Below are positions 1-64,000 of a stretch of 64,000 nt of DNA, in pieces. Location of the stretch: contig OY987248.1 of the NCBI GenBank assembly GCA_963920765.1, positions 10,946,539 to 11,010,538 of the forward strand, read 5' to 3'. Under the pieces are notes generated by a model. That model did not search any database. It saw only the letters and a program-made list of their open reading frames with translations, and was not told the DNA's origin. A program made the translations under genes and the position numbers. Each line of letters begins with the position of its first letter. The first letter of the stretch is position 1. Source of the DNA: Ulota crispa. Its lineage: Eukaryota; Streptophyta; Bryopsida; Orthotrichales; Orthotrichaceae.

Positions 1-588
1 ATGAGGAATTTTTGTTTGCGGGCAGTTCTAGATTCTCCACTCTAAAATAAACTTTGAAGTCCTTTATTTTACTCAATTTTCAATATTTTGGAAAAATAAC
101 AAAACCAAAAAATGTAGATTGTTTATGACAACATTATAACCATTGGAAGTTGCACTTTTCATTTTTATAATTAAATTCTTAACAATTTAGTGTTTTGACT
201 CATTCTCTACTTCTTTTTACTTACTATTTTTTCCCATGTGTTGTATAGTTCCAGTTGATTTGAAAATTCTCCCACACATACCTACCTTGTTCTCCTACAT
301 GGGAAAAATAAACCTCAATTTTGTGTAGAGTAATTTTTTTGAGCTAAGAGTGGTGAAAGTCTTTTGAAATTTCTGGGCAGTAGCAAAAAAACTCATTTCC
401 GCAATTCAAATGTAAATATCTCACTCATTTTTGTATAGATTGAGCTGAATTTCTTACCACGTGTACCTCTTGTAGTATATTGTAAGATCTTATGATTGAA
501 TTCTTGTAATTTTTTTTTTCTTACCATTGTACTTGCTTCCCCAAAAGTGGCAGTTTTCAGAAAAAATGGCTTGGTCTTTAGGGGTTAA
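1..588 (+). mobile_element. Right part of a TTAA-flanked piggyBac-like MITE, cut by window start
   Basis: It ends in TTTAGGGGTTAA at 577-588. Its sequence matches the right half of the element at 40183-41122 (for example the stretch starting ATGAGGA near position 1 and the ACTCTAAAATAAACTTTGAAG-like stretch near 40), so the left half lies outside the window. It has no coding potential. The class assignment rests on the TTAA flank and CCCC terminus. Confidence 0.75.
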
Positions 589-762
589 ATAACATGGTTA
601 CTGGGTGATCAAGTTGTAATTAATACTCATGTTTACAAATCTTCCAAAACTTTTAAGTAGAGTTGAAACCCAATTCGGATGTTCTTTTTCTTGATTTTGT
701 TACAAAACAAGAAAAGCCATTTTGAATTTGAAAATTAAGTTTTGAGAGTAGAAAATCAAAAG

Positions 763-1343
763 TACAAAATGTCCCTCTAAAAGCGTCCAAAAAGCTTCCT
801 TACAAAGGATTAACCGTCTTTATAGTCTTTGTGCTAGTGACACATGCATTCTAGAATCAATACATCATCTATCAAGTGTATGTAAAATCTTCAATTTTGA
901 TGTTGCCATTCAAGTATCCAAATTTCATGCAAAAAGTATCATATTTGTATATAGTTTGTGAATGCTCCCAGCTCCTCATTATTTTAGTCTTTGTGCTACT
1001 GACACATGCACTATAGAATTATTATACTATCTACCAAATCTATGCAAAATCTCTAGCTTTGATGTTGCGTTTGGGCTCCCAAATTCCATGCACAAAGTAC
1101 CATATTTGTGCATGTTGCCAACTCCTTATTATTGACTATTTATATTAGTAGCAAATATGGTACACCATATGGGCAAGGCCAAGCTTGCTAGGAGAGGAAT
1201 GCTCCCTAATTGCTTAACTTGCCCTCATGAGATCATTGAACATGACAAATGCTTTCTTAGCATTTGAAATTAGCAAATGGAAGTTTTTTATTGGTACAAG
1301 AAATGTGTCTGATTTGGAATTTTTTAGAGGGACAAAGGGAGTA
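763..1343. mobile_element. Tc1/mariner-like MITE, copy 1
   Basis: About 580 bp, starting near TAC...GTCCCTCTAAAAGCG and ending GAGGGACAAAGGGAGTA. Plant Stowaway/mariner-type elements end in CTCCCTCYGTCCC with TA flanks. The left terminus is decayed. The interior matches the copies at 1836-2422, 19061-19640 and 56412-56988 (shared blocks around GACACATGCATTCTAGAATC and GGGCAAGGCCAAGCTTG). Confidence 0.7.
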
Positions 1344-1835
1344 CTACTTATTGTTTTCACACTCCATGTACAAGTAGAAACAACTAGAGTCACTTGAATT
1401 CAATTCAATGATGTAGATATATCACATGAGCCTTTAGTTATTCCACCCAACACTAACTTGCACTAATTCAAGAAATAGGTGAATTTGTAAGGTACATTGA
1501 CAAAGTAATTCACATTAATTTAGGTTAATTCAATATAGTGTGTGCTACAATATTTATACCATCTCAAACGGTGTGACTCAAGTGGCCAAAATTCCAAGGA
1601 ATTTTAGCTAGCACATAAGTGTCAAAGAGAGTGTGTGAATTATGTTACATTAATGAAACCTTGCCACCAAGTTGCTATTTGAGGGAAGGCAAAAAACTAT
1701 AACCAAAAACCTATTTGAAAAAACAAGGACAAGATGCTTGCCACTCCTTCACACTAATTTGACATATTTCACCCAAGTTAGTGTGAAAAAATCTCACACT
1801 AATCAAGCTCTTGCACTATTTGCAAAACTTGTGTA
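1344..1835. other. AT-rich spacer, nothing recognised
   Basis: No repeat boundary, RNA gene or convincing reading frame was seen. The small open frame at 1672-1881 runs into the neighbouring MITE and is judged chance. Confidence 0.5.
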
Positions 1836-2422
1836 CTACTCCCTCTGTCCCATTATAAAGCTCCAAAAAGCTTCTCCATGAGGGATTAATTGTATTTTTA
1901 ATCATTATGCTAGTGACAAATGCATTCTAGAATCAATATACCACCTACCAAATATCTGCAAAGTCTCAAGTTTTTATGTTGTCATTTAGATACTCAAATT
2001 TCATGCAAATTATACCATATTTGTGCATAGTTTGTGAAGGTTGCCGGCTCCTCATTATTTTAGACTTTGTACTCATGACACATGCATTCTAGAATCAATA
2101 TACCATCTACCAAATGTGTGCAAAATCTCTAGCTTTGATGTTGCCATTATGGCACCAAATTCCATGCACAAAATACCATATTTGTAAATGTTGCTAGCTC
2201 CTCATTATTGATGATTTAGAGATTAATAGCAACAATGGTACGTCATATGGGCAAGGCCAAGCTTGTGAGGAAAGGAATGCTCTCTAATTGCTTAACTTAC
2301 CCCCATGAGATCATTGGATATGACAAACGCTTTTCCAACCATTGAAATTAAAAAAAGGTAGCTTTTTAGTGGGCTAAGAACCATGCCTAATTTGGAGCTT
2401 TATATTGGGACAGAGGGAGTAA
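1836..2422. mobile_element. Tc1/mariner-like MITE, copy 2 (best termini)
   Basis: Starts TACTCCCTCTGTCCCATTAT and ends GGGACAGAGGGAGTA, giving near-perfect terminal inverted repeats flanked by TA. About 587 bp, non-coding. It is the best-preserved of four copies and defines the family termini. Confidence 0.8.
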
Positions 2423-2785
2423 TTAGCAAAATCTACACAAAATTGGATGAAGGATTGGCGTTTTTGAATCTCATGGTGGTGTAAAAACCATTTGTAAGCC
2501 TCTTTTCAGAGGGAATGACAATCTAAGCTTATTTTTGTAGAAAACTTCATTATATTTCACTTTGGGTGCTTCTTTTTGCAACTATATGTGAATGAAATAT
2601 TATATCATTCATGTTTTATAGACGAAACCACAGTTCTTGTGTACTTTGATAAAATTGTGAGTATTTAGAGTTACTATGAACTTTGGTTAGTTTAATAGTG
2701 AAAGTACAGAAAACTCAAATCATAGACAAACGCGCTTGAAATACTCATAATTTTTGCATAGGCTTATATTGAATTTTCAATATCT
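2423..2785. other. AT-rich spacer, nothing recognised
   Basis: Lies between a mariner-like MITE and the fold-back array. No supported feature. Confidence 0.5.
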
Positions 2786-3672
2786 GTACTGTACAGTACC
2801 CAAAAGAAACAGTACGTAACACCCTTTTATGGCATCCAAAGAAGTATATATAACAAAGAATACAACTGAAATTTTGTTCTCACATATTTAGTACTTGATA
2901 CTCATGCAATCTTGATCAAGCATATCAAATTTCAACTACTGAAATCCAAAATTCTATTTTTGGTAAATGGTTTTGTGTCAAAATCATGGTTTTACAAGAA
3001 AGTTGATTCATAAATAGTGGTGATGAATTTTTGAGATTTGATTGCATGGATATGTAGGAGACATCCATACGCACATCTTCCTTTCAAACAAACATTTCCA
3101 AAAAGTTTCAAAATTCCTTTTGTAGAGATTTTAATGTTAGAATGATCATGCCCAAACTTAGTAAAATACATATTTCTTCATGGAAATTATTTTGTGTCAA
3201 GAAAAACATATCATCATGTTTAAGGGTACAAACTTAATCACAACGTATGAGTCAAATAACAAAAACTAATTTCCATGAAGAAATATGTATTTCACTAAAT
3301 TTGGGCATGATTACTCTAACATTAAAATCTCTATAGAAGGAATTTTGAGACTTTTTGGAAATGTTTGTTTGAAAGGAAGATGTGCGTATGGATGTCCCCT
3401 ACATATCCATGCAATCAAATCTCAAAAATCCATCACCACTATTTATGAATCAAATTTCTTGTAAAACCATGATTTTGGCACAAATCCATTTACCAAAAAT
3501 AGGATTTTGGGTTTTAGTAACTGAAGTTTGATACGCTTAATCAAAATTGCATGAGGATTGCATATTGAGAATGTGAGAATGAAATGTGAGTTATACCCTC
3601 TGTTATACATACTTCTTTGGATGCTATAAAAGGGTGTTATGTACTCTTTCTTTTGGGTATTGTATAGTACCC
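2786..3672. repeat. Long fold-back palindrome, unit 1
   Basis: The two arms (about 2786-3190 and 3245-3672) are inverted copies meeting at a roughly 60-nt loop. The outer ends read CTGTACTGTACAGTACCC and GGGTATTGTATAGTACCC. Open frames in both directions here (such as 3443-3799) are an arm read on each strand and not genes. The loop is shared with units 2-5. Confidence 0.8.
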
Positions 3673-4543
3673 TAAAGAAAGTATACATAAGTCCATTTTC
3701 TAGCATGCAAAGAAGTTGGTACAACAAAGAATATAATTGGCATTTTGTCCTCATATTTCTTGCATGTGATCCTTGTGCAATCCCAATTAAGCATACCAAA
3801 TTTCAGCTCCTAGTAACCAAAATCCTATTTTTGGTGAATTATTTTAGTTAAAATTCATGGTTTTACTTGATAATTGACTAAAAAACATTGGTGATGAATT
3901 TTTGAGGTTTGATTGCAAAAATATGTAGGAAACATCTGTACACACATCTTTCTTTCAAACCAGAATCTTGAAAAAGTTTCAAAGTTCCTTCTATAGAGGT
4001 TTTCAAGGTAGGGTGATCATACCCAAATTTAATAAAATAGATATTTTTATTTTTTAATTAGCTTTAGGCAAAGTAAACATATCATTATGCTTGAGAGGTA
4101 CACACTTAATCACAATGAATGAGTCAAATAGCAAAAACTTTTTACCATAAACAAATATCTATTTTATTAAATTTGGGTATGATCACCCTACCTTGAAAAC
4201 CTCTATAGAAGGAACTTTGAAACTTTTTCAAGATTCTGGTTTGAAAGAAAGATGTGTGTACAGATGTTTCCTACATATTTTTGCAATCAAACCTCAAAAA
4301 TTCATCACCAATGTTTTTTAGTCAATTATCAAGTAAAACCATGAATTTTAACTAAAATAATTCACCAAAAATAGGATTTTGGTTACTAGGAGCTGAAATT
4401 TGGTATGCTTAATTGGGATTGCACAAGGATCACATGCAAGAAATATGAGGACAAAATGCCAATTATATTCTTTGTTGTACCAACTTCTTTGCATGCTAGA
4501 AAATGGACTTATGTATACTTCTTTAGGGTACTATACAATACCC
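3656..4543. repeat. Long fold-back palindrome, unit 2
   Basis: The arms are almost perfectly complementary: the stretch after TATTGTATAGTACCC at 3658 returns inverted just before GGGTACTATACAATACCC at about 4525. Terminal motifs overlap those of units 1 and 3 by about 15 bp. It is flanked by inverted copies of one outer arm (3528-3660 against 4530-4680), so the hairpin is nested inside a larger palindrome. Confidence 0.8.
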
Positions 4544-6153
4544 AAAAGAAAGAGTACATAACACCCTTTTATAGCATCCAAAGAAGTATGTATAACAAAG
4601 GGTATAACTCACATTTCATTCTCACATTCTCAATATGCAATCCTCATGCAATTTTGATCAAGCGTATCAAACTTCGGTTGGGTAGTTACAAGAATGACGT
4701 GCCAATTTTGTCTCAAACACCCTTAGTACTATGTAGTACTCTGAAGTACTATGAGCTTTTGAAATATATTTTTTATAAATAAAATAAAATATGGAAAATT
4801 TGTAAAGCACTTAAAATAGCATACTTGTGAAAATTCAGACCTAGAAAAACTTTATTCTAAAAGTTATGCACAAAACAAAATCACCAACAAAAAGCCAATT
4901 TCTTTCTTGCTTTTTAGAAAATAGTAAAATAATTCAAAAAAATAAAATAAAAAATGGTCATTTGAGAACCCATTAAAGAAATTCCCATGGTATAATTGCT
5001 TTGCTAAGGAATTTTTTTGTATTTTGCCAATGAAGGGAGATAGGATGCCCACTTTGAGACTATGTAGATGCCATGGAATTTATGACTTTGCAAAACCCTT
5101 CTATAAATGCATGTAAGCATGCTTTATAAATAACATCCCTAATTTATAGCCCTAGAAAAGCTTTTTTGGACCCAAAATAGTACTAAAAACCCCCAAAATG
5201 GCCAAGGTAGACACCCATTTGGGGGCTGCTTAAAAATAGCAAAATAATTTAAAAAAACACCAAAAAATCACTGAACGTTAATAACTTGCATGTTCATGTT
5301 ATTCTAAAAGGACAAGTCAATATGACTTCTTTTGCAAAAGTTACAAGCAAAAAACAAGTTGCACAAGGTGAAGGGGACAAGATGAAGTACAGGTCATTCT
5401 TGCAATCACCCAGTTACCAAAACCTAAAATCCTATTTTTGGTAAATGTTTTTGTGCCAAAATCATGGTTTTACAAGAAAGTTGATTCATAAATAGTGGTG
5501 ATGGATTTTTGAGATTTGATTGCATGGATATGTAGGAGACATCCATACACACATCTTCCTTTCAAACAAACATTTCCAAAAAGTCTCAAAATTCCCTCAA
5601 TAGAGATTTTAATGTTAGAATGATCATGATCAAATTTAGTAAAATACACATTTCTTCATGGAAATTATTTTTTGGCAAAACAAAACATATCATCATGTTT
5701 AAAGATACAAACTTAATCACAACGTACGAGTCAAATAACAAAAACTAATTTCCATGAAGAAGTGTGTATTTTACTAAGTTTGGCCATGATCACCATAACA
5801 TTAAAATCTCTATAGAGGAAATTTTGAATTTTTTTGGAAATGTTTGTTTGAAAGGAAAATGTGCATATGGATGTCCCCTACATACCCATGCAATCAAATC
5901 TCAAAAATTCATCACCACTATTTATGAATCAAATTTCTTGTAAAACCATGATTTTGACACAAAACCATTTACCAAAAATAGGATTTTGGGTTTAGTAACC
6001 AAAATTTGATATGCTTGATCAACATTGCATGAGGATTGCATATTAAAAATGTGAGAATGAAATGTGAGTTATGCACTCTGTTATACATACTTCCTTGGAT
6101 GCCATAAAAGGGTGTTATGTACTTTTTCTTTTGGATATTGTACAATACAGTAC
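4530..6153. repeat. Long fold-back palindrome, unit 3, split by an insertion
   Basis: The outer left arm lies at 4530-4679 and resumes at 5413; the right arm ends at about 6153 with GTACAATACAGTACCC. Removing 4680-5412 restores one continuous palindrome of the same design as unit 1. The loop lies near 5680-5740. Confidence 0.75.
4680..5412. mobile_element. Unclassified DNA transposon inside fold-back unit 3
   Basis: Begins GGGTAGTTACAAGAATGAC and ends with the inverse of GGGTGATTGCAAGAATGAC, so it has imperfect terminal inverted repeats of about 19 bp. GTT occurs at both flanks (677-679 side and 413-415 side), consistent with a short target duplication but off by one base. The interior is AT-rich and non-coding. 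The interrupted palindrome arm gives the empty site by comparison with 3528-3540. Confidence 0.6.
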
Positions 6154-6625
6154 CCAAAAGAAAGAGGACATAAGTCCCTCTCATGGCAACCATAAAAGTT
6201 GGTATAACAAAGAGTATATTTGGCATTTTATCCTTAGATTTTTTGTATGTGGTCCTTGTGCAATTATGATCAAGCATATCAAATTTTAGTTACTAAAAAC
6301 CAAAATCCTATTTTTGGAAGAAAAATTGTGTCAAAATCATAGTTTTACAAGAAAGTAGATTAAAAAACATTGGTGATGAGTTTTTGAGATTTGTTTGCAA
6401 GGAAATGTAGGAGACATCCATATGCACATCTTTGTGTCAAACAAACATTTCCAAAAAGTTTCAAAATTCCTTCTACAAATTTTTTAATGTTAGGGTGATC
6501 ATGACCAAATTTAGTAAAATATATACTTCTTTATGAAAACTAGTTTTTGTTGTTTGACAATGACATTATGATTAAGTCTTTACCTTTATACATGATGATA
6601 TGTTTATTTTGTCAAAAACTAATTT
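6135..6625. repeat. Fold-back unit 4, right arm lost
   Basis: Contains the left arm (GTACAATACAGTACCC onward) and the conserved loop in inverted orientation at about 6545-6612. It then stops and abuts unit 5, so this copy is half a palindrome. Confidence 0.65.
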
Positions 6626-6630
6626 ATTTA

Positions 6631-7650
6631 CAATACAATACCCTCGAATAAATTTTGTCGCCCTGTGTTTTTCCACTCACAGGCCATGTCACGTCATGTT
6701 TTGGAATTGAGATCAATTGGGCTTCTTTGATCTTGCATTTTTTACATCTCATTCTTGCCCCTAATCCCAACCAAGCATACCAAAATCCAACCGCAAAAAA
6801 CCAAAATCCAAATTTTGACAAATTGCTTTGTGTCACAAAGCATGATTTTACATGGATTTACAAGAAAACTGATTGAAAAACATTGATGATAGATTTTGGA
6901 GATTTGATTGCATGGATGTATAGGTAACATCCATATGCACATCCATATGGACATCTTCCATGCTAAAAGAAAACTCTTTAAGTAAACAAAATTTGATCTT
7001 CATATGGTTTAGTGTGACATGTGATATGTCCAAATCTTGTAAAATAGATATTTTTAATTTTTAGTTCGCTTTTCACCAGATAAACACAATAATTTGTTTA
7101 AAGTTACAAACATAGTCACAATGTATGAGTAAAATAGCAAAATTTCATTATCATAAGAAAATATATATTTTACAAGATTTGGACATATTACATGTCACAC
7201 TAAACCATATGAAGATCAAATTTTGTTTACTTAAAGAGTTTTCTTTTAGCATGGAAGATGTGCATATGGATGTGCATATGGATGTGCATATGGATGTTAC
7301 CTATACATCCATGCAATCAAATCTCCAAAATCTATCATCAATGTTTTTCAATCAGTTTTCTTGTAAATCCATGTAAAATCATGCTTTGTGACACAAAGCA
7401 ATTTGTCAAAATTTGGATTTTGGTTTTCTATGGTTGGATTTTGGTATGCTTGGTTGGGATTAGGGGCAAGAATGAGATGTAAAAAATGCAAGATCAAAGA
7501 AGCCCAATTGACCTCAATTCCAAAACATGACATGGCCTGTGAGTGGAAAAACACAGGGCGACAAAGTTTATTTGAGGGCACTGTGCAAACTTCTTTGAAT
7601 CCCATAAGGACTTGTGTACTCTTTCTTTACGGTACTGTACAATATCATAG
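6631..7650. repeat. Fold-back unit 5, divergent, left outer arm missing
   Basis: The arms match from GAATAAATTTTGTCGCCCTG (about 6645) to its inverse at about 7550. The right side continues to GTACTGTACAATA near 7640 while the left lacks the outer stretch. Mirror-image open frames on the two strands (6624-6836 and 7388-7690, for example) are the same arm and not genes. Confidence 0.75.
7257..7296 (+). repeat. 12-bp tandem repeat, three units
   Basis: The unit GATGTGCATATG repeats three times. The opposite arm of the same palindrome (about 6925-6955) carries two units, so the arms differ by one repeat unit. Confidence 0.85.
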
Positions 7651-8185
7651 TGTACAAATACATGCCCAAACACACAACGTCACGGTGTAAACCAGTTTTT
7701 TGTATCATCCTAAATTACAAATTGTGGTCATAGGGTCACCCCTTCAATTTGCAACAATTACCCATTTCCAAGATTCTTTTGAACCTTTCATGCAATGGAG
7801 AAACTAGAATAAGAAAGCTTCGATATTTGTGGTTATTCTATTAAAAAAAAATTAAGGCCCTTTTGAACTCGTCAGAAACAAGCCTTGAGAACTAAAAACC
7901 AAAAATGCAACTAGAAACTATTCAAACATCAGTCAATTTCCTTTTTGGGGAAAATCTTTTGAAAAATAAGTACAGTAAACGTAAATTGAACGGATGATGT
8001 GAAAATACCATTCCCCCAAGCTGTACAACCAGAAAAAAAAGTAGATGAAACTGGTGAAAGTTTATGGTAATCACTTAGAGCTTCTTGACAAAGCATTACC
8101 TGCTTTTTTGCTCTAGTGACCATAAATGGTTCAGATTTACTTGCTGGATCACTTAAGAACGGTTCACATTCTGTCCCACTTCCTA
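7651..8185. other. Spacer, nothing recognised
   Basis: AT-rich, no supported gene or element boundary. Confidence 0.5.
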
Positions 8186-8264
8186 TTAACCCCTAAATGC
8201 CTGCAGCACCAAATTCTTGTGGTTTTTACACTGCAGTTTGGTACAGCAGGCATTTACGGGCTAA
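8186..8264. mobile_element. Miniature TTAA element, 79 bp
   Basis: TTAACCCCTAAATGCCTGC on the left and GCAGGCATTTACGGGCTAA on the right. One of three elements in the window of only 74-80 bp, little more than two termini. Confidence 0.65.
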
Positions 8265-8493
8265 AATCTGAAATTATAATTGTTATAGAGCCAAAAGATG
8301 GGACTTGATGCTTCACATTCTGTCGTCCCATGTCCTAATTCATTATATTTTGTTTACATGGCAGTGTTTTTTGGAAGTTCTTATGTCAAAAAAGGTGAGG
8401 TTTCACTCAAGGTTTGGGTCAACCTCTTTGTTAAAACCAATTTTCTAGTTTAAATCCTACAAATAATTTTTTATAAAATGTTTATGATCTTTT

Positions 8494-8573
8494 TTAACCC
8501 CTAAATGTAGAAGGTAGCAAAATTCTAGTGTAAAAATCACTAGAATTTGGTACATCACACATATAAGGATTAA
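8494..8573. mobile_element. Miniature TTAA element, 80 bp
   Basis: Left end TTAACCCCTAAATGTAG, right end ATATAAGGATTAA (decayed). The interior AAATTCTAGTG...CACTAGAATTTGG is self-complementary. Confidence 0.55.
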
Positions 8574-8823
8574 TACTCCTTTTTGTCCTTTACAACCCAA
8601 CAAAGTTGGGATCTTGTGTTGAGGTAGGCCTCGCAGAGATGGGACGTGGGACATAGTGTAAATAGCTCCTTATAGGATGGTAGTAGTCATAGTACTGTTT
8701 TCAATTCACACATGAACGGTGTTTGAACTAAAAACACTGTTGTTTGATCATCCCATTTGATTACATCACGGTACAAGGCTCAATTTACACTACAAGAAGA
8801 GGTCTTCAAACCTTGGGGCCCTT

Positions 8824-9249
8824 TTAACCCCTAAATCCCTGAGTGTCCCCTAGGGGGACAAATCAGATTTTGGGCAGGTAACTATGACAAAACTACTTTG
8901 TGTGATTTTTTGAAAATTTTATGGAAGATGGGGAATTCAAAGATCTGTGTGCACATCTGATTTTTTTTTATTTCATTTTGACATTTTTTGAAGAAGTAAA
9001 AAATGAATTTCTGAATTTTTTTGGAGATGGGGTTGCCCAGACTGCCCCATCTTCAAACAAATTCAAAAATTCGTTTTTTACTTCTTCAAAAAATGTCAAA
9101 ATGAAAAAATAAATAGATGTGCACACAGATTTTCAAATTCCCCATCTTCCATAAAAATTTCAAAAAATCACACAAAGTAATTTAATCATAGATACCTTCC
9201 CAAAATCTTATTTGTCCCCCTATGAGACACTCAGAGATTTAGAGGTTAA
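8824..9249. mobile_element. TTAA-flanked piggyBac-like fold-back MITE, 426 bp
   Basis: Left end TTAACCCCTAAATCCCTG, right end CAGAGATTTAGAGGTTAA. The two halves are inverted copies almost throughout, with a subterminal GTCCCCTAGGGGGAC palindrome. Its left module is shared with the larger elements at 13506 and 43768. Confidence 0.75.
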
Positions 9250-9537
9250 CCAAATTTCAGCACACATGGTTTCAAGTCAAAAGCATTATTACAAGAAGAG
9301 TGTGATGAGGTCATTTTTCTGTCAAAAGGATCAAAGGTTAGAAAATTGGAATTTGCAAAATTGGCATCATAACCAGATCATAACTCAACCTTGAATTTTT
9401 AAAAGAGATGATTTTCCTCATGATTTCACGTAGATTTGTTGAGGTTTTTGGTTCATCTTATAGTGCTCATTAATGCAAGAAAGAAAGCTTGAACCCAAAA
9501 TTATAGATCGGCCTTTCATTTGTAGTGCACTCAGATC

Positions 9538-10465
9538 TTAACCCTTTAAAGACCATACACGTTTTCACAAAATCCACTAGAAACCAAGTCAAAAAAACTT
9601 AAATGTGTAGGTGAATCAAATATAGATTCAAGTTGAATAATTCAACTATACAAATGGGAAGAACACCTTGTTTACTATAAAGTATCAAGATTTCAACCAA
9701 ATCTACCGTTGGAGGTGAAATATTATAATAATTGAGTGACTTGTAGGTGGAAAATCTTTAGTTTTCATGCTTGTGTGATTTTGGATCTTATTGCTTCATA
9801 CAAGCTTTGCTTGAGAAGAGCCTTATATATTTTTCTAGAAAGTTGGATTCCCCACTTTTCCAATAAGACTACTTTCACACAAAATAAATATAATTAACAA
9901 TTACAAGGTGTAGCTAAGTGGACAAAAAGGGTAAAAAATCTCACTTTAGATGCTACCCTAAATGGTTCTACAAGAAATTTGATAAATGCTATGAAAAATG
10001 CAATAGACAAAAACATTTGCAAAAACAATCAAGAATTGGCCTTGAAATTAGGATGACATATTTTAAAAATGAAATGCTAACACCATTTCAAGACATCTTC
10101 AAATACTACAATTATGCTCTTACCATATAGAGAAACAATACAAGCATATTTCTTAAGCAATTTGATTTTTTAAAGATTGCACAATTGAAATGTGGCATCC
10201 TTTTTGGATGTTTGATGTATTTTGTTGTTGCTTTGATCCATCTTTGACCAAATATGGATACGTATTTGGAGGCCATGTTGTATAAACACCATTATTTATC
10301 AACTCACACACCCAATTCCATTCTTGTTTTTTGGTTGGGATGCAATTTCTTGTGATCACAAGCATTCTTCAAGAACTATTTCCAAATTGTTGAGCAATTT
10401 TGCTCTATAGGCCAAAAACCACTATGCTGAACCAAAATATGATTTGGTGGTCTCTAATTGGTTCA
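9538..10465. mobile_element. TTAA-flanked MITE, ~928 bp (inverse of 36920-37831)
   Basis: Left end TTAACCCTTTAAAGACC; right end GGTGGTCTCTAATTGGTTCA, decayed. The interior is the inverted counterpart of the element at 36920-37831 over most of its length. The two small open frames inside are not conserved as frames in the other copy. Confidence 0.7.
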
Positions 10466-10698
10466 AGTTGGGGTTATGCTCATTCTTCTCTTTTGGGGTT
10501 TGAAATATTTTTTAAAGTTTAAGCTTTGATTCAAGGCTTAATAATCTTCAAGTTACTTTAAGAAACTAAACCAATGAACATCAAAGATTGAAACCCTCTT
10601 TCAATTCAAAAAAACCTTAATTTAGCATAAAACGGCCCTAATTAAGCAAACAAGGTCTAAGTATATTTCCAACATAGATACCACATTCTAAGGATGTG

Positions 10699-12287
10699 TT
10701 AACCCCTCACCACCCATGGTATTTTTGAGTATCTCAAAATTTGCTTGAAAGTGCACAAAATGCCGGCATTTTGATCAATCTTATCAATTTTTTTTGTAGC
10801 GCAACCATACAAATTTAAAGTAGACATGTTATAGATTACATAGGAAAAGAAATCACAACTACACCACTTATGGATTGAAAGATTATAATGTTTGATCATG
10901 AGGGTGTTAAAACTACAAAAGTGATTTGATTTCTTTCAATCCTCTTTTTGCATCTCAAACCTAATATTGAGGGCACCAAAAAAAATATACAAGTATGTAA
11001 AGTATAACATGTATGACCCCAATCAATTTACGGCTTCTCAAAATCTATTCTACAATTTTTTAAATTGAATTTTTAATGGGATTATTTCTCCAAGTTCTAG
11101 TGTCTTTGAGGCTCATTTTCAAGAGCCTTTAACCCCTCAAGGACCAAGGAGCCCAATTTGGGCTTTACAAGAACTCGAGCAAGCTCTATTGACTTCATAA
11201 TTTGGAAATGTTTCATGAATTTTTTAGGATGGATGCTACTCATCATAATCTACATGTGAAGCTTTATTTCATGTCATTCCGATAAGTAATGCAAAAGTTA
11301 GAAGGTTTTTCAATTTCAATGTCAAACCGAGTAGCAAAAAACATATTCTAATTTTTTATTTTTTTATTTATAGAATTGTATAGATTGATACCTACTCAAA
11401 AAAAAAAAAAAAAAAAAAAAAAAATGAATTACCCAATTCCAAATAATGAGGTAAGAGTTCAAAGGAGTTTTATTTTGCGGGCAATGAAGGTAGGAAGAGG
11501 GTAGACTAAACATATAAAGTTATCTTTAACTCTTAATTTTGAAAATTTTCAAATGAAAATGAAAATTAAAGTTATTAATTGTCTGTTAGAGCATTCTCAC
11601 CATTGGGATTAAGAATTTTCAAATTCTTCCAAAACTTATTAGCATATTAGTTATATCTTTCATTCATCAAGACCTTTCACTTTACAATTTTTGTAAAAAT
11701 GAATCCATTTTCTTTTTGGGTTTAGGGTTTTTATATATACTTTCAACCCATTTTCCAACATATTGCCAAAATTGCACAAGAAAGACAACATATGTGTCTT
11801 TCTCTAAAAAGTGTGAAAAACAAAACTTCACCTTCTAGAAGGACTAGAAAAGCCTACATTTTGAAGTTTAGGCACATTGATCTTGCAATTGGTGGGGATG
11901 TTCATTCTAAAATATTGGGATAATGTACTTGTGCAAGTCAACCAAAGGATCCTATGGTTGAATTTGTTAAAAAGTAAGTTTCAATGAAGATGTTGATCTT
12001 GCTTTGGGGATTGGTATTTTGAAGCAGTTTTGGGCCTCAAAACAAGAAAGAATTTTAGGGGTCAACACTAGAAAGTGAAGATTTAAAATGGACACCCTTG
12101 CACAAAATCTTGAATAGACAAATCACTTTAATTCATTTACAAAATCACACTCCTAATGCTAAAACTAAACTTCAATAAGAATTTAAAAATAATAATAATC
12201 ACTAAAAAAATCTTAAAAAAAGGTTGCACATCTTTGAATAAAATTCAGAGGGTCCCAATTCGGGCCCCTTGGGCGCTGAGGGGTTAA
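10699..12287. mobile_element. TTAA-flanked MITE carrying a nested TTAA element
   Basis: Starts TTAACCCCTCACCACCCATG and ends GGGCGCTGAGGGGTTAA. Without the nested element it is about 650 bp and is the inverse of the element at 34376-35015, sharing a subterminal GGGCCC...GGGCCC palindrome. Confidence 0.75.
11129..12065. mobile_element. Nested TTAA element, ~937 bp
   Basis: Left junction CTTTAACCCCTCAAGGACC, right junction TTTTAGGGGTCAACACTAG. The uninterrupted relative at 34600-34620 (and 28625-28640) reads through as TAGTGTTGA(A/G)AGCTC, so a T(C/T)AA tetranucleotide is duplicated on either side. It contains a run of more than 20 A at 11400. Confidence 0.7.
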
Positions 12288-12295
12288 TACCCGTA

Positions 12296-12545
12296 TTAAT
12301 CCTTGAGCACCCAAGAGACATTATAATGTCTTTCCAAAAGATGGGTCAACGCAAGTTTGACTGAGGTAATCTCATTGCTCCTTTGATGAAACCACCTCCA
12401 ATCAAGCCCATCACCATAGAGATACTTCTTGCTAACAATTTGTATGGTTTCAATCTTGTACATTGTATTTTTCAGTTCATAAGTACATTTTGACTGCAAG
12501 AAGGTCTGTATAAACTGGATTTTGAGCTGGGCGCTCAGGGGTTAA
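12296..12545. mobile_element. TTAA-flanked MITE, 250 bp
   Basis: Left end TTAATCCTTGAGCACCCAAG, right end GGGCGCTCAGGGGTTAA. It lies 8 bp from the preceding element; the junction TTAATACCCGTATTAA is nearly palindromic. Confidence 0.6.
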
Positions 12546-13044
12546 GTGCTATAACTTCGGTTTGCAAATTTCCATGTAAAAGTATGCACAGTAGGGCGTT
12601 ACGCATTGATTCCTATGCACAATGTTGTTGACTTTCGTGTTAATATGTTGCTTGCACACTTGCCATCCTAAATCTTTCGTTCCTATTCAATTTACATCCA
12701 ATTTACACATCTCTTTTTGGTCTTAAGCCAGTCCAATATTGGTTTTTATATACCTAAACATTAGTTTGGACGAATGAGCCATTATTTAGACCAAACATCA
12801 TACCAAGTCAATATGTTCATCATTTACAATATGAAATTTGAAATGCTTGGGAATTAATACCAAATTACGCACATCTATTGTGCTTGACAAGATACTAGAT
12901 CTTTAGGCTGTAGCCTTCAAAACGATATAACCTATTGTGCTTTTGGGAATGTGTATAACGGCACAATTCTCACTTTATTTGCAATAACATTTGCAACCAC
13001 ACACGTAAGTTGGTAGTTTTAGGTGACGTTTATATAACTTGTCA
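12546..13044. other. Spacer, nothing recognised
   Basis: AT-rich with no supported feature. Confidence 0.5.
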
Positions 13045-13362
13045 TAGGTAGGAACACTCATAAGCGTTAGTGTCCCCATAACCGTCACTTCTAAAATTTT
13101 GGAAAATTTATAGAAGTAAATATATGTAATTACAAGAATGTACAACATGTGAACATGAAACCTTCGAGCTGGTTATGAGTACAATGGTACTTTGCTCTTC
13201 AAAAATTCACAACTTATTCTCACAGTATCCAAATGATACTTTTAAAAGTGCAAACTCATTATTTTTTTTGTTGCTAACAAGATCCTATAACTTGCTAGAT
13301 GTTTATTAATAGTCATCATGTTCAAAACCCTTAAACTAAAACTTATGGGTGTTCCTACTTTA
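13045..13362. mobile_element. AAGGTAGG-family MITE, copy 1
   Basis: Starts AGGTAGGAACACTCATAAGCG and ends as the inverse, CTTATGGGTGTTCCTACTTTA. About 318 bp and nearly identical to 21653-21972. It also provides the empty site for the Helitron at 35441. Confidence 0.75.
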
Positions 13363-13505
13363 TTATACATTGATTGTCTGTTACACACACTGAAAGTATC
13401 CATTCATTTGACTACATTGCATTAACATAAGGTTCATCCACAAAGACAACAAGTACATGAATTTCAATTTGGAATAGGATTAATAATGATTAACTATCCT
13501 TTTGC

Positions 13506-14441
13506 TTAACCCCTAAATCCCTGAGTGTCCCCTCGGGGGACAAATGGGATTTTGGGCAGGTACCCACAACCTCAATTCTTGTCCTGATTTTTTGAAACTT
13601 TTTTTGAAGATAGAAAAACACATTAGCTTTTGGGGAATATAATTCTTATTCCAATCAATGCCCAAAAGCAAAAGTTTTGCCTAGATAAGCAAAAATTTAT
13701 GCAAATTGGGCAGCAAAAAAAAATTTACAAAAATTGGAATTGGATTTTATTTATGTTTTTTTCCTCATAGGTTATAGTTTTGTCTACATCTGAAGCTTTG
13801 ATCCATTCCATTTGGACTAGTTACAAGAAAGTTATGGACAATCTTGTTTTTTAGGCAACTCAAGCATCTTCTTGAAAAAATAACTTATAAACTTCATTTT
13901 TGAATGCAAGTTTAACATTTTTTCAAAAAAAATTGTTGGAAAGGGTGAAGTTTGCTTGCTAGAACAATCTCACCATTGGGGTTATTGAGTATAATTCCAT
14001 TGCAAGGTTATTAACGGTTTAAGTTTTTGTTCAATCTCATACCTTCTTCTACCTAATGTTTTTTTTAAGAATGAAAATTAAGTATTTTTTATTTTGATTT
14101 TTTTCCGAAGATTCTCCAGTCAATTTCCCACCTTAAAAAAAGAAACCTCAAAACTCTTTGGTGCAAAAAGTTTAAGTTAAAAAAAGTTCAAAGTCAAATA
14201 GTCTAATCATGCAAGGTGCAAAAAAGTCTATTTTTTACACTTTGAATGCAAATATCTTGCAATCTGTGCGGTCAAAGTTTTTGAATTTTTGTTTCCACAT
14301 TCTTACACTAGTCTAGTACAAGATCTTACGGTTAGATATGCAAAAAAACCAATTTTCAAAAAAAAAAATACTCTTTACAATAGAAATGGCAATTTTGAGT
14401 GTCTTTTGACAAAATAAAGGTCCCAAGGATTTAGGGGTTAA
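13506..14441. mobile_element. TTAA-flanked piggyBac-like MITE, 936 bp
   Basis: Left end TTAACCCCTAAATCCCTG, followed by the palindrome GTCCCCTCGGGGGAC. Right end CCCAAGGATTTAGGGGTTAA. Close copies are at 43768-44687 (same orientation) and 25830-26760 (inverted). Confidence 0.8.
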
Positions 14442-14673
14442 GTTGAAAAAAATGTTTTTTATGAACGAAAATTTGTAATCTTAAATCTTATTGATTTAGA
14501 ATCACGACCATCAATAAAATCAGCTCTATTAGAAATTTTGCCCAACTATTACTCTCTTCTTATTTTGTGACTCTTCTTGTAGAAAAGAACAAGAAATCAC
14601 AAAAAAGATGGTTAAACAGTTCATGCAAAATAGTTGTTTGAACCTTTCTTCTATGTTGAATTTCCAATTTTGC

Positions 14674-15641
14674 TTAACCCATAAAGGACCAAGGGTGTTC
14701 TTTGAGAAAAAAATCTCAGAAACTGCCAACTTTTAGTGCATTGCCCAAAATTGAAAACAAAAACTTTTGTCTTTTCAACTTCAATCATACAAATATATGC
14801 AAAAAACAAATAATTTAATGTGCTAAAAAATTATCAGCCCATTCGACAACGCGGATTGTAAGATTATAACGTTTGAAGTGAGAGTAACAACTTTTTTCCA
14901 TTCCTGCAAAACAAGGTCAGCATACTTTGAGCTCTTCTAGAATAATTTTTTGCTCTACACAAAAATGAGCTTTTTGACCATTCACAAGTATATGATGTTA
15001 GGTTCACTCATGAAAATTTTCAAGTGCAAATATAGAATTTGGCTTATTCTAAATCACCTTGCAATGCAAGGAGGTTTGTTAAATTGGCAATACATTAGTC
15101 ATTCTTTCATTGTTTCTTGTGCAATAAGGAAGTCTTTTATTTGAAACCTGAATGGTGAAAAGTTAGAGACAAACGTTTGGAATATGTGAAGAAAGGTTTC
15201 AAGAGCTTTGGATTTATAAATTGAAAAATAATAGGGCCTGAAGTTAGAGGAATATTTTTCTTCTTGAAACTGCCTGAACATAGTTAACCAAGTTTGACTC
15301 CCTTCAACATGTGATGTGAGAGCTTAATTTTTATTTTATTTTCTTGACAGTTGTAAACCATGTTTTTTTGGTTCCGTACTTGCTAAATTTCAAAAGTTAA
15401 TGAGAGTTTTAGCATAGATTCTCCAAAGATGCTTGAATTGCCCAAGTTGAGTAATTTCTTTTGGGCAATATAATTTTAGATTGAGCATCCAATTGAGGAA
15501 AAAAATTGCATTTCCACTTGGAGGTACATATTTGCACCTTGTGTAACAATTTTGAGAACATCTAATAAAAATTGCCTCCATATGACCCTACCAAAGTTCT
15601 CAAGTAGTTGTTGAACAACCACTTGGTCCTTTAGGGGTTAA
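14674..15641. mobile_element. TTAA-flanked piggyBac-like MITE, 968 bp
   Basis: TTAACCCATAAAGGACCAAG on the left, CTTGGTCCTTTAGGGGTTAA on the right: a terminal inverted repeat of about 16 bp inside perfect TTAA flanks. The small frames within show no homology I recognise. Confidence 0.8.
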
Positions 15642-16537
15642 CCAATCTCTTTGTACAACTTTTTGTTTCAATGGGCTAACTTTGTTAAAGAATTGCCATA
15701 TAAGCTTTTCTAAATAAAACGGAACACAATTTTTTGGACATAGTGTGAAGCTCTAAATCCTTAATTTGACTTCCCAACCAATCAAGATAGTGTTAACTGC
15801 CTTTAGATGTCTTCTTATCTTTAGATCATATAATTACATACTCAATTATTGGGACAAATATTTACCTACAGGCAAATGAGCTTTTTGTCAATTAGGTCAC
15901 CTTGATTTGGACACTTTTTTGATCAATTTGGATATGTTTTTGTCAATTTGGACATTTTAGTTAATTCATACGTGTAGCTGCTGACAGTTTTTCTTGTAGT
16001 GCTACAAGCATGCTTTTGAATTGTTCTACTTTGTATTGATTCTAATCAAATCAACAACACAACACATAAGTTAAAGTAATTCTACTAAATTCAGTCCCTC
16101 TCAAGATATACTTTTGTCTAGCACCCAGATCAATGAGATAGCTTAGAAGCAAGTCTAAACAACAGAATTATTGATTTGTTCAAAAAGGAGTGTAAGAATA
16201 GACTTTTATGGGAGCCAAATTTAGGGAAGACATAAAGAAACAAAAATTTGAGCTATGCTTATACATGAAAGTATGAAGAATTGGCAAACAATACCCACAT
16301 GGTTTAAATATAGAATTCGCAAATTAATAGCTTTTATTTACTTGATAGAGTGGTCATATTCAGAATGTCACCTTTACTTTTTGACATGCTTTCCATTATT
16401 TTCTTCTAGATTACGCTTGTAAAAGTGGTACTAAAAGCATCGATTCCCAATTATTTGTCACACAACCCACTGAGACAAAAAATTATACTTTGAGACTCTA
16501 GTGATGAGTAGATGACATCAAGTTGTAAAACTATTTG
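15642..16537. other. Spacer with repeat scraps
   Basis: Near 15900-16000 is a stretch rich in TCAATTTGGACA(C/T) ending TTTTTCTTGTAGTG, which resembles a CACTA-type terminus; a related scrap is at 42165-42235. No complete element and no gene was seen. Confidence 0.4.
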
Positions 16538-17267
16538 TTAACCCCTAAAGCACCAACTGTCCCTCTGGGGACAAATGGGATTTGGGCATGTACCTATGGC
16601 TAAACTATTTTACGTGATTTTTTGAAATTTTTATGGAAGATGAGGAATCCAAAGATCTACGTGAGCATCTAATTTTTTCTTCATTTTGACATTTATTGAA
16701 GAAGTTAAAAATGAATTTCTAGAAACAAGTTTAGATTGGGCAACCCAAAAAATTCTTAAAAATTGCATTAAATAAAAATAAAAATATGAAATAGGTTCTT
16801 TAGACTTATATATATGTGGGGAGTTTTGAATCATTCAATTTTGATTGATGGGATGAAAGTTATGAGAAGTTTTAGTTTGCAGGTAGGGTACAAGTAGGTG
16901 TGGAGTCTCTCAAAATCACACCTACCCGCAAACAAAAACTTCTCATGAATTTCATCTCATTAATGAAAATTGAATGATTCAAAGCTCCCCACCTATATAT
17001 AAGTCTAAAGAACCGATTTCATATTGTTATTATTTTAAAACAATTTTTAAGAATTTTTGGGCTGCCCGATCTAGACTTTTTCCCAGAAATTCATTTTTAA
17101 CTTCTTTAATAAATGTTAGAATGAAGAAAAAATTAGATGCCCACATAGATTTTTGAATATCACATCTTTCATAAAAATTTCAAAAAATCACGCAAATTAA
17201 TTTAGCCATAAATACATGCCCAAAATCCCATTTGCCCCAAAAAGGGGCTTGGTTCGTTAGGGGTTAA
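16538..17267. mobile_element. TTAA-flanked fold-back MITE, 730 bp
   Basis: TTAACCCCTAAAGCACCAAC to GTTCGTTAGGGGTTAA. The left and right halves are inverted copies that meet near 16900, so mirror-image open frames appear on both strands at 16631-16834 and 16974-17156. Subterminal GTCCCTCTGGGGAC palindrome. Confidence 0.8.
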
Positions 17268-17878
17268 ATGACAAAGCAATCCTACTCCTTCAAAAAAAAA
17301 AAATCAAGATGAGGACAAAACCATGGTTTGACCATTTGCCATTTTGTCCACATATAGGAGTACATCATTATGCACCTTTGCCAAACTTCACCTTCTCCTT
17401 GCACATGGCTAAGGTCATGAAATTCATTCTGGCTGGCTCCCATGGACACCTCACCCTTCTCCACCCCACCCTTTGCTGCAGAGGTTTAGAATAATTTGCT
17501 GACATTTCTGCCAGTTTTGTCGAGCATCTGGGTGTGGGATTTTTGATGGTGGTGACCATGTGCTACTTGATGATGCCATGTCTCTCACTTAATTTCTCCT
17601 CCGTTTCTCTCCACTCCACTTTAACCTCCATCAGCACGCCCTCCCATACATGAGCCCCATTTCAGTCAAAACTTTGAATGTCCACTACCTTTGAGCCCAT
17701 TCACACAAGGAATTGAAACCATTAAAACTTGGGGCCTTTGAACTAAAACCTGATCCCCAGGTGGCTTCAAGAGTGGTCTTTGTAATAAGACTTCACCATA
17801 ATAAACACATTTCTCATGTCTGAAGACCATGAGACTATAAAGTGGAGTGGAGGCCATAACTCCAAGGCTTGAAAAGCT
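17268..17878. other. Spacer, no supported gene
   Basis: Somewhat higher GC than its surroundings (about 17300-17860), with overlapping short frames on both strands that match nothing I recognise. It could be a decayed gene fragment. Confidence 0.35.
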
Positions 17879-18112
17879 TTAACCCTTAAAGGACCATAGG
17901 GCATAGTATATACGTTGTTATATAATTGGTATTTGCTACCAGTAAGAAGTTTTAATTTGGGATCTCAAGCAGTCCACTAGAACCGCTTTGATTTATTCTC
18001 CAACTTCTTTGTTGATCTCAAATGCAATAAAGGTGTGAATTTATTCCAAATACAAGAAGAATACCTCGTATTCTATTGGTTGCAGAGGCATGTTGTGTCC
18101 TATAGGGGTTAA
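17879..18112. mobile_element. TTAA-flanked MITE, 234 bp
   Basis: TTAACCCTTAAAGGACCATAG to GTCCTATAGGGGTTAA. The inverted relative is the outer element at 32245-33274. This intact terminus shows the second, internal TTAA into which the inner element at 32252 inserted in that relative. Confidence 0.8.
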
Positions 18113-18180
18113 GAAGAAAAGGTAGGAGATCAATTCAAGCCATTAAAATAAATGTCAACTTCAATTTATATTGTTGGTAA

Positions 18181-18287
18181 CACTACGGGAAACCATGGTC
18201 TTTTTGACAAAAAATGTGACATAATTTACAGTTACTGTAGATTAAGTCACATTTTTTTGTTAAAAAGACCATGGTTTCCTTGTAGTG
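18181..18287. mobile_element. CACTA-ended mini-hairpin, 107 bp
   Basis: CACTACGGGAAACCATGGTC on the left and its inverse with TTCCTTGTAGTG on the right; nearly the whole element is one hairpin. CACTACAAGAAA-type ends are those of En/Spm (CACTA) transposons. Confidence 0.65.
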
Positions 18288-18481
18288 TAAGGTAGTGTGC
18301 TCTACTTCGGTTCACATGTTCTAATTGTGTTGGTTTCTAGAGGATGTGTAACATGTTCCTTCAAATATCTATAATTGTTATTGAGAAGTTAGGTGGGCTT
18401 AGATATTTGAAGGAACATGTTACACATCCCCTAGAAACCAACACAATTAGAACCTCATAACCAAATTAGAGCACACTACAT
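18288..18481. mobile_element. GGTAGTGTG-ended hairpin MITE
   Basis: AAGGTAGTGTGCTCTA on the left and TAGAGCACACTACA on the right, with long arms pairing through the block GATATTTGAAGGAACATG. It directly abuts the CACTA-ended hairpin. A relative with perfect arms lies at 52947-53175. Confidence 0.7.
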
Positions 18482-18588
18482 TTGGCTAGAAGATAGTTAT
18501 CTACTAAAATTACATTAAATTAAAAATTAAAATTAAAAAGAGCATTTTGACAAATTGACCTTCTCCTCTTAGCAGATCTAACATGAGG

Positions 18589-18998
18589 TAATGTAGTCTG
18601 CTCTACAACGCTCACTCATTTTGAACCGCTCAAGTAGCTTGTAGTGAAATAGTGCAATGGTGGTTCTTAAATTGGCCTCTTACAAGTATTTGAATGCATG
18701 GAAGAAAAGGTGTTTTTATTGCAAGAGCCAATTATTCTCCTTGCTTCCCCAAATCTCTTCACAACTTGCAAGTGAACGGTTTTTGGAAGGTCTAGGGTCA
18801 TAAACAGGGACCTATGACACATGCACTTTGAGAATTCATAAATAAAAATGCTTAAAAAATATGAAACAACTTGTGTTACATTATGCATCTATTTCTCTTT
18901 GTTTGAAAAATTAAATGAAATCCTCCCATCCACAAAAAACCATGAAAAAGGTGGATGAGCCCTTAGATGGACGGTTTATGAGCACACTACCTTAGGGT
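18589..18998. mobile_element. GGTAG-ended MITE, second family, copy 1
   Basis: Starts GGTAATGTAGTCTGCTC and ends GAGCACACTACCTTA. The interior is the inverse of 62207-62628, including the block around CCTAGACCTTCCAAGAACCG. Confidence 0.65.
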
Positions 18999-19060
18999 CA
19001 TATCTTTAGACGCTTTTCAAACTTTTTGCACCAACTCCCAATACAAAGAACCTTAGAACA

Positions 19061-19640
19061 TACTCCCAATGTCCCTTCAAAAGCGCCCAAAAAGCTTCCT
19101 TGCTAAGGATTAACTATGATTTTAGTCTTTGTGCTAATGACCCATGCATTCTAAAATCAAAATACCATTTACCAAGTGTATGCAAAATCTCTGTTTAGGC
19201 ACCCAAATTTCATGCAAAAAGTATCATATTTGTACCTACTTTATGGATGTTGTCAGCTTGTCATTCTTTTAGTCTTTGTGCTACTGACCCGTGCATTCTA
19301 GAATCAATATACCATCTACCAAATCTATCCAATGTATGCAAAATCTCCGACTTTAATGTTGCAATTTGGGGACCCAAATTCCATGCACAAAGTACCATAT
19401 TTGTGCATGTTGCCAACTCCTCATTATTGACGATTTAAACATTAGTTGCAACAATGGTACCTCATATGGGCAAGGCCAAACTTGCTAGGAGAGGAATGCT
19501 CCCTAATTGCTTAACTTGTCCTCATGAGATCATTGAACATGACAAACGCTTTCTCAGCATTTGAAATTAGCAAAAGGGAGTTTTTTAGTGGTACAAGAAA
19601 TGTGTCTAATTTGAACGTTTTTGGAGGGACAAAGGGAGTA
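19061..19640. mobile_element. Tc1/mariner-like MITE, copy 3
   Basis: TACTCCCAATGTCCCTTC to GGAGGGACAAAGGGAGTA, 580 bp. Same interior as copy 1. Confidence 0.75.
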
Positions 19641-19719
19641 TTTTTGAAATTGAACCAATGAGGCCAAGGTTGAGACCCTTCTTGGACATTGAAGCAATCT
19701 AAACTCATAGATTAATGCT

Positions 19720-20653
19720 TTAACCTCTAAATGCACAAGGGTGGTTTTCTTGTTTGTGGAAGGTAGTTTTGAAGTTTTTGAATTGTCCTCTATGATCATT
19801 ATTAATTATCAAAATAAAATTGTAAACATAGGATCTTGAACTTCAAGGCTTTTCAATGGTGTTACCAAAACAGACTTCTAGAAAGGTCACACAAATTTTA
19901 GATATTTGTGATGGAATGTGGTTAATTATGGATTTTTTTTGGTTTTACTCTAGCTTCTCAAAACCTGTAATGCTTGAATGGCAACTTTTGTGTACAAAAT
20001 TGGGAAACAACCACTTATGATGATTTAGCATTTGTTATTGTTACTTCAAAACTATTGACCCCCCTTTCAAATCCATTTCCAAATTCATTTCCAAATCCAT
20101 GACCACAATTTCATAAATGAGCTTGCAATGCAATTGTCAAAAAGCTACCACCTAATACAAAGAAATTTCTCAACTTCAATTATTAACCAAAAATCATTAT
20201 AAATGAAAGAAAATTCAACAAATGAAAGAATTCTAATATTTACTACAAGAACATTCCATGTGAAATTAGCACACAAACACATGTAGATTTTGTTAGATGA
20301 TAAAATTTAGTAAAAGGACCCTCATTGCCCAAAGGAGTGCCCAAGGGAAATTTTCACTTTATTCTCAACTTGATGCTTATCTTTTCAATGTGGCAGCTTG
20401 TCATAGGCTCTGCAATTACACTATTCATCACACTATTTGGTGCGCAAGAGGTATCCTTGTAGTTTAGCTTCCACCAAAAACAATTGAATAAGGTCTATAA
20501 GACACTAATATTTAATGTTGAAGCCAACTTTAGCCTGCAATTTTTCCAAAAAATCAACCTTAAAACAATCAAATCTTTGCCTTCAATAGGATTTCAAGTT
20601 TCTTGAAGTTTCTCAAACACCAGAATTTGGTGTCTTGGGCATTTAGGGATTAC
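19720..20653. mobile_element. TTAA-flanked MITE, 934 bp
   Basis: TTAACCTCTAAATGCACAAG to CTTGGGCATTTAGGGATTAC. The right flank TTAC is shared with the next element. Open frames at 19511-19799 cross the boundary of the upstream MITE and are not genes. Confidence 0.65.
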
Positions 20654-21580
20654 CTTCAAAAGGCCCAAGTGTCCCCTTGGGGGGGGAAATGGATTTTGGG
20701 CATGTACCTATAGCTAACCTAATTTGTGTGATTTTTTCAAACTTTTGTTGAAGGTGGGGAATTCAAAGACACGTGTGGACATCTAATTTTCTTCATTCCA
20801 ACATTCAACAAAGAAGTTATGCAAGAATTTTCTAAATTAGGCAAGGGGGGGCATTTTGGGCAAGACTTGTCCTTTATAAGTGTGCTAACTCCAAAAAGGG
20901 CTAGTCCTCAACCACAAGGTGTGGCCACTTGGGCAAAAGCGAGTGGATTGGAAGGAGTCTGTCTTGGGGGACTCCCAAGTCCCAACCTTCCATTCCTTTT
21001 GCCCTTAGTAAAAATTGGTACTTTAACCTTTTGAGCAGTTCAAGTATTTGTTTTTTAATTAAGTTATATTCCAAATTGTAGTGAGCCAGGATTCTTTGGT
21101 TTTCACTATTTGAATGAGTGTAATTCAAATTATTGAGTTTCACATGAATCCTCCAATTTTATCTAGTGTATTTGCAAATTCCATGATCCTATGATGTTCA
21201 AAGAATTTTTGAAGTATGTTGCACACCTCCAAACCATTTGAAAATTCTTCCACACATACCTAACTTGGTCTTTCACATGGAGCAATTAAACCTCAACGTT
21301 GTGTCAAGCAATTTTTTTGTTATAAGAATGGTCAAAGGCTTTTGAAATTTTTGGGCAAGACGGAAGGAACTTGTTTCTTCACGTGAGATGTCAATATCTC
21401 ACTCCTCTCCATTTGAAATGAGCTGTTTTGTTTCCCCACAAATACTTCCCATAGTCTAAGCAAGATCCTATAGTTGGATATCTTGGGAAAAACTTTTTTC
21501 CTACATTTTTACTCATTCTTCTAAAAGGGGCAATTTTCAGTGACTTTTGGAGAAAAAAGGGCTTGGGCCGTTACGGTTTG
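20650..21580. mobile_element. TTAA-type MITE with decayed ends, ~931 bp
   Basis: Starts TTACCTTCAAAAGGCCCAAG, followed by the GTCCCCTTGGGGG subterminal palindrome; ends GCTTGGGCCGTTACGGTTTG. The right module (GGCAATTTTCAGTGACTTTT) is shared with 1-588 and 40183-41122. Confidence 0.6.
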
Positions 21581-21652
21581 CAACCTCAGCACCGTCACCA
21601 GTCACTCCATTCAAAGCCATATTTTGCAATTGCAAAACTCCACATGTTTTAC

Positions 21653-21972
21653 TAAGGTAGGAACACCCATAAGTGTCAGTGTCCCCAATAACCGTCACCT
21701 CTAAAATTTTGGAAAATTTATAGAAGTAAATATATGTAATTACAAGGATGTACAACATGTGAACATGAAACCTTTGAGCTGGTTATGAGTACAATGGTAC
21801 TTTGCTCTTCAAAAATTCACAACTTATTCTCACAGTATCCAAATGATATTTTTAAAAATGCAAACTCATTAATTTTCTGTTGCTAACAAGATCCTATAAC
21901 TTGCTAGATGTTTATTAATAGTCATCATGTTCAAAACCCTTAGACTAAAACTTATGGGTGTTCCTACCTTAA
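21653..21972. mobile_element. AAGGTAGG-family MITE, copy 2
   Basis: TAAGGTAGGAACACCCATAAG to CTTATGGGTGTTCCTACCTTA. Nearly identical to copy 1. Its last bases form the TTAA used by the next element. Confidence 0.8.
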
Positions 21973-22629
21973 CCCCTAAATGCCCCCAAGGACATAATAT
22001 GGCCTCTCTTGGTTTAAATGAGCCTTTTTGTAAGACATGATCTAATTTTTTGACTTTCTTATCAACTACAATTAGCAAGGTACTCAAGTGGTCCATGCAA
22101 GTGGAGTAATGGCAAGTCAAATCAAATGTTTTACAAAGTACCTAGGGTGCCTTGATTGTATGGAATACAATACAAGGTGAGGTTTAGGGTAGCACTTAGG
22201 TATTACAATTTGTCAAATTCCCTTGTAAGCTTCCTTGCAATGGGTTTTGTTGAAGCCCTAGAGCTTAGCATCAAAGAAGTACAATCTTCAATAATTTGCA
22301 TATGTGTGCATTCACATCTAATCTTGCTACTCACAAAATTGAGATGAATCAAGGGCTTATAGAATTTTGTAAAAATCAATAAACAACAGCTACGTGCCAA
22401 AAAATGAGATTTTGCCATCACATGTTGTTTGATCAAATGTTATAATCTCCCATTTCCCACGGTCAATTATTCCCAAAATTTGCAAACCATTTTCTAAGTA
22501 GGTGTTCCACTGTTTTCAATGGTCACTTTTTGTGGATCATGTGATTAGATTAGCTGAGGTATGCACCAAAGTTGTAGGTATCCGAAAAGCCCGATTTTGG
22601 TGAAAATGGGCTGGGCGCTCAGGGGTTAG
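21969..22629. mobile_element. TTAA-flanked MITE, 661 bp
   Basis: TTAACCCCTAAATGCCCCC to GGGCGCTCAGGGGTTAG. The left TTAA overlaps the terminus of the preceding MITE, so it inserted at that boundary. Confidence 0.65.
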
Positions 22630-24547
22630 CCCATGGATTTCTAAAATGCCACCCAGAAAAAGGGTTCAAAAATACAGATGAAGACTTTCAGATCTCAGAT
22701 GACAAAAAATATGCAAATGGAGGATCTCACCCAAAACGTCCAGTAGATGTGGCACTTTATGCTGGTTTTGATTTTGTGGTCACTGTGGCACCCCTTGGTG
22801 GATTTCAAAATATGCACTTCCCTGACTTGTCACATGCGGGCACTGATCAGGGACCACATTCCCAATGAGGAAACCCAGCAAGTCAAATGTTTGACAATTT
22901 GGAAGAAAATAATTTTGGACCACTAGTATGGTTTGAATTCAAATCCACACTCACCCCCCAATGCCCTATGTAGCCCAAATGTGCAACTGAAGGTTACAAC
23001 TGTCGAAAATCCCATTTCCCAAGAGGATCCATAATAGAGGATCCATAATATTCTGCACATGGACTCAGACTGAGTTGAGCCAGGGCCGCAGGCAGGCCCA
23101 TGGGTTCATGGGCCCATGACTGTGTAATCCATGTCACAGCGTTTAATTTCTTGGCAATTTTTTTGTGCCTATTTTACCTCAAAAGTGAGATGACTACCAC
23201 TACACTAAGAAATTCCAGTGAGAAATTGAACGAAATAGTCACATCTCTACTTTAGCTGTAATCCAATTTACCATATATTGGATGAAAATAACTTTTATTA
23301 ATAGTTTTTTAGATGAACTTCTGCTGATCATTCATTTATTCCAATTTTAACAAAAATTTCCTTACCTGCCTGCATTCTGGGGTGCTGGTCGCTCTACCCT
23401 GACAAAACAAAAATTAAACCCTGAAGCCATCCCTCTAACTTAGCAAACCTCACAAACAATCTCTGGAGTCTGGACCCTGGACCCAAGTGACTCTACTACC
23501 AAAAGCTCAGAGTGCCAGCTGTCAGTTGGAGAGAGGTTGAGATACTTTATCGGAGTCTGGGCTGCATTGGGCAGTCAAGAAAGTTCGAAAAGTAAGACTA
23601 GCAAAATTCAAATTTGGAGAATCTAACTCTCATTGGAAGTCCTTTTTGCATGACCAGTGACAACAACAAGATGTAGATTGAAACATCAATATTTGAACGT
23701 CCACAGTAGGATTCAATTACTTATACATAAAAATGTCACATTTGAACGTACTTGATTTTTAATTCTATTATGGTAGGCTACAATTGACCGAATTGATAAA
23801 GGATATGCTTGTTATTCATAAGGAAAAAAATTGCATTGTTGTGCCAATGGACCTTTGAGTATAGATATGATTTTTCTACATACAATAGTGCACTTCAAGT
23901 TTTTACAAGTTTCATGAGCATAGTTTTTTTAACTTGCAGAAAATGTCACTTCTGACCTTCTCATGTGCCATGTGAGGTTCTCATGAATAAGGTGTTGAAT
24001 TTTGTTTACAGTGACGGGATCCTGTTGTTGGGGCCCACAACTTTATCTCACCTTTTCTCTTAATTTGTACGATGAAAACAGTCATGGTTGATCCCCATTA
24101 GTAGAGAAGGTAGTCCTTTTTCAAATCCTACGGTCACTTTTTCTGAATGTAATTTTCCAAGCTCTGGTGGCCATTAAACCCCCATTTTCTCCTAAACCCT
24201 AAAACAACTCCAGGCGCTCGAAGGTTAACTATCTTCTTTGTTTTAGTAATAAGTCAATAACTATAAATAAACTTATATATTTGTAATATGGTGCGTGGTG
24301 TGGACATTCCAAGGCATATAATATGAAAAGAAGTTATATTCAATTATTTCAAAAATACATTGTAAAGTAGGAAATGCAACTTGAAATACATTGATGATTT
24401 GTTGAGCAGATTTCTTGTTAGGCATGAACTTGATCTTTAACCTGTAAATGACAAACCCAATCTAAGGACATGATGTTCATAGAACCTCCTTTATAAAAGA
24501 GTATCACTTAGTTTTGGTAAATTTAGACATGATTCCTTCAATTCAGT
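22630..24547. other. Unresolved 1.9 kb, possibly one or more decayed elements
   Basis: Contains GC-richer patches (around 22780-23120 and 23390-23560). GGCGCTCGAAGGTTAAC at about 24212-24228 looks like a TTAA-element terminus, but I could not pair it with a left end. No reading frame or RNA gene is supported. Confidence 0.35.
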
Positions 24548-25443
24548 TTAACCCCTAAAGGACCAAAGTCCCCTTGAGGGATTTTTGGGATTTTGGGTAA
24601 ACTCATGTGATCTCAATTTTTGACATGATTTTTTGAAACTTTTTATGAGTGTGTAGGAATGTATAAGGCAAAAAATCATGTAATTATGTCACATAGTTCA
24701 CAAGTTATGGGTTTTTTTTGGCCAAAAGTAGTTTGAGGGGCAGCTTGGGCAAGGGAGAAAATATTGACTTTGGAGGGGAGGGAGCAAGGAGGGAGCAAGG
24801 AGGGGTTGCCACATGTTGCTCTCGTGGTCCCCATTACTTCATAATTTCCCCCTTTCATTTCCAATTAGGAGGTCAGATTGGGCTTTGGGAGCTTCTAAAT
24901 TTTAGAGATTTTGAGTTCTTTAACTTCTTTTTTTTTGGCATTTGAAATACATGTTTATCTTCAAACAAACCAATTGGATTTTCCATATCTAAAAACATGT
25001 GGTGGGAAACTTCACTCAAAAATGTCATAGTGCATTTGCAAAATTTGTCATCTAGTGGCATTGCAATATTTTTTAGGATTTGTTCCATGTCTTTAATTGC
25101 CTTGAAAATTCGTGTACAAAGGTCTAACTTGATTACCTATAAAATCAAATTACAAATTCACTGTCAGTAGTGCAAAAAAATCAGCAAATGGCAGTCAAAG
25201 CCTTTTGAAATTTCAGGTACCATGGAAAAAACAGAAACTTTTCCCTTCAAATGCTCATAACTTTCAATTGGTGCTGTCAGACGTCACAAATTCTTTACCA
25301 CTTCTTGTTCCACAAGTGTATTACAAGATCCTATGGTTAAATTTTGAAGAACAATAATTTGTTGAAAATTTTGATGAATGCAAAAATAAGGACAATTTTG
25401 AGTGGTTTTTAGTAGAAAATGGCCTTGGTAGCTTAGGGGTTAA
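24548..25443. mobile_element. TTAA-flanked piggyBac-like MITE, 896 bp
   Basis: TTAACCCCTAAAGGACCAAAG to CTTGGTAGCTTAGGGGTTAA. The right module resembles the element at 40183. Internal small frames on opposite strands (24676-25088) are unsupported. Confidence 0.8.
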
Positions 25444-25601
25444 TGCTGGCTATCTATTGTACTCATTTATAGCATCAAAACTTACCATGTTTGCTTACAA
25501 TATGCACAAAATTACTTTAGAGGATTATTACGTCTCCCATCAATTCCTCATATAGTTTTTTATTTTTATTTATTTTTTCGTGATTAATTGTAAATGCATG
25601 C

Positions 25602-25746
25602 CAGTAGAAGAAAAGGCGCAATAAAAAAAATTGGTCTTAAACAACTACAAATGTCTTGAATGACAGTAATTGAGTCATTTTATGATTTTTTAGGATATTT
25701 GTAGTCGTTGTGAACCAATAGTTTAGGTCACATTTTTCTTCTAGTG
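25602..25746. mobile_element. CACTA-like mini-hairpin, 145 bp
   Basis: CAGTAGAAGAAAAGG to TTTTTCTTCTAGTG; the interior is partly self-complementary. It inserted between two TTAA elements. Confidence 0.5.
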
Positions 25747-25829
25747 TCTAGGCTCTATTTATGCTTATTGTTCTTTGTATAATTTTGAAAGTTGTCCCAC
25801 CATGAGCCAAAATGTTCTTCAAGAACTAG

Positions 25830-26760
25830 TGAACCCCTAAAGGACCATGGCCTTTATTTTGTCAAAAGACACTCAAAACTGCCACCTCTATGGCAAAGAG
25901 TAAAAAAGTTTGAAAATTGGGCATTTTGCATATCGTACCGTAGGATCTTGTGTTAAACTATTATAAGAATGTGTCATACAAAACTCAAGAACTTTGACCG
26001 CACAAATTGGAAGATGTTTGCATTTAAAGTGTAAAAAATAAACTTTTTTTGCACCTTGCCTTACTAGATTATTTGACTTTGAACATTTTTAACTTAGAAT
26101 TTTTGCACCACAGAGTTTGGAATTCTATTTTTGCATGGTGGGAAGTTGAGTTGGTAATCTTGGGAAAAATAAAATAACAAAAAATAATGAATTTTCATTC
26201 TTTAGAAAAAACATTAGGCAAAAGAAGGTATGAGATTGAACAAAAACTTAAATTGCTAATAACCCTGCCATGGAATTGAAACCCAATAATCCTAGTGGTG
26301 AGATTGTTTTAGAAAGCAAACTTCACCCTCTCCAACAATTTCTTTTGAAAAAATGCTAAACCTGCATTCAAAACTGAAGTTTATAAGTTATTTTTTCAAG
26401 AAGATGCTTGAGTTGCCTGAAAAACAAGATTGTCCATAACTTTCTTGTCACTAGTCCAAATGGAATGAATCAAAGCTTCAAATGTAAACAAAGATATAGT
26501 CTATAAGAATAACAAATTAATTTTTTTTTTCAAGTTTTTATAAGAATTTTTTTTGCTACCCCTAGTCTCCAAATTTGTGCTTATTTGGACATAAATTTTG
26601 TTCCTTGGCATCAATTGGAATAAATATTATATTCCTCAAAAGCTAATGTATTTTTCTAACTTCAAAAAAAATTCAAAAAATTAAAACAAAAATTGAGACC
26701 ATAGGTACTTGCCCAAAATCCCATTTGTCCCCATGGAGACAATGATTCTTTAGGGTTTAA
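25830..26760. mobile_element. TTAA-type MITE, 931 bp, inverse of 13506-14441
   Basis: TGAACCCCTAAAGGACCATG to GATTCTTTAGGGTTTAA, with decayed left flank TGAA and right TTAA. The interior is the inverted copy of the elements at 13506 and 43768. Confidence 0.75.
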
Positions 26761-27159
26761 TTATGCACACAAAAACAGTTAACCTAAATTTAGGAAAAGT
26801 TTAAAAATGACATTTGAGTTGTGTATGCAACAATCATAGGGAGGTCGAAATCCGTTTTCCAAGCTCAAAGTGCCCTGAAAGTGAACATTCTACAATACGA
26901 ATCTACTTTTTTATTTCACTTTTATCATTACATTCTTTTGATTTGAATACATGCTGGGCACTTTTTGAGTTATCCTCCTCTAACAAGGAGACAGGGCTAA
27001 ATGGACTCCCCGCATCATACACAGAGCAGAGGACAAAACGCTTTACAGGCTGCAACTACACATTGCCCCCATTGCAATGCAGCAAAGCATTTTTCTCTTT
27101 TCCCATATTTTCAAACCTCTTGAGCTAGGTGCAATTGAAATGATGACCATTATTTTCGG
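26761..27159. other. Spacer with an uncharacterised open frame
   Basis: A + strand frame at 26814-27128 (104 codons from a TTG or ATG-type start) matches nothing I recognise and has no splice or codon-use support. Confidence 0.3.
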
Positions 27160-27474
27160 TAAGGTAGGAGACTCATAAATGGAGCATCTAAGGGCTGAAA
27201 TTGAATTTTGGGTAGGTGAAACTCCTTGAAATGATTTTCAATAAACTTTCCTTGAAAGACAAGAAGAATCTACATCTAACCCAAGTTGTTTCATATTTTT
27301 TGAAATTTTGTGAAATTAGTTATGAATATTTGAAGTGGAAAGGTCATAGGGCTCTAAAATGAAACACCTCCTCAAATGTACATGGGCTGTACATTGTTGA
27401 AGGGCTATGAAAAACAAGATGTACAAAAAGAGTACATTTGAGGAGGTGCTCCAAATTTGAGCCTCCTAACTTAC
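27160..27474. mobile_element. GGTAG-ended MITE, second family, copy 2 (divergent)
   Basis: TAAGGTAGGAGACTCATAAA to GAGCCTCCTAACTTA. Subterminal CATCTAAGGGCT is shared with 62207-62628. An internal inverted pair GTACATTTGAGGAGGTG surrounds the centre. Confidence 0.55.
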
Positions 27475-28020
27475 TTAAACTTTTTAGTTACAAGGGAACG
27501 ATAGAGGCACCGAATCCCAAGGACATAAAAACAAAACTCAGATGCATGCACAAATAAACCATGTTGAGCAGATTCACGTCTGGCTCTGGCTTCTGGTTTT
27601 TCATTTTGTGCATTTTCGCACAACTCCGAATGCATAGAAGTGGTTAAGAATTCAAACCCCTCCGCCAGCTGCCAGGTCGGCACTCCCCTTTGGGACGGGT
27701 ATTGGAGTTGAGGTGAGCACCAACATAATAAGTTAAAGAGAAGCCTTGGCTATGGACTGTAGACACCATGGCTTCTATTGATCATTGAACTCTCCCACCA
27801 TGCAGGACTCAGGGTTGCATGGGGAAATGGGTATCTTATAATGCACCCTCCTGAGCAGCAAAAAGCTTACCTTTAGCAAAAAAACAACATTTTAGGTCCG
27901 TATGGGGTAGCCTCAAGCAGCGCATAAATAAAATAACGAGAAGCAAAATATAGTGTCCCTATGGCCAATCACAATACAGGAACAACCACATGCGAATCAA
28001 TTTGAAATTTGGGCAAGAAT
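27475..28020. other. Spacer, no supported gene
   Basis: Moderate GC around 27560-27800. The frame at 27471-27683 on the - strand has no recognisable homology. Confidence 0.4.
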
Positions 28021-28150
28021 CACTACAAGAAAACCATGGTCAAATTTACAAAAAGTTCACAAAGATTGTGGCCTAATCTACATTATATTGTAGATTAGGT
28101 CACGATTTTTGTCAACTTTTTGTAGATTCAACCATGGTTTTCTTGTAATG
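28021..28150. mobile_element. CACTA-ended mini-hairpin, 130 bp
   Basis: CACTACAAGAAAACCATGG on the left, CCATGGTTTTCTTGTAATG on the right, the textbook CACTA terminus. The arms pair through CTAATCTACA near the centre. It is related to 18181-18287. Confidence 0.75.
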
Positions 28151-28405
28151 AATATAATGATCTTTCAAACCTCTTATGTGCACATTATAAACAAACATAG
28201 GCAATTTTGATGTTGCAAATAAGTGCAATTGATGACATGCATTGAATTAAACAAAAAGACCCTTGCCTAGGTTACCACTGCACAATAATATTCTTGCACA
28301 AAAATATATTCCATGTAGTTAAGGGTTGCCCTGTCATTGCACCAAGTATCACAAAAGAAAAAGATGGGATAGGATGCATATTTCATCTCTATTGGCTGGG
28401 AGGAA

Positions 28406-29214
28406 TTAATCCCTAAATGCCCAAGGCACCACATTATGGTGTTGACAATACTTTGAACTTCTATAAAACCTAAACAAGTTTTTGTTTTTAGTAGATTTAT
28501 CTTTTAAACTATTCCTTTTGAAGTCTACTTCTAGCATCAAAACATCAATTTTGTAAATGATGGACTATAATTTTTTTATTCAAGATTTTGTGCAAGGGTG
28601 TCCATTGCAATCTTTACCTTTTTAGTGTTGAGAGCTCTTGGAAATGAGCCTCAAACACTAATGGAAAAACAAGAATAAATGACTGCACATGAGGAGTTCA
28701 CAACAACTGGACAACTACAAAATGGACTCATCTTGTAGTTGTATAGTTGTGCAGTTGTTGTGAACTAGTCATGTGCAGTCATTTATCCTTGTTTTTCTAC
28801 TAGTGTGAATACACTAAACCTTGAATAAAAATTTACACTAGAAATTCATTTAAAAAAATTGTGGACAAGATTTTGAAAAGCCATAAATTGATTGAAGTTA
28901 TGTATGTTATATCCTTTAACCCCGTACTTTTCATGTGACCATTTTTTAAGATTTGACATGTGAAAAGAGGATTGAAAAACTTCAAGTCATTTTCACAATT
29001 TTAATACCCTCTTGATCAAACATTATAATCTTTCAGTCAATAAATGATATTGTTGTGTTTTCTTTTCCTATGTGATCTCTAACATATGTAGTTTAATTTT
29101 GTATAAATGCAAATTTTCTTAAACTAATACAATTTATCAAAATCTTGACTTTTTGTTCAACTTAAAACAAATTCCTAGAAGCTCAAAAAGTGCCTTGGAC
29201 ATTTACGGGTTTAA
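28406..29214. mobile_element. TTAA-flanked MITE, 809 bp with nested hairpin
   Basis: TTAATCCCTAAATGCCCAAG to CTTGGACATTTACGGGTTTAA. The interior resembles 34376-35015 and 63533-64000 (block CAAGATTTTGTGCAAGGGTG). A 150 bp hairpin element interrupts it. Confidence 0.75.
28656..28805. mobile_element. CACTA-like hairpin nested in a TTAA element, 150 bp
   Basis: CACTAATGGAAAAACAAG to CTTGTTTTTCTACTAGTG. The arms pair through TGACTGCACATGA and GTTCACAACAACTG. It sits where related elements (34610-34640) read straight through. Confidence 0.65.
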
Positions 29215-29697
29215 CACAAGATTCCCACTAGGGAATTTCAAAGTTTGTTTCCACAATTCGCTCTAACAACATTGCTATGTGTGCCAAAATTCAAGTTTAT
29301 CACATAGATAATTCTCATTTTTTGTACCTATAAGATGCCGTTGGTAAATATCTTTTTGCTAAATGAAGCGACATTTGCAGATAATAGTTATGTCTTATGA
29401 GAGAAAATTGGGCTTCACCAGCTAGAAATCCTCCATTCAGAAGTTCAGGCGGCCATGCCTCAAACTTGACCGGATACATCTTGCCTTACATTTTGATTAC
29501 AGTAGCCAGTAACTCAGCTCTTCTTCTTTCAGATACAACCAACCGTAAATTCAATCATTCATGATTAATTTTGCTGATTTTCTAAATTGTAGTGTCAGTT
29601 TACAGGATTTGCATTTCATAATAAAGCACTACGTTGTTTAAAACAAGATTGCAGCAAAATTTAGCATATTTATTACAAAAGTTGTACTTAACCCCTG
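29215..29697. other. Spacer with an exon-like scrap
   Basis: On the - strand, 29485 down to 29401 is open, preceded by an AG, and reads GKMYPVKFEAWPPELLNGG followed by FLAGEAQFS. It could be a decayed exon; I cannot name the family and see no partner exons. Confidence 0.25.
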
Positions 29698-29837
29698 AAC
29701 GGCCCTCGGGAGCAGAGCTACAGAACTGCATTTTTTGAAAATACCCTGGCAATCGAATTGTTGGACAACATGTTTTGCCAAGTCAATATAAGGTAGACAT
29801 ATGGTCATAAAGGGCGTTTGGGACGTTTAAGGGTTAA
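29698..29837. mobile_element. Short TTAA element, 140 bp
   Basis: TTAACCCCTGAACGGCCC to GGGCGTTTGGGACGTTTAAGGGTTAA; clear flanks and imperfect terminal repeats. Confidence 0.7.
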
Positions 29838-30044
29838 CCTTCACAGCTTAATTTTGGGCTCATGTTAATGTTCTTGAGATAGTTGTAAGCTTACTAGTTT
29901 TCTGTCCATTTAACTAACCAAACATCTCCAACACCCTAAAAAAGGTGAAACATATCCATATGGGAAAGATTCATTTGAACTGATATTGTCTTCTGTAGGT
30001 AAGATTTTATCCCTACTAATTTGGACGGACCCGGGTTGTTTTTC

Positions 30045-30470
30045 ATTAGGGGATTGATATGTCTACCACAGCCTTTCAGCTATTCTACCACGCCCCTATA
30101 TAAATTTTAGATTTCTACCATCAAATAGTTGGATTTGAGAATTTGGAATTCAGATTTGGACTTAGAGACCTTGATTTTGTCTAGAACCATAAAAAAAGGT
30201 TGTAATTGAACAACACCCAATGAAAAAGCTTAACTAGGGGGAAAAATATTACTTTTACTTTTGTTTATAAAAAAGATAAGCTTTTTCATTGGGTATTGTT
30301 TAATTAAAACTTTTTTATGATTCTAAACTAAATCATTGTCTCTAAATTCAAATCTATATTCCAAATTCTCAAATTCAACTATTTGATGATAGAAATCTAA
30401 AATTTACCCTGAAGTGTAGTAGAATAGTTGAAAGGGCGTGGTAGACATATGCATCAATCCCTTTTCATTA
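30045..30470. mobile_element. Long inverted-repeat element, ~425 bp
   Basis: Arms run from GGGGATTGATATGTCTACCA to GGTAGACATATGCATCAATC with the centre near 30240 (AAAAAGCTTAACTAGGGG). The arms are imperfect, about 190 bp each. The family was not classified. Confidence 0.65.
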
Positions 30471-31498
30471 TGTTTGTTTACATATGGGTTTTACTCCCTC
30501 CGCTTGCCATCTCAACTAAATTTGTATGCAAAGATTACAAAAATGCCATTATCCTAAAAATCAAATCTCCGGAAAATGTTAGCTCAACATCCTTAGTAGA
30601 ATGTACCCGATTCCCTACTTTTAACTCCATTTTTTCTCAAAAAACCTCAAAACTGCCATTTTTAGTCATTTGTTTCCAAGAACAGTTTTTTTTAATTTTG
30701 TACAAATCTAACCATAAGATATTGCAATAGTTTTATTCAAGAAGACGTGGTGAAAGCATATGCAATTTGATTGCAAGAATTGAGAGATACGGGCAGATGA
30801 AGTTAGAATATATAGTTTTTTTTAATCTGTGCCCAAATTTTTTAGGACCCTTTGATTGCATGTAGTGAACATTCTTTGCAAACATGGATGTTGTAGAGAT
30901 TTGTTCAACATGATCAAAATCATGTTAGACATATTTTCACAAATTTTTAAGGCCAATGAAGATGTAGAACACACCCTTCATGGACCTCCATTGCAAACAT
31001 GTGCTTAAAACTCACAATATATTAAGGTTTTTTGCAAACCAACTTTCTAAGGGCTAATTTGAAATATAGAAATCCATAGAGTGGATTGAAAGACTTCATA
31101 TGTATTAACAACAATAAAAAAATAAAAAAATAAATCAAATCTCTAGTAGCTATTGCATTTCAAAAGCTACTACATTTATCATATACAATAACATTTTTAT
31201 TTAATACATTGTTACTTTGTATTTACTCCATGTCTTCATTGGTTGCTTTTGGGGAGAATTTGATAAAGATAACATGCCCGACCTTCTCTTGGAACATAAA
31301 GACCTATAAAACACTAGTAATTTTTGAACAGTAAATTTGATTTAAATAAAAGTTATACCCCACATAGCCTTTGCAAAAATCTATTTAAAAAAAAAAATCA
31401 AAGAAATTGATCAAAAATTCAACTAGAATAAGCCTACCCAAAATACATTTTGTCCCTATAGGGACAATGGGCCTTGACAAGTTAGTATCATGGTTCAC
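30471..31498. other. Spacer, nothing recognised
   Basis: AT-rich. A scrap resembling TTAA-element interiors (CAAAATACATTTTGTCCCTATAGGGAC) near 31438-31470 suggests a truncated copy. No gene. Confidence 0.4.
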
Positions 31499-31896
31499 TA
31501 AGGTAGGCGCACCCATCTCCGTCATGTCCCCATGGGCATTACCTAACATTGTTAGGAACTAACAAATATAAATCAAATGGTTTTGGGTAATTAAGTGATA
31601 ATTATGGGTGACAAAGTGATGGTTGTGGGTGACTTGCATGATGGTTTTGAGTACCCATCTCACTATTTAAGAACCAACAAGCCTTGTTTTTAGCATCTCT
31701 TACACATGGTTCTTACAATTTTAGTGATTTTGGACTTTGAAAAATCTTTGTGAACAAATGCTTGCAATTGGAACCTTGAAATTAATACCAATATTTTTGG
31801 TTTCCACTTCCTAATTTACAATTTTTTTTTCAAATTTAATCATTGTTTTACCTACTCCAAAACTCTTATTTCCACGCTTATGGATACGCCTACCTC
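31499..31896. mobile_element. AAGGTAGG-family MITE, copy 3
   Basis: TAAGGTAGGCGCACCCATC to ACGCTTATGGATACGCCTACC. Interior related to copies at 53709 and 58542 (TTTGTGAACAAATGCTTGCA). Confidence 0.7.
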
Positions 31897-32244
31897 AAGT
31901 CTCCTGTTTTGTCAATCTACATGCATTTTTGAGAGAGTATATTTTTTTATCTGGTTTTTTGGCATAGCAGGAACTTTTAATCCTCTATACATGTGTTTGT
32001 TTCTTTTTATTTTTTCCAATTCAAGGTGACAAATATGTAACCCGTGTCATACGGAAGCAAGCAAAGAATCGTCTAGCATCTCTGTGTTTTATACACTCTT
32101 TTTTTCAAAATATTTAAATTGTGGCTATACATGAGGGCAGGTATCCTGCTAGTGCTTCTACCTTAGTATTATTTATGTTAAGAGGACTGCCGGACTGCTG
32201 GTCTAGGATGTCCAGTAGGGCCTCTGTTTTACGCTTATACAGTT

Positions 32245-33274
32245 TTAACCCTTAACCCCTAAGCATCTTGCTAAGAAAGTTCAGCATACTTCCAACATGA
32301 AACTTTCAACATATTCTTTGAGTTTTTGTTTTATTGGACAAGTAATCACATAATCCAAATCGGTCATTCTATATCCAATTATAAATTAATTTTTTTTAAA
32401 ACCAATTTGATTTTAAATCCAAGTAGATCTGCAAAATCCCCATTGTTGAGAATCTCATGTTTTCTGATTTGAGCAAACAGTTCAAAATATGGATTTTGGA
32501 CTTTTATGTAATATTTTCTCAAAAAAAAGATTTACCTAATGGTTGATCCCATGAGATTGGGTTTAGCTATACTTGATGGAAAAAAAAAACTCCACAAATG
32601 GATAAAAACTCCAAAAGATATGGTCACTCAAAATAGCTAAATTCCACTAGCTCCTTACTTTAGAGCTATAAAAACCTTGCCCAAATTAAGAAAAAAAAAA
32701 AAAAAAAAAAAAAAAAAACATCACTAAACTTCTCCCTTGTATAATATGAGACATGAGAGCACCCATCCCATCTGCTCTCTAAGCCACTCCCTTTGTTTGC
32801 CCAAAGACATTCTTCTCCTAATTGTTGAAAAATAGAATATTCTTCATATTCCATGTAGAATTTAGAGCAAATGAGGCACTTCAAGGAACAATAAGCCAAT
32901 CAGATTTTTTTTGTGAACTAACAACTCCATTTGGACTTGAGTGGCAGACCAAAATTTAAGCTAAAAATGCCTCTTTTGTATACTGTCACACCTCCAAGCA
33001 CCCCCTTTGGCCATATTGGGCTTTTTGGTCCTTTAGGGGTTAAAGGACGAGGCAGCCCTTTGCGACCAATACAATTCAATGTACTTTTCTTGTATTTGGA
33101 GTGCATCCACACCTTTATTACATTTGAGATCAACAAAGAAGTTAGAATATAGATTAAGGCTGTTCTAATGAGGTAGTCAAGATCCCAAATTAAAACTTTT
33201 TGTTGGTAGCAAATGCCAGTTATACAGCAGTGTACATAGTATGTATTATAGTAGCTCAGTCCTTTAAGGGTTAA
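32245..33274. mobile_element. TTAA element (240 bp) split by an inner TTAA element
   Basis: The left remnant is TTAACCC at 32245-32251; the remainder starts TTAAAGGACGAGG at 33040 and ends CCTTTAAGGGTTAA at 33274. Rejoined, it is the inverse of 17879-18112, whose terminus TTAACCCTTAAAGGACC shows the uncut target. Confidence 0.8.
32252..33043. mobile_element. Inner TTAA element, ~792 bp, in the terminus of another
   Basis: Bounded by TTAA at 32252-32255 and 33040-33043, with ends CCCCTAAGCATC and GGTCCTTTAGGGG. Beyond the first 7 bases the two ends do not match, so terminal repeats are very short. Contains a long A run near 32690. Confidence 0.75.
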
Positions 33275-34375
33275 GCACCAAAAAAGCAACGTCACAATGT
33301 ATAGGAATCCATGCGTCCAAAACAAAAGGGAATTTTTTTGGATTTATATTAACAAAATTTGGCATGTGTCGTACAATTCAAGGGTCATTTCAAAAACCTA
33401 TTTTTATCAAAGAGAAAAACCGCAACCTCTAGGAACAATACTTTAATCAATTTCTAATGCATAGTCTAGAAATCAAATAGATAAATAGGAGATGCGTAGT
33501 ATGAAGCTTGAAGTTGTCAATTTCATTGAGAGGTATTGGGCCTCACTTGTGACCGTCCCAAAGACAGAACAAATCAATGGTAAGTTAGAAAGGATGCACC
33601 AGGTGTCAACAGTCCAATTACGTATGCTATAATTTTTGCAAGGTAAAAAAAGAACTAAGCATCAATACTAAAAGTAAAACATCTCAAAGAAGAAGGAACC
33701 TGTGAAGCGTTAGTCTGTGTAGAGGCCATACTAAGATAACGTCCAAAAAACTTCATGTAGCGTATACCCAGGTTGCGGTATATTTTGGGAAGTACGAGCT
33801 CAACTAAATGCGGCAGTATACTACAAGACCATTTTAGGCTTTGCTATTGTGAGAGGAGAGTCGCAATACTGCAAAACTGCTAAGTCTCTGGCTTAATGCC
33901 CGTCGAGCAGGGCCGGGAAGAGGATTGGGGACTAACCTGATTAAAGAAGGGTCTGTCCAACTTGTTCAATTCCAGTGCATTCCGAATTAAGGAGAATTTG
34001 CTTGATGTACACGCGTTTAATTTTAAGCAGTATATGCAGAGCTGTATATTCCTTAGTTTTAGGTATCCAGATCAAGTGTGATCTTTGGTCCTACTGAGAA
34101 CGCGGTAATTTTGAAAATACTCTTTGTGATTGGCTGAGATTTTCCAGCAGTATTGAATGGAAGTTCCATGCTAGCATATGAGATTAACAAGTCCTTATTT
34201 TTCTCTATCTTTTAACCACTCAAAAATATAGATTTAAAAAAATCCATATTTCGTATATTTTATATGTTACTTACAGATTGTGTTTAAGCATATAGTAACA
34301 TAAGGTCAACTCCTTAAAGTGGCACATCACATTTTGGTATAAGAACCAATTTGATGTTTTAGATACCACTCATTA
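33275..34375. other. Spacer, nothing recognised
   Basis: 1.1 kb of moderate AT content. No element ends, RNA gene or supported frame. Confidence 0.45.
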
Positions 34376-35015
34376 TTAACACCTCACCGCCCAAGGGGCC
34401 CAAATTGGGCCCCGCTGAATTTTATTCAAAGATACTTGACCTTTTTTTAAGATTTTTTTAGTGATTATTATTATTTTTAAATTCTTATTGAAGTCTAGAT
34501 TCAATATTAGGAGTCTGATCTTGAAAATGAACTAAAGTGATTTGTCTATTCAAGATTTTGTGCAAGGGTGTCCATTGCAAATCTTCACTTTCTAGTGTTG
34601 AAAGCTCTTGGAAATGAGCCTCAAATACACTAGAACTTGGAAAAAAAACCACATTAAAAATTCAATTAAAAAAATTGTAGAATAGACTTTGAGAAGCCGT
34701 AAATTGATTGGGGTGATGCATGTTATACTTTACATACTTGTATTTGTTTGGTACCCTCAATTTTAGGTTTGAGATGCAAAAAGAGGATTGAAAGATTTCA
34801 AATCACTTTTGCAGTTTTGACACCCTCATGATCAAACATTATAATCTTTCAATCCATATATGATGTTGTTATGATTTCTTTTCCTATGTGACCTGTAACA
34901 TGTCTACTTTGAATTTGTATGGTTGCGCTTTAGAGAAAATTAAAATGCAAGCATTTTGTTCACTTTCAAGCAAATTTTGAAATACTCAAAAGTACTATGG
35001 GCGGTGAGGGGTTAA
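34376..35015. mobile_element. TTAA-flanked MITE, 640 bp
   Basis: TTAACACCTCACCGCCCAAG to GGGCGGTGAGGGGTTAA with the subterminal palindrome GGGGCCCAAATTGGGCCCC. It is the uninterrupted, inverted relative of 10699-12287. Confidence 0.8.
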
Positions 35016-35257
35016 GCAAGAAGAACAAGTCCATTCTATTGTCAAGAAGTATTAGGAAAGGACTTAAGGAACATTGTAGGGTTATTTGGCTAGTTTCATT
35101 TCAATATGCTTTCCATTTTAGCTCATGCTAAGATGTAGGAAAGCTTTGAATTTGACATATGCTATGTAGGTATTCATTTTTTGACCTTTATTAAACAAGT
35201 AAGTCATGAACAATATTTGTATAGAAATCTTGAAAAAAGAAAAAAGAAAAAACATTA

Positions 35258-35953
35258 TTAAGGTAGGAACACCCATAAGTGTCAGTGTCCCCATAATTGT
35301 CACCTCTAAAATCTTGGAACATTTGTGGAAATGAATAGATGTAATTACAATGATGTACAACATGTGAACATGAAACCTTAGTGTTGGTTATGGGTGCAAT
35401 AGCAATTTGCTCTTTAAAAATTCACAACTTATTTTCACAATCTATACTAATAATAGGCTTGGTTTCATTAGTTGGATAGTTGGGTGTCTGTAATAGAATA
35501 AAATCTTTATTAGTTGGGTAGTTGGGTGTTGCTCCAAGAATATTAAATGGCGGTTATGTGGCGGTTATTCTTATTTCTATGGTTATGTGGCAGTTATGGT
35601 CGTCGTTGGGGATGGGGTATACACGGGAATAGGGGGTGGACGCCTAAAGAAGGAGGCAAAGCGCATAGATAGGCATAGTACAAGTAAGCTCATTGTAACG
35701 AAAAGGAGAAGAAACCTGAAGAAGGTGATTATGAGAAAAGTCATGTTAATATTTTTGCAAGGACCCCCTCTCATGATGACCCACCGCCGGAACGGCGAGT
35801 ATAAAGGTCCACTAATATCCAAATAATACATTTGAAAGTGCATACTGATTTTTTTTTCTGTTCATAATAGGATCCTATAATTTGCTAGTTGCTTTTTAAT
35901 AGACATCATGTTCAAAACCCTTAGTTTGACATTTATGGGTGCTCCTACCTTAT
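35258..35953. mobile_element. AAGGTAGG-family MITE, copy 4, carrying a Helitron
   Basis: TTAAGGTAGGAACACCCATAAG to TTTATGGGTGCTCCTACCTTA. Without 35441-35815 it is about 320 bp and collinear with copies 1 and 2. Confidence 0.8.
35441..35815 (+). mobile_element. Non-autonomous Helitron, 375 bp
   Basis: The 5' end is TCTATACTAATAA. The 3' end is CTAA, preceded by a hairpin (CGCCG, loop GAA, CGGCG at 785-797) 14 nt upstream. It sits between A and T: the host reads CACAA/TATCC, and the uninterrupted copy at 13241 reads CACAGTATCC with no target duplication. These are the defining Helitron features. The open frames at 35583-35843 inside it overlap on both strands and are unsupported. Confidence 0.85.
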
Positions 35954-36268
35954 GGCAAGTTCCTTCAAACAATTTGTATTTCGTTCTTTGAAATAATGAA
36001 TGGGTTTGCATGTGCTACTGCCAACTAAAGCTAACTAATTCTGTTCATTACAGCATTTGCACATTTTGGAGTTACAGAGTTAACATTTATGATGACATGT
36101 ACAACTCTCTCGACAACTCTTCAATGTAGATTTAATTTTAAAATTTGTGTACCATACTATTGAAAAATGTTTCAACTTCAAAAATTTGTTCTTATATATT
36201 TTTTTACTTGAATAGAAAACACTTCTCTTTCATTTAAAAATAGGTTGTAGTTTCTTTGAATACCCGTC

Positions 36269-36923
36269 TTAACCTCAAAACAACGCTGGAAATTCTTGAG
36301 CTTTTAGGAGTTTGTTCTAATTTTAATAATAAGCCAGCATTTTGATAAGTTGCATCAATTTTTTTTGAATTGTAAATGTATAAAATCAAACTAGATATAT
36401 CAAAAATCATATTAGAAAAGAAATCACAATAATATCTCTTACTGATTGAAAGATTATAATGTATGATCATGAGGGTGTTAAAATTGTGAAAGTGATTTGA
36501 AGTCTTTCAAGCTTCTTTTCACATGTCAAGTTTAAAAATTTTGGTCACCAAAAGAAAATGAGGTTAAAGAGCCTAACATGCATAATCCCAATCAATTTAT
36601 GACTTCTCAAAATCTACTCTACTATTTTTTTAATGAATTTCTAGTGTGATTTTTTCTCAAAGATCTAATGTATTTGAGGCTCACTCCCAAGAGCCCTCAA
36701 CACTACATAAAGTTAAGATTACAATGGACACCCATGCACAAAATCTTGAATGGAAAAATCATAATCAATCATTTGCAAAATCAAATTATTAAAGCTAATA
36801 TTAAACTTCAAAAAGAAATTTCTAGAAATATAAAATATTAAAAATAGTAATTTGGTAAGGTTTTATTTAACTTTAGAGATTGGTTGAGGACATATTCTAT
36901 CCTTAGGGTTGTTTTGGGGTTAA
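36269..36923. mobile_element. TTAA-flanked MITE, 655 bp
   Basis: TTAACCTCAAAACAACGCTG to GGTTGTTTTGGGGTTAA. The interior resembles 34376-35015. Its right TTAA is also the left TTAA of the next element. Confidence 0.75.
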
Positions 36924-37831
36924 CCCTTTAGAGACCACCAAACCATATTTTGGTTCAGAAGAGTGGTTTTTGGCATATAGAGTAAAATTGCTCAACATTT
37001 TGGAAATTGGACTTGAAGATCGCTTGTGATCACAAGAATTTTGCATCCAACCAAAAAAACAACAATGGAATTGGGTATGTGAGTTTATAAATAATGGTGT
37101 TTATACGGCATGGTCACAAAATACATATCCATATTTGGTCAAAGATGGATCAAAGCAACAACACAATACATCAAACATCCAAGAAGAGTGCCAAATTCCA
37201 ATTATGTTGTCCTAAAAAAATTCATATTGCTCATGAAATACGCTAGTATTGGTTTCCTATACGGTAGTAGTATAATTGTAGTATTTGAAGATGTCTTGAA
37301 ATGGTGCTATCATTCATCTTTAAAAAAACTTGTCCTACATCTAAGGCCAATTCTTTACTATTTTCATAGATTGGATTTTCCATAGCATTTATCAAGTTTC
37401 TTGTAAAACTATTTTTGGGTAGCAATGAAAGTGGGATTTTTGACCCTTTTTGTCCACTTAGCTACACCTTGTGAGTGTTATTTTTATCCATTTTGTGTGA
37501 AACTAGTCTTATTGGAAAGGTGGGAAACCTAGCTTTCTAGAAATATAAGGCTCTTCTTAAGCAAAACTTGTATGAAGCACTAAGATCCAAAACCACACAA
37601 GCATGAAAACTAGAGAATTCCTGCCTACAACTCACTCAATCATTATAATATTTCACCTTCAACAATAAATCTAATTGAGATTTTGATGCTTTATAGTAAA
37701 CAAGGTCTACTTCTCATTTGTACGGTTGGATTATTGAAATTGGTCCATAATTGATTCAAACGCACATCCAAGTTTACTACCCTGATTTATAATGAATTTT
37801 GTGAAAATGTGTTTGGTCTTTAAAGGGTTAA
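36920..37831. mobile_element. TTAA-flanked MITE, 912 bp
   Basis: TTAACCCTTTAGAGACCACC to GGTCTTTAAAGGGTTAA, the inverse of 9538-10465. It starts in the TTAA that ends its neighbour. Confidence 0.8.
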
Positions 37832-38254
37832 GAAAGAAAGCGCTACCAAAGTAGATGAATGTAAATGAGAACAAGAAGCAAATGCAAGCCAATGAAAAAT
37901 ATTTCATTCTAGCTTGCTAAGTGTTATATGCTAGGTATCATTACAAAAATGAAATTAAATCACAACGGTATTCACTGAACCCTCTCATCCTCACAACCAC
38001 AGAAAAATATCCAACTATCGACAAAAACGTCATAAATAGAATTATTTAAATACTTTGTTTCAAACACTTCAAATTTGAAAACGCCTTTACATGAATTGAA
38101 TTCATTATTCAAATGGTTTGATTGATGGGCTGATATTCTAATATCATTTAACCAAAAAATTAACCAGTTATTGAAATTACATTAGAATGGTGACATCCAT
38201 GGTGTAGCTTTAGTAGACCATCATTTTGATGTAAAAGTAATGACATGACTTGCC
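37832..38254. other. Spacer, nothing recognised
   Basis: AT-rich, no supported feature. Confidence 0.5.
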
Positions 38255-39222
38255 TTAATCCCTCATCGCCTAAGGTTCAAAGAGGTCTAAAGTATTTTTG
38301 TTTTTCAAGCGTTGTGTGTTTACATGCCATTGGAGTATGAAAATCTCAGCCATACAATCTTGTATTGTTTATGTTGCAAATAATGTGAATCAAATTTGGG
38401 GTCATTTGACCGATTGAAAAATTATGATGTTTTAATATTGAAAAAAGATGTTGAAATTTTCCCAAAAACACATTTGGAGGTGAAATTTGATTTCTAAACC
38501 TACTCAAATGAATAAAATTAAAATGTAAAGTGATTTAAACCAATATACAAACACATTGGTAAAAAAAATCTCAATCAATATACTCATTTTGTTTGTAAAA
38601 TTGTTTTGAAATGTCAAAAAACAATGAAAAAGTAGCAAATAATCACATCTATGGTTAAACCTCCCTTTACAAAAATGATTCTCATTCACTCATAACTTCT
38701 TGGATTCATATGAAATTTTTAGCCATAGCAACTAGTCTAGTATGCACAACTTTTCCAATCACAAAATTTGAAAACAAACCAAGTTTCTATGAAGAAGTTA
38801 AAAGCCACCAAAGTTCACTGTAATGCAAAAATGCGTGAATTTTGTACTTTGAGTTGCTCCCAAACATTCAAGAAAACTTGGATTGACATGAAAAATTTAC
38901 CACAATTTTTAGACTTAATGAGGGGGAAAAAAATTATCGGAAAAAAATGTTTGATGAAAAAAGATAGAAACCTCCAAAGTTGCACCCATCACAATGTAGT
39001 GTGGTGAAATCAAATTGACCATGTGAACTTTGAATGGCTTTCACAAATTGAATATGTCTTAGATTGATTTAAATATTCTAACTTAGAAACTAGACTAGTA
39101 TGTGCAACTTTGCCAAAAAAATTATTGGATTTGGATAATAAATGCAAAAGTTACAGCACTTCAAGTTGGAGTGATGGAATGCTAAAGGACACTTTTTGTT
39201 CCCTTAGGCAATGAGGGGTTAA
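38255..39222. mobile_element. TTAA-flanked MITE, 968 bp
   Basis: TTAATCCCTCATCGCCTAAG to CTTAGGCAATGAGGGGTTAA, a terminal inverted repeat of about 16 bp. The interior is unlike the other copies. Confidence 0.8.
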
Positions 39223-40182
39223 GTTACTTGAATTTGAAACAAACTAACATTGAGAATCATTTTGTTAACCCTCATATCAATGTGTCTGTTGTCATCATCT
39301 TCTCATTCTATAAAGTAAGTATTAATATCTGCAAATTAACGTTGTGCAAATTTTGATGTGAAGCTTAAATCAAAATTTCATTTATAACAAATACTATATG
39401 TGAGGCAAGAGATATGACATTATATTTGAATATGTAACAATTATATTATTGAAAACTAAAGATGAGTCAAGAACAAGATGGCTCTTGATTGATTGCTACA
39501 ATGCATTTACCGTGTAGAGTTTGAGAGGGGACATAAATTTGTAAAAACTATGTGTGATAAATAACAATTTTATTTGGGATAAATGCTAGAAGCACTATAA
39601 GGTAATGCGCAATTGTTTGTTATGGTTAAATTGTCCACCAAACCACTCCAAAAAGGATAGCTAAGGAAAAACACAAGGGATTGTGATATGTTTTCTTCAC
39701 TTAATTTGCAATGTGTATCACAAATCCCATTCCTTCTTACCAAATTTGATGACATGCTTTCATTTGCAAAATTAGAGTTGCATTCCATGAATAAACCAAT
39801 ATTCAAAAGAACAAATCAAAAAGTAGAATTACAATAAAATATTCATGTAATCCACATTGCTTATGAAAATACCACAAGTGATGTTTTTGCAAGTTTGAAA
39901 ATAATTGATCGCAATTTGTAACAAGCATGAAGGGTATTATGATTTGTGAAAATGTATGTTTGTATTGGAATTATCCATGGACATTGACAACCAAAAATAA
40001 ATACATCAAATAGCTAAGCTTGGTTCTCAAACACATCCTAGACGTCTAAAAAGAGAATAGGGTTGGTCAAATTTGAATGATTCTGAAACATAATCCAATA
40101 CTGTATAAATATGTAAATATGAAATGTTTGGTGTCATGCTTCCATTTAAATAGATCAAGAATTAGACTTAGTCAATCTTCTC
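39223..40182. other. Spacer, nothing recognised
   Basis: AT-rich. A - strand frame at 39570-39806 (78 codons) is without recognisable homology. Confidence 0.45.
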
Positions 40183-41122
40183 TTAACCCCTAAAGGACTG
40201 TTGTCCTTTTGGGGGACAAGTGGGAGTTCGGGCATGTATCTTTGGATAAGCTACTTTGTGTGATTTTCTGAAACTTTTATTGAAGGTGGGGAATTCAAAG
40301 ATCTACGCGGGCATCTAATTTTTTTTTCTCATTTTGACAATTATTGAAGAAGTTATGCAAGAATTTATAAAAAGTTGGGGAGGACTGCCCGCCCGGGCAG
40401 CCCAAAAACTTCTTAAATAAAAAAATAAAAATAAAACTAAAATTTGAAATTGGTTCTTTAGATTTTTTTTTATAGGTGCGAAGCTTTGAATCATTCAATT
40501 TCAATCAATGAGATGACAGTTATGAGGAGTTTTTGTTTGTGGGCAATTATGAATTCTCTACTCTAAAATAAACTTTGAAGTCCTTTATTTTACTCAATTT
40601 TTATTATTTTGGAAAAACAATCAAACCAAATAAAGTAGATTGTTTATCACAACATTTTGACCATTAGGGTTTGCAATTTTCATTTTAATAATTAAATTCT
40701 TAACAATTTAGTGATTTGATTCATTCTCTACTTCTTTTTACTTACTGATTTTTCCCATGTGTTGTGTAGTTCTAACTGATTTGAATATTCTCCCACACTT
40801 AGCTAATTTGATCTCCTACATGGGAAAAATAAAGCACAAAGTTGCGTAGAGAAATTATTTTCATGTAAGAATGGTCAAAGGCTTCTAAAATTTTGGGGTA
40901 GCATGAAAAAAACTTTTCTTTTCACTTTAGATGTAAATATCTTACTCATGTCCATTTGGAATGACCTAATTTTTTTCCACAAGTACCTAATCCTGTCTAG
41001 GGCAAGATCCTACGATTGGATTTCCCAAATTTTCAAAAAAAATAACCTTCTTACTAACCCCCCAAAAGTGGCAGTTTTGAGTGATTTTCACTGAAAAAAT
41101 GGCTCAATCCTTTAGGGGTTAA
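40183..41122. mobile_element. TTAA-flanked piggyBac-like MITE, 940 bp, two-module
   Basis: TTAACCCCTAAAGGACTG to CAATCCTTTAGGGGTTAA. The left ~330 bp match the fold-back elements at 16538 and 42842. The right ~600 bp match 1-588, so it joins two modules found separately elsewhere. Confidence 0.8.
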
Positions 41123-42841
41123 AGATTAGTATAAAAAGGGTTAGCATAAAAGGAAGTATGCTAAGCATGCCAATTTGATTCAACATGACAGTTCAAAAAA
41201 CCTTGAATCCTTGCAAACTTGCAATGTTCAAGGAGATTTTAGCTTCCTCAATAAATATTTTACATTTCTCATTTTAATTTAAACTTTTAGTGCATGGATA
41301 TTGTCTGTACACATATTCTTATATACTTATTCTACAGTTAGATTTTCTGAAAACCAAACCAGTATTTATTTGATTTTAAAATTTTCAACTGGTTTTCATT
41401 TACACTCTGTTCAATTGACTCTTTACTATCTTTTGGATCTCCCCGCTCACTGGTCCCTTGTTAGGAATGGTTGAACTCCAGCAATTCCTAGTGAAATTAG
41501 GTATTTATTTTTTCTGTTGCTCGTAATGAAACTAGTGCTTTACTGCTTCTTCATGGGGCAAAACATGGCAACATTGTTGTACCAAACTACCAATGCTGAA
41601 GTCTATTAATAGCACAGAGGCCATGAATTCAACGATCTCGGTTACTACAACTTCATCCCCAAAGGCCATTTGGAGGGGTTGATAAATGAAAATAGACCAT
41701 CTCAGTGCTGTACATGGACTTACAAGGCTTGGACTACTATTGCTACTTATGATATTCTAACTAGCCTCTCTGTAGCCTTTTTCTTGCTTGAGATGATTGA
41801 GGGGGAGCAACTTAATAGCAATATTCATTGAAATGTAAGACCACATAAGAATTCATTCCTGAGTTCCCTTCACTGCAAAGTTTCAGTGAGCGACCAAGTA
41901 AACGTCCTTGTATGCAATGGAGTCATATACAGGCACTATGCTGCTTCCTTTACAGTCCTGCCATCTCCACAATGAAGAGGAAAAATACAATCAGCAAAAG
42001 ACACACCATCATCCACATAAACAAGGGGACGTGAGAGCATCTCCATTGGTTTGCTTAGAATCAGACACGCCAAATGTGTTTTAGAAGGACTTGTTGTGGC
42101 AAAAATGGGCGGGCAGGGCTTGCAATATCCATTGGTTCCTTGCAAAATTCATTACAAGGGAACAATGTCAATTTGGACATTTTTTGTGATTTTGGACACA
42201 TTTAGTCAATTTGGACAATTTTTCTTGAAGTGACTAAATTAGTGTACCAAGTGATGGAAACATGAGTCGAGGATAAGAGTGCCACAATCCTAAGGGGTGG
42301 TGTTGTGGCTTGCTACCTAGGCATATGGGGCTTGCAACAACTCAACTTACTATTGGAGCCACTTCAAGGTTGTCACGTAACTCACCCTTGTTGAAATTCC
42401 AACATTCCACTAATCCACGCCTTCACTACCAAAGTATGGGATCCAAGTCATCATTATTTTGTGAATTTAAATGTCTTGATTTGAACATTTTGAGCAAAAT
42501 CATGTTGTTTAGGACATATTTGTGTTGATTAGGATCACTTGATTTGAACCCATTTTCTATGCTAGTGCTTGTTCCCTACTTTGACCCAACATTACATTTG
42601 CGTAAATATTTCAACCTCAAAATGGTTTGCAAAACAAGCACAATAAGAAAACTTGAAGTCTTGATAGCTCACCGTCCCTAAACATCTCTTTGACACGGCC
42701 GCTCAAAATGATGGTTTATGCATACCAGTGGTGGAGATCTGAGATGGGACCAGGAGCTTGAAACACAAGATTTGTTGATTCGGGAAAAACACTCCACCAA
42801 AACAGATTTTGGAATATTAAATTTAGCATTTGTGATAATGG
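41123..42841. other. 1.7 kb spacer with an unidentified open stretch
   Basis: A + strand stretch at 41613-41831 stays open for 72 codons (begins HRGHEFNDLGYYNFIPKGH) but starts after a stop and has no ATG near its start; I do not recognise it. GAGCATCTCCATTGG at 42032 and the inverse of GAGCATCTCCACCGG at about 44937-44952 may be the two ends of a 2.9 kb transposon with TGA flanks, which would enclose the elements at 42842 and 43768. Confidence 0.3.
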
Positions 42842-43568
42842 TTTGCCTCTAAAGGACTGCTGTCCCTTCAAGGGACAAATGGGATTTTGGGCATGTATCT
42901 ATGGCTACATTGCTTTGCGTGATTTTTTGAAACTTTTATTGAAGGTGAGGAATTCAAAAATCTACGTGGGAATGTAATTTTTTCTTCATTTTGACATTTA
43001 TTGAAGAAGTTAAAAATGAATAACTGAAAAACAGGGGACTATCAGGCAACCAAAAAATTCTTTAAAAGTTTCATTTTTTTCAAATAAAAATCTGAAATAG
43101 GTTCTTTAGACTTATGTAGACGTGGGGAGCTTTGAATCATTCAATTTTGATAGATGAGATGAAAGTTATGATAAGTTTTAGTTTGCAGGTAGGTGGGGTT
43201 TCTCTCAAAATCATACTTGCCCACGACTGAAAATATCTCATAACTTTAGTCTCATCTATCAAAATTGAATGATTCAAAGCTCCCCACGTCTACATAAGTC
43301 TAAAGAACCTATTTCAGATTTTTATTTGAAAAAAATGAAACTTTTAAAGAATTTTTTGGTTGCCTGATAGTCCCCTGTTTTTCAGTTATTCATTTTTAAC
43401 TTCTTCAATAAATGTCAAAATGAAGAAAAAATTACATTCCCACGTAGATCTTTGAATTCCTCACCTTCAATAAAAGTTTCAAAAAATTACGCAAAGCAGT
43501 TTAGCCATAGGTACATGCCCAAAATTCCATTTGTCTCCCAAAAGGGCCCTTGATGCTTTAGGGATTAA
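42842..43568. mobile_element. TTAA-type fold-back MITE, 727 bp, near-perfect palindrome
   Basis: The left end is TTTGCCTCTAAAGGACTGC, right end GATGCTTTAGGGATTAA. The arms (about 42890-43200 and 43225-43520) are nearly identical in inverse, including CCTATTTCAGATTTTTATTTG, implying a recent origin. Same group as 16538-17267. Confidence 0.8.
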
Positions 43569-43767
43569 AGTGAAAATTTTGATAATTCCTTCAAGATTTT
43601 TTGTCATTGGTGTAAGGCTTAGAAGAAATCATCATGAAATTCACTCTAAATCACCTAAAAACTCTAAAGAATGAAAAATTCAAAAGTCCCAAAACCAAGA
43701 TTCCTGAATTAACAAATACAATAGAACTCCTCTAAACTGATATGGTTAGGACCCCAACTAGATTAGT

Positions 43768-44687
43768 TTAACCCCTAAATCCCTGAGTGTCCCCTTGAGG
43801 GACAAATGAGATTTTGGGCAGGTACCTCCTATAGCCTCAATTTTTTTCCTTATTTTTTAAACTTTTTTTGAAGATAGGAAAACACATTAGCTTCTAGGGA
43901 ATATAAATTCTATTCCAATCTATGCTCAAAAGCAAAAGTTTTGCCTAGATAAGCACAAACTTATGGAGATTGGCAGCAATGAAAATTCACAAAAACTTAA
44001 ATTTTTTTTGTTGTTCTCATAGGTTATAGTTGTGTCTATGTTTGAAGCTTTGATTCATTTCATTTGGACTGGTTATGAGAAAGTTATGGACAATCTTGTT
44101 TTTTGGGCAATTCAAGCATCTTTTTGAAAAATAACTTATAAACTTCATTTTTGAATGCAAGTTTAACATTTTTTCAAAAAAAATGTTGGAGAGGGTGAAG
44201 TTTGCTTTCTAGAACAATCTCACCATTGGGATTATTGTGTTTCAATTCCATTGTATGGTTACTAACAATTTAAGTTTTTGTTCAATTTCACCTTCTTCCA
44301 CCCGATGTTTTTCTTAAGAATGAAATTTAAGTATTAATTGTTTTGATTTTTTTGCAAAGATTCTCAACTCAATTCCCCACCATAGAAAAATAAACCTCAA
44401 AACTCTATGGTGCAAAAAATTTAAGTTAAAAAAGTTCAAAGTTAAATAATCTAATCATGCAAGATATAAAAATGTTTGTTTTTTACACTTTAAACGCAAA
44501 TATCTTACAATGTAGGTGGTCAAAGTTTTTGAATTTTTTTTCCTACATTCTCATACTAGTCTAATACAAGATCCTATGGCTAGATATGAAAAAAGACCAA
44601 TTTTCAAACCTTTTTACTCTTTGCAATAGAAATGGCAATTTTGAGTGTTTTTTGACAAAATAAAAGCCCCAAGGATTAAGGGGATAA
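43768..44687. mobile_element. TTAA-type MITE, 920 bp
   Basis: TTAACCCCTAAATCCCTGAG, then GTCCCCTTGAGGGAC; ends CCAAGGATTAAGGGGATAA. Close copy of 13506-14441. Confidence 0.8.
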
Positions 44688-44939
44688 GTAGATTATTAGT
44701 TAATTCTGTGAAAGTGTAAATGAAGTGACCTATATATTAGTGCCATGATAGCACCAAGGAGCATTACTACTATTGAACTAATTGTCTTGGTTTATGACAA
44801 ACGTATGGTATGACGTTGAGATTTGTGTTATGTATTACATTATGAAGAATATCCATTTAGAGGATATCGGTTTAGAAGAATTCTACTGTATTGCATTTTG
44901 AGGGCGTGCTATTACCCCGTTTGGTGTGGGCTAAGCCGG

Positions 44940-46521
44940 TGGAGATGCTCTGAAATGGCAGCAGCATCAAAGGCTTCATCGGAGAAGCGGCAGCGGTGTG
45001 TTCAACTACCATCGTGGGCTGGGCTGGCCGGCTCCCAAGTCGGGGCCATCCTCATGATGGGAGACAGCTTGCTAGCCGCGTCCCTTGTCACCGGTCGCTG
45101 CTGGTGTCGGACCATCATGCCTCTCTAAAACTGGTAGCATGCGTCTGAGCAAGGACACCACACCCCAGCCCAGAGTGAGTACACAGAAAAAGAAGCTGGT
45201 TGTAAAGATATGGGAAAGAAATGAAGCCATATTTCTTTTCACTGCAAGAGTGTGAGTGTCTCCCTCCCCCCCTCCTTGCAGACTTCAGCAGCACCAGCAG
45301 CAGACTGGGTGAGGAGCTGCAGGGCTACACTAGACTTGGAGCAGCAGCAGGGGCTGTACGAGCACTACTGTACTGCGACAGCCAGACAGACCCCACAGAG
45401 AGCAGAGGCGCAATGCTAATAAGTGACGACTGTGAATCTGAGAGCGAACTTAGGCAGGCGCTCCCTCGTTTCCGCCATCGCCAGTTCCGTTCCGTCCGTC
45501 TTGGGGGAATCGCAAGCCATGGGGTGGAGTGGCAGTAGCAGCAACAATAGCGGCGTTGTCGGTGCCATAGAACCATCGGGCATTGCTTTGGTTAGGTCAC
45601 AGCTGCTGCAGTTATTCATCATGTCTGCGCGAGTGTGTGAAGTGGAGCTGCTGCTGGTGTAGAGAGAAAGGGAGATTTTTCTAAGAGGCATGCGGAGGTT
45701 CGGTGGTGGTGGTGCAGCTCCTTCGTTTCGTTTCTGAGGTGCGTTGCTCGTTTTGAGGACGATACGGTGAATGTTGCTTGTGGAGGTGTTTGACAGTACT
45801 GAGGTTGCGTGGCGAGCTGTGGTCCTAGCTGGAGTCTCATCAGTGAACGACGTTTGGGAGCAGCGATGGGGAGTTTTGGGTTTCTCCTGGATACTAAATT
45901 TAGCGTGCAAGTGCAATCACTGCAATGCACTTGTTTGTCAATGACGGGAGAAGTGTAATTACGTGTGACAGCAACGTGATGGACGTACATGGGCATGCAA
46001 TGCGTAGAATGTATATCACCTCTTAGCAGTGAGTGAGGGCCTCGTTTGGGGAGGATTGTAATGGTACTCTGTATTTTTCTGATCAATGGGGAGCAATTTG
46101 CTCAACTACTGCACGTCCCTGCGGTTTGATCAGATTGCAGTATTACCATAGTATCACTCACCACGCATAATCTTCACTTTGCGAATAGCTCACAATGTGG
46201 AAGGAATTTTTATTGCAACTTTGGCATTGGTGACTATGCTTCCCTCTACTTCTGGAAGTACAGACCGCGACTTTTTGAGGACGTGTATTTGTCATAAGGC
46301 GAAGCGAGTAACGAGCGATTTTGCATTGCCTTTTCTTTGCAGAGTTTCAAGATGGTGAAGAATGATAGTGTACTAGGGGGGAGTTGCGATTATTGGATTT
46401 TTTCCTGTGAAGTGATGGAACCTTGAAGCAGCGGCACACGTGCAAAGGTGGAGCTAGAATCGTGAAGAAACAGAGCGAAGGGGGAAGGAGACACTGCGAG
46501 CCAGAGAACGTTGTTGCAGCA
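44940..46521 (+). promoter_or_regulatory. Probable promoter and 5' leader of the TRM gene
   Basis: Composition shifts from AT-rich repeat DNA to a mixed, CpG-containing sequence at about 44940, and this continues to the TRM start codon. Pyrimidine tracts (CTCCCTCCCCCCCTCCTTGCAG at about 45259-45281) could belong to a 5' leader intron. Several short ATG frames (44823-45128, 45221-45538, 45423-45662) overlap each other on both strands and look like leader or chance frames. The transcription start cannot be placed. Confidence 0.4.
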
Positions 46522-49500
46522 ATGCCCGTGTCAACAGACCTACTGAAAGCCTTGGCGGAAGACCCAAAGTCGTTGGAACACCAACTGGGCTGCATGGCAG
46601 GACTCTTCCAGATCTTCGACAGGCAAGGGCTGGGTCGCCGCTATGGCTCCAAGCGAGTCAGCAACGCCGGCAGTGGTACGCGCTGCTTTCACCCCTTTCT
46701 CCTGGCATTTCCTGCTCCTAGCGCAATATATTTCGAAGCTGAATTCGTGTTGATTGGTTCTTTCAACTTCAGGCCAATCTCAGCCAGCGTCAGCCTGCGA
46801 GACGCCGCGCCATGACCATCACCACCATCGTCACAGCAACAATCCGTATTGGATGGTAAGTAAAAGCAAGCAGCCAATAAGTACCTCTCTCAGGGCTCCC
46901 GTGCTGGAAACACAGTAAGAATGTGTGTTGAATCTCAGAGTGCTGGTTCATCATGGGTTTGTGTGCAGTTCGAGGAGGACACGTCGCAGCGGATTTCGGG
47001 CGACAGTTTTGAGAGAGTGATGCCGAAGAACGTGGTGACGACGACCCGCGAGCCGCACCATCGGCCGGTGTACTCCGACAGCAGCGAGATGTTCACCAAG
47101 TCGTTCGAGACGCCGACGGAGAGCCGCACGTCCCCCGACGAGAAATCGAACCTGGACCAATCGCCTCTGCGGTCGGAGGAGTCGAGCGTGATCGGCGCGT
47201 GGGATCCATCTCGAGACTGCCCCATCAGCTGCACCACGTCGCGCTACCCGAGCTTCGAGCACCACGGGATCACTTATGACGGCCGCAGCGAGCACCACTG
47301 CAAAAAGCAGCTGAATGTGGTTGTCCCGGCGCGCGCCCTGCCCACGTCCGACATCCGCGACATTGTGCGCGCGTCCTTCGAGCGCGACCACCAGCGTCCG
47401 TTCCCCAGCAGCAAGGACAAGCCGCGCCTCTCGGTGGACGCAGGCAGCCATGGCCAGTACCTGAAGAATTTGCCGCGCTCGGCGTCCGTTGACGGGAAGG
47501 ACCGATCGGTAGCGGACCCGCCACACGCTCGTCACCCGCCAGCCGATTTGCCGCGGTCCTCCTCCGTGGGCGGCCGCGGCGCGTCGCTGGCCGACTGGAA
47601 GGACGGGCTCCGAAGCTCGAGTGGCTCCCCGCGCCTCACAAGCAAAGAGCGCGATGCGCTGGTGCAGCAGCACAAGCAGAAATCCGAGGGACGCGACGGC
47701 GTCACGCGACTGACGGTCGAATTGAGAGAAGGCCCGCGGTTATCAGTCTCGGTGGACGACCGCCGCGCGTCCGTGGACGTATCGCCGCGGCCGATATCGC
47801 GCTTCCGCGACGTGCCCTGCGAGCTTCTACCGAACTTCAACCGCGCCGCAGACATCAAAGAGTTCCTGCGCGGGGAGAAGCGAGCGGGGCGCGACGGGCA
47901 TCGCTTCTCGGTGGATGGCACTCGCGACGCGCCTCGTGCGAGCGTCGCTCCGCGCCTCTCCGTCGATGGCCGCGACAACGACACCGGCACCTTGGCAGCG
48001 CGGAAGTTAAAACTTATCGACCCGGTGAATGCGAGCAATGACGCGACATTTTGCCGGCAATCTTCCGGTCGCAAGACTTCGAACGTCGTTGCGCGCTTGA
48101 TGGGGCTAGACGAGCTGTTACCGAAGGAGCCGACGGCCAGGCCTAGTAAAGCGGCGGCGACCACGTTTTCTAAGCAGGAGACGGGGCTCTACGACCAGGC
48201 GTTTCTGCACAATCCTGACTACTCTCCTCCACCTCCGCCATCTCCTCCCGACGGCTACGACTACGCGCATCACGCCTCCGACCACGAGGCGTTCCATCGC
48301 GGGCGCCAGCAGCAGCAGCAGCGCTTCGCAGAGTCGTCCATGCACGACCGTTTCGTTTCCAAGCACCAGCACCAGCCCCATTCCCAAACTAGTACCACTC
48401 CTGCTGAAGTTTCAGCCTTACAGGTGAGATCTCGACTTATCGCATTCAAGGATACACTTGTCTTTGATTCTTATACCCGAACTGGTACTCCATTCCAAGC
48501 CAAAGTGGCGTGAGATCCTTCACTGGAGCAATAGTAACTAGGTAATCGACAAATGCAACCATTTGCACGTCTGCTTGTTTGGCTCACTTGCTTGTGTGGC
48601 CTTGGCATGAGCAGCGGCCCCTCACTTTTAAGGATTCTATCACTACACTTTCCGAAGATCAGGCTGTGAAGCAGCACGAAGGGGAGAGTATGTATCCTCG
48701 CAAGACCGGCGATGAGCAAAAGGATGCGCCTCAGTCGGCGCGGAAGGCTACACAAGGGAGAAGGTCACTGTGGCACATCTTTGAGGCAATGCAACTCAAG
48801 GGTCTGCTGCACGGCTCCTCGCGTCGCAAGCAAGCGGAGGCGCTGCGGTTGAAAGAGAAAGAGTGCCACAACATGAAAGAAGAACATCGGTCACAATCTC
48901 TTCCTCCTCGTCTGAGTAGCAGCGCTGTCTCCAAGGATGGTTTGGAGTACGAGGACCGCACCCTCAGCGTTCCTGCTGCGCTTCCTCGAGCTGTTACAGA
49001 GGCGCACAAGGGATCTGGCCTTGAGCATGGTCAAACACATGGTGCTGAGGAGTCATGCGTGGTGGTGAAGCCTATCATCACTAGGTCCTTATCCTGTAAA
49101 GCTCCGGCTGCTGCTGCTTCAGGTCCGAGTAGTCAACCATGTGCGGTGGCATCTGAGACGACAGACGACGGAAGGCGATATTATCCTGATGAAGATACCA
49201 CACCCAGAACCATCAGCAGGTACTATTTTCCTCATGCCTTTGTAGCACTTTCGAGTGGTGTAATCTGAGGACACTCTGTGCATCTTTTGAAATGTTTGTC
49301 ACTGGTTCTCGTGACGTGAATTTTGGCACTGACTGAATGACATTTTCCACGATCAAGTTGTGCATATCCTGGTGATTTAGGGGTTCCGAATGCACTTGTT
49401 TGCAAAAGATCGTTATATGGTTAGTTGAGCACTCCTGATCTGACTAGATTTGTTGTTTGCAGGGCATTGGGTAAGAGTGTGGGAGCGTATCACAGGACGG

Positions 49501-51891
49501 CCGGGACTGAGCAGGAGCTGACCTTGCAACAACCTGCAGATTCAGCTTGTAGTGTAAATATAAGGCAATCCAGGAAGGAACGAGGAGGAGCAGCAGCGCG
49601 CATGACGAAGTCCCTTTCAGACGTGCCTCAAACTGAGCAACAGCAGCGAGACTCAAGCCCAAGGTGTCTCCGGGGAGCAGTAGCAGCAGCAGCAGCAACA
49701 ACAACAACAACTACAATAGCAACAACAACTAATACGCAGGACAGTCGACCAGCTCGGTCGTGTTCACCTCGCGGTGATTCCAGTCCCGCATCGCTCAGAT
49801 GTCCAGTGGAGGCAGGCAAAGCGCGCAGAAAAGCATTTGCTGTGAAGGATCGGGAAGAGAACAAAGCGTCTCTGGTACACTTGAGAGCGAATGCCACGAA
49901 ACAAGAGTTCCTCAAGGAGAGAGCAAGCGGTGATCCGGATACGCCCAGGCTGCTGCGACGCAGCAGCTCAGAGTGCAAGCTCCTCTCGAAGATTGCGGAG
50001 TCTAAGCCCGTCATTACAGACAAAGCAGCAGCAGTGGTAGCAGCAAAGAGTGCATCTCCCCCAAATATGACTCTGTTGGGGTCCAGGAAGCCCGTATCCA
50101 AAGACAACAACAAACCGCTCATGAAAACGCGCCCGTCACCTGCTCTGGGTCTGAAAAGCAGCGTTTCCAAATCTTCTCCTGCAAAAGAACGGAGTGAAAA
50201 CACGCAGACATCACATGTAATTAGGCCTGCAAAGTCGATTTCCAACAGTAATAGTGGCACTGAATCCCACCAGCCGGCGGAGAGTAAGCAAGTTCCTTCA
50301 AGATGCTCAGTTTCGGAGGTGCGTGCTACACACGGTGGAGCGTTGGACCAAAGCGGGGAAACAACTCATGCAAATGCAAGAGAAAACAATGCTAGAACGG
50401 AGTCCAAGGTGAGAGCTCTACTTCTATGTCGATGGCTTAATATCCTGTATTTATTTATCTGTATGTTCATGATGACCAAAGCTTTTAGTAGGTATGCTTG
50501 CTTTGTGTGAAGAGTATCAAAATGACTTCAAGATTAGTTGCAATACCAACTTCGATTTTTTCAATGCAGGCTCGGGTGAAGGGCGTCGAACTAGACGAGG
50601 GGGTAAAAACCCCGCGTGGTGTGTCTATTAAGAAGATTGACTTCTTGGAGGATGCCCAAGCAGAAGTGGCAGAACAACCCAGCCCCGTCTCTGTGCTGGA
50701 CAACTCCCATTTTGACGAGGAGCTGACACCGAGTCCCAAGGCCGGCAAGACCAGCGTCGTCAGCCTTCATGGTACTGCAATCTCTACTCACATCATTCTT
50801 TACCAAGCTCGATAAGTTCCTTGCTTTTAAATCCAAGTGTGTTCACTTTTGCCGAGATTTGCAACTTTGACCTCAACTTTTTTACCTCAGTGGCCCCTTG
50901 AAAAGCAATGTATCTAAAAAAGCTGAAACTTCAGAGATAGTTTGACTCTTCTACTTTTCACATTGTTTGCCTCCCATGGATGAGGGACCACAAACAGCAA
51001 ATGTTTTAGACTGAAAGCTAATTCTCACCAAGTGAAATCCTTTTCATTTTCTCTCACCAACCATGAATCTCCCAGATTAATAATGCCAAGTGTGACCCAT
51101 CATCGTAATGTTTTGTTTTTATCCTCCTGTGTACAGAACAAAGCCCCCGGTCGGAGAAGGACAGGCGCTGGAGCTCAGCCAGGTTTCTGGATCTCGACCT
51201 GGAAGAAACGCCACAGTCGGCAGCGTCATCAAAACCTACAGAATCAGCACAAACTTGCTCAGACGCAGCTCCAGGAGTAACAGTTTCAGAAGAGAATCAC
51301 GCATCACTTCAACTTCCCAAACCTTCGGACCATCCGCGAGTGTGCCTCAAGGACGCAGACGAAGAGATCTTGTACGTGCAGGACCTCTTGCAGGCCAGCA
51401 GCGTCCTCCAGGCAGAGCTGCAGTCCAGCAGCTACGTCATAGATCCCATCGTCTTCGACCAACTGGAGAGCAAGCGAGCGGATTGGTCGGAGCAGGACGC
51501 GTTGGAGCGGCGCATTCTGTTCGACTGTGTCAACGAAGTGCTGGAGCGGCTGCTGCTAAAGACGACGCAGCAGCGGCGGTGGTGGAGTGAGCCCGTGCGG
51601 GCGAGGACGAGGGCGGTGGGCGTGAAGGAGGTGATGGCGGAGCTGCAGGACATGCCGTGCGCCGCGGCGGAGGATGTGTGCGACACGGTGTACGCGATTC
51701 TGCACAAGGATCTGATGAAAGGGCGCGGGGGGCAGCAGCAGTGGTGCGACCACCACACGACGGAGCTGGACGAGGTGGGCGTGGCCGTGGAGCGCATGAT
51801 TGTCAAGGACCTCGTGGACGACACCGTGCGCGAGCTCAGTGCCTGCCCCCGTCACCTGCCTGAGTCCAGCCGACGCCAACTCTTCGCTTAG
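46522..51891 (+). CDS. TRM / LONGIFOLIA-like protein (DUF4378), 7 exons, 1399 aa
   Basis: Coding exons I assemble: 46522-46675, 46773-46855, 46969-48423, 48615-49219, 49463-50408, 50570-50771, 51137-51891. All introns are GT-AG and phases agree (4200 nt); the least certain site is the exon 4 acceptor (48631 is an alternative). Family signatures appear in order: LEHQLGCMAGLFQIFDRQ at residues 18-35; NVVARLMGLDELLP at about 451-464; QPSPVSVLD at about 1117-1125; and a DUF4378 region from about 1225 to the end, closing with VERMIVKDLVDD at about 1366-1377, the kind of C-terminal motif that binds TON1 in Arabidopsis TRMs. TRM proteins bring TON1 and PP2A to cortical microtubules and steer cell elongation and division-plane placement; that role here is inferred from homology. 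The middle is low-complexity, rich in Ser, Arg and Asp, with many (L/F/A)SVD(G) repeats. The ATG at 46522 is chosen because it directly precedes the conserved N-terminal motif. Exon 3 is much richer in CpG than later exons. Confidence 0.9.
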
Positions 51892-52443
51892 TTCGTTAGT
51901 TCGTTCAGCTATAACTGTAGTTCCGCCCCTTCTGCCGTGGTTTTGTATAGTACCCCTTGCAGTTGCCCTGTACAGTACAGTAGTACATCACATTCCAGTA
52001 CATTTGTCTCCTTCGTATTTTACTTCCTAACTTTTCCATTCACCAGCACACTTACGGTGATCGGTCAAAAAACAGTGCTTGCTTTTTTGTGAACGTCTTT
52101 TGTCCTTCCTTCCTTGGCTCCTTCACACTCGTGAGCAGCTGCTCCATCACCTTGTTGCCAACATCTGCTCTGTCGCTCTATTCCAGCCGATACCTGCTAA
52201 GTGCTTGTTTGGTTTTGTGGACAAAAATGTGTCAGTTTGGAAAGATGAGTTCTGTAGTGGAGACGTGGTGTCCGTCATGCTTTTGGTTTTGTGAAGAAAC
52301 CATGTGAAACTGGTTCTGTACATAGTCGAGGAGGTGCACCCTGGCCTGTTGCTGATGAATGTTTTGATGTTGGAGGAATCTTTTCCTTTCTCGAGTGTTT
52401 GAAGAATGCACACGATGAGGACGAAGGTGGAAATTCCCTTCAT
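51892..52443 (+). other. Probable 3' UTR of the TRM gene
   Basis: Moderately AT-rich unique sequence between the TRM stop codon and a MITE. No clear AATAAA signal was seen. The small frames here (51800-52030, 52079-52307, 52147-52468) overlap on both strands and are not supported. Confidence 0.45.
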
Positions 52444-52873
52444 AAGGTAGTCGCTCTAAAACCGTCACTTTAAGGGCTGTTCTGGATTTTCATGGGCTTT
52501 TCAAGACATGAAGATTTTCTGCCTAATTTTCCATCAAAGAGGAATGAATGCTAAATGTAACCTAATTTTTTCATATTTTTTGAAGCATTATTGAATTGTT
52601 GATGAATTTTCAAAGTTTTTTGTAGTAGTCACCTATCTGTGACCTTAGGTCTCCCATAAAGCGTCCCCTTGTAACTTGTAAAGAGATCAAGCGGATAGAG
52701 GAGTATGATTGGCTCTTGTGATAAAATACACCTTTTCTTTTAAGGCTAAGAAGGGTTTGCACCTTTCCTTTTAAGGCTAAGAAGGGTCCATTCAAGAACT
52801 GTCTCATATTCATTCTTGGACTAGTTATGGAACGCTTTAAATGTGAGGGTCGCAATTAGAGCCGACTACCTTA
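52444..52873. mobile_element. GGTAG-ended MITE, second family, copy 3
   Basis: AAGGTAGTCGCTCTAAAACCG to TTAGAGCCGACTACCTTA; interior matches 62207-62628 in the same orientation. Contains a duplicated block CTTTTAAGGCTAAGAAGGGT at about 52738 and 52770. Confidence 0.7.
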
Positions 52874-52946
52874 CTACTCGAAAATTGAACGTCTTGCCAA
52901 ATTTGAGTTTGGTACTTCAATAGTTGTCAAATTCATTCCTATTTTG

Positions 52947-53175
52947 TAAGGTAGTGTGTTCTAATTGCGTTCATGCTCTAATTGCGTTTGGCTCTAGGAA
53001 CAAGAGACATTTTAGATTAAATATCTATGACTGTCATTGATGAGTTAGGTGGGACTAGCTAGCTAGTCCCACCTAACTCATCAATGACAGTCATAGATAT
53101 TTAATCTAAAATGTCTCTTGTTCCTAGAGCCAAACGCAATTAGAGCATGAACGCAATTAGAACACACTACCTTAC
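52947..53175. repeat. Perfect 229 bp palindrome (hairpin MITE)
   Basis: The left arm from TAAGGTAGTGTGTTCTAATTG and the right arm to CTAATTGCGTT...ACACACTACCTTA are exact inverse copies by eye, about 114 bp each, meeting without spacer at ACTAGCT/AGCTAGT (53060/53061). Same terminal motif as 18288-18481. A transcript would fold into a fully paired hairpin. Confidence 0.85.
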
Positions 53176-53708
53176 TACGTTGGAAAATTTCATGGATACC
53201 CCTGAAGTTTGCAATATTTTCATAGATACCCTGCTTTTCCATAAATTAAATAAACACCCTAGGACCAGACCAAAAAAATTAGGCGTTTGTTTTGTTGTGC
53301 ATGCCACTCCCCTTCTTCCTAATTGTGCATTTTGCTTCTTCTTTGTTTCATTACATTCCCTTCTTCAACATTGGATATGAAGGAAATACAAGCACGACAA
53401 ACAAATGCCTAAATATTATGGCCCAAGAGTATTTGTGTAATTTCTGAAAAAACAGGGATATCAATATAAATATTGCAAACTTCAGGGTTATCCATGAAAT
53501 TTTCCCTAATATAAATTCTGTAGCAAATCTACCTAAAATGTGGTCTTGTGAAAGATACATTTATCATGGATGTTCTATGTTCACAAACAGGGAACGCAGT
53601 TCGCATATGGAGAATGCGTATCTACAGAGTATCAAATACACCCTTGGTATCTGTGTCAAATCGAATGAAAGAGATACTTTCATGTGCAAACTACATGAAA
53701 CTTGAATG
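53176..53708. other. Spacer, nothing recognised
   Basis: Two blocks (53180-53260 and 53440-53510, GGATA...CATGAAATTTTCC) are roughly inverse to each other, so a decayed inverted-repeat element may lie here. Confidence 0.4.
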
Positions 53709-54127
53709 TAAGGTAGGCGCACCCATAAGCGTGGAAACAAGGGTTTTGGAGTAGGTAAAACAATTTTGGAGTAGGTAAAACAATTGAGTAACTTTGAAAA
53801 AAATACTGTAAATTAGGAAATGGAAATCAAAAATATTGAAATCAATTTCAAGGTTCCAACTACAAGCATTTGTTCACAAAGATTTTTCAAAGTCTAAAAT
53901 TATTAAAATTGTAAGAACCATGTGTAAGAGATGCTAATCACAAGGCTTGTTGGTTCTTAAATAGTGAGATGGGTACTCAAAACCTCATGCTAATCACTCA
54001 CAACCATCACTTCATCATCCATAACCATCACTCAGTCATTCACAACCATTTGTTTTTTCATTAATTAGCCTTGCCACTGTTAGGTGACAGACATGGGGAT
54101 GCAACGCTTATAAATGCTGCTACCTTA
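53709..54127. mobile_element. AAGGTAGG-family MITE, copy 5
   Basis: TAAGGTAGGCGCACCCATAAGC to AACGCTTATAAATGCTGCTACCTTA. A short block, TTTTGGAGTAGGTAAAACAA, is tandemly duplicated at about 53744-53785. Confidence 0.75.
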
Positions 54128-54859
54128 GTGACACAATATGATTTTATTATTAGTTTCAAAATTTAAACTCCTATTCGCAAATCTACTATCATTCACGTAG
54201 TGGATCTCTCAATGTATATTTATACTCATCAAAACCCTCCAAGTGGAAGGTGAACAATTTCAGAAAGTCACCTCACCTTTTGAAAACGTTGCCATTTCAT
54301 AGTAGATTTCTTGTTTTTGGAAAGTGCAAAGAGTTTGTCATTGGTGTGAGTTGGTACTCGAAAAGAATGGAATATTCTCATTTTCTTTGGTTAATTTGAT
54401 AAAAGAACACACAGGTAGTTTACCTATTATCACTTCAACCCAATTATCGCTTCTCTAATCTCAAAAATTCATGTCTTTTAGAGTTTAGTTTCAAATTCAA
54501 GTTTTATACAAAAAAGATCTTAGATTCTTTTACTAGTAGTATAATTTTTTTTCCATTTGACCAAAATTTGTAAAAGATATAACCTATTAGCTATGAAGAC
54601 CTTAGTTAGACATACAATTTATTACCCCAATGCCTTAGTTATAGTAATGTTAATTGTAAAATACCAAAAACAAATGAAATTTGTCAACTATGTGAGCACT
54701 TATGGATGACCACATAGGCTAAGGAAAGAAAGAAGTTCAAAAATGAAAATGACAAAATGTGATCATGTATGACAATGAAAACCTCTAAGGAAGTGATAAT
54801 AGGATAATTCAAATTTGAGCAAAACCTTGACCTTACCTCATTGAAACCTTGATAACTAA
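54128..54859. other. Spacer, nothing recognised
   Basis: AT-rich, no supported gene or element. Confidence 0.5.
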
Positions 54860-55182
54860 GGCCGGTTCAAACTAGTGTCTAGCCAAAATTTTCTCAAACA
54901 TGATTGGTTGAAATTTGGTTTTTCTTTGCTGTTGGGTTCAGACTGCGGATTTGTCCGGTACTTTTACTTCCATCTTCACCACCTTGGGGACCACCATATA
55001 AGGCCACGTCAACAGCCAAGATAGTGAAGATTTGGGGCCTCTTATAAGGGTGGTACCAAACTTGTCCGGCAAAGGCACACTCTTGGATGACACGCGATTA
55101 CACAGAAAAGTTTCTATCGGGCGAAACACCCAACGGGGTGCCGATTTTTGTGTCTTGGCCGTTCATTAGTTTGAACCGGGCC
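54860..55182. mobile_element. Tourist-type (PIF/Harbinger) MITE, 323 bp
   Basis: GGCCGGTTCAAACTAGTG on the left, and the right end read inverse gives GGCCCGGTTCAAACTAATG; both flanks are TAA (54857-54859 and 55183-55185). TAA/TTA duplications and GGCC-type ends are characteristic of PIF/Harbinger. The interior (54940-55130) is unusually GC-rich and open on the - strand for 63 codons. Confidence 0.75.
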
Positions 55183-55785
55183 TAACTCATACTTCATTTG
55201 TTTAAGATTTTGGAACTTGATACAAAACCTTGACTTGATTATCTTCTAAATGATACCATAATTGTGACTTTTGGTGTATTGTAAAAAAAAATCAATTAAT
55301 ATTTGAATTAAGGCCCAATGATAATAGGGTAAAGTGCTTGTAAACAAAAGACAAGAAATTTAAAGTATTTGAATGGAAATGTGGCAAATATGGATAGTTT
55401 AGTCAATGCTAAAGTGACCAAGTTACAACTAACCAATTACTGTTGGGAAGTATCAAGGATTCACGATAACAACCTTAATAGATTGTGTCAGGTATAAATA
55501 GGTATATGGATATTCAAATTCCAAGGGCAATGCCAATCTTAGCAATTTTCATTGAACACCATATTCATGAAATTGGGAATTTTGTACCATTTTGGGTTTA
55601 AGGATTGACCATTAGGGTACAACTTGGGAATTTGATTTTCCTAATTTAATGAATATGGTGTTACTAATGTTTGTTTTTATTTTGATATGCCAAGAAATAT
55701 TGTATGAAACTATCCAAAACCACTACTTATTGTAGATATTATATTTTTATATTTCTAACATTTTCAACAAAAGTACTTAATAGTA
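55183..55785. other. Spacer, nothing recognised
   Basis: An inverted pair (CACCATATTCATGAAATTGGGAATT at about 55558 against 55627-55662) suggests a small decayed hairpin. No gene. Confidence 0.4.
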
Positions 55786-55973
55786 TTAACCCTTGAACGA
55801 CCCTTGGGCTTTGGGCTATGGGACCGTATCAGCCTTTAAATACTATTACAACCAAGTGCAAAACAACGCCTTCAACCAAGTGCAAAACAATGCCTTCAAC
55901 CAAGTGCAAAACAATGCCTTCAACCATCTGGTACATCCGGCTAGAAAGGGCCTTCAAGCCGTTCAAGAATTAA
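55786..55973. mobile_element. Short TTAA element with a triplicated 24-bp unit, 188 bp
   Basis: TTAACCCTTGAACGACCC to GGGCCTTCAAGCCGTTCAAGAATTAA. The centre carries three head-to-tail copies of CAACCAAGTGCAAAACAACGCCTT-like sequence at about 55850-55922. The repeat length, a multiple of 3, creates a spurious open frame. Confidence 0.65.
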
Positions 55974-56226
55974 AAATATGAGCAATTTTACTTTACCAAC
56001 TATAAATTTAAAGCCATTATGGTGTTTATTATGAAATTTTCTTTGAAATCATCAAGTGAACCATTAATTTAACTGAAACAAATCTACTGTAATCGTGAAA
56101 AGCTAAGAGAAGAGAAGTTCATAAAAATACAAAACTGTAGATTGGAAACTCTATCTTGCACTCAAAGGGGGAAGATTGTGGGCAACTTTGACAACTTGCT
56201 ACTTCACCTCATTTATATGAGGAAAT

Positions 56227-56300
56227 TTAACCCCAGTAAATGCCTGAGGCACCGGGGTAAAAATCACCAGAATCTGGTGCCTCAAGCATTTACGGGTTAA
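56227..56300. mobile_element. Miniature TTAA element, 74 bp
   Basis: TTAACCCCAGTAAATGCCTG to CAAGCATTTACGGGTTAA; almost the whole element is a hairpin (GGCACCGG... against ...TCTGGTGCC). Confidence 0.7.
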
Positions 56301-56411
56301 AAAATCACAAATCAAAATACAAGTCTCATATCTGTCTCATATCTGTTGTGAAAGCAAATCATACATTAATCAACAGTTGCACCAAAACAAAAGATTAGTT
56401 GAAATAAATAG

Positions 56412-56988
56412 TACTTCCTTTGTCCCAATATAAAGCTCCAAATTAGGCATTGTTCTTGTCCCACCAAAAAGTTCCCTTTTGCTAATTTCAATTGTTGAGA
56501 AATTGTTTGTCATGTCCAATGATCTCATGGGGGCAAGTTAAGAGCATTCCTCTCATAGCAAGCTTGGCCTTGCCCATATGAGGTACCATTGTTGCTACTG
56601 ATCTTCAAATCATTAATAATGAGGAGCTAGCAACATGTACAAGTATGGTACTTTTGCATGGAATTTGGGTGCCCAAACGACAACATTAAAGCTTGGAGAT
56701 GTTGCACACATTTGGTAGATGGTGTATTGATTCTAGAACACATGTGTCATTAGTACAAAGACTAAAATTAAGAGGAGGCGGTAGCCTTCACAAACTATGC
56801 ACAAATATGATACTTTTTGCATGGAATTTGGGTGTCTAAACGGCAACATAAAAATTTAAGATTTTGCAAATATTTGCTAGGTGGTATACTGATTCTAGAA
56901 TGCATTTGTCACTAGCATAATGACTAAAATTACAATTAATCCCTCATGGAGAAGTTTTCTAGAGGTTTATAATGAGACAAAGGGAGTA
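56412..56988. mobile_element. Tc1/mariner-like MITE, copy 4
   Basis: TACTTCCTTTGTCCCAATAT to ATGAGACAAAGGGAGTA, 577 bp; inverse orientation relative to copies 1-3 by interior blocks. Confidence 0.75.
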
Positions 56989-57161
56989 GCATCTTAACAA
57001 GACAACTTAACTAGAATATGTGCATTGTTTGAACCTTTTTCATTACTAGTTCTACTCAAGTTCAATACCTCTTTTCATTAATTCCACTTTCAATATTGCC
57101 ACAAGTTTTCAAGTTATAAATTCCTTTATCCCAAATTACTCCAAATCACAACTAGAACCAC

Positions 57162-57526
57162 TTAACCCCTAAACGTCAAGGAGGACAAAAAACGTCCACA
57201 AGCTCTAAAAAAAAATTCTATGCTATAGAAAAAAAGTCATTTTTCATCTAATTTTGTTTCAGAAGTGATTATAAACATATGGGCCATCATGGAAGGCAAA
57301 AATTATCTCATATGATGCATTCATATTTTTAGGCAACCCAAATTGTGATAGGGTTCAAAAACTCAATGTTAGATCCCAAGTTGCCCTTCTTGCAATTTTC
57401 ATGAGGGCACCATGCATTATTGATTTCTACAACTTTAGAAAATCATATTACAATTGTTAAGCAATGAACAATGTAAGTATTGTAGTTAGGCTAATCACAA
57501 TGACCAACCTAGCATTTAAGGGTTAA
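57162..57526. mobile_element. TTAA element, 365 bp
   Basis: TTAACCCCTAAACGTCAAGG to CAACCTAGCATTTAAGGGTTAA. Clear flanks, short terminal repeats. Confidence 0.7.
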
Positions 57527-58254
57527 AATCATAGCTTCTATTTGGGATAGAGGAATATACCACTGCATTATTGGTTTCGTATAGGATTTCTTTTCTTTGG
57601 TTGTTCTAAAGAGAACATTTTATGGTTGATAAACTTTTAACACAAAATTTGCAATCCCATTGTGCGCTCCAAAACAATTGGCATGTTGTGTGAGACTACA
57701 ACAAGTTTTCTTCATCACGCCCAAATCCACCTTTTAGGTGATTTTTCAATTCCCATGTAAGTCGATGCTTTCAACGTGATGTAAGTCGATGCTTTCAGTG
57801 TGACCTTGATCAAATTAGAGTTATTCAAGCAAAACTAGAGTGTTAATGGGTATTATTGGAGGTGCAGGATTTCTTAGCCAACATACAGTAGTACCTTGCC
57901 AAAATGAAACACCTTTAAGAATCTATTTCTCTGGAATACTCCAACTTGATTGAAATTAAATTTTTTTCCCATTGAACACTATGCCTGCTCTTCATAGTAA
58001 ACATTTCAACTCAAGGAACAAAAGCCTTGCATTTCAAAACCTAGAATGACCACTGTATCTCAACAGTCAAGCTGAGTTGAGAACTAATTACAGAAGAGCT
58101 CGGTATGCATAATTTTCAAGTAGCACCCACGCTTCTTCCCCACAGAAAACATGAGAAACCAGAAAAGAAACATTTTAAAATGATATCTGAGACTCTAACT
58201 TGAATCATTGGAACTCTACCTCCACGTAAGAATTGCAGAGCGTTGATAACTATA
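57527..58254. other. Spacer and likely 3' region of the reductase gene
   Basis: Immediately downstream of the reductase stop codon on the - strand. No second gene seen. Confidence 0.45.
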
Positions 58255-61200
58255 CTAAAACTTATGCACCTGCTCATTTTTGTAGCCAATCTCTCTCAAA
58301 AGTCCAAGTACCTACATTTGCCAAATCCAGCAATTAGTTTGTCAACCTCGACGATAGTACAAAAATCACACGTTAGCTGCTGTAATCATAAATCTTGTGG
58401 CCTGATAAAAAGCTGCTTGACATCTTCGTATGCTCACCTGCCCACTGTACCGTTCCTTATCTTTCTTTCCGCAAACACGGTCCATCAGCTTCGGGGGTCC
58501 ACTGACCTGCGAAATCAATGAGAAAGACACAAATCATGTTCAGGTACGAACACCCATAAGCGTGAAAATAAGGGTTTTGGAGTAAGGAAAACCGGTTGAT
58601 GAACTTTGAAAAAAATAGTATTAAGTCAAGAAGAGGAAATTAAAAATATTGGCATCAATTTAAAATTTCTAATTGCAAGTATTTGTTCACAAAGACTTTA
58701 CAAAGTTCAAAATCACTGAAAATTTATGGTAGTGTGTAGGAGATGCTAAAAAAGATGCTTCATGAAACCTTTTGTGTGCTCATACACTCATAATACTAAC
58801 TTGAGGAGTTCTGAAGTAGTGAGATGGGGCACTAAAAATTGTCATGCTAGTCACCCTAGACCATCACTTTGTCATCCAAAACCATCATTTTGTCATCCAT
58901 AACCAATTTTTTTTAACTGTCACTGACATCACTGACACAATTAGGTACCGGGGATGGGGGCACTCAGGGAGAGAGGTGTTCCTACCTTACAGGAGACAGT
59001 ACAATACATACAAACTCAATTCCTAGGATTGTTCTAGAAAACCTAACTTATGAGACAATTTACATAAAAAACTTGCTTTGAGTAGTGTTACAATAGCCAA
59101 ATTCGTGTACCAAAATAAGAGTGTGAGAAGCAGGATGAGGCAATGCTTTATAAATCATATCTGCCGTGACGTGTCCCACACCACCATTCCATTCTCCTCC
59201 TGCAATGTTCACTGTGTAGAACACCTTCCACACCCCCCACGGTTCATACAAAACCCCGTGTTAGTCTGCAAAAAGTCACTCAATTAACCGACAAAACCCC
59301 AAAATCCCAGTTGCCAAAAGGCAAAAAATATCCCTAGAACCATGATTTGTGTGACCTAATGATGCACCTTAAAATTTGGATGCGCCTGGGATACTTTGTC
59401 TAGTTTTTCCTTCAACAAAATATCCTCTTGGGACTCGGTTTCGTAAAGCAGCGAGACCTGTCATACAATCCAATAGATTCCTCATTAAATTCCATATCCA
59501 CAAAGCCAGAACGTTGTACACTAAGTAGCATAGGGGTTTAGAATATTTTTGCTTAAAATATACTTGCTTGCACTTGCAATAAAACCTCCATAGGTGTTCA
59601 TAAAAACCTAGCCAAATTTAATTGCAACATTGATCTTAAGGCAGTTGAATCCTAGCCAATTGTAAAACGTCTAGGTTTTCTACAATACCTATACGAGGAA
59701 ATTTTCTATTGGTGATGGTACTGGGAGAAGCACAGTTTGAAGAAGGTAACCAAAAATTGCAACAAAATAAAATAGTCACGTAAAATCACACCTCGGAGAC
59801 AGTTAGCCCTAAAAATATGAGTGTAGGTCAGTTGTGCCGCACCTGAGTATTATCTTTGGGATTTGACATGATTGAATTAATCAGCTGTAGCATGTGTGTG
59901 ATACCAACATCACCAGCAATCTGCATCCCAATTCCTCCATTGTCTCAGATTAACAAGTTTTTCTGTATTGAAAACAAAAAGCAAAAATCCAGGAATTTGT
60001 AACTGATATGAAAGAAAAGCTGACTTTTAGTACGAAGGTTTAAATGAGCTTACCATACCCAAATGCTTCTTCATGTTGGCTTTGTACAGCAGCTCTTGAA
60101 CTGGGCTACAAACATCAACAGGAAGAATTCTAACCAGGAATCCTCATGTTGTAAAACTACAAAGAACAATTCTTATAGTGTATTGAAATTGGTAAGACAC
60201 TTCTGAGGAGGAGAGGCTCTTACCCCCTCATTTGAAGTCCGTTTCCGGGGTTTAAACGAGCAATACGTTGGCTCATCAAACCATCAGGGAGGATCTACAC
60301 AAGCAAACCAGAGCAGAGAACCTCAATAACCACAATTTGAAAAAAAAAACTAAAAGAAATAAAAAATATATATGCATCTGCAGTGATCAACTTGAAAAAA
60401 CTGGAAAAATCAATAGACCTAGTTCTAACAGAGGTCCCTCTCTAGATAAGAAACATAGATGGACTGACCTTGATCATCAAATCGAAGTATCCTGTCGCAC
60501 GAAAATCTGAAATTGGTACATATCTGCATACAAAAAACTCTGGATTAAAACATTTCCAAAAAATAGAGATTCAGCAATTCACCTCTTAAGAACTTTGCAG
60601 ATACCTTTACCCTCGATAGTTCCGTTTTGAGCCCAGGAGGGTTTAGCAATATTAGAACTAGGATTCAAAAAAGCAGAGTATCTTTTCTTCAAGGTTGCTC
60701 TTGACATTACTTTTATAATAATAACTTCTGCTATGCATAGAAAAATTCCTCCTTAATTCAAGGATATGATACATACGGACGAGATATCATCTCTTGTCTT
60801 CCTCGATTGTTGATAACTTCAGCCCTACAAAACAAACAAGCGATAAGTGTAATTGCTAGACCTCTGAGCAAGACTGTGAAAGTAAGTCTGTAAACTGAAG
60901 AGTTAAAAAAAGGGCATCCAAAGATAAGGACTTCTAGTATTTGAATCATAAGGGAAATTGTTTCAACCTTAGCAGTATATGAGATATGGGTTGAAGGCCG
61001 AGGCTCTCTTTTGGATCCAATTTAAACCTGCAAAAGAATTGAAAAACATTACATATATTTGAGGGGAAACAAACAGCAATGGACAAGATTTGATGCAAAA
61101 AGAGATATCTGGCCAAGATCAAAACCTGAGAATCCTTGTATTATAAGCAACGCGGTGATTCTCCAGCAACGTAAAATTCACCCAATTCTTCATATTTAAA

Positions 61201-63139
61201 GCTGCATAGACGAGACATACAAGTTTAGCTCCCGCCTGCTCTAGTCCTAATAAATAAAAGAAATCTCTACCACAGATTTTCCATAGCCACGTGGACGCAT
61301 GAGAAGAATTAATTAAGTAGGCCTACCATTGCTCCTGGCTGCTTTAATTTCCGGTGGCTGGGAACGAACCTAAAACAACACAAAAAATATCACAGAAATT
61401 AAGGTTTCCCATCCAGAACCGAAGTCCAAGGTGGGCTGTCAGATACCATGAATAATGTGTTGCATATAAAATTGCCTGTATACCAAATCTACTACTACAG
61501 CCCACTCATATAATCCAAATAATAAATTGAAGGGAATAATGCTTTTCTGTCCATAAGTCTAACAAATTTCAAAAGAAAAAAGTTTTATAAATAAAAAAGT
61601 TCTCGCTTAACCAAAGACAAGCCAGTAAAATCAAGCATTAGACACAAGTTAGGTACTCGTACTCGTATAAAACATAACAGCGATATTGGACGTCCTTACC
61701 ATACAAATTCTTCAAAATTTAGCAAAATTAGTAAAGTTTCAACCAGTTTTTTTTATGGTTATGGAAAATGTGGATATCATAGTGTTAAATCTGCATTTTA
61801 GCACATATAGCTTTGATTTTTGAGCCCTTTGAGATAACTATGAAGGTTTAAGTTGGGATCACTTCGTTGCAGACCTAATCCGGAACCAGACAAGACTATA
61901 GAGGCTTGGTTTCCACTTGCTTGTAGTAAAAAGTTATGATTTTTGTTAAGAATAATAAAGTAGGTGCACAGATGTTGTTTAGAAAGGATGAATAGTGCTT
62001 TTGGTACTTGTTGTTCACACTACAGGTGAAGTTAAAGTTATCAATACTAATTAATCCACCTTTCTAACCTATTATACATAATATCATGGTTTAGTACTAT
62101 CAAATCTTTGTTTTTCTTGATTTTGGAATTTAAGATTCTTAGCAAAGAATTCTTCATGTGGTCATAGTTTACTACAATTTCTAAAAACTAAAGTCAATAC
62201 TATCTAAGGTAAGAGGCTTGAAAACCAACCATCTAAGGGCTCATCCCCCTTTTTCATGGTTTTCTATGGATGGGAGGATTTTCAGTTCATTCTTCAAACA
62301 AAGAGAAATAGATACATAATGTAACACAAATTGTTTCATATTTTTTGAAACATCTTTGAATTACTTATGAATTTTCAAAAGTGCATGTGTCATAGGTCCC
62401 TATTTATGACCCTAGACCTTCCAAGAACCGTTCACTTGCAAGTTGTGAAGAGATTTGGGGAAGCAAGGAGAATGATTGGCTCTTTGCAATTAAAAACCAC
62501 TTTTCTTCTGTACATTCAATGACTATAAGAGGCCAATTTATGAACCACCTCATGTCCATCTCACTACAATCTGTATGGCGATTCAAAAAGCCGGGGCAGT
62601 TTTGAGCCTCCTACCTTACTACCACTACTACCACCAACTCTGTTCTTAATTACCAACTCAAGTGAAAATACCAATCAAGATTGACCATTAATACTCACCT
62701 AACACCACTCATAAGAGCAAGTGGAAACAAGCCTTAATCTTGGAGCATCCATCAGAACTAGAGTGTTGTTTTGGTTCTTTTTCTTCCGATTCGCACTCTA
62801 GAGTGATTTTATTAGAGTCTAATGCAAGTGGTTGAACCTTGAGAAGTGGGAATTCAAATTAATTTGGCGCTTGCTTACCCCGTAGTAGAGGGCGGGGTAG
62901 AGGGCGGCGATGCCGACGAGGGCCAGCACGGCGGCGAAGGCGAGCTCCCGTTTGTTGTCGGCGATTCCCGACGTGTCCCCGGCAGCGCGTTCCGCCCGTG
63001 TCCCCGGTCGAGGCTCTCGAGGAGTGGCGACTGTTGCACTCGTCGCAGAAGCAGAAGCAGCAGCAGAAGACGATGGCGACGACGAAGTGCCGGTGCGCCT
63101 GTCGTAATGGCTCGCTCGCAGCTTACTCCTCAGACCCAT
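58255..63139 (-). CDS. NADH-cytochrome b5 reductase-like protein, 13 exons, 357 aa, altered cofactor residues
   Basis: Exons in transcript order: 63139-62879, 61369-61327, 61201-61126, 61027-60968, 60824-60777, 60523-60469, 60294-60224, 60105-60054, 59920-59843, 59457-59368, 59224-59111, 58506-58438, 58311-58255 (1074 nt, phases agree, all GT-AG). Family landmarks in order: RPYVPISD (162-169), GYFDLMIK (174-181), GPV and MKKHLGMIAG (216-225), DNTQVSLLYE, EDILLKEKLD, FKVFYTVN, GGVGHVTADM, SGPP (318-321), and a C-terminal EIGYKNEQVHKF. This matches plant CBR2-type reductases, FAD enzymes that pass electrons from NADH to cytochrome b5. Residues 1-60 are Ser/Ala/Arg-rich; 65-86 form a membrane anchor, so a mitochondrial or ER membrane location is likely. 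Several normally conserved cofactor residues are replaced: RxYT is RPYV, GKMS is GLMS, GGTGITP is GDVGITH, CGPP is SGPP. The ATG has a good context (GCGATGG). Either a divergent or pseudo-enzyme paralogue, or a decaying gene; intact frame and splice sites favour the former. Confidence 0.88.
58542..58989. mobile_element. AAGGTAGG-family MITE, copy 6, in a reductase intron
   Basis: CAGGTACGAACACCCATAAGC to GAGGTGTTCCTACCTTA, about 448 bp, filling most of the 604 bp intron between exons 12 and 11. Interior related to 53709-54127 (AAGGGTTTTGGAGTA, TTTGTTCACAAAGA). Confidence 0.75.
62207..62628. mobile_element. GGTAG-ended MITE, second family, copy 4, in reductase intron 1
   Basis: AAGGTAAGAGGCTTGAAAACC to GAGCCTCCTACCTTA. 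Interior matches 18589-18998 (inverted) and 52444-52873. Lies in the 1.5 kb first intron. Confidence 0.7.
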
Positions 63140-63386
63140 CGCTACGCTACTGGAATTGTAGTACGATATGACTAAGTTAAGCTTAGGTGGATGGAATCCG
63201 GTTGCTAGCCTGGGAGAAAAAGAGAATCGATCAGGATTGATCAGGCTGCCGGTGACGCCTGCGACAAATCCTTGGGAGCTGGGCGGAAAAAAGAGCGCGA
63301 CGGAGCTGATGAAACTGGTTTCGGGGAAAGAAGGGCGCTTTGGAGCTCCGGTCCACCTTGGCAAGTTTGGAGTGCTGGGCACCCTC

Positions 63387-63406
63387 CACGTGGCGTGTGA
63401 CACGTG
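63387..63406 (-). promoter_or_regulatory. Twin G-box (CACGTG) motifs in the reductase promoter
   Basis: CACGTG occurs at 63387-63392 and again at 63401-63406, about 250-265 bp upstream of the start codon. The surroundings contain the ABRE cores ACGTGGC (+ strand, first box) and ACGTGTC (- strand, second box). In plants these bind bZIP or bHLH factors in light or abscisic-acid responses; regulation here is inferred. The whole promoter must fit between 63139 and the TTAA element at 63533 or extend into the repeat. Confidence 0.6.
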
Positions 63407-63532
63407 TGTCGCCAGGTGGTGGGCGGGTCAACCCCCCGCTGTCTCTTTCCCTTTGAAGCCGAGGCAGTAGGGCTGTAGGGGTAGGCACACCTTCTCCGAG
63501 AATGAAACTTGAATGAAACTTCTATGAGGAGT

Positions 63533-64000
63533 TTATCCCCTAAATGCCCAAGGCACCCAATTTGGGTGTTTATAAAACTTTGTAGATGAATAATACCTTA
63601 TCAAATCACTATTTTTAGTAATTTTTTTAAAATAGGAGTTGGTTATGAAGTCGATTTTCAACATCAAAAATCTAATTTTGAAAATGAATGTTGATGAGTA
63701 TTCTACTCAAGATTTTGTACAAGGGTGTCCACTGCAATCTTGAGTTTTTTTAGTGATGGAAGATCTTGAAAATCAACCTCAAATACACTAGAGCTTAGAG
63801 AATAATCCACATTAGAAACCCATTTAGAAAAAACATAGGAGTAGATTTTGAAAACCGTTAGTTGATTATAGTTAGACATGTAATGATCTTAAACCTCATA
63901 TTTTTTTGGTGCCCAAATTTTTAGGTTTGATATATGAAATGAGGATTGGAAGACTTCAAGTCTCTTTTGCAATTTTAACACCCTCATGTTCAAACATTAT
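63533..64000. mobile_element. Left part of a TTAA-type MITE, cut by window end
   Basis: Starts TTATCCCCTAAATGCCCAAG and continues like 28406-29214 (blocks CAAGATTTTGTACAAGGGTG and CACTAGAGCTTAGAG). The right end lies beyond the window. Confidence 0.7.

Follow-up and report, generated by a model that had tools for sequence, protein, structure and literature searches.

What is the origin of a dense swarm of short elements, flanked by TTAA and starting with CCC, in the genome of the moss Ulota crispa? The stretch of DNA analysed, hereafter the window, is 64,000 nucleotides long, and an earlier note made from its letters alone had read the swarm as piggyBac-like. Animals, fungi and protists are the best-known hosts of the piggyBac superfamily, which is also in wide use as a tool. 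We conclude that the swarm very probably consists of non-autonomous MITEs of this superfamily, moved in trans by the DDD-type transposase of elements located elsewhere in the same genome.

The final list comprises 30 elements with TTAA/CCCC-type ends, namely 29 outer elements, including two truncated by the window edges, and one nested element (Table 1); a decayed fragment of a full-size element at 30627..31191 is excluded from this count. Together they cover 19,708 bp (30.8% of the window) and measure 74-968 bp, except for a 1,589-bp outer element that holds the nested copy. The earlier note, which had announced about 32 elements of 74 to ~970 bp making up about 30% of the window, was thus right to within a few elements, and its figures for size and coverage agree with those measured. 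No listed element lies in 44,688-56,226, the site of the longest gene of the window; this part contains a left end without a partner (55,786) and a weak match lacking TTAA (49,387). As in other MITEs, the elements are short and non-coding, have inverted ends and reach a high copy number. Pfam matched none of the 25 open frames (70 aa or longer) that share 100 bp or more with them, and Rfam gave no match at the gathering threshold. For a 654-bp subfamily, 4037 first-look candidates were retrieved genome-wide; 40 of these were scored, and 36 of 41 rows cover the subfamily from end to end.

Table 1. Elements of the window, with the 4-bp sequences at their left/right flanks, their copies and related loci.
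Element	Position	Strand	Remarks
MITE cut by window start	1..588		right end TTAA-CCCCTAAAGACC; copy of 40183-41122, 78% to 40522-41123
79-bp MITE	8186..8264		TTAA/CTAA; 79-bp relatives L007:2647-2725, L039:1721-1799
426-bp fold-back MITE	8824..9249		TTAA/TTAA
~929-bp MITE	9538..10466		right end decayed; copy of 36920-37831, 82.7% over 931 columns
640-bp-type MITE with nested MITE inside	10699..12287		TTAA/TTAA; 87-91% to 34374-35015, two pieces
Nested 937-bp MITE	11129..12065		TTAA left, TCAA right
250-bp MITE	12296..12545		TTAA/TTAA; right end CCCCTGAGCGCCCAG, end type as in transposase locus L046
936-bp MITE	13506..14441		TTAA/TTAA; 85.9% to 43768-44687, 82.6% to 25830-26760
968-bp MITE	14674..15641		TTAA/TTAA; full-length copies on C1: L001 (82%), L003 (81%)
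730-bp fold-back MITE	16538..17267		TTAA/TTAA; self-inverted 83.7%
234-bp MITE	17879..18112		TTAA/TTAA; copy at 33057-33274
934-bp MITE	19720..20653		TTAA/TTAC; right 4 bp common to next element
~913-bp decayed MITE, 40183 type	20650..21562		right boundary approximate
661-bp MITE	21969..22629		TTAA/TTAG
896-bp MITE	24548..25443		TTAA/TTAA; right 363 bp like L040 3' part, 66%/381 columns, E 1.3e-13
931-bp MITE	25830..26760		TGAA/TTAA
808-bp MITE	28406..29213		TTAA/TTTA; foreign 152-bp insert at 28655-28806
150-bp MITE	29688..29837		TTAA/TTAA
Decayed 3'-part fragment, full-size (transposase-type) piggyBac element	30627..31191	-	72.8%/573 columns to L040, E 6e-81
792-bp candidate MITE	32252..33043		clear right end; uncertain left end
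235-bp MITE	33040..33274		abuts 32252-33043; left end partly lost; 76.6% to 17879-18088
640-bp MITE	34376..35015		TTAA/TTAA; paralogous empty site on C10
655-bp MITE	36269..36923		TTAA/TTAA
912-bp MITE	36920..37831		TTAA 36920-36923 common with 36269-36923; copies L042:917-1829, L043:829-1737
968-bp MITE	38255..39222		TTAA/TTAA; end type (TCCCTCATCGCC, CCCCTCATTGCC) as in transposase elements L039, L041
940-bp MITE	40183..41122		TTAA/TTAA; full-length copy L002:581-1520, 83%
729-bp fold-back MITE	42841..43569		both ends decayed; self-inverted 92% over 662 columns
920-bp MITE	43768..44687		TTAA/ATAA
74-bp MITE	56227..56300		TTAA/TTAA
365-bp MITE	57162..57526		TTAA/TTAA
MITE cut by window end	63533..64000		left end TTAT-CCCCTAAATGCCCAAGG; 63526-63786 74.8% to 28400-28658

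Termini starting with CCY are a defining trait of the piggyBac superfamily. A weight matrix was built from 41 visible ends, which had been picked by eye for their likeness to TTAACC and which start with C (41/41), followed by C (40/41) and by C or T (41/41). At a score of at least 12, this matrix recognized 54 ends in the window, compared to 1.2 per shuffled window. Since the matrix was trained on the window's own ends, five 8-kb regions taken at round genome coordinates served as an independent check, and contained nine ends in 40 kb, whereas shuffling this DNA five times gave 0, 1, 0, 0 and 0. The density of ends in the window, 0.84 per kb, is about 3.75-fold that of these sampled regions (0.225 per kb), and the window is hence not typical of the genome. 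The exact terminus CCCCTAAAKGMCCAAG occurs 8661 times genome-wide (control, 0) and is preceded by an exact TTAA in 7291 cases (84%); viral contigs yielded no match to it. Within the window, 28 candidate paired elements were drawn up first, and both ends were clear enough to be tested in 22 of them, of which 16 are flanked left and right by an exact TTAA and six deviate from it by one base on one side. The six others (9538-10463, 11129-12065, 23414-24228, 32252-33043, 33040-33274 and 42841-43569) were omitted from the flank count owing to a decayed, shared or unclear end, and 23414-24228 was dropped from the element list altogether. A count of inverted pairs at any 4-mer was uninformative, AATT, CATG, ATAT and TGCA each exceeding TTAA, because fold-back interiors swamp the signal.

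The 274.8-Mb assembly harbors 120 matches to DDE_Tnp_1_7, the piggyBac transposase family (best E 1.3e-73), and this was the only Pfam family matched by the transposase fragments (9/9 scanned). Their profile matches the piggyBat structure 9c0f (E 3.5e-49) as well as 6x67 (E 8.4e-45), titled 'Transposase', which we take to be piggyBac. D212 and D297 are invariant in the nine aligned fragments, and a third Asp, in GVDxxDQ, is found in four of the five fragments reaching that far, L043 reading GVNVGDQ. These residues, which are presumably the counterparts (unaligned) of the DDD triad of insect piggyBac, form a putative catalytic triad. The blocks VD[EK], DN[FY]F and GVDxxDQ are shared with the superfamily, a Cys-rich tail being present in L040, and a single insect name, Rhamnusium bicolor, appeared among the transposase relatives.

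These genes are linked to the swarm by their boundaries. When uncut 10-kb stretches of L039 (C3) and L041 (C10) were compared, a single match of 5.03 kb was obtained (1963-6990 versus 1897-6923, 90.5%), which begins and ends at the termini and has the transposase inside. An inward end lies 1364-2009 bp 3' of the domain in all eight loci with long flanks, three of which (L039, L041 and L042) were chosen after the end was already visible; it was also present in all five loci chosen blind to ends, the probability that any one random position has such an end being 0.113. A 5' end was accepted in only four of the eight (L039, L041, L042 and L045), where like ends thus bound DDE_Tnp_1_7 on both sides. 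At L040 and L043 the 5' matches belong to neighbouring MITEs; the L040 candidate at 1517 is part of a 14674-type MITE, so that no left end was accepted there. Among the 30 top loci taken with only 1.5 kb of flank, an end scoring at least 15 was present in four, a weak figure by itself. L044 and L045 exhibit long open frames, and domestication is not claimed for them because an element end still lies downstream. Beyond their ends, the five transposase loci that were compared with the MITEs had little in common with them, and only the 3' part of L040 matched window elements.

On this basis, a DDD-type transposase would be made by piggyBac elements of ~5.0-5.7 kb elsewhere in the genome and may recognize in trans the TTAA-CCCC(T)... 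ends of the MITEs. It would excise them, tracelessly as is typical of piggyBac, and their reinsertion at another TTAA would duplicate this site, whereas amplification may occur via repair or replication. Most of this transposition seems to have happened long ago. Most copies look old, given the stops in 110 of the 120 transposase rows and the ~76-92% identity of the MITE copies compared.

The earlier note also supposed that several subfamilies are moved by one transposase, a clause that fared less well. Most ends do carry a strong common core (CCCCTAAA), as expected from a single enzyme, but a cut at 50% distance splits the 30 best transposase loci into 11 lineages, with identities of 27-81% and distances that frame breaks may inflate. 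Moreover, the end variants TCATCGCC, ACCGCCCAAGGG and GAGCGCCCAG match differences among the ends of the transposase elements. A single transposase for all MITE subfamilies is therefore unlikely, and different subfamilies were probably moved by several autonomous lineages, related to one another but slightly distinct in their ends. It is likely that piggyBac radiated here into at least a dozen transposase lineages, and that its MITEs number in the tens of thousands, the whole making up several per cent of the genome. If so, piggyBac would be a major DNA transposon superfamily of a land plant instead of a trace, and autonomous and MITE families would diverge in step via their end sequences.

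The elements with TTAACCCC-type ends might otherwise be Tourist-like MITEs of PIF/Harbinger, whose 3-bp TTA/TAA target only resembles TTAA. Tourist and Stowaway elements are likewise short, AT-rich and often fold-back, but their targets are 3-bp TTA/TAA or 2-bp TA and their ends are different. The genome is indeed also rich in PIF/Harbinger transposases, 278 candidates yielding 150 matches, which makes them about as numerous as those of piggyBac. However, the complete symmetric TTAA of the 16 elements mentioned above argues against such a target, and the unit duplicated is of 4 bp. Two abutting pairs each have one common 4-bp site (TTAA 36920-36923 and TTAC 20650-20653). The nested insertion at 11129-12065 has a 4-bp T(T/C)AA target, one of its two copies being TCAA, and three uninterrupted copies of this site contain TCAA once each. 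In addition, a paralogous stretch of C10 (left flank 83% over 883 columns, right flank 91% over 67) lacks 34376-35015 and keeps one TCAA; this was the only empty site obtained with 22 queries of joined flanks (40 of 1484 candidates scored). As the like-ended full-size elements carry DDE_Tnp_1_7 and not DDE_Tnp_4, a PIF/Harbinger origin is highly improbable.

There is even less to be said for another superfamily targeting TTAA, such as Kolobok or Sola3: their target has the same length and sequence, but their termini differ from the CCC/CCT starts found here, and what such ends enclose is a transposase of the DDE_Tnp_1_7 family (9/9 fragments scanned), which makes this origin barely credible. 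Finally, TTAA could belong to the inverted repeat, the true duplication being longer as in hAT or Mutator, a question that the ends alone cannot decide because TTAA is its own reverse complement; this has a negligible likelihood, since the flanks outside TTAA agree at only 0.20-0.36 per base and show no perfect 3-, 8- or 9-bp repeat in any of the 22 elements, and nothing besides the single TCAA is duplicated at the empty site. The piggyBac reading of the earlier note is thus sustained by the checks that it had proposed, i.e., a DDE_Tnp_1_7 transposase between ends of the same kind, TTAA before most termini genome-wide, and an empty site, here a paralogous one.

The swarm and its presumed source share with piggyBac and piggyBat the TTAA duplication, the CCC/CCT termini and the DDD-type transposase, and differ from them by their land-plant host, the 11 lineages among the 30 best loci and the predominance of broken copies. 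In published surveys, PiggyBac is one of seven MITE superfamilies of angiosperms (2023 review, PMC10004981), is listed among the superfamilies of all groups studied (2015 survey, PMC4438587) and among those of plants (2024 review, PMC10794571). The table of the Ceratopteris assembly lists PiggyBac with the figures 1230 and 122,417, taken as copies and bases (PMC6890710), and a 2022 land-plant review counts six TIR superfamilies in plants and nowhere uses the word piggyBac (PMC9033089). Unlike these repeat lists, which in the passages cited name PiggyBac or give it a trace amount, the moss offers a window made of 31% MITEs and full-size transposase elements with matching ends. None of the matches listed from the open-licence literature (titles and abstract starts) described piggyBac in a moss, the one moss genome paper retrieved containing the word 'piggybacking'. 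As far as the literature compared tells, we are dealing with a known superfamily that is unusually abundant for a land plant.

A piggyBac-rich land-plant genome provides native plant ends and transposases to test, and bears on the vertical or horizontal origin of piggyBac in plants. It also calls for caution, as MITEs of this kind will stay unclassified wherever a plant repeat catalogue lacks piggyBac. Target choice and MITE origin can be tested directly on the abutting and nested copies and on the empty site of the paralogous region. A gene of the window encodes VARLMGL and DUF4378 domains, which we take to be plant-specific and thus to indicate a land-plant host, and its named relatives are Sphagnum proteins (32-39% identity). 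Four Stowaway-like copies are also present in the window.

Short inverted-repeat elements are densely packed in the window, their terminus being TTAA-CCCCTAAA(G/T)G(A/C)CCAAG or a close variant. Using a scoring matrix derived from 41 ends, 54 ends were found in the window at a score of at least 12, compared with 1.2 in shuffled windows. Both ends were clear in 22 of the 28 candidate pairs drawn up, with exact TTAA on both sides in 16 of these 22 and one base off on one side in the other six. The final list, which includes two elements truncated at the edges of the window and several degraded copies identified through similarity, holds 29 outer elements and one nested element of 74-968 bp (one reaches 1,589 bp, enlarged by the nested copy) and covers 19,708 bp, i.e., 30.8% of the window, in good agreement with the earlier note, which had counted about 32 elements of 74 to about 970 bp making up about 30%. 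Boundaries are approximate for the left end of 32252-33043 and the right end of 20650-21562. Of 25 open frames (70 aa or longer) that overlap the elements, none matched a Pfam family.

TTAA being palindromic, the ends alone cannot separate target from terminus. Among 22 elements, outer-flank agreement per base was 0.20-0.36 for 1-5 and 8-10 bases outside TTAA, and none showed a perfect repeat of 3, 8 or 9 bases there. The nested element (11129-12065) sits inside one copy of a 640-bp family, with TTAA on its left and TCAA on its right, where three uninterrupted copies read a single TCAA. An empty-site search with 22 joined-flank queries (65 rows; 40 of 1484 candidates scored) returned one match across the whole junction, for 34376-35015 at C10:3514439, and no junction-spanning match for the other 21 among the candidates scored. 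This paralogous stretch (L052) is 83% identical to the left window flank (883 columns) and 91% identical to the right one (67 columns), and has a single TCAA at the position where the window reads TTAA-element-TTAA. Some 0.9 kb beyond, L052 also contains a separate relative of the element (79% over 405 columns). Moreover, adjacent elements have one 4-bp site in common at 36920-36923 and at 20650-20653. The lack of a longer flank repeat, the nested site, the paralogous empty site and the shared sites show TTAA to be the target, as claimed earlier; the structure of the elements is likewise shown.

The assembly contains 120 rows matching the piggyBac transposase family DDE_Tnp_1_7 (PF13843; best E 1.3e-73; 116 of 528 candidates scored), a few being pieces of a single gene. 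In-frame stops occur in 110 of the 120 rows, and at least one lies within the domain in 29 of the 30 best-scoring loci. No match was found in 14 control genomes, the sole one identified being a bacterium, so that this control says little. All nine aligned fragments matched DDE_Tnp_1_7 and no other Pfam family, and present the Asp blocks of piggyBac; searched against solved structures, the profile matched piggyBat (9c0f) and 6x67/6x68, deposited as "Transposase", which we take to be piggyBac. Among the mostly broken copies, L044 and L045 have long open frames (563 and 472 aa), both with an element end downstream, and the 3' part of L040 (5973-6596) includes a long tetranucleotide tract, whose translation reads as HTYI repeats in one frame and as CMYV repeats in a second.

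Eight transposase loci were read, as five 10-kb regions and three smaller ones. Compared uncut over 10 kb, L039 (contig C3) and L041 (C10) have a sole match, 1963-6990 against 1897-6923 at 90.5%, which begins at the left terminus, ends one base past the right terminus and contains the transposase, the DNA outside being unrelated. Both ends are also present in L042 (1896-6997) and L045 (195-5850); hence a DDE_Tnp_1_7 transposase bounded by the same kind of ends, which the earlier note had proposed to look for, does exist. In all eight loci an inward-facing end of score at least 15 lies 1364-2009 bp downstream of the domain. L039, L041 and L042 were chosen after this end was known and the other five by score or open frame; an end that near a random position has a probability of 0.113, giving 0.113^5, or about 2e-5, for these five. 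Such an end was seen in four of the top 30 loci with 1.5 kb of flank (L009, L014, L018 and L030, the first three being the same loci as L039, L042 and L041). The 3' end of L040 matches the exact 20-mer TTAACCCCTAAAKGMCCAAG; its last 365 bp are 66% identical to window element 24548-25443. Matches to 554-588 and 41065-41122 cover shorter 3' stretches, and one to 30627-31191 extends over 573 columns; the left boundary of L040, as of L043, was arbitrary in these comparisons.

The best reading is that piggyBac transposases would mobilise the MITEs in trans, at TTAA; by analogy with the superfamily, we infer movement in trans with clean excision. The earlier note suggested that several subfamilies appear to be moved by one transposase, a view that was not supported, given the diversity of the 30 best-scoring loci (distance cut-offs of 30%, 50% and 60% give 23, 11 and 7 groups) and the parallel end variants: TCATCGCC/TCATTGCC is common to L039, L041 and window 38255-39222, ACCGCCCAAGGG to L042 and 34376-35015, and GAGCGCCCAG to L046 and 12296-12545. 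These parallels between transposase loci and MITEs speak for multiple pairings of transposase and MITE, not for a single enzyme.

Across the assembly (274.8 Mb, 157 contigs; the window is C7:10946539-11010538), the exact 20-mer TTAACCCCTAAAKGMCCAAG occurs 7291 times (3654 + 3637) and its reversed control not once. With TTAA left off the query, the genome search for terminus copies suggested earlier found 8661 occurrences, 84% preceded by exact TTAA. As the window holds only one exact 20-mer, exact counts badly underestimate the family. Five round-coordinate regions of 8 kb had 9 ends at a score of at least 12 (0.225 per kb vs 0.84 in the window); taken at face value, this would scale to some 60,000 ends (30,000 elements), a very rough estimate drawn from 40 kb, with six of the nine ends in a single region. 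For a 654-bp subfamily, 40 of 4037 first-look candidates were scored, and 36 of 41 rows (query included) span the first to the last base, those other than the query at 79-92% identity; because the scored candidates are presumably the best, divergence across the whole subfamily is probably greater. Two copies of this type are 76% identical, and window subfamilies above 900 bp have full-length copies at 80-88%, located either on further contigs or at other places in the window. Such divergences suggest that amplification was not recent.

PiggyBac appears in plants at list level in a review of angiosperm MITEs (PMC10004981), a fern table (PMC6890710), a survey (PMC4438587) and a 2024 review (PMC10794571); a 2022 review devoted to land-plant elements puts the number of TIR superfamilies at six (PMC9033089). 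Among the open-licence papers listed in our searches, we saw no account of moss piggyBac elements. Overall, the case for a known superfamily in unusual abundance is well supported. The PIF/Harbinger transposase (PF13359) gave 150 assembly matches from 278 candidates, about as numerous as those of piggyBac, so that piggyBac is not the sole rich superfamily and at least one other exists; many rows lack stops, and PIF/Harbinger is apparently better preserved, though its domain is shorter.

The longest gene of the window (46411-51891) encodes a VARLMGL motif and a DUF4378 domain, has 55% GC in a 36% GC window, and sits within 11.5 kb that contain no listed piggyBac MITE. Its named relatives are Sphagnum proteins at 32-39% identity, and its best-scoring relatives, at 57%, are unnamed proteins. 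We read the host from this as a land plant, probably a moss.

Other repeats of the window
Feature	Positions	Size or ends
Stowaway-like copies (presumed)	764-1346, 1834-2424, 19059-19644, 56408-56991	~585 bp; TACTCCCTCTGTCC...GGGAGTA
Long palindrome cluster	2786-7584	885, 1161, ~964 and 950 bp; arms up to 98% complementary
Short fold-back elements	18180-18288, 28020-28151, 28655-28806	CACTA-like ends
Repeat family	13046-13363, 21655-21971, 35261-35953	GGTAGGAACA

The elements that we name Stowaway-like from their ends have an internal repeat of about 162 bp, with further copies in L040 and in L049, another genomic stretch. The palindromes are related to one another, lack TTAA ends and could yield a long hairpin RNA. 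The fold-backs resemble plant CACTA MITEs, and the last lies inside a piggyBac MITE. In the GGTAGGAACA-ended family, which has further copies on other contigs, the third copy carries about 376 bp extra (35440-35815), and a right end abuts element 21969-22629.
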